Of a stretch of DNA of 44,441 bases, positions 1 through 44,441 are shown piece by piece. The notes under the pieces are model-generated. The model was not told the DNA's origin, did no database searches, and was given only the letters and a program-made list of their open reading frames with translations. Positions within the stretch are counted from its first letter, which is position 1, and each line of letters opens with the position of its first letter. Source of the stretch: Mariprofundales bacterium (GTDB lineage Bacteria; Pseudomonadota; Zetaproteobacteria; Mariprofundales; J009); assembly GCA_030950645.1 (NCBI GenBank), contig JAUZRF010000001.1, positions 1 to 44,441 on the forward strand. Direction: 5' to 3'. A program made the position numbers and the translations under genes.

Positions 1-201
1 AGGGGTTTCGTACCACGATGCGGCAGGCCGATTAGAGCGGCTGATTACCCGCCCCCGAATCCACACATGCCCAAGATTACTTCCGCTCCAGATGCCTCAA
101 GGAGCTTGCTACGCTTCGCTCCGCACTTCCATCTTCCGCTACAGAAGAGCGTGGTCATGTGTGGATTCGGGAACTCTTGCTGATCGTGGGATGACTCCCC
201 T
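1..201. repeat. Inverted-repeat element, family B (two-armed copy)
   Basis: The two ends of this stretch are inverted repeats of each other. Positions 56-69 (CGAATCCACACATG) are an exact reverse complement of 156-169, and 1-19 matches the complement of 183-201 at 15 of 19 positions, both beginning AGGGG. A second, single-arm copy lies at 3700-3790. The right arm lacks the part of the left arm that carries the small GCCG/CGGC hairpin. The element may begin before the window. No transposase is visible, so its nature is unknown. Confidence 0.6.
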
Positions 202-269
202 CAAATAAAGGTAAACATAACAGTAATTCCCTGTGGCGCGATTTGTGGGTTAAAGGGCAGGGCTGTGCT

Positions 270-3200
270 TTACGAATCGCCCAGCAACTGACGAATGCGG
301 TGGCTCAAGTCATCAAAATTCACCGGCTTGGTTAATATTTCGCTGTTCGCTAGCGGCGCATCACCGCCAAGCACATGCTGTTTATCGTAGCCTGTCATAA
401 ATATCACCGGCATATCCGGTTGAAATGCTCTGATTTTTTCTGCCAGTTGCATGCCACCACAGTGAGGCATCACCACATCCAGCAGAGCAAGGCTTATATC
501 ATCCCGTCGTTTTTCGCATAGCTCTAGCGCCTTTAAACCATCTGTGGCCTCTAACACTTCATAGCCTAACATTTCCAGCACTTCGGCAGTCGTTTCACGC
601 ACGCAGCATTCATCATCCGCCAGCAAAATCAGTTCGCCGTGGCCTGCTGACGCTTCTGTTTGAGCGGGAGTTGTGAGCTCGCTCGCTTGCTGTTGCTCCA
701 GCAGCGGCAGATAGATATGGAATGCCGCACCTTTGTTCGGGGCGCTGTCCAATTCAACAAAGCCGTGATGGGAAGTGATTGCGCCATAAACCATGGACAG
801 ACCCAGTCCGGTGCCTTTGCCCTGTTCCTTGGTGGTGAAAAAGGGTTCAAACAGGTGTTCATGCAAAGGCTTCGGAATACCGCAACCATTATCTTCTACG
901 CTTAAATGTACATAGCTTGCAGCGGTCGCATCCGGGTGCGCTTTGGCAAAATCCTTGTCTGGGCTGAACATTTTCAGCCGGATGGTGATGCATGGATCAT
1001 CCACGCCTTCCACTGCATCGCAGGCGTTATTGATCAAGTTCATCAGCACCTGATGTAGTTGGGTGGCATCCCCCTTGATGGGTAGGGTGTCGCTGCAAAT
1101 ATATTCATGCATGGCAATATTTTCAGGCGTGGATGTGCGCAGAAATTTCATCGATTCCTTGATCAATGGTGTCAACGGCATTGCTTTCATGCGAATAATG
1201 CCTTTGCGAGCAAAGGTGAGCAGTTGCGCAATCATATCAGCGGCGCGCATGGATAACTGCTCCACAGTGGTCAGTTTGTTCAGTATGTCGGGGTCGTTTT
1301 TCACACGCTGTTTGGCCAGATACAGGTTGCCAGTCATACCGGCCAGTATATTATTGAAATCATGTGCAATGCCGCCGACCAGAGTGCCAATCGCCTCCAT
1401 TTTCTGAGCCTGATAGAATTGCTGCTCAAGATTTTCCTGTTCCGTCAGGTCAGCATGCAGTCCAACAAAGTGGGTGATTTCGTCGTTTTCATTCAGAATG
1501 GAAGAAATAGTCAGCATGGCTGGGAAATAGCTGCCATCTTTTCTTTTGTCGATCACTTTACCATGCCAGACGCAACCGCGGCTAATGCTCTGCCACATCG
1601 AGGCATAAAAAGTGGCGTCATGATTACCACTTTTAAGTATTCGGGGTGTTTGACCGATGGCCTCCTCAGCGCTGTAACCGGTGATCTTAACAAACGCCGG
1701 ATTGACATATTCGATGATGCCAGCCTTGTCGGTGATGAGGACAGATTCCCCGGCCTGCTCAATGGCTGATGAGAGCTTACGCAGCGATTCTTCATCTCGC
1801 CTGCGTATGGAAATATCGCGCACTCTGGCCTGCATCACGGGTTTTCCATCCAGCGTCATCGGGCTCAGCCATATTTCGGCTGGAAACTCGGAGCCATCCA
1901 TGCGCTTATGCACCCACTCAAACTGATAGCCGCCGTTTTTGAACGCCGTGGCGATATATGTATCTGCTAACACCCTGGAATCTGACCCGCATGGCTGTAG
2001 CTCTGGAGAAAGCTCTGACAGGTTCCTGTTTATATCTGCGATTGAGTCCCAGCCGAACATATCCAGCGTAGCTTGATTGCAGTCCACAAAGCCTGTGTCA
2101 TCCCGCAACATGATGGCATCGGAAGATGTTTCAAACAGCGTGCGGTATCGTATTTCCGATTCTTTGAGTTTTTCATCAGCTTGCTTACGCTCAAGTTCAA
2201 CCGCAATTCTGGATGAAAACACCTTGAAGAGCGATTCCGCCAAATCAAGACTGTTGAGGGGCTTGCCACTCAAACCGACAATGAGCCCCAGCACATGGCC
2301 GTCTTTATCACATAAAGTGATACCGATATAGCTATCCACGCCCATTTCCTTCAACAGCGTATCTTTCGGGAATTGCGCCTGAACGCCTGAGGGGTAAAAA
2401 CAGAATTGCTCTTTGACGACATTCTCATACGGCGTCTCTTTCAGCGTATATGTAAACGGCAGCGGCAGAGCCTCGCCTCTGGCATAACCGCCAACCGCAT
2501 TGGCGCGATCTTCTCCGGCAATCAGTTCCGCAATAAAGACGCAGTCCAGATCAAGTGCTCCAGCGAGATAATGCGTTACCTTGGAAAAAAATTCCGCACC
2601 GCTGATGGCCGCAAAGTTGGAGGCAAGATTGCGAAGCGAAGTCTCAGCCTGTTGATGCTGTCTGATTTCCTCCACCAGTTGCGCTTCCCGCGCTTTGCGT
2701 CGCACGCCGCGCAGCTTGTCCAGTTCATCCGCGATGGTTAAATCCGAGGCATAGATATGGAAATCGACCGCACTTTCCCCCTCTGTCAGGATGATGTTTC
2801 GCTCATCCGCCCAGCACGATTCGCCCAGCGCATGCGAAAAGATGCCGATGATTTTCCCCATCAAAAATGGGCAACCCCACGCATCTTCCTGTGGCTGCGA
2901 TTCGAACATCTGTAATTCCCACGGATGGGTCACGCGCACCATCGCAGTCTTCTTCGCCAGATTAAACGCCAGGATTTCGAAGCGTCCCCAACCGGCGGCG
3001 GCAACAGCCGCGCCCCAGGCTAGAAACCCCTCCTCAAAATGACTGCCGAGTTGCGTTACCATTTGCTGATAATCTTCTTCCGTACCGATGCTGGCCTGAT
3101 GCGCGATGATCAGGCGATAGAGCTCATCGCCGACCTCTTCCCTGAGCGGTTGCAGGATGCGCAGCAATGACGGATCGAGCCAGAAGGTAATCGCCGGAAT

Positions 3201-3281
3201 ATCGAAAAAGGACATGCGCCCTTCATCCAGCTCCCAACGAATGGGCGCCTGATTTAATATGATTTCGTGCTGGTTAGCCAT
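270..3281 (-). CDS. Hybrid sensor histidine kinase (V4R-like, GAF, two PAS, HisKA, HATPase, receiver)
   Basis: This is a soluble hybrid histidine kinase of about 1003 residues with no membrane segment, so it should sense a cytoplasmic signal. Residues 1-190 resemble a V4R-type small-ligand domain (weak call). They are followed by a short charged coiled linker, a GAF domain (about 225-370), two PAS domains (375-500 and 500-625), a HisKA dimerisation helix with the phospho-accepting His in GGIAHDFNN, an ATPase domain with DNGCGIP and GTGLGLSMV boxes, and a C-terminal receiver with the phospho-Asp in LLDVVMP and the Lys in LTKPV. I chose the ATG at 3281 because GGAGG (3290-3294) lies 8 bases upstream. 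A GTG three codons earlier overlaps that site. No partner regulator is adjacent. The gene reads as more AT-rich than its neighbours and is bracketed by family B repeat arms, which suggests transfer. Confidence 0.9.
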   Translation of the reverse strand: MANQHEIILNQAPIRWELDEGRMSFFDIPAITFWLDPSLLRILQPLREEVGDELYRLIIAHQASIGTEEDYQQMVTQLGSHFEEGFLAWGAAVAAAGWGRFEILAFNLAKKTAMVRVTHPWELQMFESQPQEDAWGCPFLMGKIIGIFSHALGESCWADERNIILTEGESAVDFHIYASDLTIADELDKLRGVRRKAREAQLVEEIRQHQQAETSLRNLASNFAAISGAEFFSKVTHYLAGALDLDCVFIAELIAGEDRANAVGGYARGEALPLPFTYTLKETPYENVVKEQFCFYPSGVQAQFPKDTLLKEMGVDSYIGITLCDKDGHVLGLIVGLSGKPLNSLDLAESLFKVFSSRIAVELERKQADEKLKESEIRYRTLFETSSDAIMLRDDTGFVDCNQATLDMFGWDSIADINRNLSELSPELQPCGSDSRVLADTYIATAFKNGGYQFEWVHKRMDGSEFPAEIWLSPMTLDGKPVMQARVRDISIRRRDEESLRKLSSAIEQAGESVLITDKAGIIEYVNPAFVKITGYSAEEAIGQTPRILKSGNHDATFYASMWQSISRGCVWHGKVIDKRKDGSYFPAMLTISSILNENDEITHFVGLHADLTEQENLEQQFYQAQKMEAIGTLVGGIAHDFNNILAGMTGNLYLAKQRVKNDPDILNKLTTVEQLSMRAADMIAQLLTFARKGIIRMKAMPLTPLIKESMKFLRTSTPENIAMHEYICSDTLPIKGDATQLHQVLMNLINNACDAVEGVDDPCITIRLKMFSPDKDFAKAHPDATAASYVHLSVEDNGCGIPKPLHEHLFEPFFTTKEQGKGTGLGLSMVYGAITSHHGFVELDSAPNKGAAFHIYLPLLEQQQASELTTPAQTEASAGHGELILLADDECCVRETTAEVLEMLGYEVLEATDGLKALELCEKRRDDISLALLDVVMPHCGGMQLAEKIRAFQPDMPVIFMTGYDKQHVLGGDAPLANSEILTKPVNFDDLSHRIRQLLGDS

Positions 3282-3543
3282 TTTACTCACCTCCCCAAAA
3301 AGTTAATGTTCAGCATGATGGGAGCTGTTCTTACCCAAACAGTACCCAGCCACAATCCTGAATTCAAGCCATAAGTGCAACATTCAACGGCTCACGATAA
3401 GATGTTATCATTTAAAACCAATATGTTATATGGTTCCACTTCGACTTTGTGATAGATATAACGCTATTTCATGCAGTTGTGGCGTGAAAATACAGCGAAA
3501 GATGTTTTTAGTGCGGCTGGGCAAGATCGTCTGTTCTCGCGGG

Positions 3544-3664
3544 GTAACTACTCAGCTCACTCCCGGTTTTCCCGATAGCGGCGTTGAAAAATGCTCATTT
3601 ACAGTAGTAAACTCCGCTTTTTCGCCTTGCTATCAGGAAGACTGGGAGTGATCTGAGTAGTTAC
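3544..3664 (-). repeat. Family A palindromic element, short form
   Basis: This is a 121-bp copy starting GTAACTACTCAG and ending CTGAGTAGTTAC, with the central TTTACAGTAGTAAA palindrome. The flanking 8-mers (CTCGCGGG and CAATAGCC) do not match, so no target duplication remains. It lies 305 bases beyond the pgeF stop codon. Confidence 0.85.
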
Positions 3665-3699
3665 CAATAGCCGTAAGCTGTAAGCTAACCAACGAGCGT

Positions 3700-3790
3700 A
3701 AGTAGTCTTGGGCATGTGCGGATGCGGAGTGGGTAATAAGCCGTTCTAAACGGCCTGCCTCATCGTGGCACAAATCCCCTCAAATAAGCC
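3700..3790. repeat. Family B repeat, single arm
   Basis: It is similar over about 80 bases to the reverse complement of 1-83, with roughly 80% identity by eye and one indel. It ends CCCCTCAAATAA, as does 197-207. An internal small hairpin (GCCGTT-CTA-AACGGC) is present. Together with 1-201 it brackets the sensor kinase gene. Confidence 0.6.
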
Positions 3791-3968
3791 GGAATGTAAC
3801 ACCCTACTCGACAGTGCACTCTGGGTCAGTTCTTTGAGCAGTGCTAAATATTAAAGGAGGGGGTGGATCAGTTTTGTGAGTAAAGGCGTGTCAATTTTGG
3901 TGAGCGCCCAAGTCCTAGGGGGAAGATTTGGCTGTCGAGTGTCAATAAATTTGTCCGGTTGACGACAA

Positions 3969-4661
3969 TTAGGATGGCAGGTTGCGGCAGATGAGTGCGA
4001 GTTGCCGCAGCTGGGTCGCATCGCGTCGATGGGAGAAGAAGCGGTTGGATTGGCAGCAGGTACAACCACCAAGTTGTTCGATATGGTCGGCTGAAATTCC
4101 AGAGTTTTGCATCTGATAGCGGTTGATGCTGGCCAAGTCAGCATACCAATTGTGCTCCGTTTGCGTGACACCTACACCATTGGCGCAGGCGGCCAGTTGT
4201 TGGTGGCATTTGGGGCCAATCATGAAGCAGCAGTTGCCGATGGCCGGTCCCATGGCGGCATGGATCGCTTCAGCTGTTGATCCAAGTTTCAGAATGGCGG
4301 TAATCGCCCGCTGAACAATGCCCTCAGCGGTGCCGCGCCAGCCGGCATGGACAGCGGCAATGGTGCCGGTATTGGCATCGGCCAGCAGGATTGGCAGGCA
4401 GTCCGCGGTGCGAATAGCTAGCGTCAGGTTGGTCTGGTTGCTGATCAAAATATCCGCACCGGTGGTGCGGCTGTGTCCATCAACCTGCCAGATGGACGCG
4501 CCATGTGGTTGGTGACACTGCTGGGCTGGGCTGGGAACATGCGCTGAGCGGCATAAGCGGTTTGATGCTGCATGGTCATTTTCATCTGCTACCCCACCAT
4601 CGAGAGCTTCGCTAAATACCGCTTGAATGCCGATGTCGTGAAGCAGGGTCGAGATCAGCAT
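3969..4661 (-). CDS. pgeF: Peptidoglycan editing factor / multicopper polyphenol oxidase family protein (PgeF/YfiH)
   Basis: This 230-residue protein belongs to the YfiH/laccase-domain family. Known roles are removal of misincorporated amino acids in cytoplasmic peptidoglycan precursors (PgeF) and, in some members, purine nucleoside phosphorolysis. Family motifs are present in order: RTADCLPILLAD, AVHAGWRGT, GPAIGNCCF and CTCCQSNRFFSHRRD. They supply the Cys and His residues of the zinc/copper-type active site. The first 60 residues are less conserved than usual. The ATG overlaps the last 7 bases of rluD, so translation is probably coupled. rluD-pgeF is a common neighbour pair. It is the last gene of an apparent rne-rluD-pgeF transcription unit. 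Confidence 0.9.
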   Translation of the reverse strand: MLISTLLHDIGIQAVFSEALDGGVADENDHAASNRLCRSAHVPSPAQQCHQPHGASIWQVDGHSRTTGADILISNQTNLTLAIRTADCLPILLADANTGTIAAVHAGWRGTAEGIVQRAITAILKLGSTAEAIHAAMGPAIGNCCFMIGPKCHQQLAACANGVGVTQTEHNWYADLASINRYQMQNSGISADHIEQLGGCTCCQSNRFFSHRRDATQLRQLALICRNLPS

Positions 4662-5602
4662 TGGCTGTCGATCAGTACCTCATCGAGCGTTGCTAGCACT
4701 GAAGGGCGCGGAGCAACACAGTGGATTTCCGCCTTGGTGATGGGGTGGGTGAATGCCAGCAGTTCGGCATGGAGCGCCTGACCAGGAAGTGCAATAATGG
4801 CTGCTCGTAGCGCCTTAGGAAAACTCTTGCTGGGATTGAATGGTCTGGCGTAGAGCGGATCCCCGAGAATTGGTAGGCCGAGGTGACTTAAATGGACTCG
4901 AATCTGGTGGGTGCGGCCGGTGTGCAGCGTAAGGCGAATCCGGCTCATGTTGAGTCGGTGGCGAAACTCGCAATTTGCCTCGGTGATCGCTTCTTTGCCA
5001 TTGTGGCATACCGCCATTTTTTGCCGATGATGGCGGTGGCGCGCCAGTGGTAACTCAATAGTGTGGCATTGCCATAGCGGACGGCCACGGCACCAGGCAA
5101 CATATTGCCGTTCTAAGTCATGGGTGGAGAAGAGCTCGCTTAAGGCACGCATCGTCGCTTCATCCTTGGCTACGACCAATGCGCCCGAGGTATCTTTATC
5201 GAGCCGGTGAACAATGCCGGGGCGTTGTACGCCATTGATGCCTGGCAGCTCTGGACAGTGGTGGAGCAGAGCATGAACCAGCGTGCCCGTATCATGGCCA
5301 TAGGAGGGGTGCACCACCATGCCTGCCGGTTTGTTGACCACCAAGAGATGGTCATCTTCGAAGAGAATGTCGAGCGGGATCGCCTCGGGAATCAGGGTTA
5401 GCGGGGTGGATGGTGGCAGGGAGAGGGTGAATAGCTCGCCTACTTTGACCTTGCGCGAGGCTTTGAGTCGACCGCTCGCCGAAGTGACCATGCCACTGGT
5501 AAGGAGTTGCTGAATGCGGTTGCGCGATTGTCCGCTAAGCTGCGCTAAGGCATCATCCAGCCGTTTGCCTGCCAACTCGCTGGGAATGGTAAGGTTATCC
5601 AT
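4655..5602 (-). CDS. rluD: 23S rRNA pseudouridine synthase RluD
   Basis: This 315-residue protein is predicted to convert specific uridines in the helix 69 loop of 23S rRNA to pseudouridine. Residues 1-70 form an S4 RNA-binding domain (KRLDDALAQL...SRNRIQQLL). Residues 80-300 form the RsuA/RluA catalytic domain with the catalytic Asp in HRLDKDTSG and the later box LHTGRTHQIRVHL. The start ATG is followed by TIPSELAGKRLDDAL, as in RluD proteins. It lies 64 bases downstream of rne and overlaps pgeF by 7 bases. The closest alternative is the RluC subfamily, but synteny with pgeF and overall length favour RluD. Confidence 0.93.
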   Translation of the reverse strand: MDNLTIPSELAGKRLDDALAQLSGQSRNRIQQLLTSGMVTSASGRLKASRKVKVGELFTLSLPPSTPLTLIPEAIPLDILFEDDHLLVVNKPAGMVVHPSYGHDTGTLVHALLHHCPELPGINGVQRPGIVHRLDKDTSGALVVAKDEATMRALSELFSTHDLERQYVAWCRGRPLWQCHTIELPLARHRHHRQKMAVCHNGKEAITEANCEFRHRLNMSRIRLTLHTGRTHQIRVHLSHLGLPILGDPLYARPFNPSKSFPKALRAAIIALPGQALHAELLAFTHPITKAEIHCVAPRPSVLATLDEVLIDSQC

Positions 5603-5666
5603 GGTGAACGATGGGTTCTGGTTGCGGGATACGCAGGTGTTTGGTTGGTGTCAGGCGCGATATCTG

Positions 5667-7925
5667 CTAATCTGAGGAGGGGGTTTCTGGGGCGGGCTTC
5701 GGCGCGCTTTCGACCTTGTTCTCAGGGCTTGGGTTGCCAGAATCCTTGTGTTCAACTGGTTGTTGCCCTTCGTTATTTTCATTTTCGTTTCTCTCAGCGG
5801 AGACGGGGCGACGACGACGCCTGCGGCGGCGGGGCTTTGCTTCGCCTTCGGTAGCTTCTTCCTTGTTTTCCGTTGGCGTTGGAGGGTTGGCGCTGGCGGG
5901 CCGTTTTTGTGACGCGGGGGAATCATTCGGTGTATCGTTCGTGGTCGCATTGGTGCCGGACTCCACATTCTCTTCGCTCTTGGCAGGCTTGCGTCTCCTC
6001 CTTCGGCGTTTCTTTGCTGGTGCCTCTGCGTCGGTGGAGGTTTCGGTGGTCGATGGCGCATTTTGCACCGGGCGCGGTGGCCGAGGTTTGTTGGGCTGAT
6101 CACTTCTGGGGCGTCGGTTGCGGTTGCGTCCACCGCGTTCGCCACGATTACGGTTGTTGCTGCTGCGCGGCGGTGCCTCTGGCTCAGGTTCTTTTTCTGG
6201 CTCGCTCTTGCTGACGCTGTCTCCGAACAGTGCAGCAGCCAGGCGCTTAAGTAGCCCCGGCTTTTGTGTGCCGGCAGTGGCGGTTGATGTTGTCGATTGT
6301 TTCGCCGGCGTCTCTTCAGCGGGGGGTTGTGGTATGCCAACGACTGGTTTTAATGGGCGTAGCTTTTTCCCTGGCCGAGGCGCTTTGGCCACTTTCGAGG
6401 TGTCTTCAAGGATCTCGTGGCGTTTTTGATTGTCATCGCTCCACAGGCGGTCGATGCGGTAGTGGGGGATATTCAACTCAGGGCGAATCTGTAGGCTGAC
6501 CTGTACCTCGTAGTTTTCCTCAATGCGGGCGATCCAGTCGCGTTTGTTGTTCATCAGGTATTCGCCGGTTGCGGAGGGGAGCTGGACTGCCAACTCGGGT
6601 TTTTTCCCCGCTTCAGCCCAATCCTCGATACGGGTGAGAATATGCAGTGCCATCGATTCCGTGGTTAGCACCGTGCCGCGACCCTTGCAGCGCGGGCAGA
6701 CTTGGCTGGTGGTTTCGCGCACGCTGGGGTGGAGCCGTTGGCGTGACATCTCCATCAAGCCAAAGCGGCTGATGCGGGTGATCTGGATGCGCGCCTTGTC
6801 CATGTCGCACGCTTGGCGCAGTGCGTCTTCAACCTGCTGGCCATGCTTGCGCGAGGTCATGTCGATGAAGTCGATCACAATCAGGCCACCGATATCCCGG
6901 ATGCGCAGTTGGCGGGCGATCTCTTCTGCTGCTTCCAGATTGGTCGCCAGCGCGGTCTCGTCGATATGCTTACCCTTGGTGGCGCGCGAGGAGTTGATAT
7001 CGATCGATGTCAGTGCCTCGGTGGGGTCAAACACCAGCGCGCCACCGGAAGGGAGACGGATCTCACGCTCATGGATCTCTTCGCATTGGTCTTCGATGCC
7101 GTATTGGCGAAACAGCGGCTTTTTGCCGCGATAGAGTTTGACTAGCTTCTCCTTGCCAGGGATTACCGCATGGATGAACTCCTTGGTACGGGTATAGACC
7201 TCGTGATTATCAACCCAAATCTCGGCAATATCGTCGGTGAAGTGGTCACGAATGGCGCGGGTGGCTAGGTCGCCTTCCATATAGATTAGCGCTGGTGCAG
7301 GGGCGGAGTTTCCCTTGATGCGGATCTCCTCCCAGAGGCGAGTAAGGTAGGAGAAGTCGCGTTGCAGTGCTTCCAGCTTCTGATCTCGGCCTGCGGTGCG
7401 GACAATGAGTCCGACATCCTCGGGCACATTGAGTTGGGCGATGATCGCTTTGAGTGCGCGCCGCTCATCGTCGGAGAGTTTGCGTGATATACCGCCGCGC
7501 ATGGTGTTGGGGCTTAACACTAGATAACGACCCGCCAGTGAGATAAAGGTGGTGAGTGCGGCCCCCTTGTTGCCGCGCTCCTCTTTCACCACTTGCACCA
7601 AGATTTGTTGTTTGCCTTCGAGCACATCCTGGATGTTTACCCGGCGTGGGTTTTGCTCTTTATCTACGCCGCCTTTCCAGTAGTCGGGATGGATCTCGTT
7701 GATCGGCAGGAAGCCTTGGCGGCCGGAGCCGTACTCGACGAAGCAGGCTTGTAGGCTAGCCTCGATTTTGGTGATGGTTCCACGGTAGATGTTGCCCTTG
7801 GTAATGACTTTTTGGGCAGACTCGATATCGAGTTCGTGCATGTAATCATTGAGGGTAATGGCGACGCGGCGCTCTTCTTCGTGCGATGCGTTGATGAGCA
7901 TGCGCTTGGTGACAGTTGTAGTCAT
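5667..7925 (-). CDS. rne: Ribonuclease E
   Basis: This 752-residue endoribonuclease is the core enzyme of mRNA decay and of rRNA/tRNA processing. The N-terminal catalytic half is complete: KRMLINASHEEE at the start, an S1 domain around residues 40-130, and the DNase I-like region with FDPTEALTSIDINSSRATKG and LIVIDFIDM, which carry the two metal-binding Asp residues. The zinc-link motif CPRCKGRG follows. After about residue 520 the sequence is low-complexity and rich in Pro, Glu and Arg, with runs of 6 to 8 Arg, like the disordered scaffold region of RNase E. It is shorter than the 1061-residue E. coli enzyme. The gene is divergent from an rluC-like gene, as rne and rluC are in enterobacteria. 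Confidence 0.96.
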   Translation of the reverse strand: MTTTVTKRMLINASHEEERRVAITLNDYMHELDIESAQKVITKGNIYRGTITKIEASLQACFVEYGSGRQGFLPINEIHPDYWKGGVDKEQNPRRVNIQDVLEGKQQILVQVVKEERGNKGAALTTFISLAGRYLVLSPNTMRGGISRKLSDDERRALKAIIAQLNVPEDVGLIVRTAGRDQKLEALQRDFSYLTRLWEEIRIKGNSAPAPALIYMEGDLATRAIRDHFTDDIAEIWVDNHEVYTRTKEFIHAVIPGKEKLVKLYRGKKPLFRQYGIEDQCEEIHEREIRLPSGGALVFDPTEALTSIDINSSRATKGKHIDETALATNLEAAEEIARQLRIRDIGGLIVIDFIDMTSRKHGQQVEDALRQACDMDKARIQITRISRFGLMEMSRQRLHPSVRETTSQVCPRCKGRGTVLTTESMALHILTRIEDWAEAGKKPELAVQLPSATGEYLMNNKRDWIARIEENYEVQVSLQIRPELNIPHYRIDRLWSDDNQKRHEILEDTSKVAKAPRPGKKLRPLKPVVGIPQPPAEETPAKQSTTSTATAGTQKPGLLKRLAAALFGDSVSKSEPEKEPEPEAPPRSSNNRNRGERGGRNRNRRPRSDQPNKPRPPRPVQNAPSTTETSTDAEAPAKKRRRRRRKPAKSEENVESGTNATTNDTPNDSPASQKRPASANPPTPTENKEEATEGEAKPRRRRRRRRPVSAERNENENNEGQQPVEHKDSGNPSPENKVESAPKPAPETPSSD

Positions 7926-8398
7926 AGGATCGTACCTTTTGGCTACCTCAGCAGTGCGGAGCGATCGTAAGGCATCCCCCTCTGTGCAGCACCATCAATT
8001 CATAGGATTGGTTGGGGCATGCAGGGTTGTCGGTCGATCTATTGTTGCCGTATCTTTCAGGAAGGAGGTCTCGATAGCGAGGGTCGTCTGATAGGTGCGG
8101 GAAAATCCAAACATTGCGTCCGTAGCAATAAATTTACTGCACTATTTTTGATGGTGCTCTAACGGACTGGAGCGGGATACCTTTGACAGGGTGGAAATCA
8201 CCGGCCACGGTTGGTTGCCTACGCAAATATAGGAGCCTAGGAATAAGATTTTCGCCGAATCGTATTTAAGATCGGGCGGGAAGAGGCTCAACCACTATTT
8301 GCTAGTGATGATCAAACACGCTGAAAAGGGTTGCCGACTCGAAGACCGGAGACCTGCAAAAGATGCAGCGTTGAAATACTATCCATAACGGGGGTGAT
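7926..8398. other. 473-base divergent intergenic region between rne and the rluC-like gene
   Basis: No gene is seen. By position it must hold the promoters and 5' leaders of both divergent genes. The long rne side would suit a long rne leader, as known for rne autoregulation in enterobacteria. A TTGACA at 8183-8188 lacks a convincing -10 box at the right distance on the plus strand. I could not assign promoters with confidence. Confidence 0.4.
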
Positions 8399-9376
8399 TT
8401 GGCAAATGTGGAACCACTAGCGCGTTGGCTGGTTGATAAGAATGAGGATGGCAGCCGGTTAGATCGCGCCTTGATTCGTCGTTGCGGTGAGGGACGCAAA
8501 GGATTGATCATGCGTCTCATCCGCAAGGGGAATGTGCGGGTTGATGGTAAGCGCGCACAGCCATCGACCCGCTTGGTGGCGGGCAATGAAATCTATCTTC
8601 CCGCTTCGTTGCGCGAGCCTGAGGAGGCAAAAACCATGGGGTCAGGTCTTGTTTGGCGCAGAGGGCAGGATAAAAAATGCGCGAAACAAGCCCTGACCCC
8701 GTACATGACTATTTATGAGGATGCGCAGTTGCTGGTGGTGGATAAGCCCGCTGGTGCGGTGGTGCACGGCGGTAGTGGTTATACCTCGGGTTTGATTGAA
8801 CAGATCAAGCTGGTACGGGGCCTGCCTGATCTTCGTTTGGCACATCGGCTGGATCGGGATACCAGTGGTTGTCTGTTGTTGGTTAAAGAGTTGGCAGCTC
8901 TCCGGGCGGTGGCTGCAAGCTTTCGGGACCATGAGGCGGAGAAAAGTTACTTCGCCTGGGTGATGGGGTGGATGGAAGACCAAGCTGGACGGATGCGCAG
9001 CCACTTGTCCAAAGGCGTCGTTCGTGGCGGCGAGCGCATGGTGGTGGATGCAGGGGATGGCAAGGAGGCGGTGACCGATTTTCAGCTGGTGTTGCGCACC
9101 GAAATTGCGGGGCTGCGGCTATCGTTAGTAGCACTGATGCCGCACCATGGCCGTACCCATCAGTTGCGGGTGCAACTGGCACAGGAGGGGCACGCGATCG
9201 CTGGCGATGGCAAGTATGGCACGGCTGATGATTTGCGTGCGTTTCGCGCGATCGGGGGCAAGGGGATGGCGCTTCATGCCTGGCGTCTACGCTTGCGGCA
9301 CCCTGATACAGGGCTGTTGTTGGATTTTCGTGCGCCGTGGCCTAAGCGTTGGCGCTGGGTGCATCAAGAGGCTTAG
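8399..9376 (+). CDS. rluC: RluC-type 23S rRNA pseudouridine synthase with an in-frame palindromic insertion
   Basis: This 325-residue protein has an N-terminal S4 domain (residues 18-75, SRLDRALIRRCGEGRKGLI) and an RluA-family catalytic domain with the catalytic Asp in LAHRLDRDTSG and the box MPHHGRTHQLRVQL. RluC acts on three positions of 23S rRNA. The start is a TTG preceded by GGGGGTG. A GTG three codons later is possible. Between the two domains, residues about 81-101 are encoded by a 63-bp inverted repeat (8638-8700) that keeps the frame open and looks like a late insertion into the linker. Its divergence from rne supports the RluC assignment. The subfamily is less certain than the enzyme class. 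Confidence 0.85.
   Translation: MANVEPLARWLVDKNEDGSRLDRALIRRCGEGRKGLIMRLIRKGNVRVDGKRAQPSTRLVAGNEIYLPASLREPEEAKTMGSGLVWRRGQDKKCAKQALTPYMTIYEDAQLLVVDKPAGAVVHGGSGYTSGLIEQIKLVRGLPDLRLAHRLDRDTSGCLLLVKELAALRAVAASFRDHEAEKSYFAWVMGWMEDQAGRMRSHLSKGVVRGGERMVVDAGDGKEAVTDFQLVLRTEIAGLRLSLVALMPHHGRTHQLRVQLAQEGHAIAGDGKYGTADDLRAFRAIGGKGMALHAWRLRLRHPDTGLLLDFRAPWPKRWRWVHQEA
8638..8700. repeat. In-frame REP-like palindrome inside the rluC-like gene
   Basis: The left arm GGGGTCAGGTCTTGTTT (8638-8654) and right arm AAACAAGCCCTGACCCC (8684-8700) are inverted repeats with one mismatch over 17 bases, separated by 29 bases. The total of 63 bases is a multiple of three and has no in-frame stop. No second copy was noticed in the window. 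Confidence 0.8.
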
Positions 9377-9386
9377 CTCGGTGTGG

Positions 9387-9456
9387 GTAACTGCTTAGCT
9401 CACTTCGGGTTTTTCGCCTTGTTATCAGAAAAATCCGAAGTGAGTTGGGTCAGTTG
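9387..9456. repeat. Family A element, internally deleted
   Basis: It begins GTAACTGCTTAGCTCACTTC and keeps only the outer parts of both arms plus the TTTTTCGCCTTGTTATCAG segment. The right end is degraded (CAGTTG instead of AGTTAC). It lies between the convergent rluC-like gene and sthA and overlaps the last codons of sthA, including its stop. Confidence 0.7.
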
Positions 9457-10866
9457 TTGTAGACAGTCGAGTGCTGCCATACGGTAGCATTCGGCCAAGG
9501 TTGGGTAATTGAACACATTGCGCACCAGATCGTCGACCACGCCATGGTAGGAGATGACCAACTGACCGATGTGGATTAGCTCGCTGGCCGATTCGCCGAC
9601 GATGTGCACCCCTAGCAGGCAACGGGTGGCGACATCGACATTGAGCTTGACCATGCCGTTGTAGTCGCCGATGATTTTTCCGCGCGCACTGTCGTTAAAA
9701 CGGCCATAGCCGACCACATAATCGACATGATCTTCCTGCAACTCATGCTCAGTGCGCCCGATTGAGGAGACCTCGGGAATGGTGTAGATGGCAAAGGGCA
9801 GAGCTGGTGGCGCGTGGCGTGACTCCTCTGCCATCTCCCCGCAGGCATGGGCGGCGGCAATGCGTCCCTGCTCTTGTGCCGCTGAGGCTAGGGCGGGATT
9901 GCCGATCAAGTCGCCCACTGCGTAGATGTGCGGCACATTGCTGCGAAAGCCGCCATCGACTGCAATCCAGCCGTGGGCGTCGATGGCCACTCCAGCACGA
10001 TCCAACGCCAGATGATCCATGTTGGGCTTGCGACCCATGGCATAGAGCAGGCAGTCGCCGCGTAGTTCGCTGCCATCATCCAATGTTGCCGTCACCTCGC
10101 CATCCTGGCGCCGGATTGCAGTGACCGATTGCTGCATGGAAAATGTGATCCCCATGGCGATCATGGAATCGGTCAAGGCGCGGACAATATCACTGCTTAG
10201 CCAGGAAAGAATTTGCGCGTGGCTGTCGATGATTGTTACCGAAACCCCAAGTGCAGCATAGATCGAGGCGAACTCGCAGGCGATAACGCCACCGCCCACC
10301 ACCAGTAGCCGTTCCGGCAAGCGGGTCATGTGCAGAATCGAGGTTGAGTCGTGCACCCGCTCCCGATCCAACGGTACCCACTCCGGACGCCTAGGGCGTG
10401 AACCGGTGGCCAGGATGATCGCATCCGCCGTCAATTGGCGCTCTTCGTCTCTGGGGCTGCGCACGATTAGGGTGTGGGGATCGGCAAACCGCGCCTCGCC
10501 GGGGATCAGCGTCACCCCGCTACGCATCAGCCGATTGAGTAGCACCGACTCTTGCTGGTTGATGACATCATCTTTTTTGTGGATCGCATCGATTAGCAGG
10601 CGGTGCTGCGACACCAGGTCGCGCCCTAAGGATGCGCGCATCCCTGAGCGGGTAGCTACTGCGGCGGCGTAAGCCGTCTCGCGCAGCGCCTTGCTAGGGA
10701 TGGTGCCGGTTTGCAGACCCACTCCACCCAGGCGGGGCTTGCGTTCGACCATGGCGACGCGCTTGCCCGCCTCGGCGGCATGAATCGCTGCCTGCTGACC
10801 AGCAGGGCCGGATCCAATCACCACCAGATCGAACGGGGTACGGGCCATCCGCAACGGCCCACTCAT
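9400..10866 (-). CDS. sthA: Soluble pyridine nucleotide transhydrogenase (SthA-type flavoprotein)
   Basis: This 488-residue FAD flavoprotein belongs to the lipoamide dehydrogenase superfamily. SthA re-equilibrates NADPH and NAD+. The FAD-binding GSGPAGQQAA lies near residue 18, the NAD(P)-binding GGGVIACEFA in the middle, and the C-terminal dimerisation domain carries FNYPTLAECYRMAALDC. The region that holds the redox disulfide in lipoamide dehydrogenases reads GGVGLQTGTIPSKALRE and has no Cys, which rules out a thiol-dependent reductase; SthA proteins also lack the pair. The ATG shares ATGA with the stop of the upstream hybrid kinase. An internal ATG six codons later is also possible. The last 17 or so residues and the stop come from a degraded family A repeat (9387-9456). 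Confidence 0.85.
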   Translation of the reverse strand: MSGPLRMARTPFDLVVIGSGPAGQQAAIHAAEAGKRVAMVERKPRLGGVGLQTGTIPSKALRETAYAAAVATRSGMRASLGRDLVSQHRLLIDAIHKKDDVINQQESVLLNRLMRSGVTLIPGEARFADPHTLIVRSPRDEERQLTADAIILATGSRPRRPEWVPLDRERVHDSTSILHMTRLPERLLVVGGGVIACEFASIYAALGVSVTIIDSHAQILSWLSSDIVRALTDSMIAMGITFSMQQSVTAIRRQDGEVTATLDDGSELRGDCLLYAMGRKPNMDHLALDRAGVAIDAHGWIAVDGGFRSNVPHIYAVGDLIGNPALASAAQEQGRIAAAHACGEMAEESRHAPPALPFAIYTIPEVSSIGRTEHELQEDHVDYVVGYGRFNDSARGKIIGDYNGMVKLNVDVATRCLLGVHIVGESASELIHIGQLVISYHGVVDDLVRNVFNYPTLAECYRMAALDCLQQLTQLTSDFSDNKAKNPK

Positions 10867-12827
10867 TGGTCGCTTAGCGCCTGGCCCACTGCGGCAATTA
10901 ATTGTTGTGGTGTGTAGGGCTTGTGGACAAAGCCAGACAGATGCTGCTTGGCGAAACGCGAGGCGAGCTCGGAGCTGCTGTAACCTGAGCTAATCAGAAC
11001 CCGCACCGTTGGATCAATCTTACGCAACGCCAGCAACGCAGTTTCCCCATCCATCTGCGGCATGGTCAGATCAAGCAGTACCACATCAATCTCCTCATGG
11101 CTCTGTTCAAACACCTTTACCGCTTCTGCCCCGTCACACGCAATACGGGTCGAAAATCCCGCATCGGACAACATCATTCCCGCCGCTTCACGGATCGGTT
11201 CCTCATCATCGACGATCAGTACCATACGGCCCGCAGCTGGTAGCAGTGCAACCGGATCCCCCGCCTCTTCGGCAACGCTTACGGACTGTTCGGTTGGTGG
11301 AAATAGCAGCGTGAATGTCGTCCCCTTATCTAGCTGCGACTCCAAACGCAAATATCCGTGATGGCCTTGGATAATGCCTAAGATCGCGCTCATGCCCAGC
11401 CCGCGACCAGTAAATTTGGTGGTGAAAAACGGATCGAAAATCTTCGCCTGCGTCGCAGCATCCATGCCACAACCTTCATCGCTTACCTGTATAAATACAT
11501 ACTTGCCTGGGCGCGGCTCCTCATTACCAACACAACCACGCAACCAGCGCGCACTTACCTGCTTGATGCCGGTGCGCAGGGTGATGGTACCCGCATTTTG
11601 CTTCGCTCCAGCCATCGATCCATCCATGGCTTCATTGGCATTGGTGATCAGGTTCATGATCACCTGCTGTATCTGCGCCTCATCGGCTTGAATTGCTGGC
11701 AGAGCATCATCGAGTTTGAAGGTGAGGTGAACCTGTTTTCCTAGAGAGACCTGCAACAAGCTGCTCATCGTGCGCACTTCGACCGACAGATCCAGTGGCT
11801 GCACTATAAAGTGCCCTTTGCCTGCATAGGCCAACATCTGCTGACATAACTTTGCCGCCCGCTCACTTGACTGGCTGATACGAATTAGATTGGTGTGAGC
11901 CGCTATAGGGTTGCTTGCCAGCTTTGTTGTCGCCAGCTCGGCATTCCCCATAATAGCGGTAAGGATGTTATTAAAGTCATGGGCAATGCCACCAGCCAGC
12001 ACCCCGAGCGACTCCAAGCGTTGGGTGTGTTCCAGCTGTGACCGTTGCTGGCGCAATTCGGTGATGTCGCGATCGATGCAGGCGTAAAATATGAGCTCAC
12101 CGCTATGGCTATCGGGGATTGGAAATATCACGCGGTCAAGAATCCGTTTATCACCATTTTTGGTGGTGATTTCAAGCTCCTGATGCCAAGATTTTCCACG
12201 CCCAAGTTGCGCTGCAATCTCTTGATAGATCAGATCATTGTTCTGACCGCCCCGCAACTCTGCCGCAGAGTGCCCCACCATCTGCTCAGGAGTTAGGTCA
12301 TACATCTTCGCTGATGCCCGATTGGCATAGATCACCACTCCTTTGTTATCTGTAATGCAAACCGACGCATTCATATGCTCTATCGTCTGGCTCAGCATGT
12401 GAATTTGTCTCTCGCTACGCTTGCGCTCGGTGATGTCGCGTGCCACTACCAGAACCATGGGTGGATCACCCTCTAGGCGACTGGCCTGAAGTTCCGCATA
12501 AAACCGGCTGCCATCAAGTTTTAACAGACAGTGCTCCATCAACGCTGCGGTTGCACCCTGCTGCTCCATCATCTGTTGAATCCGAGCCATGACATTGGCA
12601 CGGCTCTCGGAATCTACGCAATCCATCACCGGATAGCCGATCAGTTGTTGTGGTGAGTCGGCACCCAACAGCGTTGCCGCCGCCTGGTTGACAAAAACAA
12701 AGTGGCCGTCTTGATGCACCAGCACCGCATCGACCATGGTATTGATGATGCGAGAGATCAGCACATTGGCATCCCCCGATGCCAGTAGACTGGCAGAGAA
12801 TTGATTGGAGATGTCTTGACTATTCAC
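10863..12827 (-). CDS. Hybrid sensor histidine kinase (two PAS, HisKA, HATPase, receiver)
   Basis: This is a soluble hybrid kinase of about 654 residues. Two PAS domains with PAC motifs (about 25-150 and 150-275) precede HisKA, with its phospho-His in GGIAHDFNNILTA. The ATPase domain carries QVIMNLITNANEA, DEGCGMD and GRGLGMSAI boxes. The receiver has its phospho-Asp in VLLDLTMP and Lys in FVHKPYTP. I take the GTG at 12825-12827 as the start because the open frame further upstream runs antisense through fadI and shows no domain. This start is uncertain. The stop overlaps sthA by ATGA, so kinase and transhydrogenase are probably co-translated. Only about 45 bases separate it from divergent fadI. 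No separate response regulator is adjacent. Confidence 0.85.
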   Translation of the reverse strand: MNSQDISNQFSASLLASGDANVLISRIINTMVDAVLVHQDGHFVFVNQAAATLLGADSPQQLIGYPVMDCVDSESRANVMARIQQMMEQQGATAALMEHCLLKLDGSRFYAELQASRLEGDPPMVLVVARDITERKRSERQIHMLSQTIEHMNASVCITDNKGVVIYANRASAKMYDLTPEQMVGHSAAELRGGQNNDLIYQEIAAQLGRGKSWHQELEITTKNGDKRILDRVIFPIPDSHSGELIFYACIDRDITELRQQRSQLEHTQRLESLGVLAGGIAHDFNNILTAIMGNAELATTKLASNPIAAHTNLIRISQSSERAAKLCQQMLAYAGKGHFIVQPLDLSVEVRTMSSLLQVSLGKQVHLTFKLDDALPAIQADEAQIQQVIMNLITNANEAMDGSMAGAKQNAGTITLRTGIKQVSARWLRGCVGNEEPRPGKYVFIQVSDEGCGMDAATQAKIFDPFFTTKFTGRGLGMSAILGIIQGHHGYLRLESQLDKGTTFTLLFPPTEQSVSVAEEAGDPVALLPAAGRMVLIVDDEEPIREAAGMMLSDAGFSTRIACDGAEAVKVFEQSHEEIDVVLLDLTMPQMDGETALLALRKIDPTVRVLISSGYSSSELASRFAKQHLSGFVHKPYTPQQLIAAVGQALSDQ

Positions 12828-12872
12828 CTTGCCGATGCTACAAAACGGAGGTGAACAGGCAACTTGAATATC

Positions 12873-14183
12873 ATGACTAGTCGCACTATCGCTGCGCCGA
12901 ACGGCGAGGATGTGGTGATTGTCGCGGGGGTGCGTACCCCGATTGGCAAAGCGGAAGGGGCGCTGGCGGGGTTGGATGCGGTAGAGTTGGGCAGGCAGGT
13001 ATTGCGCCAACTGTTGGCGATAACCGCTGCCTCTCCCGATGCTGTGATTATTGGCAATGTGATTCAGCCCGCAGAGGCGACCAATATTGCGCGGGTGATT
13101 GCGTTGCGGGCAGGGGTGGATCGTGCGGTGCCGGCGCATACCGTGCATCGCAATTGCGCCTCCGGCATGCAGGCGGTGACCGATGGTGCCATGCTGATTG
13201 CCACTGGCCGCGCGGCGGTGGTTGCGGTGGGAGGCGTGGAGTCGATGACCCACGCGCCGCTGTTGTTGAATGATTCGGTTCGGCGTGCTTTGGCGTATTG
13301 GCGCCGCGCCCGGGGAAAGCTTCACCCCGCGCTGTTTCGGGCGTGGGCGCATCTGTTGCGTAGCCCCGGTTTCTTCAAGCCTCGCTCTGCTTTGCGCGAA
13401 GGGCTCACGGATTCCACTGTTGGCATGAACATGGGGCAGACCGCCGAACTGCTTGCCAGCGACTTTGGTATCACGCGGGCAGCGCAGGATCAATTCGCCT
13501 TGCAAAGCCACCTGCGCGCCCACGCCGCACGGGAGGCCGGACTGCTCGATGGCGAAATGATGCCGCTGTTTGTGCCGCCCGACTTCAACCTGTTTGACCG
13601 TGATGAAGGGATTCGGCCGCAACAGAGCATGGCGGCATTGGCGAAGCTGCGTCCGGTGTTTGACCGGCGGCTTGGCACGGTGACCGCTGGCAATAGCTCG
13701 CAGATTAGCGATGGCGCGGCGATGCTGATGTTAACCCGCCGTGACAAGGCTGAGGCTGAGGGGTGGCCGTTGTTGGGGCGGCTGATTGACTGGCGCTATG
13801 CCGGCTGTGATCCGGCACGGATGGGGTTGGGGCCAGTATTTTCCAGCCATCGGTTGCTTAGCGACCACGGCCTAACCATGGCTGATGTGGCGCGGGTGGA
13901 GATCAATGAGGCATTTACTACCCAGGTGCTGGCTTGCCAAGAGGCGTTGGCCAGCAAGGCGTTCCATCAACGGCACGGGCTGGGTGAGCCGGTAGGGGCG
14001 CCCGATGATGCGCAGCTGAATGTTTGGGGTGGCGCGGTTGCGATTGGCCATCCGGTGGGGATGACCGGTGCGCGCCTGATTCTTAGCTTGTGCCATCAAC
14101 TCAAAGTGCAGCCTGGCTTAGGCTTGGCCACGCTGTGCATTGGCGGTGGTCAGGGTGGCGCGGTGTTGCTGGAGGCTGGATGA
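12873..14183 (+). CDS. fadI: Acetyl-CoA C-acyltransferase (3-ketoacyl-CoA thiolase, FadI-like)
   Basis: This thiolase of about 436 residues should carry out the last step of fatty acid beta-oxidation, cleaving 3-ketoacyl-CoA to acetyl-CoA and a shortened acyl-CoA. The active-site Cys lies in HRNCASGMQAV. The His/Asn box is INEAFTTQV, the second His is in AIGHPVGMTGARL, and the C-terminal Cys is in LCIGGGQGGA. The length and partner gene suit FadI rather than FadA or PhaA. The start is ambiguous. The ATG at 12873 lies 21 bases from GGAGG (12847-12851), while an in-frame TTG at 12864 is 12 bases from it. The stop overlaps fadJ by four bases. Confidence 0.9.
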   Translation: MTSRTIAAPNGEDVVIVAGVRTPIGKAEGALAGLDAVELGRQVLRQLLAITAASPDAVIIGNVIQPAEATNIARVIALRAGVDRAVPAHTVHRNCASGMQAVTDGAMLIATGRAAVVAVGGVESMTHAPLLLNDSVRRALAYWRRARGKLHPALFRAWAHLLRSPGFFKPRSALREGLTDSTVGMNMGQTAELLASDFGITRAAQDQFALQSHLRAHAAREAGLLDGEMMPLFVPPDFNLFDRDEGIRPQQSMAALAKLRPVFDRRLGTVTAGNSSQISDGAAMLMLTRRDKAEAEGWPLLGRLIDWRYAGCDPARMGLGPVFSSHRLLSDHGLTMADVARVEINEAFTTQVLACQEALASKAFHQRHGLGEPVGAPDDAQLNVWGGAVAIGHPVGMTGARLILSLCHQLKVQPGLGLATLCIGGGQGGAVLLEAG

Positions 14184-16243
14184 TGACGGTACAACTGCTG
14201 CGCGATGATGGGTGGGCGCGGCTGCGCTTTGATCGCAGCGACAAGCCTGTCAACCTGCTAGATGGCGCCACCATGGCATCGCTGTCGATGCTACTGGATC
14301 AGCTTGAGGCCGATCCCCCTGCCGTGCTGGTGGTGGAGAGCGGCAACCCCAACTGCTTTATCGCCGGCGCGGATGTTGCAGCCATTGCCGCCGTCACCGA
14401 TGCTGATACCGCCGCCGCGCTTGCCCAGCAGGGGCAGTCGATTTGTCACCGGTTGCAACAGCTATCGTCGATCTCCATTGCCGTGGTCTCGGGCTCTTGC
14501 ATGGGCGGTGGATTGGAGCTGGCGCTGGCTTGCGACCGCATCCTCACGGTAGAGCGAGCCTCTACCAAGCTGGCACTGCCGGAGGTCAAGATCGGCATCC
14601 ACCCCGGTTTTGGTGGCTGCGTGCGCCTGCCCGGACGGGTGGGGTGGCCACGAGCGGTGCGCATGATCGCTAGCGGAGCATCCTGCGATGCCAAGCGTGC
14701 GATGCGGATCAGCTTGGCGGATCTCTGTTGTCGCTCAGGGCAGGAGCAGGCCGCGATTTCCTGTTTGACGCACCAAGGAAAACGGCTTTCGACAGCAACT
14801 ACGCCGTGGTGGTTTGCGTTGTGGCCAGCACGACGACTTTTCTTCCATCTAGCCAACCGCAAGCTGCGCCAGCGTTTTCCCCATCTTGATCTGGAAGCCA
14901 GCTATCCGGCACTGCCCGCACTGCTGGGGCTGCTGCAAGAGATCTATGGCATGAGTGAGGGGCTGGCATTGGCACGCGAGGCGGAATCGCTGGGAAAACT
15001 GGCCTATAGCGATAGCAGCAAGCACCTGATTCGCGCCTTCTTCCTCGGTAATGGCCTGAAAAAGCACACCGCACCCGCAGCGGCCGGAGATAGCCACTGC
15101 GCAGTTTATGGTGCCGGAGTGATGGGGCACGGAATCGCCTGGGTGGCTAGCCGTAGTGGCAGCGTTGATCTGCATGAGGTGGCTGCCGAGCCCTTGGCCC
15201 ACGCGCTATCGGCACTCGCGAATTTTGACCGCACCGGTGGCAGTCGGCTGGCTAAGATTCGTCCCACCTTGTGTGATGATGGCCTGCACCGTGCTGGAGT
15301 GGTGATTGAGGCGGTTCTGGAGTCGTTAGAGGTGAAGCAGGCGCTGTGGCAACGGATCGAGCATTTGGTGGCTGAGGATGCGCTGCTGCTCTCCAACACC
15401 TCTGCACTCGCCATCTCTGATCAGCAACAGGGGTTGGCGCATCCTGAGCGTCTGGCGGGGCTGCACTTTTTTAATCCCGCACCCAAGATGCCGCTGGTGG
15501 AGGTGATTGCGGGTAAGCACACCAGCCCGGAAACCATCGAGCGGGTCAAGCAGTTGGCGGTGCGCTGGGGTAAGTTTCCGGTGGTGGTGGCAGACAGCCC
15601 CGGATTTTTGGTCAATCGCTGCTTAATGCCCTTGATGGCTGCGGCTTTTCGTCTGCTGGAGGCGGGGCAGACGGCTGCCCATATTGATGGCGCGCTGAAA
15701 TGCTACGGCATGCCGATGGGGGCGCTGGAGCTGGCGGATACCGTTGGACTCGATATCTGCCACCATGTTGGCAAGCAACTATCGGATGCATTCGGTGCCC
15801 GCATGGCGATTCCCGACTGGTTCGCGGGCATGGTGGGCGATGGTCTGCTGGGTAAAAAAGGAACATTGGGCTTTTATAATTGGGGTGGCAAGCAGCCAGT
15901 GGTCAATCCCGCAGTCTGCGCGTACTGGGCAGCCACGCCCGCAGTTGACCATGAATTCGATGCCAACCTAGCCGATGGCAGCAAGGCTATGGCTGCGGAT
16001 CAAGTGGTGCTGGCCTGCTTGCTCCCCATGCTGATTGAGGCACTGCGTTGCCTGGAGGAGAAGGTGGTGGCGGATGCCGATCAGCTGGATGCCGCCATGA
16101 TCTACGGCATTGGCTATCCCGCCTTTCGCGGTGGCCTATTGCATGATTTTGCGCACCATCACCGCTTGGATGACCTGCGGCAACAGATGCGGGTGTTCGG
16201 GCTTGATGGCAGCGATCTTCTTGTGGGTCTAGCGGCCTGTTAA
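14180..16243 (+). CDS. fadJ: Bifunctional enoyl-CoA hydratase / 3-hydroxyacyl-CoA dehydrogenase (FadJ-like)
   Basis: This 687-residue multifunctional enzyme is the alpha subunit partner of the thiolase in the beta-oxidation complex. The N-terminal crotonase domain (1-200) has the oxyanion box SGSCMGGGLELALACD and LPEVKIGIHPGFGG, with both catalytic Glu residues. The NAD-binding dehydrogenase part follows, with GAGVMGHGIAW near residue 310, then LHFFNPAPKMPLVEVI, and the C-terminal dehydrogenase domains end with YGIGYPAFRGGLL. The start is the first of two adjacent ATGs in ATGATGACG, which overlaps the fadI stop. The open frame extends 90 bases further upstream inside fadI, but this is a shadow. 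The 3' end overlaps that of bamD by 15 bases, tail to tail. Confidence 0.92.
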   Translation: MMTVQLLRDDGWARLRFDRSDKPVNLLDGATMASLSMLLDQLEADPPAVLVVESGNPNCFIAGADVAAIAAVTDADTAAALAQQGQSICHRLQQLSSISIAVVSGSCMGGGLELALACDRILTVERASTKLALPEVKIGIHPGFGGCVRLPGRVGWPRAVRMIASGASCDAKRAMRISLADLCCRSGQEQAAISCLTHQGKRLSTATTPWWFALWPARRLFFHLANRKLRQRFPHLDLEASYPALPALLGLLQEIYGMSEGLALAREAESLGKLAYSDSSKHLIRAFFLGNGLKKHTAPAAAGDSHCAVYGAGVMGHGIAWVASRSGSVDLHEVAAEPLAHALSALANFDRTGGSRLAKIRPTLCDDGLHRAGVVIEAVLESLEVKQALWQRIEHLVAEDALLLSNTSALAISDQQQGLAHPERLAGLHFFNPAPKMPLVEVIAGKHTSPETIERVKQLAVRWGKFPVVVADSPGFLVNRCLMPLMAAAFRLLEAGQTAAHIDGALKCYGMPMGALELADTVGLDICHHVGKQLSDAFGARMAIPDWFAGMVGDGLLGKKGTLGFYNWGGKQPVVNPAVCAYWAATPAVDHEFDANLADGSKAMAADQVVLACLLPMLIEALRCLEEKVVADADQLDAAMIYGIGYPAFRGGLLHDFAHHHRLDDLRQQMRVFGLDGSDLLVGLAAC

Positions 16244-16963
16244 GTCTGTTGCGCGCGCGCTCCACTTGCTGTTGGGGTAGTTGCTGGTCAGCAATTGTGT
16301 GGTCTGCTTGGCGTCACTATTGAGTTTTAGACCATGGTAGCACGCAGCTAGCAGGTAGAGTGCCTCCTCGATTTGTGGCGAGGTTTGGTACTTTTTGATG
16401 ATGACTTGAAGGCGGTTGGCCGCTGCCACTAGACGATGATGGTCAAAGTAGTAATGGGCTACGGTAAGCTCGTGGCCGGCCAGTTCGTTGGATAGTTTTT
16501 GCAGGCGGCCACGGCCATCTTCGGCGTAGTGGGATTTTGGGAACTCCTTGATGAGTTTGCTAAAAACTTTAATCGCTTTTGCAGTGTGGGTGGGGTCGCG
16601 TTCTGGAGTATCGCGCTCCATGTAGTGACTCATCGCCAGCATATAGAGGGCATAATCCCGATCCGCATTGGTGGGGTGTTTGTCGAGAAAACGCTGTGCC
16701 AACACCTCGGAGAGGACGATCTCTTTGTCCATATAGGCGGCATAGACCCGTAGCAGCGCTGCTGAAGCAACATATTTGCTATAGGGGTGCTTGGCGCTGA
16801 ATTTGTCCAGAAAAATCGTTGCCTCACTAAAGCGATCGCCAGCGACCAACTCTTTGGCCTTGTTGTAATCGATCTCTGCGCGTTCACTTAGGGTAGGTTT
16901 GTGGCTGGCGCATCCTCCGAGCAGGAGTAGTACGGTGAGGAAGAGAAAAAAGCGGCTACGCAT
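16229..16963 (-). CDS. bamD: Outer membrane assembly lipoprotein BamD
   Basis: This lipoprotein of about 244 residues is an essential part of the BAM complex that inserts beta-barrel proteins into the outer membrane. Residues 1-20 form a lipoprotein signal with lipobox LLGGC; the Cys would be lipidated. The remainder consists of tetratricopeptide-like helices typical of BamD (YNKAKELVAGDRFSEA, YALYMLAMSHY, AHYYFDHHRLVAAANRL). The ATG at 16963 has AAGGAG (16971-16976) 7 bases upstream and overlaps the hemC 3' end by 8 bases. An ATG six codons earlier lacks such a site. Placement after hemC rather than beside rluD-pgeF is unusual. Confidence 0.93.
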   Translation of the reverse strand: MRSRFFLFLTVLLLLGGCASHKPTLSERAEIDYNKAKELVAGDRFSEATIFLDKFSAKHPYSKYVASAALLRVYAAYMDKEIVLSEVLAQRFLDKHPTNADRDYALYMLAMSHYMERDTPERDPTHTAKAIKVFSKLIKEFPKSHYAEDGRGRLQKLSNELAGHELTVAHYYFDHHRLVAAANRLQVIIKKYQTSPQIEEALYLLAACYHGLKLNSDAKQTTQLLTSNYPNSKWSARATDLTGR

Positions 16964-17888
16964 TGGTACGCTCCTTGGCATAGACGCGCGCTAATATCTC
17001 GCGCCCGCCCGCTTCGAGGATGGTGTCCGCCAACGCTGTTCCGAGATGCTCGGCCTGGGAGCGGTTTCCTTGAATGGTGTCGGTGATCAATCGTGAGCCA
17101 TCCTCCTCACCAACCAGACCTTGTAGGGTGAGTTGTTCGCCATCTAGCACTGCAAAGGCGGCAATTGGCACCTGGCAGCCACCCTCAAGCCGGGCGAGAA
17201 AGGCGCGTTCGGCGCGGGTGCGATCCACACTGTCGGGGTGGTTGAGGCGTGCGACCAGTGCATTGAGTTCTGTTTGATCATCGCAGCTCTGAATCCCTAA
17301 GGTGCCTTGTGCGACCGCAGGTAGCATCTGATTCATGGGGATGATGCCATCCATGCGATCGGCCAGCCCAAGGCGCTTGATTCCGGCAGCAGCCAAAATA
17401 ACGGCATCAACTTCACTGCCTAACTTTTCCAATCGAGTCTGTACGCTACCGCGAATCGAGACGCAGCAGAGGTGTGGAAAGTGCTGCTTGATCTGACAGA
17501 TGCGGCGCAAGCTGGAGCTGCCAACTTTGGCACCAACAGGCAAAGCGGCTAGCCCGACACCATTCAGGGTAGCGACCATGTCATGCGGATCCTCGCGTTC
17601 GGGAATGGCGACCAGCGACATGCCCGCAGGGAGTTCGGTTGGCACATCCTTCATGGAGTGCACAGCGATATTGGCGCGTCCATCGGCCAATGCGGCATCA
17701 ATCTCTTTGGTAAACAATCCTTTGCCGCCAATTTTAGCTAAGGGGACATCGAGAATTTTATCACCTTTAGTGACAATTTTGACGAGCTCGGTGGTTACTG
17801 AATTGTCGAGTTTTTGCAGTAGGGCTGCCACATGCTCAGCTTGCCAGAGAGCAAGGGGTGAACGGCGGGTGGCGATACGAATGTGCAT
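16956..17888 (-). CDS. hemC: Porphobilinogen deaminase (hydroxymethylbilane synthase)
   Basis: This enzyme of about 310 residues condenses four porphobilinogen molecules to hydroxymethylbilane in haem synthesis. Motifs seen are IRIATRRSPLALWQ at the N-terminus, GGKGLFTKEID, HSMKDVPTELPAG, SSSLRR, and EGGCQVPIAAFA, whose Cys binds the dipyrromethane cofactor. Two conserved boxes deviate slightly: RGSVQTRL has Ser where Asn is usual, and AVAQGTLGIQ replaces the usual VGQGALGIE. The ATG at 17888 starts the conserved domain with GGAG 10 bases upstream. The frame extends nine codons further without good support. hemD is not adjacent. A family A element separates it from ampD upstream. Confidence 0.95.
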   Translation of the reverse strand: MHIRIATRRSPLALWQAEHVAALLQKLDNSVTTELVKIVTKGDKILDVPLAKIGGKGLFTKEIDAALADGRANIAVHSMKDVPTELPAGMSLVAIPEREDPHDMVATLNGVGLAALPVGAKVGSSSLRRICQIKQHFPHLCCVSIRGSVQTRLEKLGSEVDAVILAAAGIKRLGLADRMDGIIPMNQMLPAVAQGTLGIQSCDDQTELNALVARLNHPDSVDRTRAERAFLARLEGGCQVPIAAFAVLDGEQLTLQGLVGEEDGSRLITDTIQGNRSQAEHLGTALADTILEAGGREILARVYAKERTNA

Positions 17889-17926
17889 GAATAAAAGTCT
17901 CCGAAAATCGAACAAAATGGTAGGCG

Positions 17927-18079
17927 GTAACTACTTATCACCCTACCCAAAAATGGCTGTAACTGCTCAGATTGCTTCTGGTTTTTCCGATAGCAAGGCG
18001 AAAAAGCGGAGTTTACTACTGTAAATGAGCATTTTTCAACGCCGCTATCGGAAAAACCAGAAGTGAGCTGAGTAGTTAC
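17927..18079 (+). repeat. Family A element, long form, with near-perfect target duplication
   Basis: This 153-bp copy starts GTAACTACTTATCACCC, has the internal repeat GTAACTGCTCAGATTGC at 17959, and ends CTGAGTAGTTAC. Flanking 8-mers are GGTAGGCG (17919-17926) and AGTAGGCG (18080-18087), 7 of 8 identical, as expected for an old 8-bp target site duplication. It sits between ampD and hemC. Confidence 0.9.
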
Positions 18080-18134
18080 AGTAGGCGAATGGTATCGGTG
18101 TGGCGATGTGAGTGAAAGCAACGGCGTCTATCAT

Positions 18135-18689
18135 CTATTGCCGTAGGCCACAAACTGGGGGCGGGGTGGCTTGATCGAGCAGGCTGCGGAAGCGTGGCCA
18201 CGACCACTGATGGCCGGGATCCCATTTGCGCCCTGGAGCAATATTCTGATGGCCGGTGATGGCGTCGGGATCAATGGCAGGGAATTGCCGCATGATCTCG
18301 CGGCACAGCGCTGCGGCAGTGGAATACTGCAGATCGGTAAAGGGGGATTGTTCATCACCAATCAGTTCAATGCCGATGGAGAAGTCGTTGCAGCACTCTC
18401 GGTCTTGCCAGCATGATGCGCCAGCGTGCCATGCTCGCTTAGCGAAGGGGACGAATTGGGTGATGTCACCGTTGCGGTCCACGACGCAGTGGGCAGAAAC
18501 ATGCAGCCCTTCTAGCTCAGAAAATTGGCTGCCCGATGCGGTGTCGAGGCAGCCAAGGAACAGCTCGCGCACATGGCGTAGGGCAAATTCTCCGGGAGGG
18601 AGGCTGATGGCGTGCAACACAATCAGTGAGACGCGCTCTCCATCTGGCCTCGCATCGCAGTGGGGTGAGGCGCAATGGCGAACCTTAAT
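18135..18689 (-). CDS. ampD: 1,6-anhydro-N-acetylmuramyl-L-alanine amidase AmpD, predicted AUU start
   Basis: AmpD is a zinc amidase that cleaves the peptide from anhydro-muropeptides during peptidoglycan recycling in the cytoplasm. Visible boxes are LHAISLPPGEF with the first zinc His, VSAHCVVDRNGDITQFV, AWHAGASCW, SIGIELIG, and ITGHQNIAPGRKWDPG with the second His and Asp ligands. The first ordinary start codons are GTG (18620) and TTG just before the zinc His, which would remove the first strand. The same frame continues upstream through SPHCDARPDGERVSLIV, a family hallmark, to a TAA at 18702-18704. The only plausible start there is ATT (18687-18689), overlapping by one base the stop of the upstream gene. 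This gives 184 residues, the usual AmpD length. Confidence 0.85.
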   Translation of the reverse strand: MKVRHCASPHCDARPDGERVSLIVLHAISLPPGEFALRHVRELFLGCLDTASGSQFSELEGLHVSAHCVVDRNGDITQFVPFAKRAWHAGASCWQDRECCNDFSIGIELIGDEQSPFTDLQYSTAAALCREIMRQFPAIDPDAITGHQNIAPGRKWDPGHQWSWPRFRSLLDQATPPPVCGLRQ

Positions 18690-20109
18690 CGCCGCGGCGG
18701 ATTACCTCGATCAACTCGGCGACGGTCGGGATGTTTCCTTCCGCGTAGAGCGGATCCTTAGCAAAGCGATAGCCCGCATGGCCAGAGAACATCAGGTTAT
18801 CGTCAGGATTCGCACCGTGAACAATGTTTTGCAGGGTGAGTTGAATGCAAAAGCTTCGTGGGTCTGCTTTGCGTCCAGTAGTGTTGAGCGCATTGCACGA
18901 CCAATTGCTGAACTTGCACTGCGATAGACAGCCCATGCAGTCGAGCTGATCTTTACGGATCAGCTGCGCGCGCTCGGGGCTAACAAAGATCAGCGTGGAA
19001 TCTGGTGTGGTCAGCGCCTTGGTAAAGCCTGCTTGCTGCCATGCTTGCGCTTGTTGGGCATCATGCTGGGTGACATACACGGTGCGGTCGCGCACGCCAA
19101 AGACAAATGGCTCGACATGATCCCCAGCGGGGTGGTCAACGAAGGCTAGCTCGCGCTGGGCGCGCTCCTCAAGCTCGTGCAGAAAGGTGTTGCGCACTGC
19201 GGAAGAGTAGAAGCCGGTGGGGGAGAAGTGGTTGAGGGATATATCCCCAGGTTTGAGTGTCAGAAGTTTGCGCTTCCATTGATCTGAAATTGGGCTCTCT
19301 TGGGTGAGTAATGGGCGCGTTCCCAATTGAAACGCGATCGGACCGAGCTCCGTATTATCGATCCAATCGGACCAGTCGCGCAGTGCCCATACCCCGCCAG
19401 CCATTACGATAGGAACCTGTTGCAGACCAAATTCATTCATGGTTTGGCGCAGCAGTGCCACCCGGCTATACGGCGCTTCGGGCTGTTGCGGGTTTTCGGA
19501 GTTGGAGAGCCCATTGTGGCCACCTGCCAACCAAGGATCTTCATAGACCACGCCGCCGAGCCACTCGGGCACTTTGCGGTAGGAGCGGAGCCACAGGGCC
19601 CGAAAAGCACGCGCGGAGGAGATGATCGGGTAGTAATAGGCGTTGTATTCCGCCGCTAGTGGTGCCAACTTGAACGGCATGCCAGCGCCGCAGGTGACGC
19701 CGTGAATGAGGTCTGGTGCGCCCTCAAATACGCCACGGAGAACGCGCTCGGAGGCGGCCATTTCCCAGAGTACATTCATATGGATGCGGCCATTCCCAGC
19801 GGCTACATCATGGGCGATTTTGGCCTGACTGATGCCGCCAGCGATGGAGTAGGCGATTAACTCTTCGTGGCGTTCGATGCGGCTTTTGCCATGGTAGATC
19901 AGCGGGATGTATTCACCATTATCATCAAGATGGTCGGCATTGACTGCGGAGAAGGTTCCTACCCCACCCGCGTTTGCCCAGGCGCCGGAAGATAATCCGC
20001 TCGAGGCGGCAACGCCTTTGCCTCCCTCAACCAAAGGCAGGACTTCGCGGCCAGAAATTTGCATGGGGGCGATGGGAAAGGTCATTGGCTTATTTTCCAA
20101 AAACGACAT
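18685..20109 (-). CDS. Nitronate monooxygenase / 2-nitropropane dioxygenase-like FMN protein
   Basis: This 474-residue protein of the NMO/YrpB TIM-barrel flavin family begins with PIAPMQISGREVLPLVEGGKG and has GIPIV-type boxes such as VPIVMAGGVWAL and FQLGTRPLLTQE in the FMN-binding half. It is longer than classic nitronate monooxygenases (about 330-380). The extra C-terminal part holds a Cys cluster, CMGCLSQCKFSNWSC, and one more Cys about 19 residues on, which could bind metal or an Fe-S cluster (inference). The substrate is unknown. The start may be the ATG at 20109 or the ATG eight codons later; a 17-bp palindrome ends exactly at the first ATG. Its TAA overlaps the predicted AUU start of ampD. 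Confidence 0.75.
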   Translation of the reverse strand: MSFLENKPMTFPIAPMQISGREVLPLVEGGKGVAASSGLSSGAWANAGGVGTFSAVNADHLDDNGEYIPLIYHGKSRIERHEELIAYSIAGGISQAKIAHDVAAGNGRIHMNVLWEMAASERVLRGVFEGAPDLIHGVTCGAGMPFKLAPLAAEYNAYYYPIISSARAFRALWLRSYRKVPEWLGGVVYEDPWLAGGHNGLSNSENPQQPEAPYSRVALLRQTMNEFGLQQVPIVMAGGVWALRDWSDWIDNTELGPIAFQLGTRPLLTQESPISDQWKRKLLTLKPGDISLNHFSPTGFYSSAVRNTFLHELEERAQRELAFVDHPAGDHVEPFVFGVRDRTVYVTQHDAQQAQAWQQAGFTKALTTPDSTLIFVSPERAQLIRKDQLDCMGCLSQCKFSNWSCNALNTTGRKADPRSFCIQLTLQNIVHGANPDDNLMFSGHAGYRFAKDPLYAEGNIPTVAELIEVIRRGD

Positions 20110-20125
20110 TGCAACATGGTTGCAA
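20109..20125. promoter_or_regulatory. Perfect 17-bp palindrome at the start of the nitronate monooxygenase-like gene
   Basis: TTGCAAC (20109-20115) and GTTGCAA (20119-20125) are perfect inverted repeats with a 3-base spacer. The palindrome touches the first ATG of the minus-strand gene, where a ribosome binding site would be expected. It could be a repressor operator, but no regulator gene is nearby. Confidence 0.4.
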
Positions 20126-20152
20126 CGCTAAGAAATGTTGACCAAACGGCAA

Positions 20153-20701
20153 CTAGCGCAGCCGTTTTGGGCTGTTACCCCGTAGATCGATCAGGGTAGA
20201 GGCGGCCCGATGGATCCCTTCATCGGAGAATGGCGCAATATGATAACGGTGCCAGCGGTAGCGCATTTTCCAGCATGGGGCGCGGGGTGATTCACCTTTG
20301 CGGTTAAGGCTGGATGAGAGCACCGCGCCTCCTGCGGCCGCAACCATGCGTTGCGTGGCGGGGTCGTCGATCCACCGTACCGCCACACCGCCACGATAGC
20401 GACAGCCGGTTGGTGTACGGGACGATGCGGGAAAGATCAGTGTTACCGCTCCGGGCCAATGGCGACGGATCGTCTGACGCATCATTGGGTTGAGGCGTAT
20501 GCAGAGCCGACGCAGGATGGATCGATGGGATATCAGCAGCAGAAATGGTGCCTGCCGCTGCTTGAATTGGGTCAGTCGGCGCAGGGAGGTGGGATCATTT
20601 GCTAGGGCGGCAATTCCGGGCAAGGTGTCGCTTTGATGCGCGATCAGCCAGCCACTACGCAACGCCCGCGCAGCGAGTAGTGGCGCGAAACGGCGAGCCA
20701 C
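20153..20701 (-). CDS. TsaC/Sua5/YrdC-like threonylcarbamoyl-AMP synthase domain protein
   Basis: This 182-residue protein resembles YrdC-domain enzymes that make threonylcarbamoyl-AMP for t6A37 tRNA modification. Supporting stretches are GWLIAHQSDTLPGIAAL (cf. the family TDTVYGL region), FKQRQAPFLLLIS (cf. the K-R box), WPGAVTLIFPAS, SSSLNRKGESP (cf. S-N-x-SG) and STLIDLRG near the C-terminus. Several otherwise conserved residues differ, so activity is not certain, and it could be a paralogue of a canonical tsaC elsewhere. It starts with GTG only 3 bases after the purE stop, so it probably belongs to the purD-purE transcription unit. Confidence 0.75.
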   Translation of the reverse strand: MARRFAPLLAARALRSGWLIAHQSDTLPGIAALANDPTSLRRLTQFKQRQAPFLLLISHRSILRRLCIRLNPMMRQTIRRHWPGAVTLIFPASSRTPTGCRYRGGVAVRWIDDPATQRMVAAAGGAVLSSSLNRKGESPRAPCWKMRYRWHRYHIAPFSDEGIHRAASTLIDLRGNSPKRLR

Positions 20702-20704
20702 GGG

Positions 20705-21166
20705 TTAGGCGGCCAGCACCTTCTCCGCAGCTTCGCGGCGCATTTGGCACAGTTTTTTGGTTAAGTCAGGGTCGTTCAATGCTAGGATTTGAATCGCTAG
20801 CAGCGCCGCATTGCGTGAGCCATCAATCGCTACCGTCGCCACCGGCATGCCAGGAGGCATCATGACGGTTGAATAGAGTGCATCGGTGCCGCCCAGCGCA
20901 CCGGAGGAGATCGGTACCCCGATGACGGGCTTGCTGGTGTGTGCCGCCACGGCACCCGCCAGATGCGCCGCCATTCCGGCACCACAGATGAACACCTGAC
21001 AGCCATCGGCCTCAGCCTCTTGTACCGCAGCTACGGTCTCGGTTGGCGTGCGATGGGCAGAGCGCACTTGGAGTCTGTAATCCACCCCGAATGCAGCCAA
21101 TTCGGCCTCGGCCTTGGCCATGATGCTGCGGTCGCTGGCGCTGCCTATTAATATCAATACCTTCAT
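20705..21166 (-). CDS. purE: N5-carboxyaminoimidazole ribonucleotide mutase
   Basis: This 153-residue class I PurE converts N5-CAIR to CAIR in purine synthesis. It begins [16 protein letters not shown] and carries [10 protein letters not shown] with the active-site His, [16 protein letters not shown], and [28 protein letters not shown]. The ATG (21164-21166) has GGAGG (21174-21178) at 7 bases and forms ATGA with the purD stop. The frame stays open for 21 codons into purD, but this is not supported. purK is not adjacent; purD is directly upstream. Confidence 0.97.
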
Positions 21167-22449
21167 GAGTTTACCTCCAAGTTGACCGCTCGCCAGCCGA
21201 TATCGTGACGGTAGATGCCGTCCGGCCATTCCAGGTGTTTCAGCGCCGCGTATGCCTGTTGTTGTGCCTCGGCGATGGTGGCTGCGGTGGCGGTGATGCC
21301 GAGCACGCGACCGCCGTTGTTGATGAGTTGGTGATGATGCATGGAGGTGCCGGCGTGAAAGACCTGTGCGCCACTCTTGGCTACGGCATCCAATCCGCTG
21401 ATCACTTGACCTTTGCTGTAGCTGCCGGGATAGCCGTCGGAGGCCACCACCACGCAGAGTGCAGCATCATGGTGCCATGCAGGTGTGGGCGCGTCGTTTG
21501 CCAGTGTTCCCTTGGCTGCGGCAAGGAGGAGTTGTGCCAAGTCCCCATTGAAGCGCGCCATCAGCACCTGGCATTCGGGGTCGCCAAAGCGGACATTAAA
21601 CTCCAGTACTTTGGCACCGGATTCGGTCAGCATCAAGCCGACAAACAGTACGCCGATGTACTCGATGCCGCGCGCAGCAAGCGCCTTAATGACGGGTTTT
21701 GCCACCGTTTCCACCGTCTGTTGGATGATGGTCTCGGTCACACATGGCGCCGGTGAATAGGCACCCATGCCGCCGGTGTTGGGGCCTTGGTCACCATCAT
21801 GCAATCGTTTGTGATCCTGACTCGATGCCAGCGGTACAATGGTCTCACCGCTAATGATAAAAAAGAGGGATGCCTCTTCGCCAGTCAAAAACTCTTCGAT
21901 CACCACCGCACTGCCGGCATCACCAAAACTGTTGCCCGATAGCATGTCGCGTGTGGCCGCAATTGCCGTTGCCTCATTTTCAGCGATAATGACCCCCTTT
22001 CCGGCAGCTAGCCCAGAAGCCTTGATGACGATTGGTGCGCCCCAGCTGCGAATCACCTGCTCGGCTTCGGCCACATCGCTGGTGGTAACAAAGCGCGCCG
22101 TCGGTACTCCCGCTTCATCCATCAACTGTTTGGAGAAGGCTTTGCTTCCTTCGAGTTGTGCTGCGGCGGCGTTGGGGCCGAACACCGGAATCCCCTCTTT
22201 CCGTAGCCGATCCGCCAATCCGGCAACCAGCGGAACCTCAGGGCCGACCACTACCAGCCCGACAGACTCGGATTGTGCCAACATCACCAGCTGCTCTATA
22301 TCATCAGCGGCCACCGCAACGCATCGTGCATCCGCAGCGATCCCGGCATTACCCGGCGCGCACACCACCTCGCGTACCGATGGCGATTGGCGCAGCCGCC
22401 AGCATAAGGCGTGTTCTCTACCTCCGCTTCCCACCACCAATACCCTCAT
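21163..22449 (-). CDS. purD: Phosphoribosylamine-glycine ligase
   Basis: This 428-residue ATP-grasp enzyme (GAR synthetase) joins glycine to phosphoribosylamine in the second step of purine synthesis. It begins MRVLVVGSGGREHALCWRL. It contains GPEVPLVAGLAD, the ATP-grasp Lys region VIKASGLAAGKGVIIA, DHKRLHDGDQGPNTGGMGAYSP, and the metal-binding EFNVRFGDPECQ. The ATG at 22449 starts the conserved N-terminus, with GGAG 6 bases upstream; 24 further upstream codons are open but lack similarity. It is coupled to purE by a four-base overlap. Confidence 0.97.
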   Translation of the reverse strand: MRVLVVGSGGREHALCWRLRQSPSVREVVCAPGNAGIAADARCVAVAADDIEQLVMLAQSESVGLVVVGPEVPLVAGLADRLRKEGIPVFGPNAAAAQLEGSKAFSKQLMDEAGVPTARFVTTSDVAEAEQVIRSWGAPIVIKASGLAAGKGVIIAENEATAIAATRDMLSGNSFGDAGSAVVIEEFLTGEEASLFFIISGETIVPLASSQDHKRLHDGDQGPNTGGMGAYSPAPCVTETIIQQTVETVAKPVIKALAARGIEYIGVLFVGLMLTESGAKVLEFNVRFGDPECQVLMARFNGDLAQLLLAAAKGTLANDAPTPAWHHDAALCVVVASDGYPGSYSKGQVISGLDAVAKSGAQVFHAGTSMHHHQLINNGGRVLGITATAATIAEAQQQAYAALKHLEWPDGIYRHDIGWRAVNLEVNS

Positions 22450-22475
22450 TGTTCGCTCCATTTTTGTACGCATGA

Positions 22476-22940
22476 TCACCGGTACAATTGTTTGGGGTTG
22501 ACTTGCCAGCAGACCTGCCATCCAGTCTCCTCTCGTGCAAGGCAGACCACACCACCATTGGCAAACCGAATCGGAGCACCATCCCCATGGCCGAGCAGCA
22601 GATGGCTGGCCAATTGTGAGAGCAGAGGAAGGTGGCTAACCAGCATTACCGCGTCCGCTCCCTGTTCAAGGCGGCGTTGCCAAATGGAGGGGTCAGCAAG
22701 GGGTGAGAGCGCATCGCTGATTGCAACTCGGGGGATATTCCACCCCTCGGCAAACATGGCAGCACTCTGCTGCGCGCGCGTTTTTTCGCTGCTGTAGATT
22801 ACGCGGGGTTGCGGTTTGGTGAAGAGGCTTAAGAAACCTGCAACGCGGGCGATATCCTCACGACCTTGTGCGGATAGTGGCCGTGTGGAATCCGCTGATT
22901 GATCGCGTGCCTCACCATGTTGCGCCAAGTAACAGCACAT
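22476..22940 (-). CDS. sixA: SixA-type phosphohistidine phosphatase
   Basis: This 154-residue histidine phosphatase of the SixA subgroup dephosphorylates phospho-His on signalling or phosphotransfer proteins. The N-terminal motif is CYLAQHGEARDQ, with Gln instead of the Arg of the classic RHG triad; I recall this variant in other SixA-like proteins. It is followed by TRPLSAQGREDIARVAGFL, IYSSEKTRAQQSA and LVSHLPLLSQLASHLL with the second His. It lacks the long insert of phosphoglycerate mutases. It lies 15 bases downstream of the PilZ gene and 26 upstream of purD. The client protein cannot be inferred from the neighbours. Confidence 0.85.
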   Translation of the reverse strand: MCCYLAQHGEARDQSADSTRPLSAQGREDIARVAGFLSLFTKPQPRVIYSSEKTRAQQSAAMFAEGWNIPRVAISDALSPLADPSIWQRRLEQGADAVMLVSHLPLLSQLASHLLLGHGDGAPIRFANGGVVCLAREETGWQVCWQVNPKQLYR

Positions 22941-22954
22941 CGGTGCTGTTGTGG

Positions 22955-23332
22955 TTATTTGATACCCATGTGGGAGGCGAACTCCTGTTCTACTTGCTCG
23001 GTCTCTGCTGCGTTGTAGAGGATTAGGTTGCGCAGATACGGCATGCTTTCCAGATAGACTTGAACAAAGGCGATGGCGATCAATTTCGCATCAGCACGAA
23101 CCACACGGCCTACCGCCTTAATTTCAATCTGCTCCTCACCCTCGCCAAGCAGGATCTTGAGGTCACATTCGCGATCGGTAGTCAGTGCCGAAGCATTGCC
23201 ATCGACGCTGACACCGTTCATGCTGATATCGGATACTGTGCCGGAGATTGTGGTATCGTCTTGCGTAATCTCGATCTCTGTGGGCATACATATCCGAGTG
23301 AATTGACGCCCGCTATTATCTTCTCCTGCCAT
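22955..23332 (-). CDS. PilZ-domain protein (probable c-di-GMP effector)
   Basis: This single-domain PilZ protein has 125 residues. The two halves of the c-di-GMP binding signature appear to be present: RQFTR near the N-terminus (RxxxR-like) and DISMNGVSV (D/NxSxxG) about 25 residues later. The ATG at 23332 has GGGAGG (23340-23345) at 7 bases, better placed than the GTG just before it. It lies 20 bases downstream of glgB and 14 upstream of sixA, in one direction. With MotA/MotB in the same window, motility control is one possible role, but the sequence gives no direct link. Confidence 0.88.
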   Translation of the reverse strand: MAGEDNSGRQFTRICMPTEIEITQDDTTISGTVSDISMNGVSVDGNASALTTDRECDLKILLGEGEEQIEIKAVGRVVRADAKLIAIAFVQVYLESMPYLRNLILYNAAETEQVEQEFASHMGIK

Positions 23333-23352
23333 CACAACACCTCCCGATTGAA

Positions 23353-25530
23353 TCAGCCAACCTTGTCCAGAATCAGACAGGACAACGGCGGTAAACGCAG
23401 CTCCAACGATTGAGCTCTGCCCATGGAGGCTATCGGCTCACTATGAACCTGACCACCGTTACCCACATTGCTACCGCCATAGATTTCGGCATCGCTGTTG
23501 AAGATCTCGCCATACTCTCCGGTATGCGGTACGCCAATGCGATAGCCCTCACGCACCACTGGTGTCAGGTTGAGCACCACCAGCAGTTGGTGGCCATCGT
23601 TATCTTTGCGCAGGTAGCTTAGCACCGAATTGTCGGCATCGTTGCAGTCCATCCACTCAAAACCAGCGCCATCAAAATCGTTGACATGCAGTGCCGGACG
23701 CTCGCGGTAGAGTCGATTGAGATCGGTAATCAGGCGCAGCATGCCGGCATGCGGTTGATGCGGTGTCTGTTCCCATGCCAAGCTCTCGGTCTCGTCCCAC
23801 TCCTGCCACTGACCAAACTCGTCGCCCATAAATAGCAGCTTTTTACCCGGGTGGGTGAATTGCCAGCCATACAGTGCGCGCAGGTTGGCGAACTTCTGCC
23901 AGTCATCGCCCGGCATCCTGCCCGGCATAGACCCCTTGCCGTGTACCACCTCATCGTGTGAAAACGGCAAAATAAAGTTCTCGGTGAAGGCGTACATCAT
24001 GGAGAAGGTCATCTGGTTGTGATGATAGCTGCGGTGGATTGGCTCGTTGGCGAAGTAGCTCAAGGAGTCATTCATCCAGCCCATGTTCCACTTCATGGTA
24101 AAGCCTAAGCCACCAAGGTAGGTCGGGCGCGACACCATTGGCCATGAGGTGGACTCCTCGGCCATGGTGATAACTCCGGGGAAGCGCTCATGTACCAGAT
24201 GATTGAATTGCTTGATAAACTCAACCGCCTCAAGGTTCTCACGGCCACCATATTTATTGGGGAACCATTCGCCGTCGTTGCGCGAGTAGTCGCGATAGAG
24301 CATTGAGGCGACCGCATCTACCCGCAGCCCATCAAGGTGATATTTATCAAGCCAGAATAGGGCGGAGGCGATGAGGAAGTTGCGTACCTCGTTGCGGCCG
24401 AAGTTGAAGATGAGCGTTCCCCAATCCTTGTGTTCACCTAGGCGTGGATCCTCGTGTTCATAGAGCGGGGTACCATCAAATTTCGCCAGCCCGAAGCTGT
24501 CCTTGGGGAAGTGGGCTGGTACCCAATCCAGATAGACGCCAATCTCTTGCTGATGGCAGTAGTCGATAAAGTAGCGGAAATCATCCGGGGTGCCGAAACG
24601 GCTGGTAGGGGAAAAATACCCTACCGTTTGGTAGCCCCAGGAGCCATCGAAGGGGTGCTCAGTCACCGGTAGTAGTTCGAGGTGGGTAAAGCCGAGCAGT
24701 TTGCAGTGCGATACCAGTCGGTGCGCCAACTCGCGATAGTTCAAAAACTCGCCACCCTCCTTCTGCCACGAGCCTAGATGCACCTCGTAGATACTGATCG
24801 GCTCCTGCATAGGCGAACTGCTGGCACGCTTGAACATCCACGACGCATCGCCCCAGCTATACTGGTGGGCATCATGGACGATGCAGGCGGTTTTTGGTCG
24901 CAGCTCCATCTGTTGCGCATAGGGGTCAGCCTTTTCCTGAATATCGCCATGCTTGCCACGAATCTCAAACTTATAGATCTCGCCGGTGGTGAGTTCGGGA
25001 ATAAATAGCTCCCATACCCCGCTATTGCCGCGCATCCGCATCTGGTGGGTGCGGCCATCCCAGCTGTTGAAGTTGCCAATCACGCTCACCCGTTGCGCAT
25101 TGGGCGCCCATACCGCGAACCCGACCCCATCAACCCCATCCATGTTGCGCACATGGGCACCAAACAGGCGGTATTTTTCGAAGTGGTTGCCTTCAGCGAC
25201 TAGGTGCAGATCCATGTCGCCCAACATGGTGCCAAAACGGTAGGGGTCGCCCTCCTCCCATTGATGTTGGTCGCTATTCTCAAACTTGAAATGGTAGGGG
25301 GTGTCGAAATCTCCCTTGGCGACATGACAGGTGAATAGATCCGTCCCCTCCACGCGCTTCATTACCCGAGCCCGAGCGCCAAAACCGAGTAGCCAAGCCT
25401 TGTTGATATGGGGGTGGAAGCAGCGAATCATCACCCCGCCATCGGGATGGGGGTGGCGTCCCAACACCGCAAAAGGGTCGTGGCTGCGAGCCTCAATTAC
25501 GGCATAGGTGTCGGCATTTAATGTAGTCAT
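23353..25530 (-). CDS. glgB: 1,4-alpha-glucan branching enzyme
   Basis: This 725-residue GH13 glycogen branching enzyme makes alpha-1,6 branches in glycogen. It has an N-terminal CBM48-type module (HDPFAVLGRH onwards, FAVWAPNAQRVSVIGNFN), then the catalytic barrel with YEVHLGSWQ, GLRVDAVASMLYRDYSR (nucleophile Asp), TMAEESTSWP (acid/base Glu) and LPFSHDEVVHGKGSM (third Asp). The C-terminal beta domain ends LRLPPLSCLIL. The ATG at 25530 follows GGAG by 5 bases and gives the standard length; the 50 upstream codons read through the divergent rnd promoter region. No other glg gene is in the window. Confidence 0.97.
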   Translation of the reverse strand: MTTLNADTYAVIEARSHDPFAVLGRHPHPDGGVMIRCFHPHINKAWLLGFGARARVMKRVEGTDLFTCHVAKGDFDTPYHFKFENSDQHQWEEGDPYRFGTMLGDMDLHLVAEGNHFEKYRLFGAHVRNMDGVDGVGFAVWAPNAQRVSVIGNFNSWDGRTHQMRMRGNSGVWELFIPELTTGEIYKFEIRGKHGDIQEKADPYAQQMELRPKTACIVHDAHQYSWGDASWMFKRASSSPMQEPISIYEVHLGSWQKEGGEFLNYRELAHRLVSHCKLLGFTHLELLPVTEHPFDGSWGYQTVGYFSPTSRFGTPDDFRYFIDYCHQQEIGVYLDWVPAHFPKDSFGLAKFDGTPLYEHEDPRLGEHKDWGTLIFNFGRNEVRNFLIASALFWLDKYHLDGLRVDAVASMLYRDYSRNDGEWFPNKYGGRENLEAVEFIKQFNHLVHERFPGVITMAEESTSWPMVSRPTYLGGLGFTMKWNMGWMNDSLSYFANEPIHRSYHHNQMTFSMMYAFTENFILPFSHDEVVHGKGSMPGRMPGDDWQKFANLRALYGWQFTHPGKKLLFMGDEFGQWQEWDETESLAWEQTPHQPHAGMLRLITDLNRLYRERPALHVNDFDGAGFEWMDCNDADNSVLSYLRKDNDGHQLLVVLNLTPVVREGYRIGVPHTGEYGEIFNSDAEIYGGSNVGNGGQVHSEPIASMGRAQSLELRLPPLSCLILDKVG

Positions 25531-25661
25531 GGAATCTCCAAGGAATAGCAGATGCGGCGGAGTATAACCGAGTTGTGTCGGCTTGGACACCAACGCTTTC
25601 GGTGCGGCAATGTGTTGGCGTCGAAAGTTGTGTTGCAGTAAAAATCTGCCACGATGCGCCA

Positions 25662-26864
25662 ATGAATAATCAACCCTCAATTTGTGATGTCCAGAATCCT
25701 ACTGCGCTTGATGCGATGTGTCAGACCCTTGCCGATGCGCCGGCGCTATTTATTGATACGGAGTTTCATCGTGAGACCACCTACTGGCCGCAATTCGCTC
25801 TGATGCAGATCAGCGCCAGAGATGGCGACGGGGTCGTGCACTGCTATCTGATTGATCCGCTGGCACTGGAGGATCTGGCGCCACTGTGGAAACTGCTGAC
25901 CAACCCCGAACAGACCAAGGTGTTTCACGCGGGCAGTCAGGATTTGGAGATCATCTATCGGTTGTGTGGCAAGCTACCTTTGCCGCTGTTTGATACCCAA
26001 GTGGCGGCAGCGTTGTTGGGTCTGGGCCAACAGATCGGTTTTGGTGCGCTGGTGCAGCAATTGACCGGTGTTACCTTGGGCAAGGGCTCCACTTTCAGCG
26101 ATTGGATGCAGCGACCACTGACCAAAACGCAGCGCCAATACGCGGCTGATGATGTGCTGCATCTGATGCCGGTTTACGCCCATCTCCATGAACAGCTTCA
26201 GGCGCGAGGTCGCCTTGACTGGCTGGACGATGAGCAGCGCGTGTTGACGGATCCTGGCAAATATGAGACCGATCTTGCCACCGTCTTTTGGCGTACCAAG
26301 GGGTGCAATCGTCTCAAGCCCAAACAGTTGGCTATTTTGCGCTCCTTAGCCGCATGGCGAGAGCAGGCGGCACAACAGCGCAACATCCCCCGTCGCCGCA
26401 TGATAGGGGATGAACCGATGCTGGAACTGGCGCGTCAAACTGAGTTGGATATGGCGGCGCTGACTTCGATTCGCGGGATCTCGGGCGGGCTGGTCAAACG
26501 CTTCGGCAAGGAGTTGCTCGCGGCGTGGCAGCAGGGCAATGCTACCCCCAAAGAGGAGTGGCCACGCGTGCAGCGATCGCCCAGCCACAGCGCAGGTAGC
26601 GCCATTCGCGCCGAACTGCTCGATAGCTTGGTACAGCTTAAGGCCGATGAGCTGGATATCTCCTCCTCGATTTTGGCCAAGAAATCGGAGCTGGCAGCTC
26701 TCGCCTCGTGGGGGGGGGGTAAATCGGACACGCCACCGGAATTGGCACTGCTCTCGGGCTGGCGTCGTCGCTTGATTGGCGAGGAGTTGTTGCAGATGCT
26801 GGCCGGCAAGCTGCTGCTCAAGATCGATCCGGAGACCAAGCTTCCGGTGATTTTACCCGTTTAG
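25662..26864 (+). CDS. rnd: Ribonuclease D
   Basis: This 3'-5' exoribonuclease of about 400 residues is involved in tRNA 3' maturation. The DEDDy catalytic motifs are intact: FIDTEFHRE (Asp, Glu), VFHAGSQDLEIIYRL (Asp) and YAADDVLHL (Tyr and Asp). An HRDC domain (about 210-290, LKPKQLAILRSLAAWRE) and a second helical C-terminal region follow, as in E. coli Rnd (375 residues). I take ATG 25662 as the start; the frame runs 29 codons further up into the intergenic region shared with divergent glgB. Near the C-terminus the coding sequence contains a run of ten G (26710-26719) encoding WGGG, where slippage would truncate only the tail. Confidence 0.93.
   Translation: MNNQPSICDVQNPTALDAMCQTLADAPALFIDTEFHRETTYWPQFALMQISARDGDGVVHCYLIDPLALEDLAPLWKLLTNPEQTKVFHAGSQDLEIIYRLCGKLPLPLFDTQVAAALLGLGQQIGFGALVQQLTGVTLGKGSTFSDWMQRPLTKTQRQYAADDVLHLMPVYAHLHEQLQARGRLDWLDDEQRVLTDPGKYETDLATVFWRTKGCNRLKPKQLAILRSLAAWREQAAQQRNIPRRRMIGDEPMLELARQTELDMAALTSIRGISGGLVKRFGKELLAAWQQGNATPKEEWPRVQRSPSHSAGSAIRAELLDSLVQLKADELDISSSILAKKSELAALASWGGGKSDTPPELALLSGWRRRLIGEELLQMLAGKLLLKIDPETKLPVILPV
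26710..26719 (+). repeat. G10 homopolymer inside rnd
   Basis: Ten consecutive G are followed by TAAATCGG. In frame they read TGG GGG GGG GGT. Loss or gain of one G would shift the last 48 or so codons of rnd. Confidence 0.85.
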
Positions 26865-26901
26865 CGCGTTTGCTTGATCGTCATTGGAGGGCCGTTGTTT
26901 G

Positions 26902-27975
26902 ATGAGTACGCGTAAAACCATTCTTCTCACCGGCGGAGCCGGTTTTATCGGTTCGGCGGTGGTGCGCTACCTGATTCAACATCGCGACCATCGGGTGGTG
27001 AATGTCGATAAGCTGACCTATGCGGGCAACTTGGAGTCGCTGGAACCGATCAGTGATAGCGCGCGCTACCAGTTCGCGCAGGTCGATATCTGCGATGCCA
27101 CGGCGTTGCAGGAGCTATTTCAGATCCATCAACCGGATATTGTCATGCATTTGGCGGCAGAGTCGCATGTGGATCGTTCCATTGATGGCCCGGCGGATTT
27201 TGTGCAGACCAATATCGTTGGCACCTACACCCTGCTTGAAGCCGCGCGGGCGTATTGGAATCAGCTTGCCGCACCCCAACAGCAGCAGTTTCGCTTCCAC
27301 CACATCTCCACCGATGAGGTATTTGGCGATCTTACCGATACCAAGGCGCTGTTTCATGAGCAGACCCCCTATGCACCCAGCTCCCCCTACTCGGCGAGCA
27401 AGGCGAGCTCTGATCATCTGGTGCGTGCTTGGCAGCGCACCTATGGTCTGCCCACGCTGGTGACCAACTGCTCCAACAATTATGGCCCCTACCACTTCCC
27501 TGAAAAGCTGATCCCATTGGTGATCTTGAATGCGTTGGAGGGCAAGCCATTGCCTGTTTATGGCGATGGCAGTCAGGTGCGTGATTGGCTGTTTGTGGAA
27601 GACCACGCCCGTGCGTTGGTGCTGGTGGCGATGGAGGGGAAGGTCGGTGAGACCTACAATATTGGCGGCCACAACGAGAAGAGCAACTTGGAGGTGGTGC
27701 AGACCATTTGCGGCCTCCTTGATGAACTGGCACCGAGCCATCCTGCGGGTATACGGAGGTATGCAGAGCTGATCACCTTCGTGAAGGATCGCCCCGGCCA
27801 TGACCTGCGTTATGCGATTGATGCCAGCAAAATCCAGCGGGAGTTGGGCTGGATGCCGCAAGAGAGTTTCTCTAGCGGAATCAGGAAAACAGTGGCGTGG
27901 TATCTAGCCAACAAGGCGTGGTGTACACATATTCAGGATGGTTCCTACCAGCGGGAGCGGCTGGGCGTGGGCTGA
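26902..27975 (+). CDS. rfbB: dTDP-glucose 4,6-dehydratase
   Basis: This extended short-chain dehydrogenase of 357 residues should convert dTDP-glucose to dTDP-4-keto-6-deoxyglucose in nucleotide sugar synthesis. NAD binding is by TGGAGFIGS. The active site contains [11 protein letters not shown] (Thr, Asp, Glu) and [11 protein letters not shown] (Tyr-x3-Lys). [17 protein letters not shown] is typical of the family. The ATG at 26902 has GGAGG (26886-26890) 11 bases upstream; the frame begins six codons earlier. It stands alone, without rfbA, rfbC or rfbD, so the end product cannot be inferred. It ends 9 bases before the convergent aspC stop. Confidence 0.95.
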
Positions 27976-27984
27976 AGTTCGCCG

Positions 27985-29187
27985 CTATTTTAGCGTGTTG
28001 ACTGCCGCAACGATGCGGCGCACCGCCTCTTCCAGCTTCTCCTGGGCAATCGCATAGGAGAAGCGCACATGCCCTGGAGCACCAAAGGCCGTTCCCGGCA
28101 CCAATGCCACTCCAGCGGCATCCAATAGCCAGCTGCATAGCTCCACATCATCGTTGATTTTCTTCCCTTGGGGGGTAACGCGATTGAGCCAGCCACCGAT
28201 GGCGGGAAACAGATAAAAGGCGCCATCTGGCAGGGTGCAGCTGGCTCCGTCGATGCCATTCAGCGCGTCAACCAGCCAGCGGCGGCGTGCGGAGTAGGTG
28301 GCGACCATCTCATGCAGCGCATCCTGTGGTCCGGTGAGGGCTGCTAGTGCTGCTTTTTGGGCGATGGCGTTGGGGTTGGAGGTGCTTTGCCCCTGAATCT
28401 TGGCCATCGCCTTGATCAGATGGCGCGGTCCGGCGCAAAAGCCGATGCGCCAGCCCGTCATGCACCACGCTTTGGAGACACCGTTGCAGGTGATGGTGCG
28501 CTCCTTGAGGTCAGGGTTGATCTCAGCGAAGGTGGCGAATGGCGTGTTATCGAACACTATTTTTTCATACATATCATCGCTTACCACCGCCAATTGCGGG
28601 TAACGGCGCACCACTTCACCTAAGCGCGCCAACGCATCGGCTGAATATGCCATACCGGTGGGGTTGGAGGGCGAGTTGAGCACCAGTAGCCGGGTGCGAT
28701 CCGTGATTGCCGCCTCCAGTTGTGTGGCGGTCAGTTTGAAATTACTGGCAGCTTCCGTGGTGACGATAATCGGCTTGCCCTCGGCTAAGAGCACCATGTC
28801 GGGGTAGGATACCCAGTAGGGGGCGGGGATGATCACCTCGTCATCGCGGTTGATCATCGCTTGCAGCAGGTTGTAGAGGCACTGCTTGCCGCCGGTGGAG
28901 ACCAAAATATCGGCGGCTTCATACTCCAGGCCGTTGTCGCGGCGGAATTTCTCGGCCACCGCCTGACGAAGCTCAGGGATGCCCGCCACGGCGGTATATT
29001 TGGTGAAGCCACTGTTGATGGCATCGATTCCGGCTTGGCATGCGGCATGGGGAGTGGGAAAATCGGGCTCGCCAACGGAGAGCGAGATGATATCCCTTCC
29101 CGCTGCACGCAGCTCTGCCGCTTTGGCGGTGATCGCCAGCGTGGCGGATGGCTGCACCTTTTCGATGCGATTGGCGAGTTGAATCAT
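27985..29187 (-). CDS. Aspartate aminotransferase-type class I/II aminotransferase
   Basis: This 400-residue PLP enzyme of fold type I, closest to the Ib aspartate aminotransferase group (AspB/AatA), transfers amino groups between aspartate and 2-oxoglutarate. Supporting boxes are SLSVGEPDFPTP, KYTAVAGIPELR, NSPSNPTGMAY, SDDMYEKIVFD and NGVSKAWCMTGWRIG with the PLP Lys, and VRFSYA with the substrate-binding Arg near the C-terminus. Length matches the family. It lies 42 bases downstream of motB in the same direction, probably by read-through and not because of shared function. Prephenate aminotransferase activity is an alternative that cannot be excluded. Confidence 0.9.
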   Translation of the reverse strand: MIQLANRIEKVQPSATLAITAKAAELRAAGRDIISLSVGEPDFPTPHAACQAGIDAINSGFTKYTAVAGIPELRQAVAEKFRRDNGLEYEAADILVSTGGKQCLYNLLQAMINRDDEVIIPAPYWVSYPDMVLLAEGKPIIVTTEAASNFKLTATQLEAAITDRTRLLVLNSPSNPTGMAYSADALARLGEVVRRYPQLAVVSDDMYEKIVFDNTPFATFAEINPDLKERTITCNGVSKAWCMTGWRIGFCAGPRHLIKAMAKIQGQSTSNPNAIAQKAALAALTGPQDALHEMVATYSARRRWLVDALNGIDGASCTLPDGAFYLFPAIGGWLNRVTPQGKKINDDVELCSWLLDAAGVALVPGTAFGAPGHVRFSYAIAQEKLEEAVRRIVAAVNTLK

Positions 29188-29229
29188 GGTGGCTCCTAGG
29201 GTGAGTGGTGGCGTATGCCCGACGGTGGG

Positions 29230-30021
29230 TTAATGCAAAACGGCGGTGCCGGATTGCCGTAGTGTGCGTTTGCGTTGGTGGATGAACTCTTGTCCTATCT
29301 CAAGCACGAACTCTACCCGGCGGTTTTTTGCGCGACCCTCCGGTGAGTCATTGGAGGCGCGGGGGCGGGTATCCCCATAGGCGCTGGCGTGGAGACGCGC
29401 TGCGGGAACACCCAGTGCAATCAGCTCCTCGACGACCGAGACGGCACGCGCAGCAGAAAGTCCCCAGTTGGAGTGGTATTGCGCGGTATTGATGGGCAAA
29501 TTGTCGCTATGTCCTTCGACATTGATGCGGCCGATGGATTCGGAAAAGATGCTGGCCAATTTGTTGAGCGCAGCCTTGCCTTTCGCAGTCAGTGTGGCGC
29601 CGCCACCGGGAAATAGCAGTCCTGCCTTCATTTGTAGCCGTACCTGACCGGGATCAACATGGACATCGACCATGCCGCCCAGTGAGTTGCTACCGATGAT
29701 CTTTTGCATGCTCTGGTTCATGCCAGATTTTTGTCCTTGCCGTTTGACTGTAGCATCCATGCTCACTGGTTTTCCTGGGGTGGATTGGGACTCGATATTT
29801 TTCTCTTTCCCCTGCATGTTGACGCCGTTTTTCGCGTGGCTTAATGCTCCCATGATGATAAAAAAAGCGAGGAGCAGGCTCATCAGATCAAGATAGGCCA
29901 CCATCCAACTTTCGGTGTCTGCGGATGCACTACTAGCATCGGCACCGCCACCCGTATTTTGGCTGCGGTGCGTCATGCTTCGCAGCACGCGTTGTTGCTG
30001 CTGGCGGTTGGATTCGCTCAT
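29230..30021 (-). CDS. motB: Flagellar motor stator protein MotB
   Basis: This 263-residue stator B subunit anchors the ion channel to peptidoglycan. It has a cytoplasmic N-terminus, then a single membrane helix WMVAYLDLMSLLLAFFIIM with the ion-binding Asp at about residue 45, a periplasmic linker, and an OmpA-like peptidoglycan-binding domain (INVEGHSDNLPI, LSAARAVSVVEELIALG, ASAYGDTRP, NRRVEFVLEI). The ATG follows the motA TAA directly (TAAATG). The family name could be PomB or LafU instead; the sequence does not tell whether H+ or Na+ is used. No other flagellar gene is in the window. Confidence 0.9.
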   Translation of the reverse strand: MSESNRQQQQRVLRSMTHRSQNTGGGADASSASADTESWMVAYLDLMSLLLAFFIIMGALSHAKNGVNMQGKEKNIESQSTPGKPVSMDATVKRQGQKSGMNQSMQKIIGSNSLGGMVDVHVDPGQVRLQMKAGLLFPGGGATLTAKGKAALNKLASIFSESIGRINVEGHSDNLPINTAQYHSNWGLSAARAVSVVEELIALGVPAARLHASAYGDTRPRASNDSPEGRAKNRRVEFVLEIGQEFIHQRKRTLRQSGTAVLH

Positions 30022-30852
30022 TTAATCGCCGTCTTTGCTCATATTGACGGGCATGCGTTTGATCATATCATCCTCTTCGCGTCCGCCGCGCAACTCGTCC
30101 TCATGCTGGGCGACAAAGGATTTCAAGGTTTCACGGATGAATGCCGGGCTACGGTTGTCGGCCAAGAGAAGGGTTCCCTCCATGATCATGTGCATCACCA
30201 TAACCCGCCCTTCGGTGCGGCGTTCGAGCTTGATTCCAATTGGCTTGAAAATGAGGTTGGAGAGGATGAGGCCGTAGAGGGTGGTCATCAGTGCCACGGC
30301 CATGTTGTGGCCGGTGCTCATCAGGTCAGGGCCATTGACATCATACAGCATATTAACCATGCCAACCAAGGTGCCGAACATGCCAAAGGCGGGGGCATAG
30401 GTGGCCATGGTGTGAAAAATGCGTGCCTCGGCCTGCTCCCGTTCACGGAGACGGCGTACGCGCCAGTTGAGCATGCTCATGATCTCCTCTTGCGGCGTGC
30501 CGTCGGCAACAAGTTGGATTGCGGTACGCAAGAATGGGTTGTCGATGCGGTCGAGTTGGTCTTCGATGCGGGCAAAATCGCCACGCATGCGCAGACGGGC
30601 GGCATTGGCGATCTCGCTAACATCTTCACGAATGGAATACTCCTCCTGACGAAAGATCAGGCCGATAATGTTGGTGACGCGCTGTAACTCCTGCATCGGG
30701 AAGCTGACCAGCGTTGCCGCCATGGTACCGCCGACCACCACTAGCAGCCCCGGCCCATTCACATAGACCCCCGGCTGCACCGCTGAGAGAAAAATTGATG
30801 CAACGATCAGCCCAATACCGATGAGGATGCCAATGATAGTAGATATATTCAT
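30022..30852 (-). CDS. motA: Flagellar motor stator protein MotA
   Basis: This 276-residue stator A subunit of the MotA/PomA family forms the ion channel with MotB and turns ion flow into torque on the rotor. Four membrane segments can be seen at about residues 2-24, 34-54, 150-172 and 183-205, with the conserved Pro in ATYAPAFGMFGTLVGMV and a large cytoplasmic loop between helices 2 and 3 that carries many charged residues. The start has AAGGA 7 bases upstream. A long-form family A repeat (30883-31035) lies 30 bases upstream, between it and the cyclase gene, so the promoter must lie within or near the repeat unless the operon is read from further up. Confidence 0.93.
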   Translation of the reverse strand: MNISTIIGILIGIGLIVASIFLSAVQPGVYVNGPGLLVVVGGTMAATLVSFPMQELQRVTNIIGLIFRQEEYSIREDVSEIANAARLRMRGDFARIEDQLDRIDNPFLRTAIQLVADGTPQEEIMSMLNWRVRRLREREQAEARIFHTMATYAPAFGMFGTLVGMVNMLYDVNGPDLMSTGHNMAVALMTTLYGLILSNLIFKPIGIKLERRTEGRVMVMHMIMEGTLLLADNRSPAFIRETLKSFVAQHEDELRGGREEDDMIKRMPVNMSKDGD

Positions 30853-30882
30853 GATGATTCCTTTTTTAACAACCTGATCATT

Positions 30883-31035
30883 GTAACTACTCAGCTCACT
30901 CCCGGTTTTCCCGATAGCGGCGTTGAAAAATGCTCATTTACAGTAGTAAACGCCGCTTTTTCGCCTTACTATCAGGAAAACCGGAAGCAATCTGAGCAGT
31001 TACAGCCATTTTCTGGTGGGGTGCTGAGTAGTTAC
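30883..31035 (-). repeat. Family A element, long form
   Basis: This 153-bp copy starts GTAACTACTCAGCTCACTCC at 30883, with inner end GAGCAGTTAC at 31003 and outer end CTGAGTAGTTAC at 31035. The spacer is of type A (AGCCATTTTCTGG). No target duplication is visible. It begins 15 bases after the cyclase stop and ends 30 bases before motA. Confidence 0.9.
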
Positions 31036-31049
31036 ATTAAAATAATAGG

Positions 31050-32504
31050 TTAGCTAAATTCTGGTTGCAGGCGTACTTGGTCAAAGGCCTGTTCCACCAC
31101 TTCATCGATGCGCATCCTAAGATTGGGCTCGCGTACCACCATGCGCACGCAGAGTTGTGGCGTTGCGCTTTCTTTCATTTTGAGTTGTCCCAAATCGCGC
31201 AGCTCAAAATTATGTTTACCGTGGGAAAATGTGGAGTCCAGCGCCACCAACTGGTTAGGTTTTCCGAGATGCGACAGGCGCATCGCCACCTTGACAACAT
31301 CGCCGATCAGGGTGAATCCTTGGTGCTTTCCTGCGCCAATATTGCCAATAATGACCTCGCCACGATGCATCCCCATGCGAAAGGCTACCCGCTCGCCATT
31401 GGGGCGACAAATGTTGAGTTTTTGGCAGATTTGTGCCATCGCCAACGCTGCCAACGCTGCCTGTTCGCTATGGTTACGAAGTGGGAATGGGTGGTTAAAA
31501 ACCGCCATTACCGAATCGCCGATATCGCCATGAACATGACCATCAAATGCATTGACCACAAAATGGAACAGGTCAAAGTATTGGTTGAGCACGGCCGTGA
31601 CCTGATCGGGATGCGCTTGGCTGGCGAAACCACTGAAATCCACCATGCTGACATTGAGCATGCTGACCTCGCATTTTTGCGCAATCACCCCCTCAATGCT
31701 GTCTTCAAACTGGCTGGCGACCAGCTCGGGTCGGTTGTAGCGTCCGAAGAGATCGCGTACCTCTTCGTGGTGGCCAAGATCGGTCAACATGCGGTTGAAT
31801 CGGCTCGCGAGATCGCCAATCTCATCGTTGCTGGAGACGGGAAGTGAAAAGCGGAACTCCCCTTTGGCTACTCGGGCGGTGGCGCTAGCGATGGCGGCGA
31901 TGGGTCGCGTCATTCGACGCGTGATCCAGGCGGTGCTGAGCAGCGCCAGTAGTAGGGCGGCACCGGCGGCCATGAGTAGGTGGTTGCGCAGTTGTTGCAG
32001 TTGTTGCCGCCAGTTTTGGCTAATCAGACGGATGCTCACCGTGCCTAAGGGCTGATCGGAATAGGTCACCGCGCTGGAAAACCAGAGCCCAGATGTGGCC
32101 ACGGGCATCATGGTGGCGTCCTTACGCACCAGCTTTTTCACCGCTGGTGGGATGATGCCTTCGCCGTAACTCTCAACGAATCCGGTGCGCCAAGAGAGGT
32201 AGATTTGCGCCACCATCGGGGCCCGTTGTATCAACTGGCTGAGCACGCGGCGGGTCTCATTTTGATCCTGACTCGCCATCGGTAGTTGTACTGCATCCTC
32301 GATCATGCCGATCAATAACTGAGTCTGATCGCGTTCGTTGGCGCTCCACGCTTGTTGTTCGGTTTGCAGCGTGAGGGCGGTCAGTCCAGCCGTGAGCATC
32401 ATTATGAGCGCGCTAATAAACAGACCCCAGCGCCAGCGTAGTGGCATGCGCGCCAATCGTTTGGCCGATTGGGTCTGGTCGCTGGCATCCCATTTGATTT
32501 CCAT
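31050..32504 (-). CDS. Membrane class III adenylate/guanylate cyclase-like protein with HAMP domain
   Basis: This 484-residue protein has an N-terminal membrane helix (about 25-45), a periplasmic sensor region to about residue 170, a second helix (about 173-193), a HAMP linker (RRMTRPIAAIASATARVAKG) and a class III cyclase domain (270-440). Metal-binding Asp residues are kept in MVDFSGF and HGDIGDSVMAVF. Two key positions differ: the base-selecting Lys (usually DKFIGD) is Gly, and the transition-state Asn (usually GDTVNLAAR) is Lys in GDVVKVAMR; the following Arg is kept. It may be a cyclase with changed specificity or a degenerate signalling domain. It follows mazG by 10 bases. Confidence 0.82.
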   Translation of the reverse strand: MEIKWDASDQTQSAKRLARMPLRWRWGLFISALIMMLTAGLTALTLQTEQQAWSANERDQTQLLIGMIEDAVQLPMASQDQNETRRVLSQLIQRAPMVAQIYLSWRTGFVESYGEGIIPPAVKKLVRKDATMMPVATSGLWFSSAVTYSDQPLGTVSIRLISQNWRQQLQQLRNHLLMAAGAALLLALLSTAWITRRMTRPIAAIASATARVAKGEFRFSLPVSSNDEIGDLASRFNRMLTDLGHHEEVRDLFGRYNRPELVASQFEDSIEGVIAQKCEVSMLNVSMVDFSGFASQAHPDQVTAVLNQYFDLFHFVVNAFDGHVHGDIGDSVMAVFNHPFPLRNHSEQAALAALAMAQICQKLNICRPNGERVAFRMGMHRGEVIIGNIGAGKHQGFTLIGDVVKVAMRLSHLGKPNQLVALDSTFSHGKHNFELRDLGQLKMKESATPQLCVRMVVREPNLRMRIDEVVEQAFDQVRLQPEFS

Positions 32505-32514
32505 GGTGCCAAGC

Positions 32515-33336
32515 CTAACCGTGAATGTTGTCTTGGGCTAAGCGCGCTTTCACTTGTTGGTAGATGGATTCAAGCTGTTGCAGGTTCATGGTATCGAGGG
32601 ATTGACTCTCGCTGGCGGCTGCGGCCTCCATGGCGCGGAAGCGCTGGGCGAATTTACGATTGCTGCTCATCAGTGCGGTTTCGGCATCAATACCCAGCTT
32701 GCGCCCTAGATTGACTAGGGTGAACAGTAGATCGCCAAACTCCAACGCTGCATGCTGCGAATTGTGTTCAGCCAGTGCCTCCTGCAGCTCGGCGACCTCC
32801 TCGCTCACCTTCTCCAACACCCCTTGCGCATCCGGCCAGTCAAAGCCGACCCTGGCGGCGCGGGTCTGCATTTTGTGTGCTACCGCGAGCGCAGGCAGGG
32901 GGGGGATGCCATCCATCAGGCTCTCTCTACCGTTGGATTCTTTGGCTTTTAGCTGCTCCCACTGCTCCATGATATCGTCTGGCTGAGCATCGGCGAAGAC
33001 ATGGGGGTGGCGGTAGATCATCTTGTTAATCAGTTCATTGATGACGCCATGTAGATTGAATTCCCCTGCCTCATCGGCGAATTTGGCGTAAAACACCACC
33101 TGCAATAGCAGATCACCCAGTTCGCCACGCAGGCTCTGCCAATCCCCATTCGTAGCCGCGCCCTCCGCAGCTTCAATCACCTCATGCGCCTCCTCCAGAG
33201 TGAACGGGCGCAGCGAAAGCAGCGTCTGCTCACGATCCCATGGGCATTCGACGCGCAGAATATCCATCATTGCCAGCAGCCGAGTCAGGCTCTCCTCGTG
33301 CCGAAAAATGCGCTCAGGCATCGGGAGGCTCTGCAT
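32515..33336 (-). CDS. mazG: Nucleoside triphosphate pyrophosphohydrolase MazG
   Basis: This 273-residue protein hydrolyses NTPs and dNTPs to monophosphates, house-cleaning the nucleotide pool. The N-terminal MazG domain has CPWDREQTLLSLRPFTLEEAHEVIEA split across its helices, followed by the metal-binding region LRGELGDLLLQVVFYAKFA. A second MazG-like repeat follows (about 170-235, GFDWPDAQGVLEKVSEEVAELQEA, LEFGDLLFTLVNLGRKLG). The length matches E. coli MazG (263). No convincing ribosome binding site decides between the ATG used here and another five codons later. It is flanked in the same direction by the HNH gene and the cyclase gene. Confidence 0.95.
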   Translation of the reverse strand: MQSLPMPERIFRHEESLTRLLAMMDILRVECPWDREQTLLSLRPFTLEEAHEVIEAAEGAATNGDWQSLRGELGDLLLQVVFYAKFADEAGEFNLHGVINELINKMIYRHPHVFADAQPDDIMEQWEQLKAKESNGRESLMDGIPPLPALAVAHKMQTRAARVGFDWPDAQGVLEKVSEEVAELQEALAEHNSQHAALEFGDLLFTLVNLGRKLGIDAETALMSSNRKFAQRFRAMEAAAASESQSLDTMNLQQLESIYQQVKARLAQDNIHG

Positions 33337-33351
33337 GGAGGTGGTTTTTAG

Positions 33352-33663
33352 TCATGGCTTTTTCAGCAAGGCGTCGAGTCCCGCGAATGCTTTGAAGGTG
33401 GAACTTTTTTGTTCCTCCTGGCGCACCGGCCCATGCGCGTCGGCCTCTAGAAAACGCTGATGCTCATTGTCGTGGCAATAGATGCACAACAGCTCCCAAT
33501 TGCTGCCGTCCGGTGGGTTGTAGCTGTGATCATGGTTTTTGTGATGCACAGTCAGTTCGCGCAACTGTTTCCCCATGAAATCGCGTCCGCAGCGGCCGCA
33601 CACCCACGGAAACAGCTTAAGCGCTCGTTCACGGTAATGATTACTATCCTGACTTGAAACCAT
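33352..33663 (-). CDS. yajD: HNH endonuclease family protein (YajD-like)
   Basis: This small HNH-fold protein of about 103 residues is similar to E. coli YajD. It has CGRCGRDF, TVHHKNHDHSYNPPDG with the HH pair, NWELLCIYCHDNEH with the Asn, the second CxxC and the last His, so the zinc-binding and metal-binding residues of an HNH nuclease appear complete. Its substrate is unknown; members occur widely as single chromosomal genes. The ATG at 33663 has GAGGAG (33670-33675) just upstream; a start 12 codons earlier lacks such a site. It lies 15 bases before mazG. Confidence 0.85.
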   Translation of the reverse strand: MVSSQDSNHYRERALKLFPWVCGRCGRDFMGKQLRELTVHHKNHDHSYNPPDGSNWELLCIYCHDNEHQRFLEADAHGPVRQEEQKSSTFKAFAGLDALLKKP

Positions 33664-33726
33664 CTGTTTCTCCTCGCCAATATGCGGCTGCCGCACCATT
33701 TATTGCTCTTCATGGATAGCTACAAT

Positions 33727-33811
33727 GTAACTACGCAGCACCCCTTGAAAATATCCCGTAACGGCTCAGGTTGCTTCCGGTTTTTCAACGCCGCTATCGT
33801 GGAAAATCAGG
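33727..33811 (+). repeat. Family A element, long form with internal deletion, overlapping the efp stop
   Basis: It starts GTAACTACGCAGCACCCC, has type B spacer TTGAAAATATCCC, inner repeat GTAACGGCTCAGGTTGC at 33757, then jumps to TTTTTCAACGCCGCTATCG and fades out at about 33811. The efp stop codon (33807-33809) lies inside the degraded right arm. Confidence 0.75.
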
Positions 33812-34367
33812 CGCGTTCGATGTACTCCCCTGACTCGGTATTGATTCGAACCTTGGTTCCCGCCTCTAAATAGGGCGGAACCATAATGGATGCCCCGGTC
33901 TCGAGTTTGCCTGGCTTATAGGATCCGGTAGCGGTTTGTCCTTTGATTGAGGCATCGCACTCCGTCACGGTCAGGGTCACACTTTGTGGTAGTTGTACAT
34001 TGAGCGGTCGCTCATCGTGGAACTCTACCATCACCTCCATCTCCGGTAGCAGGTAGGCTAGGGCATTCTCCAACATATCGGCGCGCAAGGTGATTTGGTC
34101 GTAGTTCTCCATATCCATGAAGTGGTAGTCATCACCATCTTGATAGAGGTACTGCATGGTGCGCTGGTTGAGCACTACCCGCTCTACCCGCTCGGTGGAG
34201 TTGAAGCGTTTGTTGCTTTTGTTGCCGGTCTCGATGTTCCTGATCTCGACCTGCATACAGGCTACGCCCTTGCCCGGGGTGACATGTTGGGTTTTCATCA
34301 CTCGCCATAGGTGATTGTCGATCTCTAAGATCATTCCCTGACGAATGCTTGGCGCGTTGAGTTGCAT
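33807..34367 (-). CDS. efp: Translation elongation factor P
   Basis: EF-P (186 residues) relieves ribosome stalling at polyproline stretches. It has three OB-like domains. The loop that reaches the peptidyl-transferase centre reads VTPGKGVACMQVEIRN, with Lys33 at the position modified in Lys-type EF-Ps. YLYQDGDDYHFMDMENYDQI and the C-terminal domain TATGSYKPGKLETGASIMVP are typical. The ATG at 34367 has GGAG (34376-34379) at 8 bases. No epmA/epmB-type modification gene is adjacent. The gene is bracketed by family A repeats: two copies upstream in the divergent region and a degraded copy that supplies its stop. Confidence 0.97.
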   Translation of the reverse strand: MQLNAPSIRQGMILEIDNHLWRVMKTQHVTPGKGVACMQVEIRNIETGNKSNKRFNSTERVERVVLNQRTMQYLYQDGDDYHFMDMENYDQITLRADMLENALAYLLPEMEVMVEFHDERPLNVQLPQSVTLTVTECDASIKGQTATGSYKPGKLETGASIMVPPYLEAGTKVRINTESGEYIERA

Positions 34368-34394
34368 TGGGTAGTCTCCATCTAAATAAAACAT

Positions 34395-34547
34395 ATAACG
34401 ACTCAGCTCACTTCCGATTTTCCTGATAGCGGCGTTGAAAAATGCTCATTTACAGTAGTAAACTCCGCTTTTTCGCCTTGCTATCAGAAAAGTCAGAAGC
34501 AATCTGAGCAGTTACAACTATTTTTGGGTAGGGTGCTGAGTAGTTAC
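34395..34547 (-). repeat. Family A element, long form (first of a tandem pair)
   Basis: This copy starts ATAACGACTCAGCTCACTTC, with inner end GAGCAGTTAC at 34515, type A spacer (AACTATTTTTGGGTAGGG) and outer end CTGAGTAGTTAC at 34547. Flanks TAAAACAT (34387-34394) and CAAAAAAT (34548-34555) agree at 6 of 8 positions. It is next to the efp start. Confidence 0.85.
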
Positions 34548-34555
34548 CAAAAAAT

Positions 34556-34698
34556 GTAACTACTCAGTTCACTTCTGCTTTTCCCGATAGCTGCGTTGAA
34601 AAACACGCATTTACAGTAGTAAACTTCGCTTTTTCACCTTGCTATCAGAAGCAATCTGGGCAGCTACGGGATATTTTCAAGGGGTGCTGAGTAGTTAC
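34556..34698 (-). repeat. Family A element, long form with a small deletion (second of a tandem pair)
   Basis: It starts GTAACTACTCAGTTCACTTC, lacks about 8 bases of the right arm (TATCAGAAGCAATCTGG), has inner end GGGCAGCTAC at 34667, type B spacer (GGGATATTTTCAAGG) and outer end CTGAGTAGTTAC at 34698. Flanks begin CAAAAA on both sides (34548 and 34699). It is separated from the first copy by 8 bases. Confidence 0.85.
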
Positions 34699-34758
34699 CA
34701 AAAATAGTCTCTGGAGCGTCATGCAAGCGGCGAACCGTCTCCAGCACAAGGAAAACAT

Positions 34759-35625
34759 ATGCCAGCAACCGTGCAGCAATCAATGGAACGCTTTATTCAC
34801 CATCGCTATCACACCGATCGTGAGACCGGCCACATGGCGGATGCGTGCATGAATCTGCTCTCCGATTACCTCCAGTTTTGGTCGGGTCTGTTCCAGCAAG
34901 ATGGTTTAGAGATGGCCGAAGAGTTATCTTCCGATACTGCCGATTGGGAGCGTGAGCTGGATGCCAAAATGGCGCAATGGATGGATGATGATACTGCGCC
35001 GGTGAATGATTTGGGATCACTGACCATCGATCAGATGGATGAAGAGCATCTGCGTGAATTTATTGGTTGGTATCTGCTTAAGGATATGGCGTTGGATAGC
35101 CATCAGGTTCGTGAATTGCTCGACACACTAGGAGGATGGATCTCTTTTTCGCGTCGCAACCACGCGCTGGAGCCGAAACAGGCGGATGCCTTTTCCTCTA
35201 TTTTAGAACAAACTTTACCGGAGACGGTGCGCGCCGCGACCGCAGCCAATGCGCTGCAGCAGATGGTGCAATCGGGACAGTTTCGTGCGCCACCGGCGAC
35301 GGATCGGTGCACGCTGCGTGGCTTTGTCGCGGGGATGGCGCGCCTGAGACCTGCGCAAGGTAGTTATCTGCTTACCTTTGATGATAATGAGATTGCGTCG
35401 ATCCCCATCACCTTGCCTCAAGTGCTGCACCCTTTGCTGCGTGAGGGCGATGTTTTGCACATCTATCTAGCGAGTTACGGTGATCAACGCTACCGATTGG
35501 TGGACAGTGGGCCGTTGTTTCCCGCCTCAACCTGGGTTGAGGCTACCTTGATGGAGCGGTTTGCTCCGATGGATACGATTGAAGCACTGGAGTGGGATCA
35601 AAACCCCGGATCACCGCTAAATTAG
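34759..35625 (+). CDS. Protein of unknown function, two-part architecture
   Basis: I do not recognise this 288-residue protein. Residues 1-185 are predicted to be mainly helical, acidic and rich in Trp, Met and Asp (DWERELDAKMAQWMDDD, REFIGWYLLKDMALD); there is no signal peptide or membrane segment. Residues 190-288 look beta-rich (TLRGFVAGMARLRPAQGSYL, LTFDDNEIASIPITL, EGDVLHIYLASYGDQRYRLV) and could form a small barrel. The ATG has AAGGA about 7 bases upstream, and codon use is like its neighbours, so it is very likely a real gene. It is isolated: divergent from efp, convergent with rpoH, and ends right at a half copy of the family A repeat. Confidence 0.75.
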   Translation: MPATVQQSMERFIHHRYHTDRETGHMADACMNLLSDYLQFWSGLFQQDGLEMAEELSSDTADWERELDAKMAQWMDDDTAPVNDLGSLTIDQMDEEHLREFIGWYLLKDMALDSHQVRELLDTLGGWISFSRRNHALEPKQADAFSSILEQTLPETVRAATAANALQQMVQSGQFRAPPATDRCTLRGFVAGMARLRPAQGSYLLTFDDNEIASIPITLPQVLHPLLREGDVLHIYLASYGDQRYRLVDSGPLFPASTWVEATLMERFAPMDTIEALEWDQNPGSPLN

Positions 35626-35672
35626 GTTTCAACGCCGCTATCGGGAAAACCAGAAGTGAGCTGAGTAGTTAC
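35626..35672 (+). repeat. Family A element, right half only
   Basis: It contains TTTCAACGCCGCTATCGGG onward to CTGAGTAGTTAC; the left half is missing. It fills nearly the whole gap between the convergent unknown gene and rpoH. Confidence 0.8.
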
Positions 35673-35680
35673 CTCCCCGA

Positions 35681-36514
35681 TTAGGCTGGACAGAGCGAGG
35701 TGGAGAGCTCCTGGTGCAATTTTTTCATTGCTCTGTTTTCAAGTTGGCGCACGCGCTCAATGGAGATCCCAAAATCTGCCGCTAGCTCTTTGAGGGTGGA
35801 GGGCGTCTCAGAGAGGTGGCGCTGACGGATAATCATGCGGTCGCGGGCGGACAACTTGTGCATTGCGAGTTCCAGGCCAGCTGAGCGGTGCTCCATCCAG
35901 TCGCGTTCTTCGGCATTGGCTTCGGGCGTCGCTTCCGTTCCGGGCAGGGTATCCAAGATGTTCGCACCATCGCGTTCGCCATCAAGGGAGAGATCGCGTT
36001 GCAGGTAGGCGTTGGCGGTCTCTTGGTACTGATTGGAGCTGATTCCGTACTCTTTGGCTACCGCCTCGCGCCCCACCCCTTCGCAGGCAGCAATCGCTTC
36101 GCGCGCCTTTTGTAGTCCGGAGAAGATGCGGCGTTGCAGCTTATTGGTGCCGAGCTTAACGATGCTCCACGAGCGTAGGATGAAGTCATGAATCGAGGCG
36201 CGGATCCACCATGAAGCGTAGGTGACCAATCGGAAGCCACGGTCAGGATCAAAACGCTTAATGGCATGCATCAAGCCCAGCACCCCCTCCTGCACTAAAT
36301 CCATCTCCGGCAGGCCAAAGTGGCGGTACTCGCGGGCAATCGCGGAGACGGAGTAAAGATTGGCGGCAACCAAGGTGCGTGCCGCTTCGGCATCTTGTTG
36401 ATCGCGCCAGCGCCGCGCCAGACGGGACTCTTCCTGACGGTCAAGCCGATCAATCCGGCGAAGATCGCGTTTGAATAGCGACAGACTGGTTAGTTCCGTG
36501 GATGGGGTGGCCAT
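35681..36514 (-). CDS. rpoH: RNA polymerase heat-shock sigma factor (sigma-32, RpoH)
   Basis: This 277-residue sigma-70-family factor directs transcription of heat-shock genes. Region 2 is LVAANLYSVSAIAREYRHFG, DLVQEGVLGLMHAIKRFDPDRG and FVTYASWWIR-like RLVTYASWWIRASIHDFILR. The RpoH box region reads LQRRIFSGLQKAR just after region 2. Region 4 ends with the helix-turn-helix LKELAADFGISIERVRQLENRAMKKL. Length is close to E. coli RpoH (284). GGAGG lies 12 bases before the ATG, a slightly long spacing. A sigma-70-type promoter and a leader hairpin can be seen upstream. ftsYEX, the usual neighbours in E. coli, are not here. Confidence 0.94.
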   Translation of the reverse strand: MATPSTELTSLSLFKRDLRRIDRLDRQEESRLARRWRDQQDAEAARTLVAANLYSVSAIAREYRHFGLPEMDLVQEGVLGLMHAIKRFDPDRGFRLVTYASWWIRASIHDFILRSWSIVKLGTNKLQRRIFSGLQKAREAIAACEGVGREAVAKEYGISSNQYQETANAYLQRDLSLDGERDGANILDTLPGTEATPEANAEERDWMEHRSAGLELAMHKLSARDRMIIRQRHLSETPSTLKELAADFGISIERVRQLENRAMKKLHQELSTSLCPA

Positions 36515-36562
36515 AGCTTTTTCGTACCTCCGAATCTGGTGATGAGTGTTGTTATCTTGTAG

Positions 36563-36576
36563 CGGCTCGAAAGCCG
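36563..36576 (-). promoter_or_regulatory. Small hairpin in the rpoH 5' leader
   Basis: On the rpoH strand CGGCT-TTCG-AGCCG forms a 5-bp stem with a four-base loop, downstream of the predicted promoter and about 50 bases before the start codon. It could influence leader folding; it is too far from GGAGG to mask it alone. Confidence 0.35.
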
Positions 36577-36590
36577 ATGCGCGCTATGCT

Positions 36591-36620
36591 ATGCTAGCAT
36601 GCCGAGTGGCATTGGGTCAA
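36591..36620 (-). promoter_or_regulatory. Predicted sigma-70-type promoter of rpoH
   Basis: On the minus strand the -35 box TTGACC (36615-36620) and -10 box TAGCAT (36591-36596) are separated by 18 bases. The -35 box overlaps the stop codon of the upstream Tim44-like gene. The start codon is about 75 bases downstream. Confidence 0.5.
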
Positions 36621-37492
36621 GATGCCTGTGCAATCCCTGCCAGATACCAGGTGGGGTCAGAACTGCTGGCATCGTGGCAGAAAGTCCAGGTCTCTTCGAC
36701 CCGTCTATTCTCATTTTCCAGCACCGTGCCGGCATGATCAAGGGTCTGCTCCTTCATCATGGCAGTGAAGGTAACCGCTGCCCATTCGCGGCCAGATTCA
36801 ATCCAACTTTCGAGTAGCTGTGCCTCAAGCGTGACCACTTCGGTCTGGTTGCGTTGCTCGCCTTGTGATTGGATCTCTTGTTCCACATGGGCGGCCACCT
36901 CAGGCCGACAGAAACGGCGGATATCCTCGATATCCTGTTTGTCCCATGCCGCTTGCATGCGGATGAAGATGGAGCGAGATGCATCAAGGAACACCGTCTC
37001 ATCCATTTGTGGTCGCTCCATCGCGCCAGATGGGCCGCTGCTGCTGCCTGATCCCTGCGCCATACCCTCTGGCTCAGCACTGTAGGTGTGGTGACCATCG
37101 CTGCCAGCGGACATGGGCTGCCTAAATCCTTGTTGAGAAAGCTTCGGCGCTTTGCGCCGGAACCACCACATCACGCCCCATCCAATCGCCGCAATGATCA
37201 AGATATCAAACATGTTAATACCACTGAATCCGCCGCCAAAAAACATCGCACCCAGCAATCCACCCATCGCCAATCCGGCAATGCCTCCCATCAAACCACT
37301 GCGGGGGCGGCGATTGGCTGTGGCGTTGCGACTGCTGGTGTGGCGAGGTTGGCTAGCATGTGAGCGGCCAAAAGAACGGTGGTGTGAACCGAAGGAAAAA
37401 CCGCCACCAAAACGGCGCGCATCGGCCTGATCGGCAGGCCATAAAGCCATGGCTGCAACGGCGACGATCATAAGAATCATCCATTTTTTCAT
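36617..37492 (-). CDS. Tim44-like domain protein, secreted or membrane-anchored
   Basis: This 291-residue protein has an N-terminal signal or anchor helix (MKKWMILMIVAVAAMALWPA), then an Arg/Ser/Gly/His-rich segment (RRFGGGFSFGSHHRSFGRS), a hydrophobic Gly-rich region (GLMGGIAGLAMGGLLGAMFFGGG) and another helix (FDILIIAAIGWGVMWWF). The C-terminal half (about 165-291) is a Tim44-like/NTF2-fold domain (ASRSIFIRMQAAWDKQDIEDIRRFCRPEV, RRVEETWTFCHD, WYLAGIAQ). Such proteins are widespread in proteobacteria, but their function is not settled. AGGAG lies 8 bases before the ATG. It is upstream of rpoH, whose promoter overlaps its end. Confidence 0.85.
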   Translation of the reverse strand: MKKWMILMIVAVAAMALWPADQADARRFGGGFSFGSHHRSFGRSHASQPRHTSSRNATANRRPRSGLMGGIAGLAMGGLLGAMFFGGGFSGINMFDILIIAAIGWGVMWWFRRKAPKLSQQGFRQPMSAGSDGHHTYSAEPEGMAQGSGSSSGPSGAMERPQMDETVFLDASRSIFIRMQAAWDKQDIEDIRRFCRPEVAAHVEQEIQSQGEQRNQTEVVTLEAQLLESWIESGREWAAVTFTAMMKEQTLDHAGTVLENENRRVEETWTFCHDASSSDPTWYLAGIAQAS

Positions 37493-37606
37493 TGTTTTAT
37501 CTCCTGATATCGTCGAAACGCCATAGCTGTTTTGGACGGAGTCGCGATTTAAAATGATGGCGCATTGTCATAAGTTAAGGTAAAAAGTCTATGAAAGCAG
37601 GCTGAT

Positions 37607-37784
37607 CATTACTCAGCTCACTCCCGGCTTTCCCGATAGCGGCGTTAAAAAACGCCCATTTACAGGTAACTGCTCAGATTGCTTCCGGTTTTCCTGATAG
37701 CGGCGTTGAAAAATGCTCATTTACAGTAGTAAACTCCGCTTTTTCGCCTTGCTATCAGAAAAACCGGAAGCAATCTGAGCAGTT
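37607..37784. repeat. Family A composite: left half copy plus full copy, flanked by an 11-bp direct repeat
   Basis: A partial arm (TACTCAGCTCACTCCC to CCCATTTACAG, 37611-37666) runs straight into a full copy starting GTAACTGCTCAGATTGC at 37667 and ending GAGCAGTTA. In this copy both outer arms are of the same type, making a longer near-perfect palindrome. AAGCAGGCTGA occurs on both sides (37596-37606 and 37785-37795), consistent with a target duplication. It supplies the C-terminus of the MurU-like gene. Confidence 0.85.
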
Positions 37785-38453
37785 AAGCAGGCTGAAAAGA
37801 TCGTGCGGGCGGCCGATGTCGTGCCAGTTGCCGTGGTGGTGTATGCCATACAGCTGATCGGACTCCATCTGTTGGTGCATCAAGTCGGTGAGCGGAAAAC
37901 AGGGCTCGTGCTGGTGCCGCAACAGTGCATCCGGCCACAAGGATACGCCTGAAAAGGTCAGGGTATCCATCTCTGGAGGGCGCACCTTGCCATGCACTAA
38001 AGCAAAGTCCCCTTGTGGATGATGCGGCGGATTGGCTATCAGCGCCAACGCCGCTGCAGAGGGGTGATCGGATACACGCTGCCACAATGCGGTGAGATCG
38101 ATATCCGTCACCACATCGGCATTGAGTACGAACAGGTTGGCTCCTTCCGGGAGGAACTGCTGCGCCTGACACACCCCACCACCGGAATCGCGTAATTCAT
38201 ACTCCACGCTATAGCGGATGGAGATGCCAAAGCGACGACCATCGCCCAAGGCTTGCCGAATCTGCTCGCCGTGGGCATGCAGGTTAATGGCGACATGACG
38301 CACGCCATGGCGAATGAGGTGACGCAGGGTGTGTACAATGGCGGGCTCTCCGGCCACCGACATCAGCGCCTTGGGGCGATCACGGGTGAGCCATTTCAGT
38401 CGCGTGCCCAATCCTGCAGCCAAAATCACCGCGCGATCCGGGCGCATCAGCAT
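37755..38453 (-). CDS. MurU-like nucleotidyltransferase
   Basis: This sugar-phosphate nucleotidyltransferase of about 232 residues is closest to MurU, which makes UDP-MurNAc from MurNAc-1-phosphate in a peptidoglycan recycling route. The nucleotide-binding signature is VILAAGLGTRLKWLTRDRPKALMSVAGEP, split as AAGLGTRL and RPKALM; SGGGVCQAQQFL and FVLNADVVTDIDLTAL carry the substrate-binding and metal-binding residues. I chose the ATG at 38453, just before the conserved domain; no clear ribosome binding site helps. The last 10 residues (NCSDCFRFF and stop) are encoded by a family A repeat. The usual partner kinase AmgK is not adjacent, so the sugar specificity is inferred only. Confidence 0.8.
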   Translation of the reverse strand: MLMRPDRAVILAAGLGTRLKWLTRDRPKALMSVAGEPAIVHTLRHLIRHGVRHVAINLHAHGEQIRQALGDGRRFGISIRYSVEYELRDSGGGVCQAQQFLPEGANLFVLNADVVTDIDLTALWQRVSDHPSAAALALIANPPHHPQGDFALVHGKVRPPEMDTLTFSGVSLWPDALLRHQHEPCFPLTDLMHQQMESDQLYGIHHHGNWHDIGRPHDLFSLLNCSDCFRFF

Positions 38454-38487
38454 GGTTTTGTGGCTGATTCCCGCTCTGCCGCCGTGA

Positions 38488-39396
38488 TCAATCCTTTCCC
38501 AATAGGTGCAGTAGCGTCCCCATCTGCTCCTCAGCAGCCGCCCTGCCACGGGCAATCTCATCCCTGGGGTGGGAAAAATCATCCCACTGCACATCCCCTA
38601 CCAGCGGTTCGATCAGTATCTCCGTATGCTCCTTATCATACCGGCGAAGGTAGTAGGATTTCACCAAGGATGCCCAGTCCAGCATGCTAAGGAGATGGGT
38701 TGGCGTGGCTCCACACGAGGGCTTTGCCCCCACATTTACTGACACCACGCACTGGCTATTGCTGGCCCGTTGCCGTGCCTCCAATGAGGGGATCTCCGAT
38801 GCTAGGCCGCCATCAACATAGCGTTTCCCATCCACTTCTACCGGTGCGAAAATGCCGGGGATCGCCATGCTGGCAGCTACACTGAGAACCAGATCCCCTT
38901 GCGTAAACAGGGTGCAGTCGCCGCAAGGGAAATCGACCGCAGTACACGAAAATGGAATTTGTAGTTCGGAGAAATCGCGGGTTTTGCAGAGTTTCTCGGC
39001 AACGGTAATGAGTAGCTCTGCGTCCATGAGCGATATATCGCTCGCTGCGCGGGCATAGAGCATGGTTTGGCGCGCGAGATTTGCCCAGTGGTTGAGGAAC
39101 GATTCTCCAGCGTCTTGTTGTTGCAGTTTCGGTAGTTGCAGCTCGGTCATGGTGTCGGAGTGGAGGAAATCCAGCGCCTGAGCTTTGACTGCCGTGATGT
39201 CAGGATGGTGTGCATACATTGCCCCGAATAGTGCGCCGATGCTGACACCAATGATGGCATCGGGCCGCAACTGATGCGCCTCCAACGCCTCAAGTACGCC
39301 GAGGTGTGCCAGGCCTCGTCCACCACCACCGCCCAGTGCCAGCACAAAGCCGTCGTATCGGCTTGGTAGTAGCCGGCTAAACCAATTGGTATTCAT
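38488..39396 (-). CDS. Patatin-like phospholipase (RssA/NTE family)
   Basis: This patatin-fold serine hydrolase of about 302 residues has the Ser-Asp dyad: oxyanion loop LGGGGGRGLAHLG, nucleophile elbow GVSIGALFG, and the Asp in VDGGLASEIP. Related bacterial proteins are RssA-like putative esterases acting on lipids; the substrate is unknown. There is no signal peptide. ATG 39396 has AAGGAGGAG (39402-39410) just upstream and shares ATGA with the glnD stop, so the two genes are probably translated together. The frame starts 16 codons further up inside glnD without support. Confidence 0.88.
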   Translation of the reverse strand: MNTNWFSRLLPSRYDGFVLALGGGGGRGLAHLGVLEALEAHQLRPDAIIGVSIGALFGAMYAHHPDITAVKAQALDFLHSDTMTELQLPKLQQQDAGESFLNHWANLARQTMLYARAASDISLMDAELLITVAEKLCKTRDFSELQIPFSCTAVDFPCGDCTLFTQGDLVLSVAASMAIPGIFAPVEVDGKRYVDGGLASEIPSLEARQRASNSQCVVSVNVGAKPSCGATPTHLLSMLDWASLVKSYYLRRYDKEHTEILIEPLVGDVQWDDFSHPRDEIARGRAAAEEQMGTLLHLLGKD

Positions 39397-42041
39397 GAAT
39401 TCTCCTCCTTCGGCAGTGTGATGACTTGATAGAAATCCGAGCACAATTGATCAATAAGTGATGGGTCGATGCTAGCTGGACGCGATGGGCCATCCCCTTC
39501 GGGCTCAAGGAAAAACACATCCACGATCTGCTCTCCGAAGGTGGAAATTTGGGCGGAACGGGTATGCAAATGGTGACGATTGATCACCGCAGCCAAATCG
39601 GCCAAGATGCCGGGACGGGATGCTGCGGTTACCTCAATCACGATCATCCGTGCAGAGGCCTCTGGCAATAGTCGAACGCGCGGTGTTACTTGGCGCATCA
39701 GCACATTGATGGTGAAATGCGGTGCGGCGCGTAGTTGGGGCGGTTGGTTGCTCTGCAGCACCTGTTCAATGCGCTGGCACAGACGGTCGAGATCGGATTG
39801 CGCAGTCAATGGCTCACCATCAATGGTCTGGAGATAGAACAGGTCGAGTACCCGACCATGGTGTAGATTGACTGCTTGCGCTGACATAATTGAGGTGTTG
39901 GAGCTATGAATGACACTGGTTAGCGCGGCAAAGAGTCCGCTACGCTCGCGGCTATGTACCATGACCCGTGTGCCGCCACCTTGAATATCCACCTCGGCAC
40001 AGACGCTATCGGTTGCGGGATGTAGGGTGAGGAAATCGACCATGCGCGCCAATATTTTCGTTGGCAGTTGGCGCTGTGCGCCGGCAGGTATGCATGCGAG
40101 TGATGCCAATGTATCGCGTTGATCGCTGTTTTCCACCAAGGCCAATATTGCTTGTCGCCGCTGCGCAAGACGCGCCGCGAGCGCGGCATCGTTGCTGAGT
40201 TCATCCAGTTGATCGCCCAGCAATGCCTGCTCTGCTGCCCGGTAGAGTTCGCCCAGCAGTGAGCCTTTCCATGCGTTCCATACCTCTGGCCCCACGGCAG
40301 CGATATCGGCCACGGTTAGGCAGTAGAGATAATCTAATCGTGCGCGCGTCTCAATCTTACGGGCAAAATCCGTGATCACTGCGCGATCCGACAGGTCGTA
40401 ACGCTGAGAGACCATTGCCATGGTTAGGTGCTGGGAGACTAGCCATGGTACCAGATCGCAGGCACTCTCATCCAGCCCTGCACGGTGACAGAATTTGCGG
40501 GCCAGCTTCTCCCCCTCTATCGAATGGTCTCCGGGGATCCCTTTGGCAATGTCATGGAAAATCAGTGCGAGGTAGAGCAGCTCTGGTCGTGCTAACCGTG
40601 CCGATATCTCCGATGCCAATGGGGAGCGCAGGGTGCGCTGCCTATGGATAAAGTTTCGCGCCTCTCCCACGGCTCGGATGGTGTGCTCATCCACGGTGTA
40701 GGCGTGGTAGCGATTGAACTGACCTAGCCCCACCACGCGACGAAAATCTGGAATGAATCGCCCCAACACCCCGGTATCATTCATCTCTTTGAGTGCCCAT
40801 GCCACATTGCGTCGCTGCCGGAGAATATCCATAAAGCATTGGTATGCCTTAGGATCTCGGCGCACATCCTCATCGATTAGCAAAGCATCGGCACGAATGC
40901 GGCGCAGGGTGGTTGAGGTCAGCTTACGGTGTCCCTCCTGCGCAACATGGAACACCTTGAGCAGTCGTAGTGGCTCCTCGCGGAACACTGCGGCGTGGGC
41001 AATGCCGACCCGTTCGCCCTCTTCCACTAGGCCATGGCCAATCGGCTTGGTGCGGACAAAAAGGTGTTTGTGCTGCAACTCCTCAAAATGCATCGTGATC
41101 ATGCCGCAGAGCCGCACCACCCGTCCGGCATGGCGGAAGTAATCCTTCATGAACCGTTCCACCGCCGGACGCTCGCCACCGCCATAGCCCATCGCATCGG
41201 CTAGGTATGCTTGCTGTTCGAAGCTGAGGCGGTCACTCGCCCGCTGTTGGTTGAGGTGTAGCCCAACCCGGCAGCGCCAGAGGTAATCCTCGGCTGCCAG
41301 CAGGTGGTAGCGTTCACGCACCGACAGGGTGCCGGAGGTCATCAGGCTGCCGCCACCCGCCGTGCCATACCACGCCTTGGCCAACCAGAATACCGTTTGA
41401 ATATCACGCAGGCTGCCGCCACCCTCTTTGATGTCGGGCTCCATCAAAAACGCAGTCTTTCCGGTGCGATCATGTCGCAGATGCATCTCTTCGAGTTTGG
41501 CAATGACAAATGCCGCCCGTCGTCGTTGGAAAAACTTGTGGATGTTCTCCTGCAATGCTTCAAACAGGGTGCCATGGCCAAACACCAAACGCGCCTCCAT
41601 CGCTGCGGTGGCGGTACTCCAATCCTCGCTCATCGCCCGCACACAGTCGCGCACGCTACGCACAGCATAGCCTACCTTGAGATTGAGATCCCATAGCGCG
41701 TACAGAAATGGCTGAATCTTCTCCTGCTCCGCTTGGCCAGTACTGGATGGAATCAGAAACCAGAGATCGAGGTCGGAGTGGGGTGCCAACTCACCGCGGC
41801 CAAAGCCGCCTACTGCGATCAGGTCGACCTGATCCAATAGCTCTGGTGCCAACTGGCGCCACAGCTTGCATAGTAGGACATCCATCCGATCAGCCAGCGC
41901 CTGTGCCATCTCCTGACCGGTAGCGCCAACGCCGAACATTTCGGCAATGTAGTTTCGGTTGGCGATCAATCGCTGTTGCAGAGCGGCGTTGTCGATGGTG
42001 CTGGGAACGCTGGAATGATCATCAGCATCAGAATGGGTCAT
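39393..42041 (-). CDS. glnD: Bifunctional uridylyltransferase / uridylyl-removing enzyme GlnD
   Basis: This 882-residue nitrogen sensor uridylylates PII proteins when glutamine is low and removes UMP when it is high. The order is a nucleotidyltransferase domain with GGFGRGELAPHSDLDLWFL (about 75-95), a helical region with the conserved GGGSLRDIQTVFWL, an HD domain with LALIFHDIAKGIPGDHSIEG (about 490-520), and two C-terminal ACT domains (about 695-770 and 805-880) that bind glutamine. Length is normal for the family (E. coli 890). No strong ribosome binding site precedes the ATG. No PII or amt gene is in the window. Confidence 0.97.
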   Translation of the reverse strand: MTHSDADDHSSVPSTIDNAALQQRLIANRNYIAEMFGVGATGQEMAQALADRMDVLLCKLWRQLAPELLDQVDLIAVGGFGRGELAPHSDLDLWFLIPSSTGQAEQEKIQPFLYALWDLNLKVGYAVRSVRDCVRAMSEDWSTATAAMEARLVFGHGTLFEALQENIHKFFQRRRAAFVIAKLEEMHLRHDRTGKTAFLMEPDIKEGGGSLRDIQTVFWLAKAWYGTAGGGSLMTSGTLSVRERYHLLAAEDYLWRCRVGLHLNQQRASDRLSFEQQAYLADAMGYGGGERPAVERFMKDYFRHAGRVVRLCGMITMHFEELQHKHLFVRTKPIGHGLVEEGERVGIAHAAVFREEPLRLLKVFHVAQEGHRKLTSTTLRRIRADALLIDEDVRRDPKAYQCFMDILRQRRNVAWALKEMNDTGVLGRFIPDFRRVVGLGQFNRYHAYTVDEHTIRAVGEARNFIHRQRTLRSPLASEISARLARPELLYLALIFHDIAKGIPGDHSIEGEKLARKFCHRAGLDESACDLVPWLVSQHLTMAMVSQRYDLSDRAVITDFARKIETRARLDYLYCLTVADIAAVGPEVWNAWKGSLLGELYRAAEQALLGDQLDELSNDAALAARLAQRRQAILALVENSDQRDTLASLACIPAGAQRQLPTKILARMVDFLTLHPATDSVCAEVDIQGGGTRVMVHSRERSGLFAALTSVIHSSNTSIMSAQAVNLHHGRVLDLFYLQTIDGEPLTAQSDLDRLCQRIEQVLQSNQPPQLRAAPHFTINVLMRQVTPRVRLLPEASARMIVIEVTAASRPGILADLAAVINRHHLHTRSAQISTFGEQIVDVFFLEPEGDGPSRPASIDPSLIDQLCSDFYQVITLPKEENS

Positions 42042-42120
42042 CGGGCAAGCTTAGCGCGTAAGTTGGGTGCAATCCATTGGGGGAACAGGCGAAGGAGGGG
42101 GATAATTCCAAATGCGGCGA

Positions 42121-42273
42121 GTAACTACTCAGCTCACTTTCGGTTTTCCTGATCGCGGCGTTGAAAAATGCGCATTGACAGTAGTAAACTTAAGCTTTTC
42201 CGCCTTGCTATCAGTAAAACCGGAAGCGATCTGAGCAGTTACGGGATGTTTTCAATGGGTGCTGAGTAGTTAC
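42121..42273 (-). repeat. Family A element, long form, carrying the stop codon of the methyltransferase gene
   Basis: It starts GTAACTACTCAGCTCACTTT, with inner end GAGCAGTTAC at 42242, type B spacer (GGGATGTTTTCAATGG) and outer end CTGAGTAGTTAC at 42273. The TAA of the downstream-reading methyltransferase (42270-42272) is part of the terminal GTAAC. Flanking 8-mers do not match well. Confidence 0.88.
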
Positions 42274-43007
42274 GATGGCGGGAGAGGTGGGGGGCTGCTA
42301 CTACAGATGAAGATCTGTTCGTGGTCGGCGATCATGTTCCATGGTGGAATATGGTCTCCAACTGTGATCTCCTCATGGATGGTCAGGTGTCGTGAGATCA
42401 TGCGGCGCATTGCCGCTAGCGTAAAACGGTAGGGGCGAACATGGTTGTAGAATGCGGGAAAGATGCGAGTGGCAGTGTAGTGGAGTCGCGCCATGGGTGA
42501 TGATGCGGTTTTGGCACAGAGGATCACTGTTGCGCCATCACGGAGCAGACGACCCATTTCGTGGAGCGCGATCTCCGGATTGTAGACAAAACTTAAGGCG
42601 TTAATGCAGATGATGAGGTCGATGGAGTGGTCTGTGAGCGGGATTTTCTCAGCTTCGGAGGTGAGGTAGCGCCCTTTGGGAATGGTGCCTGGGTAGGTGC
42701 GGCGGAGGTCTTCAAGTAGTGGATCAACAAAGGTTTTATGGCCTTTTTCAATCCATTGGCTAAAGCAGGTGGGGCCGGAGCCAATCTCTAATATTTCACT
42801 TTTCTCATCGAGTTGCTGTAGGTAGGGGTCACATAGGGGCAATAGGCGTTGTTGCAGACGGTGCATTTCGCATTCAAGCATCGCTTTCCCTTGCCAACGC
42901 GCCAGTTCATGGCGTTGACAACGAAGCCACTGTTGCTTGGTGATAGCGCGGTGGTGGGCAGAGCATCTGCACTGGCTGTGCTCAGTGGACACCTTAGGGG
43001 GCACCAT
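42270..43007 (-). CDS. Class I SAM-dependent methyltransferase
   Basis: This protein of about 245 residues has a Rossmann-type SAM-binding domain: motif I ILEIGSGPTCFSQWIEKG, acidic residue in FVDPLLEDL, IPLTDHSIDLIICINALSFV (motif with Asp) and EMGRLLRDGATVILCAK. It resembles UbiE/BioC-like small-molecule or lipid methyltransferases; the substrate is unknown. The frame is open far upstream through lpxL, but the first sensible start is ATG 43005-43007, overlapping the lpxL end by 14 bases; a GTG directly after the lpxL stop is the alternative. Its stop codon TAA lies in the terminal repeat of a family A element. A Trm112-like gene starts the same operon. Confidence 0.82.
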   Translation of the reverse strand: MVPPKVSTEHSQCRCSAHHRAITKQQWLRCQRHELARWQGKAMLECEMHRLQQRLLPLCDPYLQQLDEKSEILEIGSGPTCFSQWIEKGHKTFVDPLLEDLRRTYPGTIPKGRYLTSEAEKIPLTDHSIDLIICINALSFVYNPEIALHEMGRLLRDGATVILCAKTASSPMARLHYTATRIFPAFYNHVRPYRFTLAAMRRMISRHLTIHEEITVGDHIPPWNMIADHEQIFICSSSPPPLPPS

Positions 43008-43905
43008 GCACGGCATCCGCAAGTATTTGGTTATGTTCAAGGATAAACCAGCGTCGATGCAGCCATAGCCACGACTCTGGTCGGGCGTGGATCTCTGATG
43101 CAAAGCTGTCGTGAATCGCCTCGGTGATCTGGTATTGATCCAATTTGCGATCGGGAGCCTGTTTTGGCAATGCGATTGGCCAAAAACGGAGTTGGAAACA
43201 GAAGCTGCGGCGCACACGGTGGATGGAGACCCCGAAAATGGGCACCTGATGGCGCCGGGCAATGGCCGCAGGCAGGGTGGTAGAGTTGGCGAGATGGCCA
43301 AGAAATGGCACCGGCACCCCTTGGCTCATGTGTTGATCAATCATGATGGCGATGGCGCGACCATCCGAGAGATCGCGTTTAAGCCAGCGGACGCCGTTCC
43401 AACGCGAGCGCATAAGCGATCCAAAGCGTTGTCGGCAGCTGAGTAGAAAAGACTCCAGCGGCAGTTGCTTGAGTGGTCGGTAGATGACCGATGATGGGTA
43501 GCCCAGCAGTGAGACCATCAGTCCGCCCAGCTCCCAGTTGCAGTAGTGAGAGGCTACCAATACCACGCCGTTGCCTGCATCCATTGCCTGACGGAAGGGC
43601 GCCTCACCCTCTACTTTTACCCGTGACATTAAAAAACGGCGTGAGCGTAGAAAAACATGGGGGAACTCGAAGGTGCTGCGTCCGAGTTCGGCAAAGCTCT
43701 CGCGTGCGGTCTGGCTGCGCCAAGCGCGGCCACGATCGGGATAGATGCGTGCCAGATTGCCCACGGTGATGCGGCGGTGGCGCTGCATCAGGTGAAATGC
43801 CATTCGGCCAATGGCTGCTCCCAGCCCGCCGGCAATGCGTACCGGCAGCAGCCGGATTGTCCAAAACAGCGTTTGGATGGCAATCGCCTGGATGCGATCC
43901 TTCAT
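42994..43905 (-). CDS. lpxL: Lipid A biosynthesis acyltransferase (LpxL/HtrB family)
   Basis: This 303-residue inner-membrane acyltransferase adds a secondary acyl chain to lipid A. The N-terminal part has a membrane-associated helix (LFWTIRLLPVRIAGGLGAAIG). The HX4(D/E) catalytic box is ASHYCNWELGGL, and IDQHMSQGVPVPFLG and TTLPAAIARR are typical of the LpxL/LpxM group. The C-terminal ESWLWLHRRW is a family hallmark. The ATG is preceded by GGAAAACGG. Whether it transfers a first or second chain cannot be told. It lies 51 bases after a Trm112-like gene and overlaps the methyltransferase. Confidence 0.92.
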   Translation of the reverse strand: MKDRIQAIAIQTLFWTIRLLPVRIAGGLGAAIGRMAFHLMQRHRRITVGNLARIYPDRGRAWRSQTARESFAELGRSTFEFPHVFLRSRRFLMSRVKVEGEAPFRQAMDAGNGVVLVASHYCNWELGGLMVSLLGYPSSVIYRPLKQLPLESFLLSCRQRFGSLMRSRWNGVRWLKRDLSDGRAIAIMIDQHMSQGVPVPFLGHLANSTTLPAAIARRHQVPIFGVSIHRVRRSFCFQLRFWPIALPKQAPDRKLDQYQITEAIHDSFASEIHARPESWLWLHRRWFILEHNQILADAVHGAP

Positions 43906-43956
43906 CCGTTTTCCAACACGATTACTGGTTCGATATTCGGGGAAAGCTGCTGCAAT

Positions 43957-44127
43957 CTATTCGCTAATCGGCTCTGCCTGATCAATCAGCATCACCGGGA
44001 TATCATCGCGGATCGGGTAGCTGAGTTGGCAGGTGTCGCATACCAATCCGTCCTTGGCGGTGTTGTAGTGTACCGGCTGCTTGCATTTTGGGCAGGCTAG
44101 GATTTTGAGTAGCTCTTGATCGATCAT
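43957..44127 (-). CDS. Trm112 family zinc-ribbon protein (YcaR-like)
   Basis: This 56-residue protein starts MIDQELLKILACPKCKQPV and has two CxxC pairs (Cys12, Cys15, Cys30, Cys33), with LSYPIRDDIPVMLID after the second, as in the bacterial Trm112/UPF0434 family. The ATG (44125-44127) has GGAGG (44136-44140) 8 bases upstream, so the gene is well supported despite its size. In eukaryotes and archaea Trm112 is an activating partner of methyltransferases; in E. coli YcaR sits among lipid A genes. Here both contexts coincide, with lpxL and a methyltransferase downstream. Confidence 0.9.
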   Translation of the reverse strand: MIDQELLKILACPKCKQPVHYNTAKDGLVCDTCQLSYPIRDDIPVMLIDQAEPISE

Positions 44128-44171
44128 AGGGGAGGCCTCCGAAGGGGGATATTTATTATAGTATAAAACAG

Positions 44172-44293
44172 GTAACTGCTCAGATTGCTTCTGCGTTTTC
44201 CTGATAGCAAGGCGAAAAAGCGGAGTTTACTACTGTAAATGCGCATTTTTCAACGCCGCTATCAGGAAAACCGAGAGTGAGCTGAGTAGTTAC
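44172..44293 (+). repeat. Family A element, short form, with perfect 8-bp target duplication
   Basis: This 122-bp copy starts GTAACTGCTCAGATTGC and ends CTGAGTAGTTAC. It is flanked on both sides by TAAAACAG (44164-44171 and 44294-44301), a perfect 8-bp direct repeat. This is the clearest evidence in the window that the element moves by transposition. It lies upstream of the Trm112-like gene. Confidence 0.93.
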
Positions 44294-44304
44294 TAAAACA
44301 GATC

Positions 44305-44441
44305 GTAACTACTCAGCACCCTACCAAAAAATGGCTGTAACTGCTCAGATTGCTTCCGGTTTTCCTGATAGCAAGGCGAAAAAGCGGAGTTTACTACTGT
44401 AAATGAGCATTTTTCAACGCCGCTATCAGGAAAACCGGGAG
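44305..44441 (+). repeat. Family A element, long form, cut by the window end
   Basis: It starts GTAACTACTCAGCACCC at 44305, type A spacer (TACCAAAAAATGGCT), inner repeat GTAACTGCTCAGATTGC at 44337, and continues through CAGGAAAACCGGGAG to the last base. Only the right terminus is missing. It follows the previous copy after 11 bases. Confidence 0.88.

Follow-up and report, generated by a model that had tools for sequence, protein, structure and literature searches.

A MITE family of a Mariprofundales genome with the ends and 8-bp target duplications of single-gene IS66 elements

Repeated elements in the 44-kb window

The window, by which we mean the whole stretch of 44,441 nucleotides analysed, is the entire contig C1 of a Mariprofundales genome assembly (1.99 Mb, 134 contigs, 91% complete) and carries many copies of a short palindromic element. 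The 12-bp end of this element, GTAACTACTCAG, is present at 26 sites in the window when up to two mismatches are allowed, against 0.9 expected, a number matched by none of 100 shuffles. An earlier note on this DNA had counted 12 full or partial copies, and by alignment we find the same 12 places, occupied by nine complete or near-complete elements and three fragments, as follows.

3544-3664, plus strand: element of 121 bp, both ends perfect, without a remaining target duplication
9387-9470, minus strand: degenerate fragment at the 3' end of ORF 9400-10866, placed by alignment
17927-18079, minus strand: element of 153 bp, 8-bp duplication matching at 7 of 8 positions (CGCCTACT/CGCCTACC)
30883-31035, plus strand: element of 153 bp, outer right end 31024-31035, inner right end 30992-31003, without a remaining duplication
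33727-33800, minus strand: chimeric fragment retaining the 31-bp tail type (CAAGGGGTGCTGCGTAGTTAC), placed by alignment
34395-34547, plus strand: element of 153 bp, flanks TAAAACAT/CAAAAAAT matching at 6 of 8 positions
34556-34698, plus strand: element of 143 bp, internally shortened, directly adjoining the 34395-34547 copy, flanks CAAAAAAT/CAAAAATA matching at 6 of 8 positions
35627-35672, minus strand: left-end fragment of 46 bp, placed by alignment
37605-37786, plus strand: compound element of 182 bp (half a copy and a whole copy), perfect 8-bp duplication GCAGGCTG
42121-42273, plus strand: element of 153 bp, without a remaining duplication
44172-44293, minus strand: short-form element of 122 bp, right end equal to the inner end GTAACTGCTCAG, perfect 8-bp duplication TAAAACAG
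44305-44441, minus strand: long-form element cut by the contig end, placed by alignment

The start of the 122-bp copy was set at 44172 because its 8-bp duplication lies there. This duplication and that of the compound element are both exact; the second copy of the end 32 bases inside the 153-bp form, the inner arms and the central palindrome TTTACAGTAGTAAA, described in the earlier note, are present as well. The 182-bp compound, with its perfect duplication, moved as a single unit. With 12-bp inverted ends, a palindromic interior, no genes and a length of mostly 121-155 bp, the elements have the structure and size (<300 bp) of MITEs.

Abundance and gene context

The exact 12-bp end occurs 581 times in the 1.99-Mb genome and its reversed control does not occur at all. 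A 426-kb sample contains 145 exact ends and 75 complete elements, from which the genome is estimated, by end count, to hold about 300 complete elements, or about 2% of its length. Most copies differ from each other, at a median of 11 of 153 positions, so that a large part of the amplification may date far back; there are also pairs of nearly identical copies whose flanks differ. The last base of the window falls inside the copy at 44305-44441, and several other contigs have a copy a few hundred bases from an end; the family thus probably fragments the assembly at its copies.

Counting ORFs of 110 residues or more, 85% of the sampled DNA is in ORFs, and random placement would put 87% of the copies inside them; 57 of the 62 scorable copies lie between ORFs. 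In tandem gene pairs many copies begin a few bases from the stop codon of the upstream gene, and there are several ORFs whose end falls within an element. In the window, the minus-strand ORF 37755-38594 terminates within the compound element. The orientation of the copies relative to tandem genes is unbiased (21 opposite, 18 same), and a scan of one copy showed neither a sigma-70 promoter-like nor an intrinsic-terminator-like site.

Target duplications and the two mobile lengths

For the statistics of duplications we used 0.45 Mb of DNA (the window, 20 stretches of up to 20 kb and further loci) chosen for containing copies, in which all end pairs 100-200 bp apart were tested for flanking direct repeats of 4-12 bp. 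Exact 8-bp duplications flank 32 of the 144 end pairs, against 0.07% when the flanks of different copies were paired, and in the same end pairs the lengths of 4-7 and 9-12 bp gave almost none and no signal. Allowing one mismatch, 49 of the 88 oriented copies of this sample have 8-bp direct repeats (0.35% in the control), which is the excess around copies that the earlier note had proposed to look for genome-wide.

The two lengths, 121 and 153 bp, appear to result from a duplicated right end, whose two copies lie 31-32 bp from each other. Where a left end is accompanied by a 153-type right end (66 cases), the duplication, with at most one mismatch, is found at the outer end in 40 and at the inner end in none; where only a 121-type right end is present (22 copies), nine have the duplication there. 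Since each length has duplications of its own, both forms are mobile units and the inner copy works as an end; the short form would have been made by its use. The spacing of the doubled end is also 31-32 bp in genomes G052, G036 and G065, and it is 21 bp in G001 and G041; a helical-spacing rule looked suggestive and was dropped because single copies have spacings of 24 and 35 bp. A search of the sampled DNA for a longer autonomous element with these ends and an exact duplication gave only the 182-bp compound.

IS66 remnants in the same genome

A search with the IS66 DDE family gave one match in the genome and a search with its protein added two pieces; each of the three, on contigs C51, C115 and C69, is a remnant of the C-terminal part of TnpC. 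Searches with the Pfam family, with the remnant and with a ten-sequence TnpC alignment gave no intact TnpC gene in this 91%-complete assembly, which is probably broken at repeats. The right ends of the remnants are CATAGGATCAGGGGTGCTGAGTAGTTAC in C51, GAGTGGTTAC in C115 and CATAGGATCAGGGGGGCTGAGTAGTTAC in C69, the last two differing from C51 by one base each in the last 18. The long element finishes at its outer right end with ..GGGTGCTGAGTAGTTAC, or ..AAGGGGTGCTGAGTAGTTAC in one subtype, and has 17-19 bp in common with the right end of the C51 remnant. The match to the resident IS66 is one of the right side, its left end not having been found.

The C51 remnant is split by a 153-bp copy, reading AGAAAAAAT, the copy and then GAAAAAATAACATC, with GAAAAAAT on either side, and the C115 remnant is uninterrupted at the same place (AGAAAAAATAACATC). 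C115 and C51 are an empty and an occupied site with an 8-bp duplication, located in paralogous IS66 remnants. The remnant in C69 starts at the same point, beside an element of opposite orientation.

IS66 elements of other bacteria

Relatives of the TnpC remnant were taken from one-per-species genomes, and IS66 elements from many phyla among them proved to be bounded by GTAACTACTCAG or by the close variants GTAACTATTCAG and GTAACTACTAAG. Perfect 8-bp duplications flank 11 of the 25 scorable elements with paired ends, a 26th being cut at a contig end. Most of these elements are 1.4-1.8 kb long (range about 1.4-2.0 kb) and have one TnpC ORF of ~480-530 residues, a size that leaves no space for tnpA and tnpB, so that the partner would be of the single-gene type, which we take to be the ISBst12 subgroup of IS66. 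A second copy of the end within ~75 bp was found in none of 22 full-length IS66 elements, and the doubled right end is therefore particular to the MITE. The end that the MITE has in common with these other IS66 elements amounts to only ~12 bp. In another Pseudomonadota genome (L035:4404-5069), the same ends and a perfect 8-bp duplication enclose an IS66 element whose tnpC is preceded by an additional ORF, 221 residues long.

The earlier note had suggested searching for IS66 elements with matching ends, and both this genome, in the form of remnants, and other bacteria have them. That note had regarded the repeats as non-autonomous derivatives mobilised by an IS66-type transposase and had named tnpA, tnpB and tnpC as the genes of the element to look for: the ends and the 8-bp duplications bear this out, the interior has no recognised likeness to IS66, and the partner indicated is one with a single TnpC ORF instead.

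Distribution in the order and the conserved hairpin

The 153-bp consensus matches 40 of 78 genomes of the order Mariprofundales, including both other members of the family, and a recognisable IS66 DDE domain is present in only 10 of the 61 genomes searched, so that persistence without a resident partner, or loss of the partner in draft assemblies, must be assumed. With a covariance model made from 23 copies, taken from 18 genomes, at least 150 copies are recovered in the genome of the window. The interior forms a long hairpin that is stable (z-score -7 to -13) and whose pairing is maintained: of the 31 pairs of the alignment 14 show two-sided changes, and the score for covariation is 0.27, compared with 0.14 for shuffled alignments and 0.04-0.10 for slid controls. 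The terminal pair, T-A or C-G (GTAACTAT vs GTAACTAC), switches at both ends together, as would be expected if one transposase reads both ends. Rfam covariance models gave no match in the window at the gathering threshold and none at E<=0.1 in 20 related loci. The element family was not found in plasmid records, nor its exact left-end pattern in viral contigs, where the core pattern and a swapped-core control both had zero matches.

The hairpin core outside the family

On the reverse strand the core of the hairpin consists of GCGGAG, a 5-bp stem, a 4-nt loop, the returning stem and TGAGC, with a conserved GGAG/TGA internal loop. The covariance model has weaker matches in 21 sampled genomes outside the order, with rough E-values of ~1e-4 to 1e-9 per genome, and in 370 kb of unrelated bacterial DNA it has no match at E<=1. 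The matches outside the order have in common TGCTCA-stem-CTCCGC and GCGTT/CCTTG; their arms are different and self-complementary, and they are devoid of the GTAAC ends. Aligned by fitting to the model, they show two-sided changes at 30 of the 31 pairs. In other families of Pseudomonadota (L231-L260, ~1501-1625), several hairpins with the same core apparently lie right after stop codons, the preceding genes being dnaK-, gyrB- and secA-like as judged by eye from the neighbouring letters.

Comparison of the 50-nt core with plasmid records by blastn gave matches in Halomonas, Pseudomonas veronii, Haliscomenobacter (Bacteroidota) and Staphylococcus aureus. In the S. aureus record NZ_CP077935.1 (L288:1461-1573), 33 nt of the core are found at 97% identity in three places, and the hairpin sits in the 16S-23S rRNA spacer according to Rfam. 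Plasmid pHALHY01 of Haliscomenobacter hydrossis (L289:1440-1600) has a near-perfect palindrome of ~160 nt with the same core, and the palindromes at L243, L252 and L259 are MITE-like, with the same hairpin core and ends of the type GGCCTGTT/GGCCCTGTT, unlike the GTAAC ends. E. coli (L286:1430-1620) has a long hairpin of related core between hemE and nfi, most of this stretch being present in 301 of 5426 genomes, and it looks strain-variable; the 50-nt core itself has no match in E. coli genomes. A RAYT/REP origin of the core was considered and rejected, no core hairpin having been found at the Y1 loci of eight genomes, within flanks of at most 1.5 kb.

It may be that the MITE took up a common hairpin; alternatively, a host factor may have its site in the core. 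We hold tentatively, and with more doubt than conviction, a reading in which the core is a nucleic-acid module common to several phyla and carried by otherwise unrelated elements; it would be the site of a common enzyme or host factor and would have been acquired by the MITE. Its carriers would be the IS66-type MITEs, palindromes with other ends (Halomonas-like and Bacteroidota), the hairpins after genes in Pseudomonadota and the rRNA spacer of S. aureus.

Mechanism of mobilisation and its alternatives

From the comparison of sequences we consider it very probable that the repeats are a MITE family mobilised by the transposase of an IS66 element with a single TnpC ORF (ISBst12-like), TnpC being the enzyme that would act in trans. 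TnpC would recognise the 12-bp end on both sides, insert the element elsewhere and duplicate 8 bp of the target; with use of the outer right end the 153-bp form would move, and with use of the inner one the 121-bp form. Surviving copies lie chiefly between genes, many of them in contact with a stop codon. A matching single-ORF IS66 partner would have the ends GTAACTACTCAG...GGGGTGCTGAGTAGTTAC.

A different matter is the origin of the elements, which does not touch the mechanism: they could be internal-deletion derivatives of the resident IS66 that inherited its ends and the flanking interior. The tail GGGTGCTGAGTAGTTAC shared with the resident remnants speaks for such a descent, as does the left end GTAACTATTCAGCTCCC of G039, a relative in the order, which resembles the left end GTAACTAYTCAGCTCAC of the element; past 12-19 bp, however, the interior holds no recognised IS66 sequence, and its core is also found in hairpins with other ends, so that we judge this origin rather unlikely.

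Duplications of 8 bp are known from several IS families, an end of 12 bp is a short one and the assembly yielded no intact IS66, all of which would allow a MITE moved by a transposase of another family. We give this very little credit, given that this very end sequence is the one of single-ORF IS66 elements from many phyla and that the resident remnants match the outer right end over 17-19 bp.

Least credible of all is that the repeats are static REP/BIME-like or terminator-like hairpins, immobile and kept for a function in mRNA: the stability of the hairpin, its covariation across genomes, the closeness of copies to gene ends and the recurrence of the core downstream of genes in other families are in its favour, but the defined ends, the 8-bp duplications, the empty and occupied pair and the near-identical copies with different flanks demand transposition, the copies have no orientation bias, the scanned copy has no terminator-like site, and the Y1/RAYT-type loci examined have no core hairpin beside them. 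The 8-bp duplications refute it as a full explanation, and the hairpin may have a secondary role of this kind.

Relation to known systems and significance

The MITE resembles the IS66 elements of the single-TnpC type (ISBst12 subgroup) in the terminal GTAACTACTCAG or close variants, in the 8-bp duplications and in the near-same right end of the remnants in its genome, and it differs from them by its length of mostly 121-155 bp, its gene-free hairpin interior and its doubled right end. The Correia elements of Neisseria, ERIC and QMITE2 of Coxiella are likewise short, intergenic, palindromic, high-copy MITEs, with other ends and another inferred transposase type; ERIC reaches up to 711 copies and Correia >120 (PMC10969869), and QMITE2 has large and small versions and overlaps the 3' ends of genes (PMC5896051). 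MITECca01 of Cardinium, of IS982 type, has 169 copies that make up 3.5% of the chromosome and is inferred to be moved by the resident parental IS (PMC9769881). It is thus also a MITE with a presumed IS as its mobiliser; unlike the family described here, which is IS66-type and order-wide, it belongs to IS982, has intact parental copies and is restricted to a single strain.

IS66 goes unmentioned in a review of prokaryotic MITEs from 2024 (PMC10969869). In a search of literature mostly outside the subscription journals and outside ISfinder, from which we claim no priority, no paper was found that connects miniature inverted repeats with Zetaproteobacteria or with ISBst12, and the papers examined that name both IS66 and MITE treat them apart. 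The object, a MITE, is of an ordinary kind; the sequence evidence that it transposes in the manner of IS66 is unusually complete, and the family seems to be undescribed.

As a case of an IS66-type MITE family it is a clear one: copies have target duplications, an empty site within the genome serves as control, and the doubled end accounts for the two mobile lengths, in a bacterial group from which the literature searched reports no such family. The ~300 copies estimated in 2 Mb probably supply stop codons and hairpins at the ends of genes, and the common hairpin core raises a testable question, that of a structural motif found repeatedly in elements unrelated to each other and also in an rRNA spacer.

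Follow-up and report, generated by a model that had tools for sequence, protein, structure and literature searches.

A candidate AUU start codon for ampD overlapping the stop codon of the upstream gene in a member of the Mariprofundales

Introduction

Natural starts at AUU, AUA and GUC have been documented in other bacteria (PMC13009471, PMC5472188). Initiation at AUU is proven for infC and pcnB of Escherichia coli, according to the accounts of these genes given in the same two papers (PMC5472188, PMC13009471). In Streptomyces, the GTC start of sigR was proven by mutation and western blots (PMC5472188), while Staphylococcus aureus cvfC1 (AUU) and ccpN (AUA) provide natural AUH starts of genes other than infC, with lower expression (PMC13009471). 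Non-canonical initiation is one side of the problem considered here; the other is termination-reinitiation, known from gene pairs with ATGA or TGATG overlaps (PMC6728339). There is ample documentation of coupling over distances of this kind, in which the Shine-Dalgarno sequence plays a part that varies (PMC6728339, PMC12548453).

Here we describe an ampD gene from the window (the whole 44,441-nucleotide stretch of Mariprofundales DNA that was analysed), whose best candidate start is an ATT overlapping the stop codon of a nitronate-monooxygenase-like (NMO) gene, and we compare this locus with its relatives and with other genes of the same bacterial family.

Results

Counted from the ATT, the ampD reading frame spans positions 18135-18689 of the minus strand (184 amino acids plus the stop TAG at 18135-18137) and is limited on its 5' side by an in-frame TAA at 18702-18704 (minus strand). 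From this TAA the codons read TCC GCC GCG GCG ATT (18687-18689) AAG GTT (18681-18683) CGC CAT TGC GCC, followed by S-P-H. No ATG, GTG or TTG occurs in the frame between the TAA and a GTG at 18618-18620 (minus strand). This first canonical start, with a TTG after it, lies just 5' of the zinc-ligand His codon (18612-18614, minus strand; within VLHAISLPPGEF, as placed by alignment to 1j3g), and its use would cost the protein its conserved N-terminal strand. The preliminary description had reported an ampD frame devoid of canonical starts before the zinc-His region, as the reading frame bears out, and on re-reading its coordinates for the frame, the limiting TAA, the GTG at 18620, the ATT and the upstream TAA all proved exact.

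The product matched NCBIfam NF008758 (AmpD) with 239.5 bits against a cutoff of 143, over profile positions 14-184 of 190, and the protein started at ATT aligned with solved AmpD (PDB 1j3g/2y28, E=2e-53) from query residue 3. In the 1j3g alignment VLHAISLPPGEF and TGHQNIAPGRKWDPG matched VVHNISLPPGEF and TGHCNIAPERKTDPG, and we take the aligned AmpD residues His, His and Asp to be the zinc ligands. These ligands are retained, the remaining frame is intact and the gene is present as a single copy in its genome (G000). Judged by these profile and structure matches, the frame at 18135-18689 is AmpD (1,6-anhydro-MurNAc-L-alanine amidase) over its full length. Of the 16 codons between S-P-H and the GTG at 18620, 10 match those of the sister genus G001 exactly or synonymously, and the codons 5' of this GTG evolve as protein-coding sequence. 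The earlier claim that the N-terminus of the AmpD family is encoded there thus stands, given the alignment from residue 3 and the synonymous changes. Provided that the sequence is correct, these observations support a non-canonical start for ampD.

The NMO-like gene upstream of ampD (Pfam PF03060; 18685-20109, minus strand) ends with a TAA at 18685-18687 (minus strand). The ATT at 18687-18689 (minus strand), 7 codons before S-P-H, has base 18687 in common with this stop, which is the overlap by which coupled pairs are recognised. A rival candidate, the GTT at 18681-18683 (minus strand), begins one base past the NMO stop and lies 5 codons before S-P-H, the commonest start position of the family. 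Because this GTT also adjoins the stop, at the usual family start and in the place of a GTG in G001, the preliminary description went too far in naming the ATT the only coupled start, but the AUU abutting the NMO stop is still the best single candidate. The triplet itself is a by-product of the way NMO ends (GAT-TAA), its bases coming from the final Asp codon, GAT, and the T that opens the stop. One of ATT, ATC, ATA or CTG occurs by chance in 48% of comparable 11-codon stretches free of canonical starts, and ATT alone in 14%; an ATT at the junction does not exceed what chance would give. In all three genomes of the family (G000, G001 and G002) the AmpD frame runs open through the NMO-ampD junction.

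For 46 AmpD loci, that of the window among them, we parsed what precedes S-P-H; all come from the order that contains Mariprofundus (Zetaproteobacteria), to which the nearest relatives in the genome set all belong. A scan of genome contigs yielded one Mariprofundus relative (already among the whole genomes) and two distant ones, and none from the window's family. A canonical in-frame start precedes S-P-H in all 45 relatives, leaving the window alone without one; the missing canonical start is more than chance. An ATG stands exactly five codons before S-P-H in 25 of the 45 relatives. In most others the start lies 7-17 codons upstream of S-P-H and codon -5 usually encodes Ile or Val, as in the longer AmpD of locus L011 (ATG AAA TCC GTT CGC), where Val is internal at this position.

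AmpD is about 65% identical between the window and its sister genera, G001 among them, and NMO is 85% identical between the window and G001. Junction DNA of these two is nearly identical (GAT TGA G GTG in G001, GAT TAA G GTT in the window), and codon -5 encodes Val in both, differing only synonymously (GTG and GTT). G001 has its GTG one base past the NMO stop, together with the same ATT as the window. The shared ATT is not diagnostic, however, because the upstream Asp-stop dictates the triplet and G001 also has the GTG; that GTG is usable and stands in the usual place for the family, so the ATT need not be the start in G001. In G002 the last Asp codon of NMO is GAC, which puts ACT in place of ATT, and a GTG start stands farther along, as many codons (7) before S-P-H as the ATT of the window. 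The G002 junction differs, with more codons separating NMO and ampD. Among the loci examined, some of which are short stretches, NMO lies directly upstream of ampD only in G000, G001 and G002.

A Shine-Dalgarno-like GAGGT within NMO codons (18704-18708, minus strand) lies 14 nt from the ATT, which is too far. No Shine-Dalgarno sequence was found at a usable distance from the ATT or GTT of the window, the GTG of G001 or the GTG of G002, with an anti-Shine-Dalgarno of the E. coli type assumed because 16S rRNA was not found in the genomes searched. With no usable Shine-Dalgarno sequence, any initiation of ampD would therefore have to lean on ribosomes arriving from NMO. Predicted RNA folding at the NMO-ampD junction was no better than that of shuffled sequences.

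The infC gene served as a positive control. In G000 (L060 near 1480, contig C56) its start is an ATC preceded by a strong Shine-Dalgarno sequence (-9.3 kcal/mol under the same E. coli-type assumption), of which the best-scoring stretch ends 4 nt before the ATC. In the genomes compared, the distance from the end of this stretch to the start is 4-5 nt. The start falls in one alignment column, as ATC in G000, G001, G002 and G006 but as ATT in G003 and G005. Going by these aligned infC starts, AUH initiation exists in the lineage. The IF3 sequence showed nothing obviously unusual in comparison with that of E. coli.

To find genes in which conserved residues precede any canonical start, we compared samples of 546 kb from G000, 903 kb from G002 and 400 kb each from the two Mariprofundaceae-type genomes G005 and G014, and judged the flags by eye. 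G005 and G014 resemble each other even in their upstream DNA, which made that pair unsuitable as a control, and the comparisons were restricted to genomes of different families. Inspection removed most of the flags, which proved to be chance extensions, antisense frames or overlapping genes read in a different frame. The comparison left one gene without a canonical start among 66 in G000 and one among 130 in G002, and none in G005 or G014, for which about 150 genes apiece were compared; these gene numbers include some spurious frames, and the counts of the closely related G005 and G014 are not independent. The family excess is not significant (Fisher p = 0.15), so that an excess of start-less genes in the family of G000, G001 and G002 is a lead rather than a result.

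The individual cases carry names assigned by recognisable motifs rather than by family search. In G000 (contig C41; L136, minus strand from 4393) the frame of an hpnE-like desaturase has only CTG or ATC before its IAIVGGGLAG motif, the CTG standing four bases past the TAG of the upstream frame. A queE-like frame in G002 (L111 plus strand, from 10686, contig C29) has no canonical start before LRLFEIVATIQGES, and its best-placed candidate is an ATC 13 codons before QGE. The phoH gene of G002 (L189/L204) has no ATG, GTG or TTG before its conserved N-terminus and shows an ATC after GGGAG, while that of G001 (L205, looked up separately from the survey) has a CTG six nucleotides after AGGAG and its first canonical start at codon 49. 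Near-cognate starts may be commoner than usual in the window's bacterial family. That the family uses AUU, AUC and CUG for ordinary genes besides infC (ampD, phoH, queE and the desaturase), with start choice relaxed or regulatory throughout the lineage, is a tentative and somewhat doubtful generalisation.

Two side observations concern the same genome. A dispersed repeat, about 140 bp long and close to palindromic, occurs at 17935-18100 of the window and at ten other places in it (3544, 30882, 34396, 34555, 35627, 37610, 37666, 42121, 44172 and 44317). The sampled 546 kb of G000 hold 163 such places, which make up 3.4% of the sequence. This density, about 300 per Mb, is very high for a genome of 2 Mb. 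Weaker copies number 19 in G001 and 1 in G002; the repeat had no match in Rfam. Separately, an integrase frame on the minus strand of L136 (from 17100) has no canonical start and is missing its N-terminal part in frame, and is probably a broken gene.

Discussion

We consider weak, termination-coupled initiation of ampD at the AUU, through re-initiation by ribosomes that have translated NMO, to be the best explanation of this locus (probability roughly 0.48). Ribosomes would terminate NMO at the UAA at 18685-18687 and re-initiate on the near-cognate AUU that overlaps it, producing a protein that begins fMet-KVRHCASPH... (predicted (M)KVRHCASPHCDAR). The outcome would be full-length AmpD, weakly expressed, with an output that follows NMO translation. 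We infer that AUU is used rather than the GUU two codons on, that coupling to NMO drives initiation, and that AmpD is expressed at a low level or down-regulated. In favour of AUU are the length it gives before S-P-H (that of the G002 GTG start), the position of NMO before ampD in all three family genomes, the same ATT in the sister genus, the AUH starts of infC and the other start-less genes. Against it count the want of a well-placed Shine-Dalgarno sequence, whereas infC and the S. aureus AUU and AUA starts have strong ones, and the ease with which ATT arises as a by-product of GAT-TAA, together with the GTG of G001. A single-base error at 18681 is also possible in this draft assembly.

Such an error would make the true codon at 18681-18683 a GTG, as in G001, and give ampD an ordinary start one base past the NMO stop. 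The GTT is one base from the G001 GTG at the orthologous codon, the position is the commonest start in the order (ATG in the 25 relatives noted above), and the assembly comprises 134 contigs at 91% completeness. We nevertheless regard a base error as unlikely, though it deserves serious attention: the sampled genes included no frame-broken orthologue (five listed pairs appear to be antisense frames), and repeated errors explain poorly the several start-less genes found in three independent assemblies of the family. It is mainly this recurrence that leads us to rank a real non-canonical start above an error. The GUU as it stands could also act as a weak Val-type start, giving a predicted (M)RHCASPHCDAR, in the manner of the natural GUC start of Streptomyces sigR, likewise found in a coupled gene pair (PMC5472188). 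Most relatives start at this codon, and one nucleotide past the NMO stop is a favourable place for coupling. Yet the codon may be a plain internal Val, since longer AmpD proteins (L011, for example) have Val or Ile there, it has no Shine-Dalgarno sequence and we know of no natural GUU start; we judge its use to be quite improbable.

The remaining alternatives have still less in their favour. If the start codon was lost recently, traces of AmpD may be translated from several weak codons while the gene heads towards inactivation, as the joint want of a Shine-Dalgarno sequence and a canonical start might suggest; this fits poorly with an otherwise intact, single-copy frame that keeps its zinc ligands and about 65% identity to the sister genera, and there is little reason to expect it. 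Initiation at the internal GTG at 18620 (or the TTG at 18617) would use the first canonical start in the frame and produce a shorter AmpD without SPHCDARPDGER. Because that conserved N-terminal part, present in relatives and aligned to 1j3g, would be removed, leaving the zinc His at residue 3, we agree with the preliminary description that such a start is very unlikely; the sole Shine-Dalgarno-like stretch, GGAGA, ends 16 nt away from it. Finally, a +1 ribosome shift at GAU-UAA-G would generate an NMO-AmpD fusion, in keeping with an AmpD frame that runs open from one gene to the next in each family genome. Over so few codons a frame readily stays open by chance, the junction shows no slippery sequence and that of G002 is different, with more codons between the genes, making a fusion highly improbable.

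To our knowledge, proven natural AUU, AUC or GUU starts outside infC are few, and ampD alone would be a modest addition to them. If coupled AUU initiation is correct, a weak ampD start tied to NMO would link cell-wall recycling to NMO expression. Family-wide use of AUU, AUC and CUG is possibly a more interesting lead than ampD alone: four other start-less gene copies across three family genomes make the frequency of near-cognate starts in this uncultured lineage, and the number of its proteins that are mis-annotated, a testable question. Were relaxed starts indeed lineage-wide, standard gene callers would systematically shorten or miss N-termini there.

Compared with known systems, ampD resembles infC and pcnB of E. 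coli in that its full frame has no canonical start but does have an AUU where a start is expected. It differs from these proven cases in that its candidate AUU overlaps a stop and has no well-spaced Shine-Dalgarno sequence. The conserved starts of S. aureus cvfC1 and ccpN have extended Shine-Dalgarno sequences, unlike the ampD candidate. The GTC start of Streptomyces sigR is a parallel, being rare and non-canonical and belonging to a gene pair for which translational coupling has been described (PMC5472188), although the weak-start gene is the upstream member of the sigR pair and ampD is the downstream member of its own. As in ATGA and TGATG pairs, the start codon overlaps the upstream stop, but those pairs have canonical starts and spacings of -4 or -1, whereas the AUUAA overlap of ampD (-5) is one that would be impossible with ATG.
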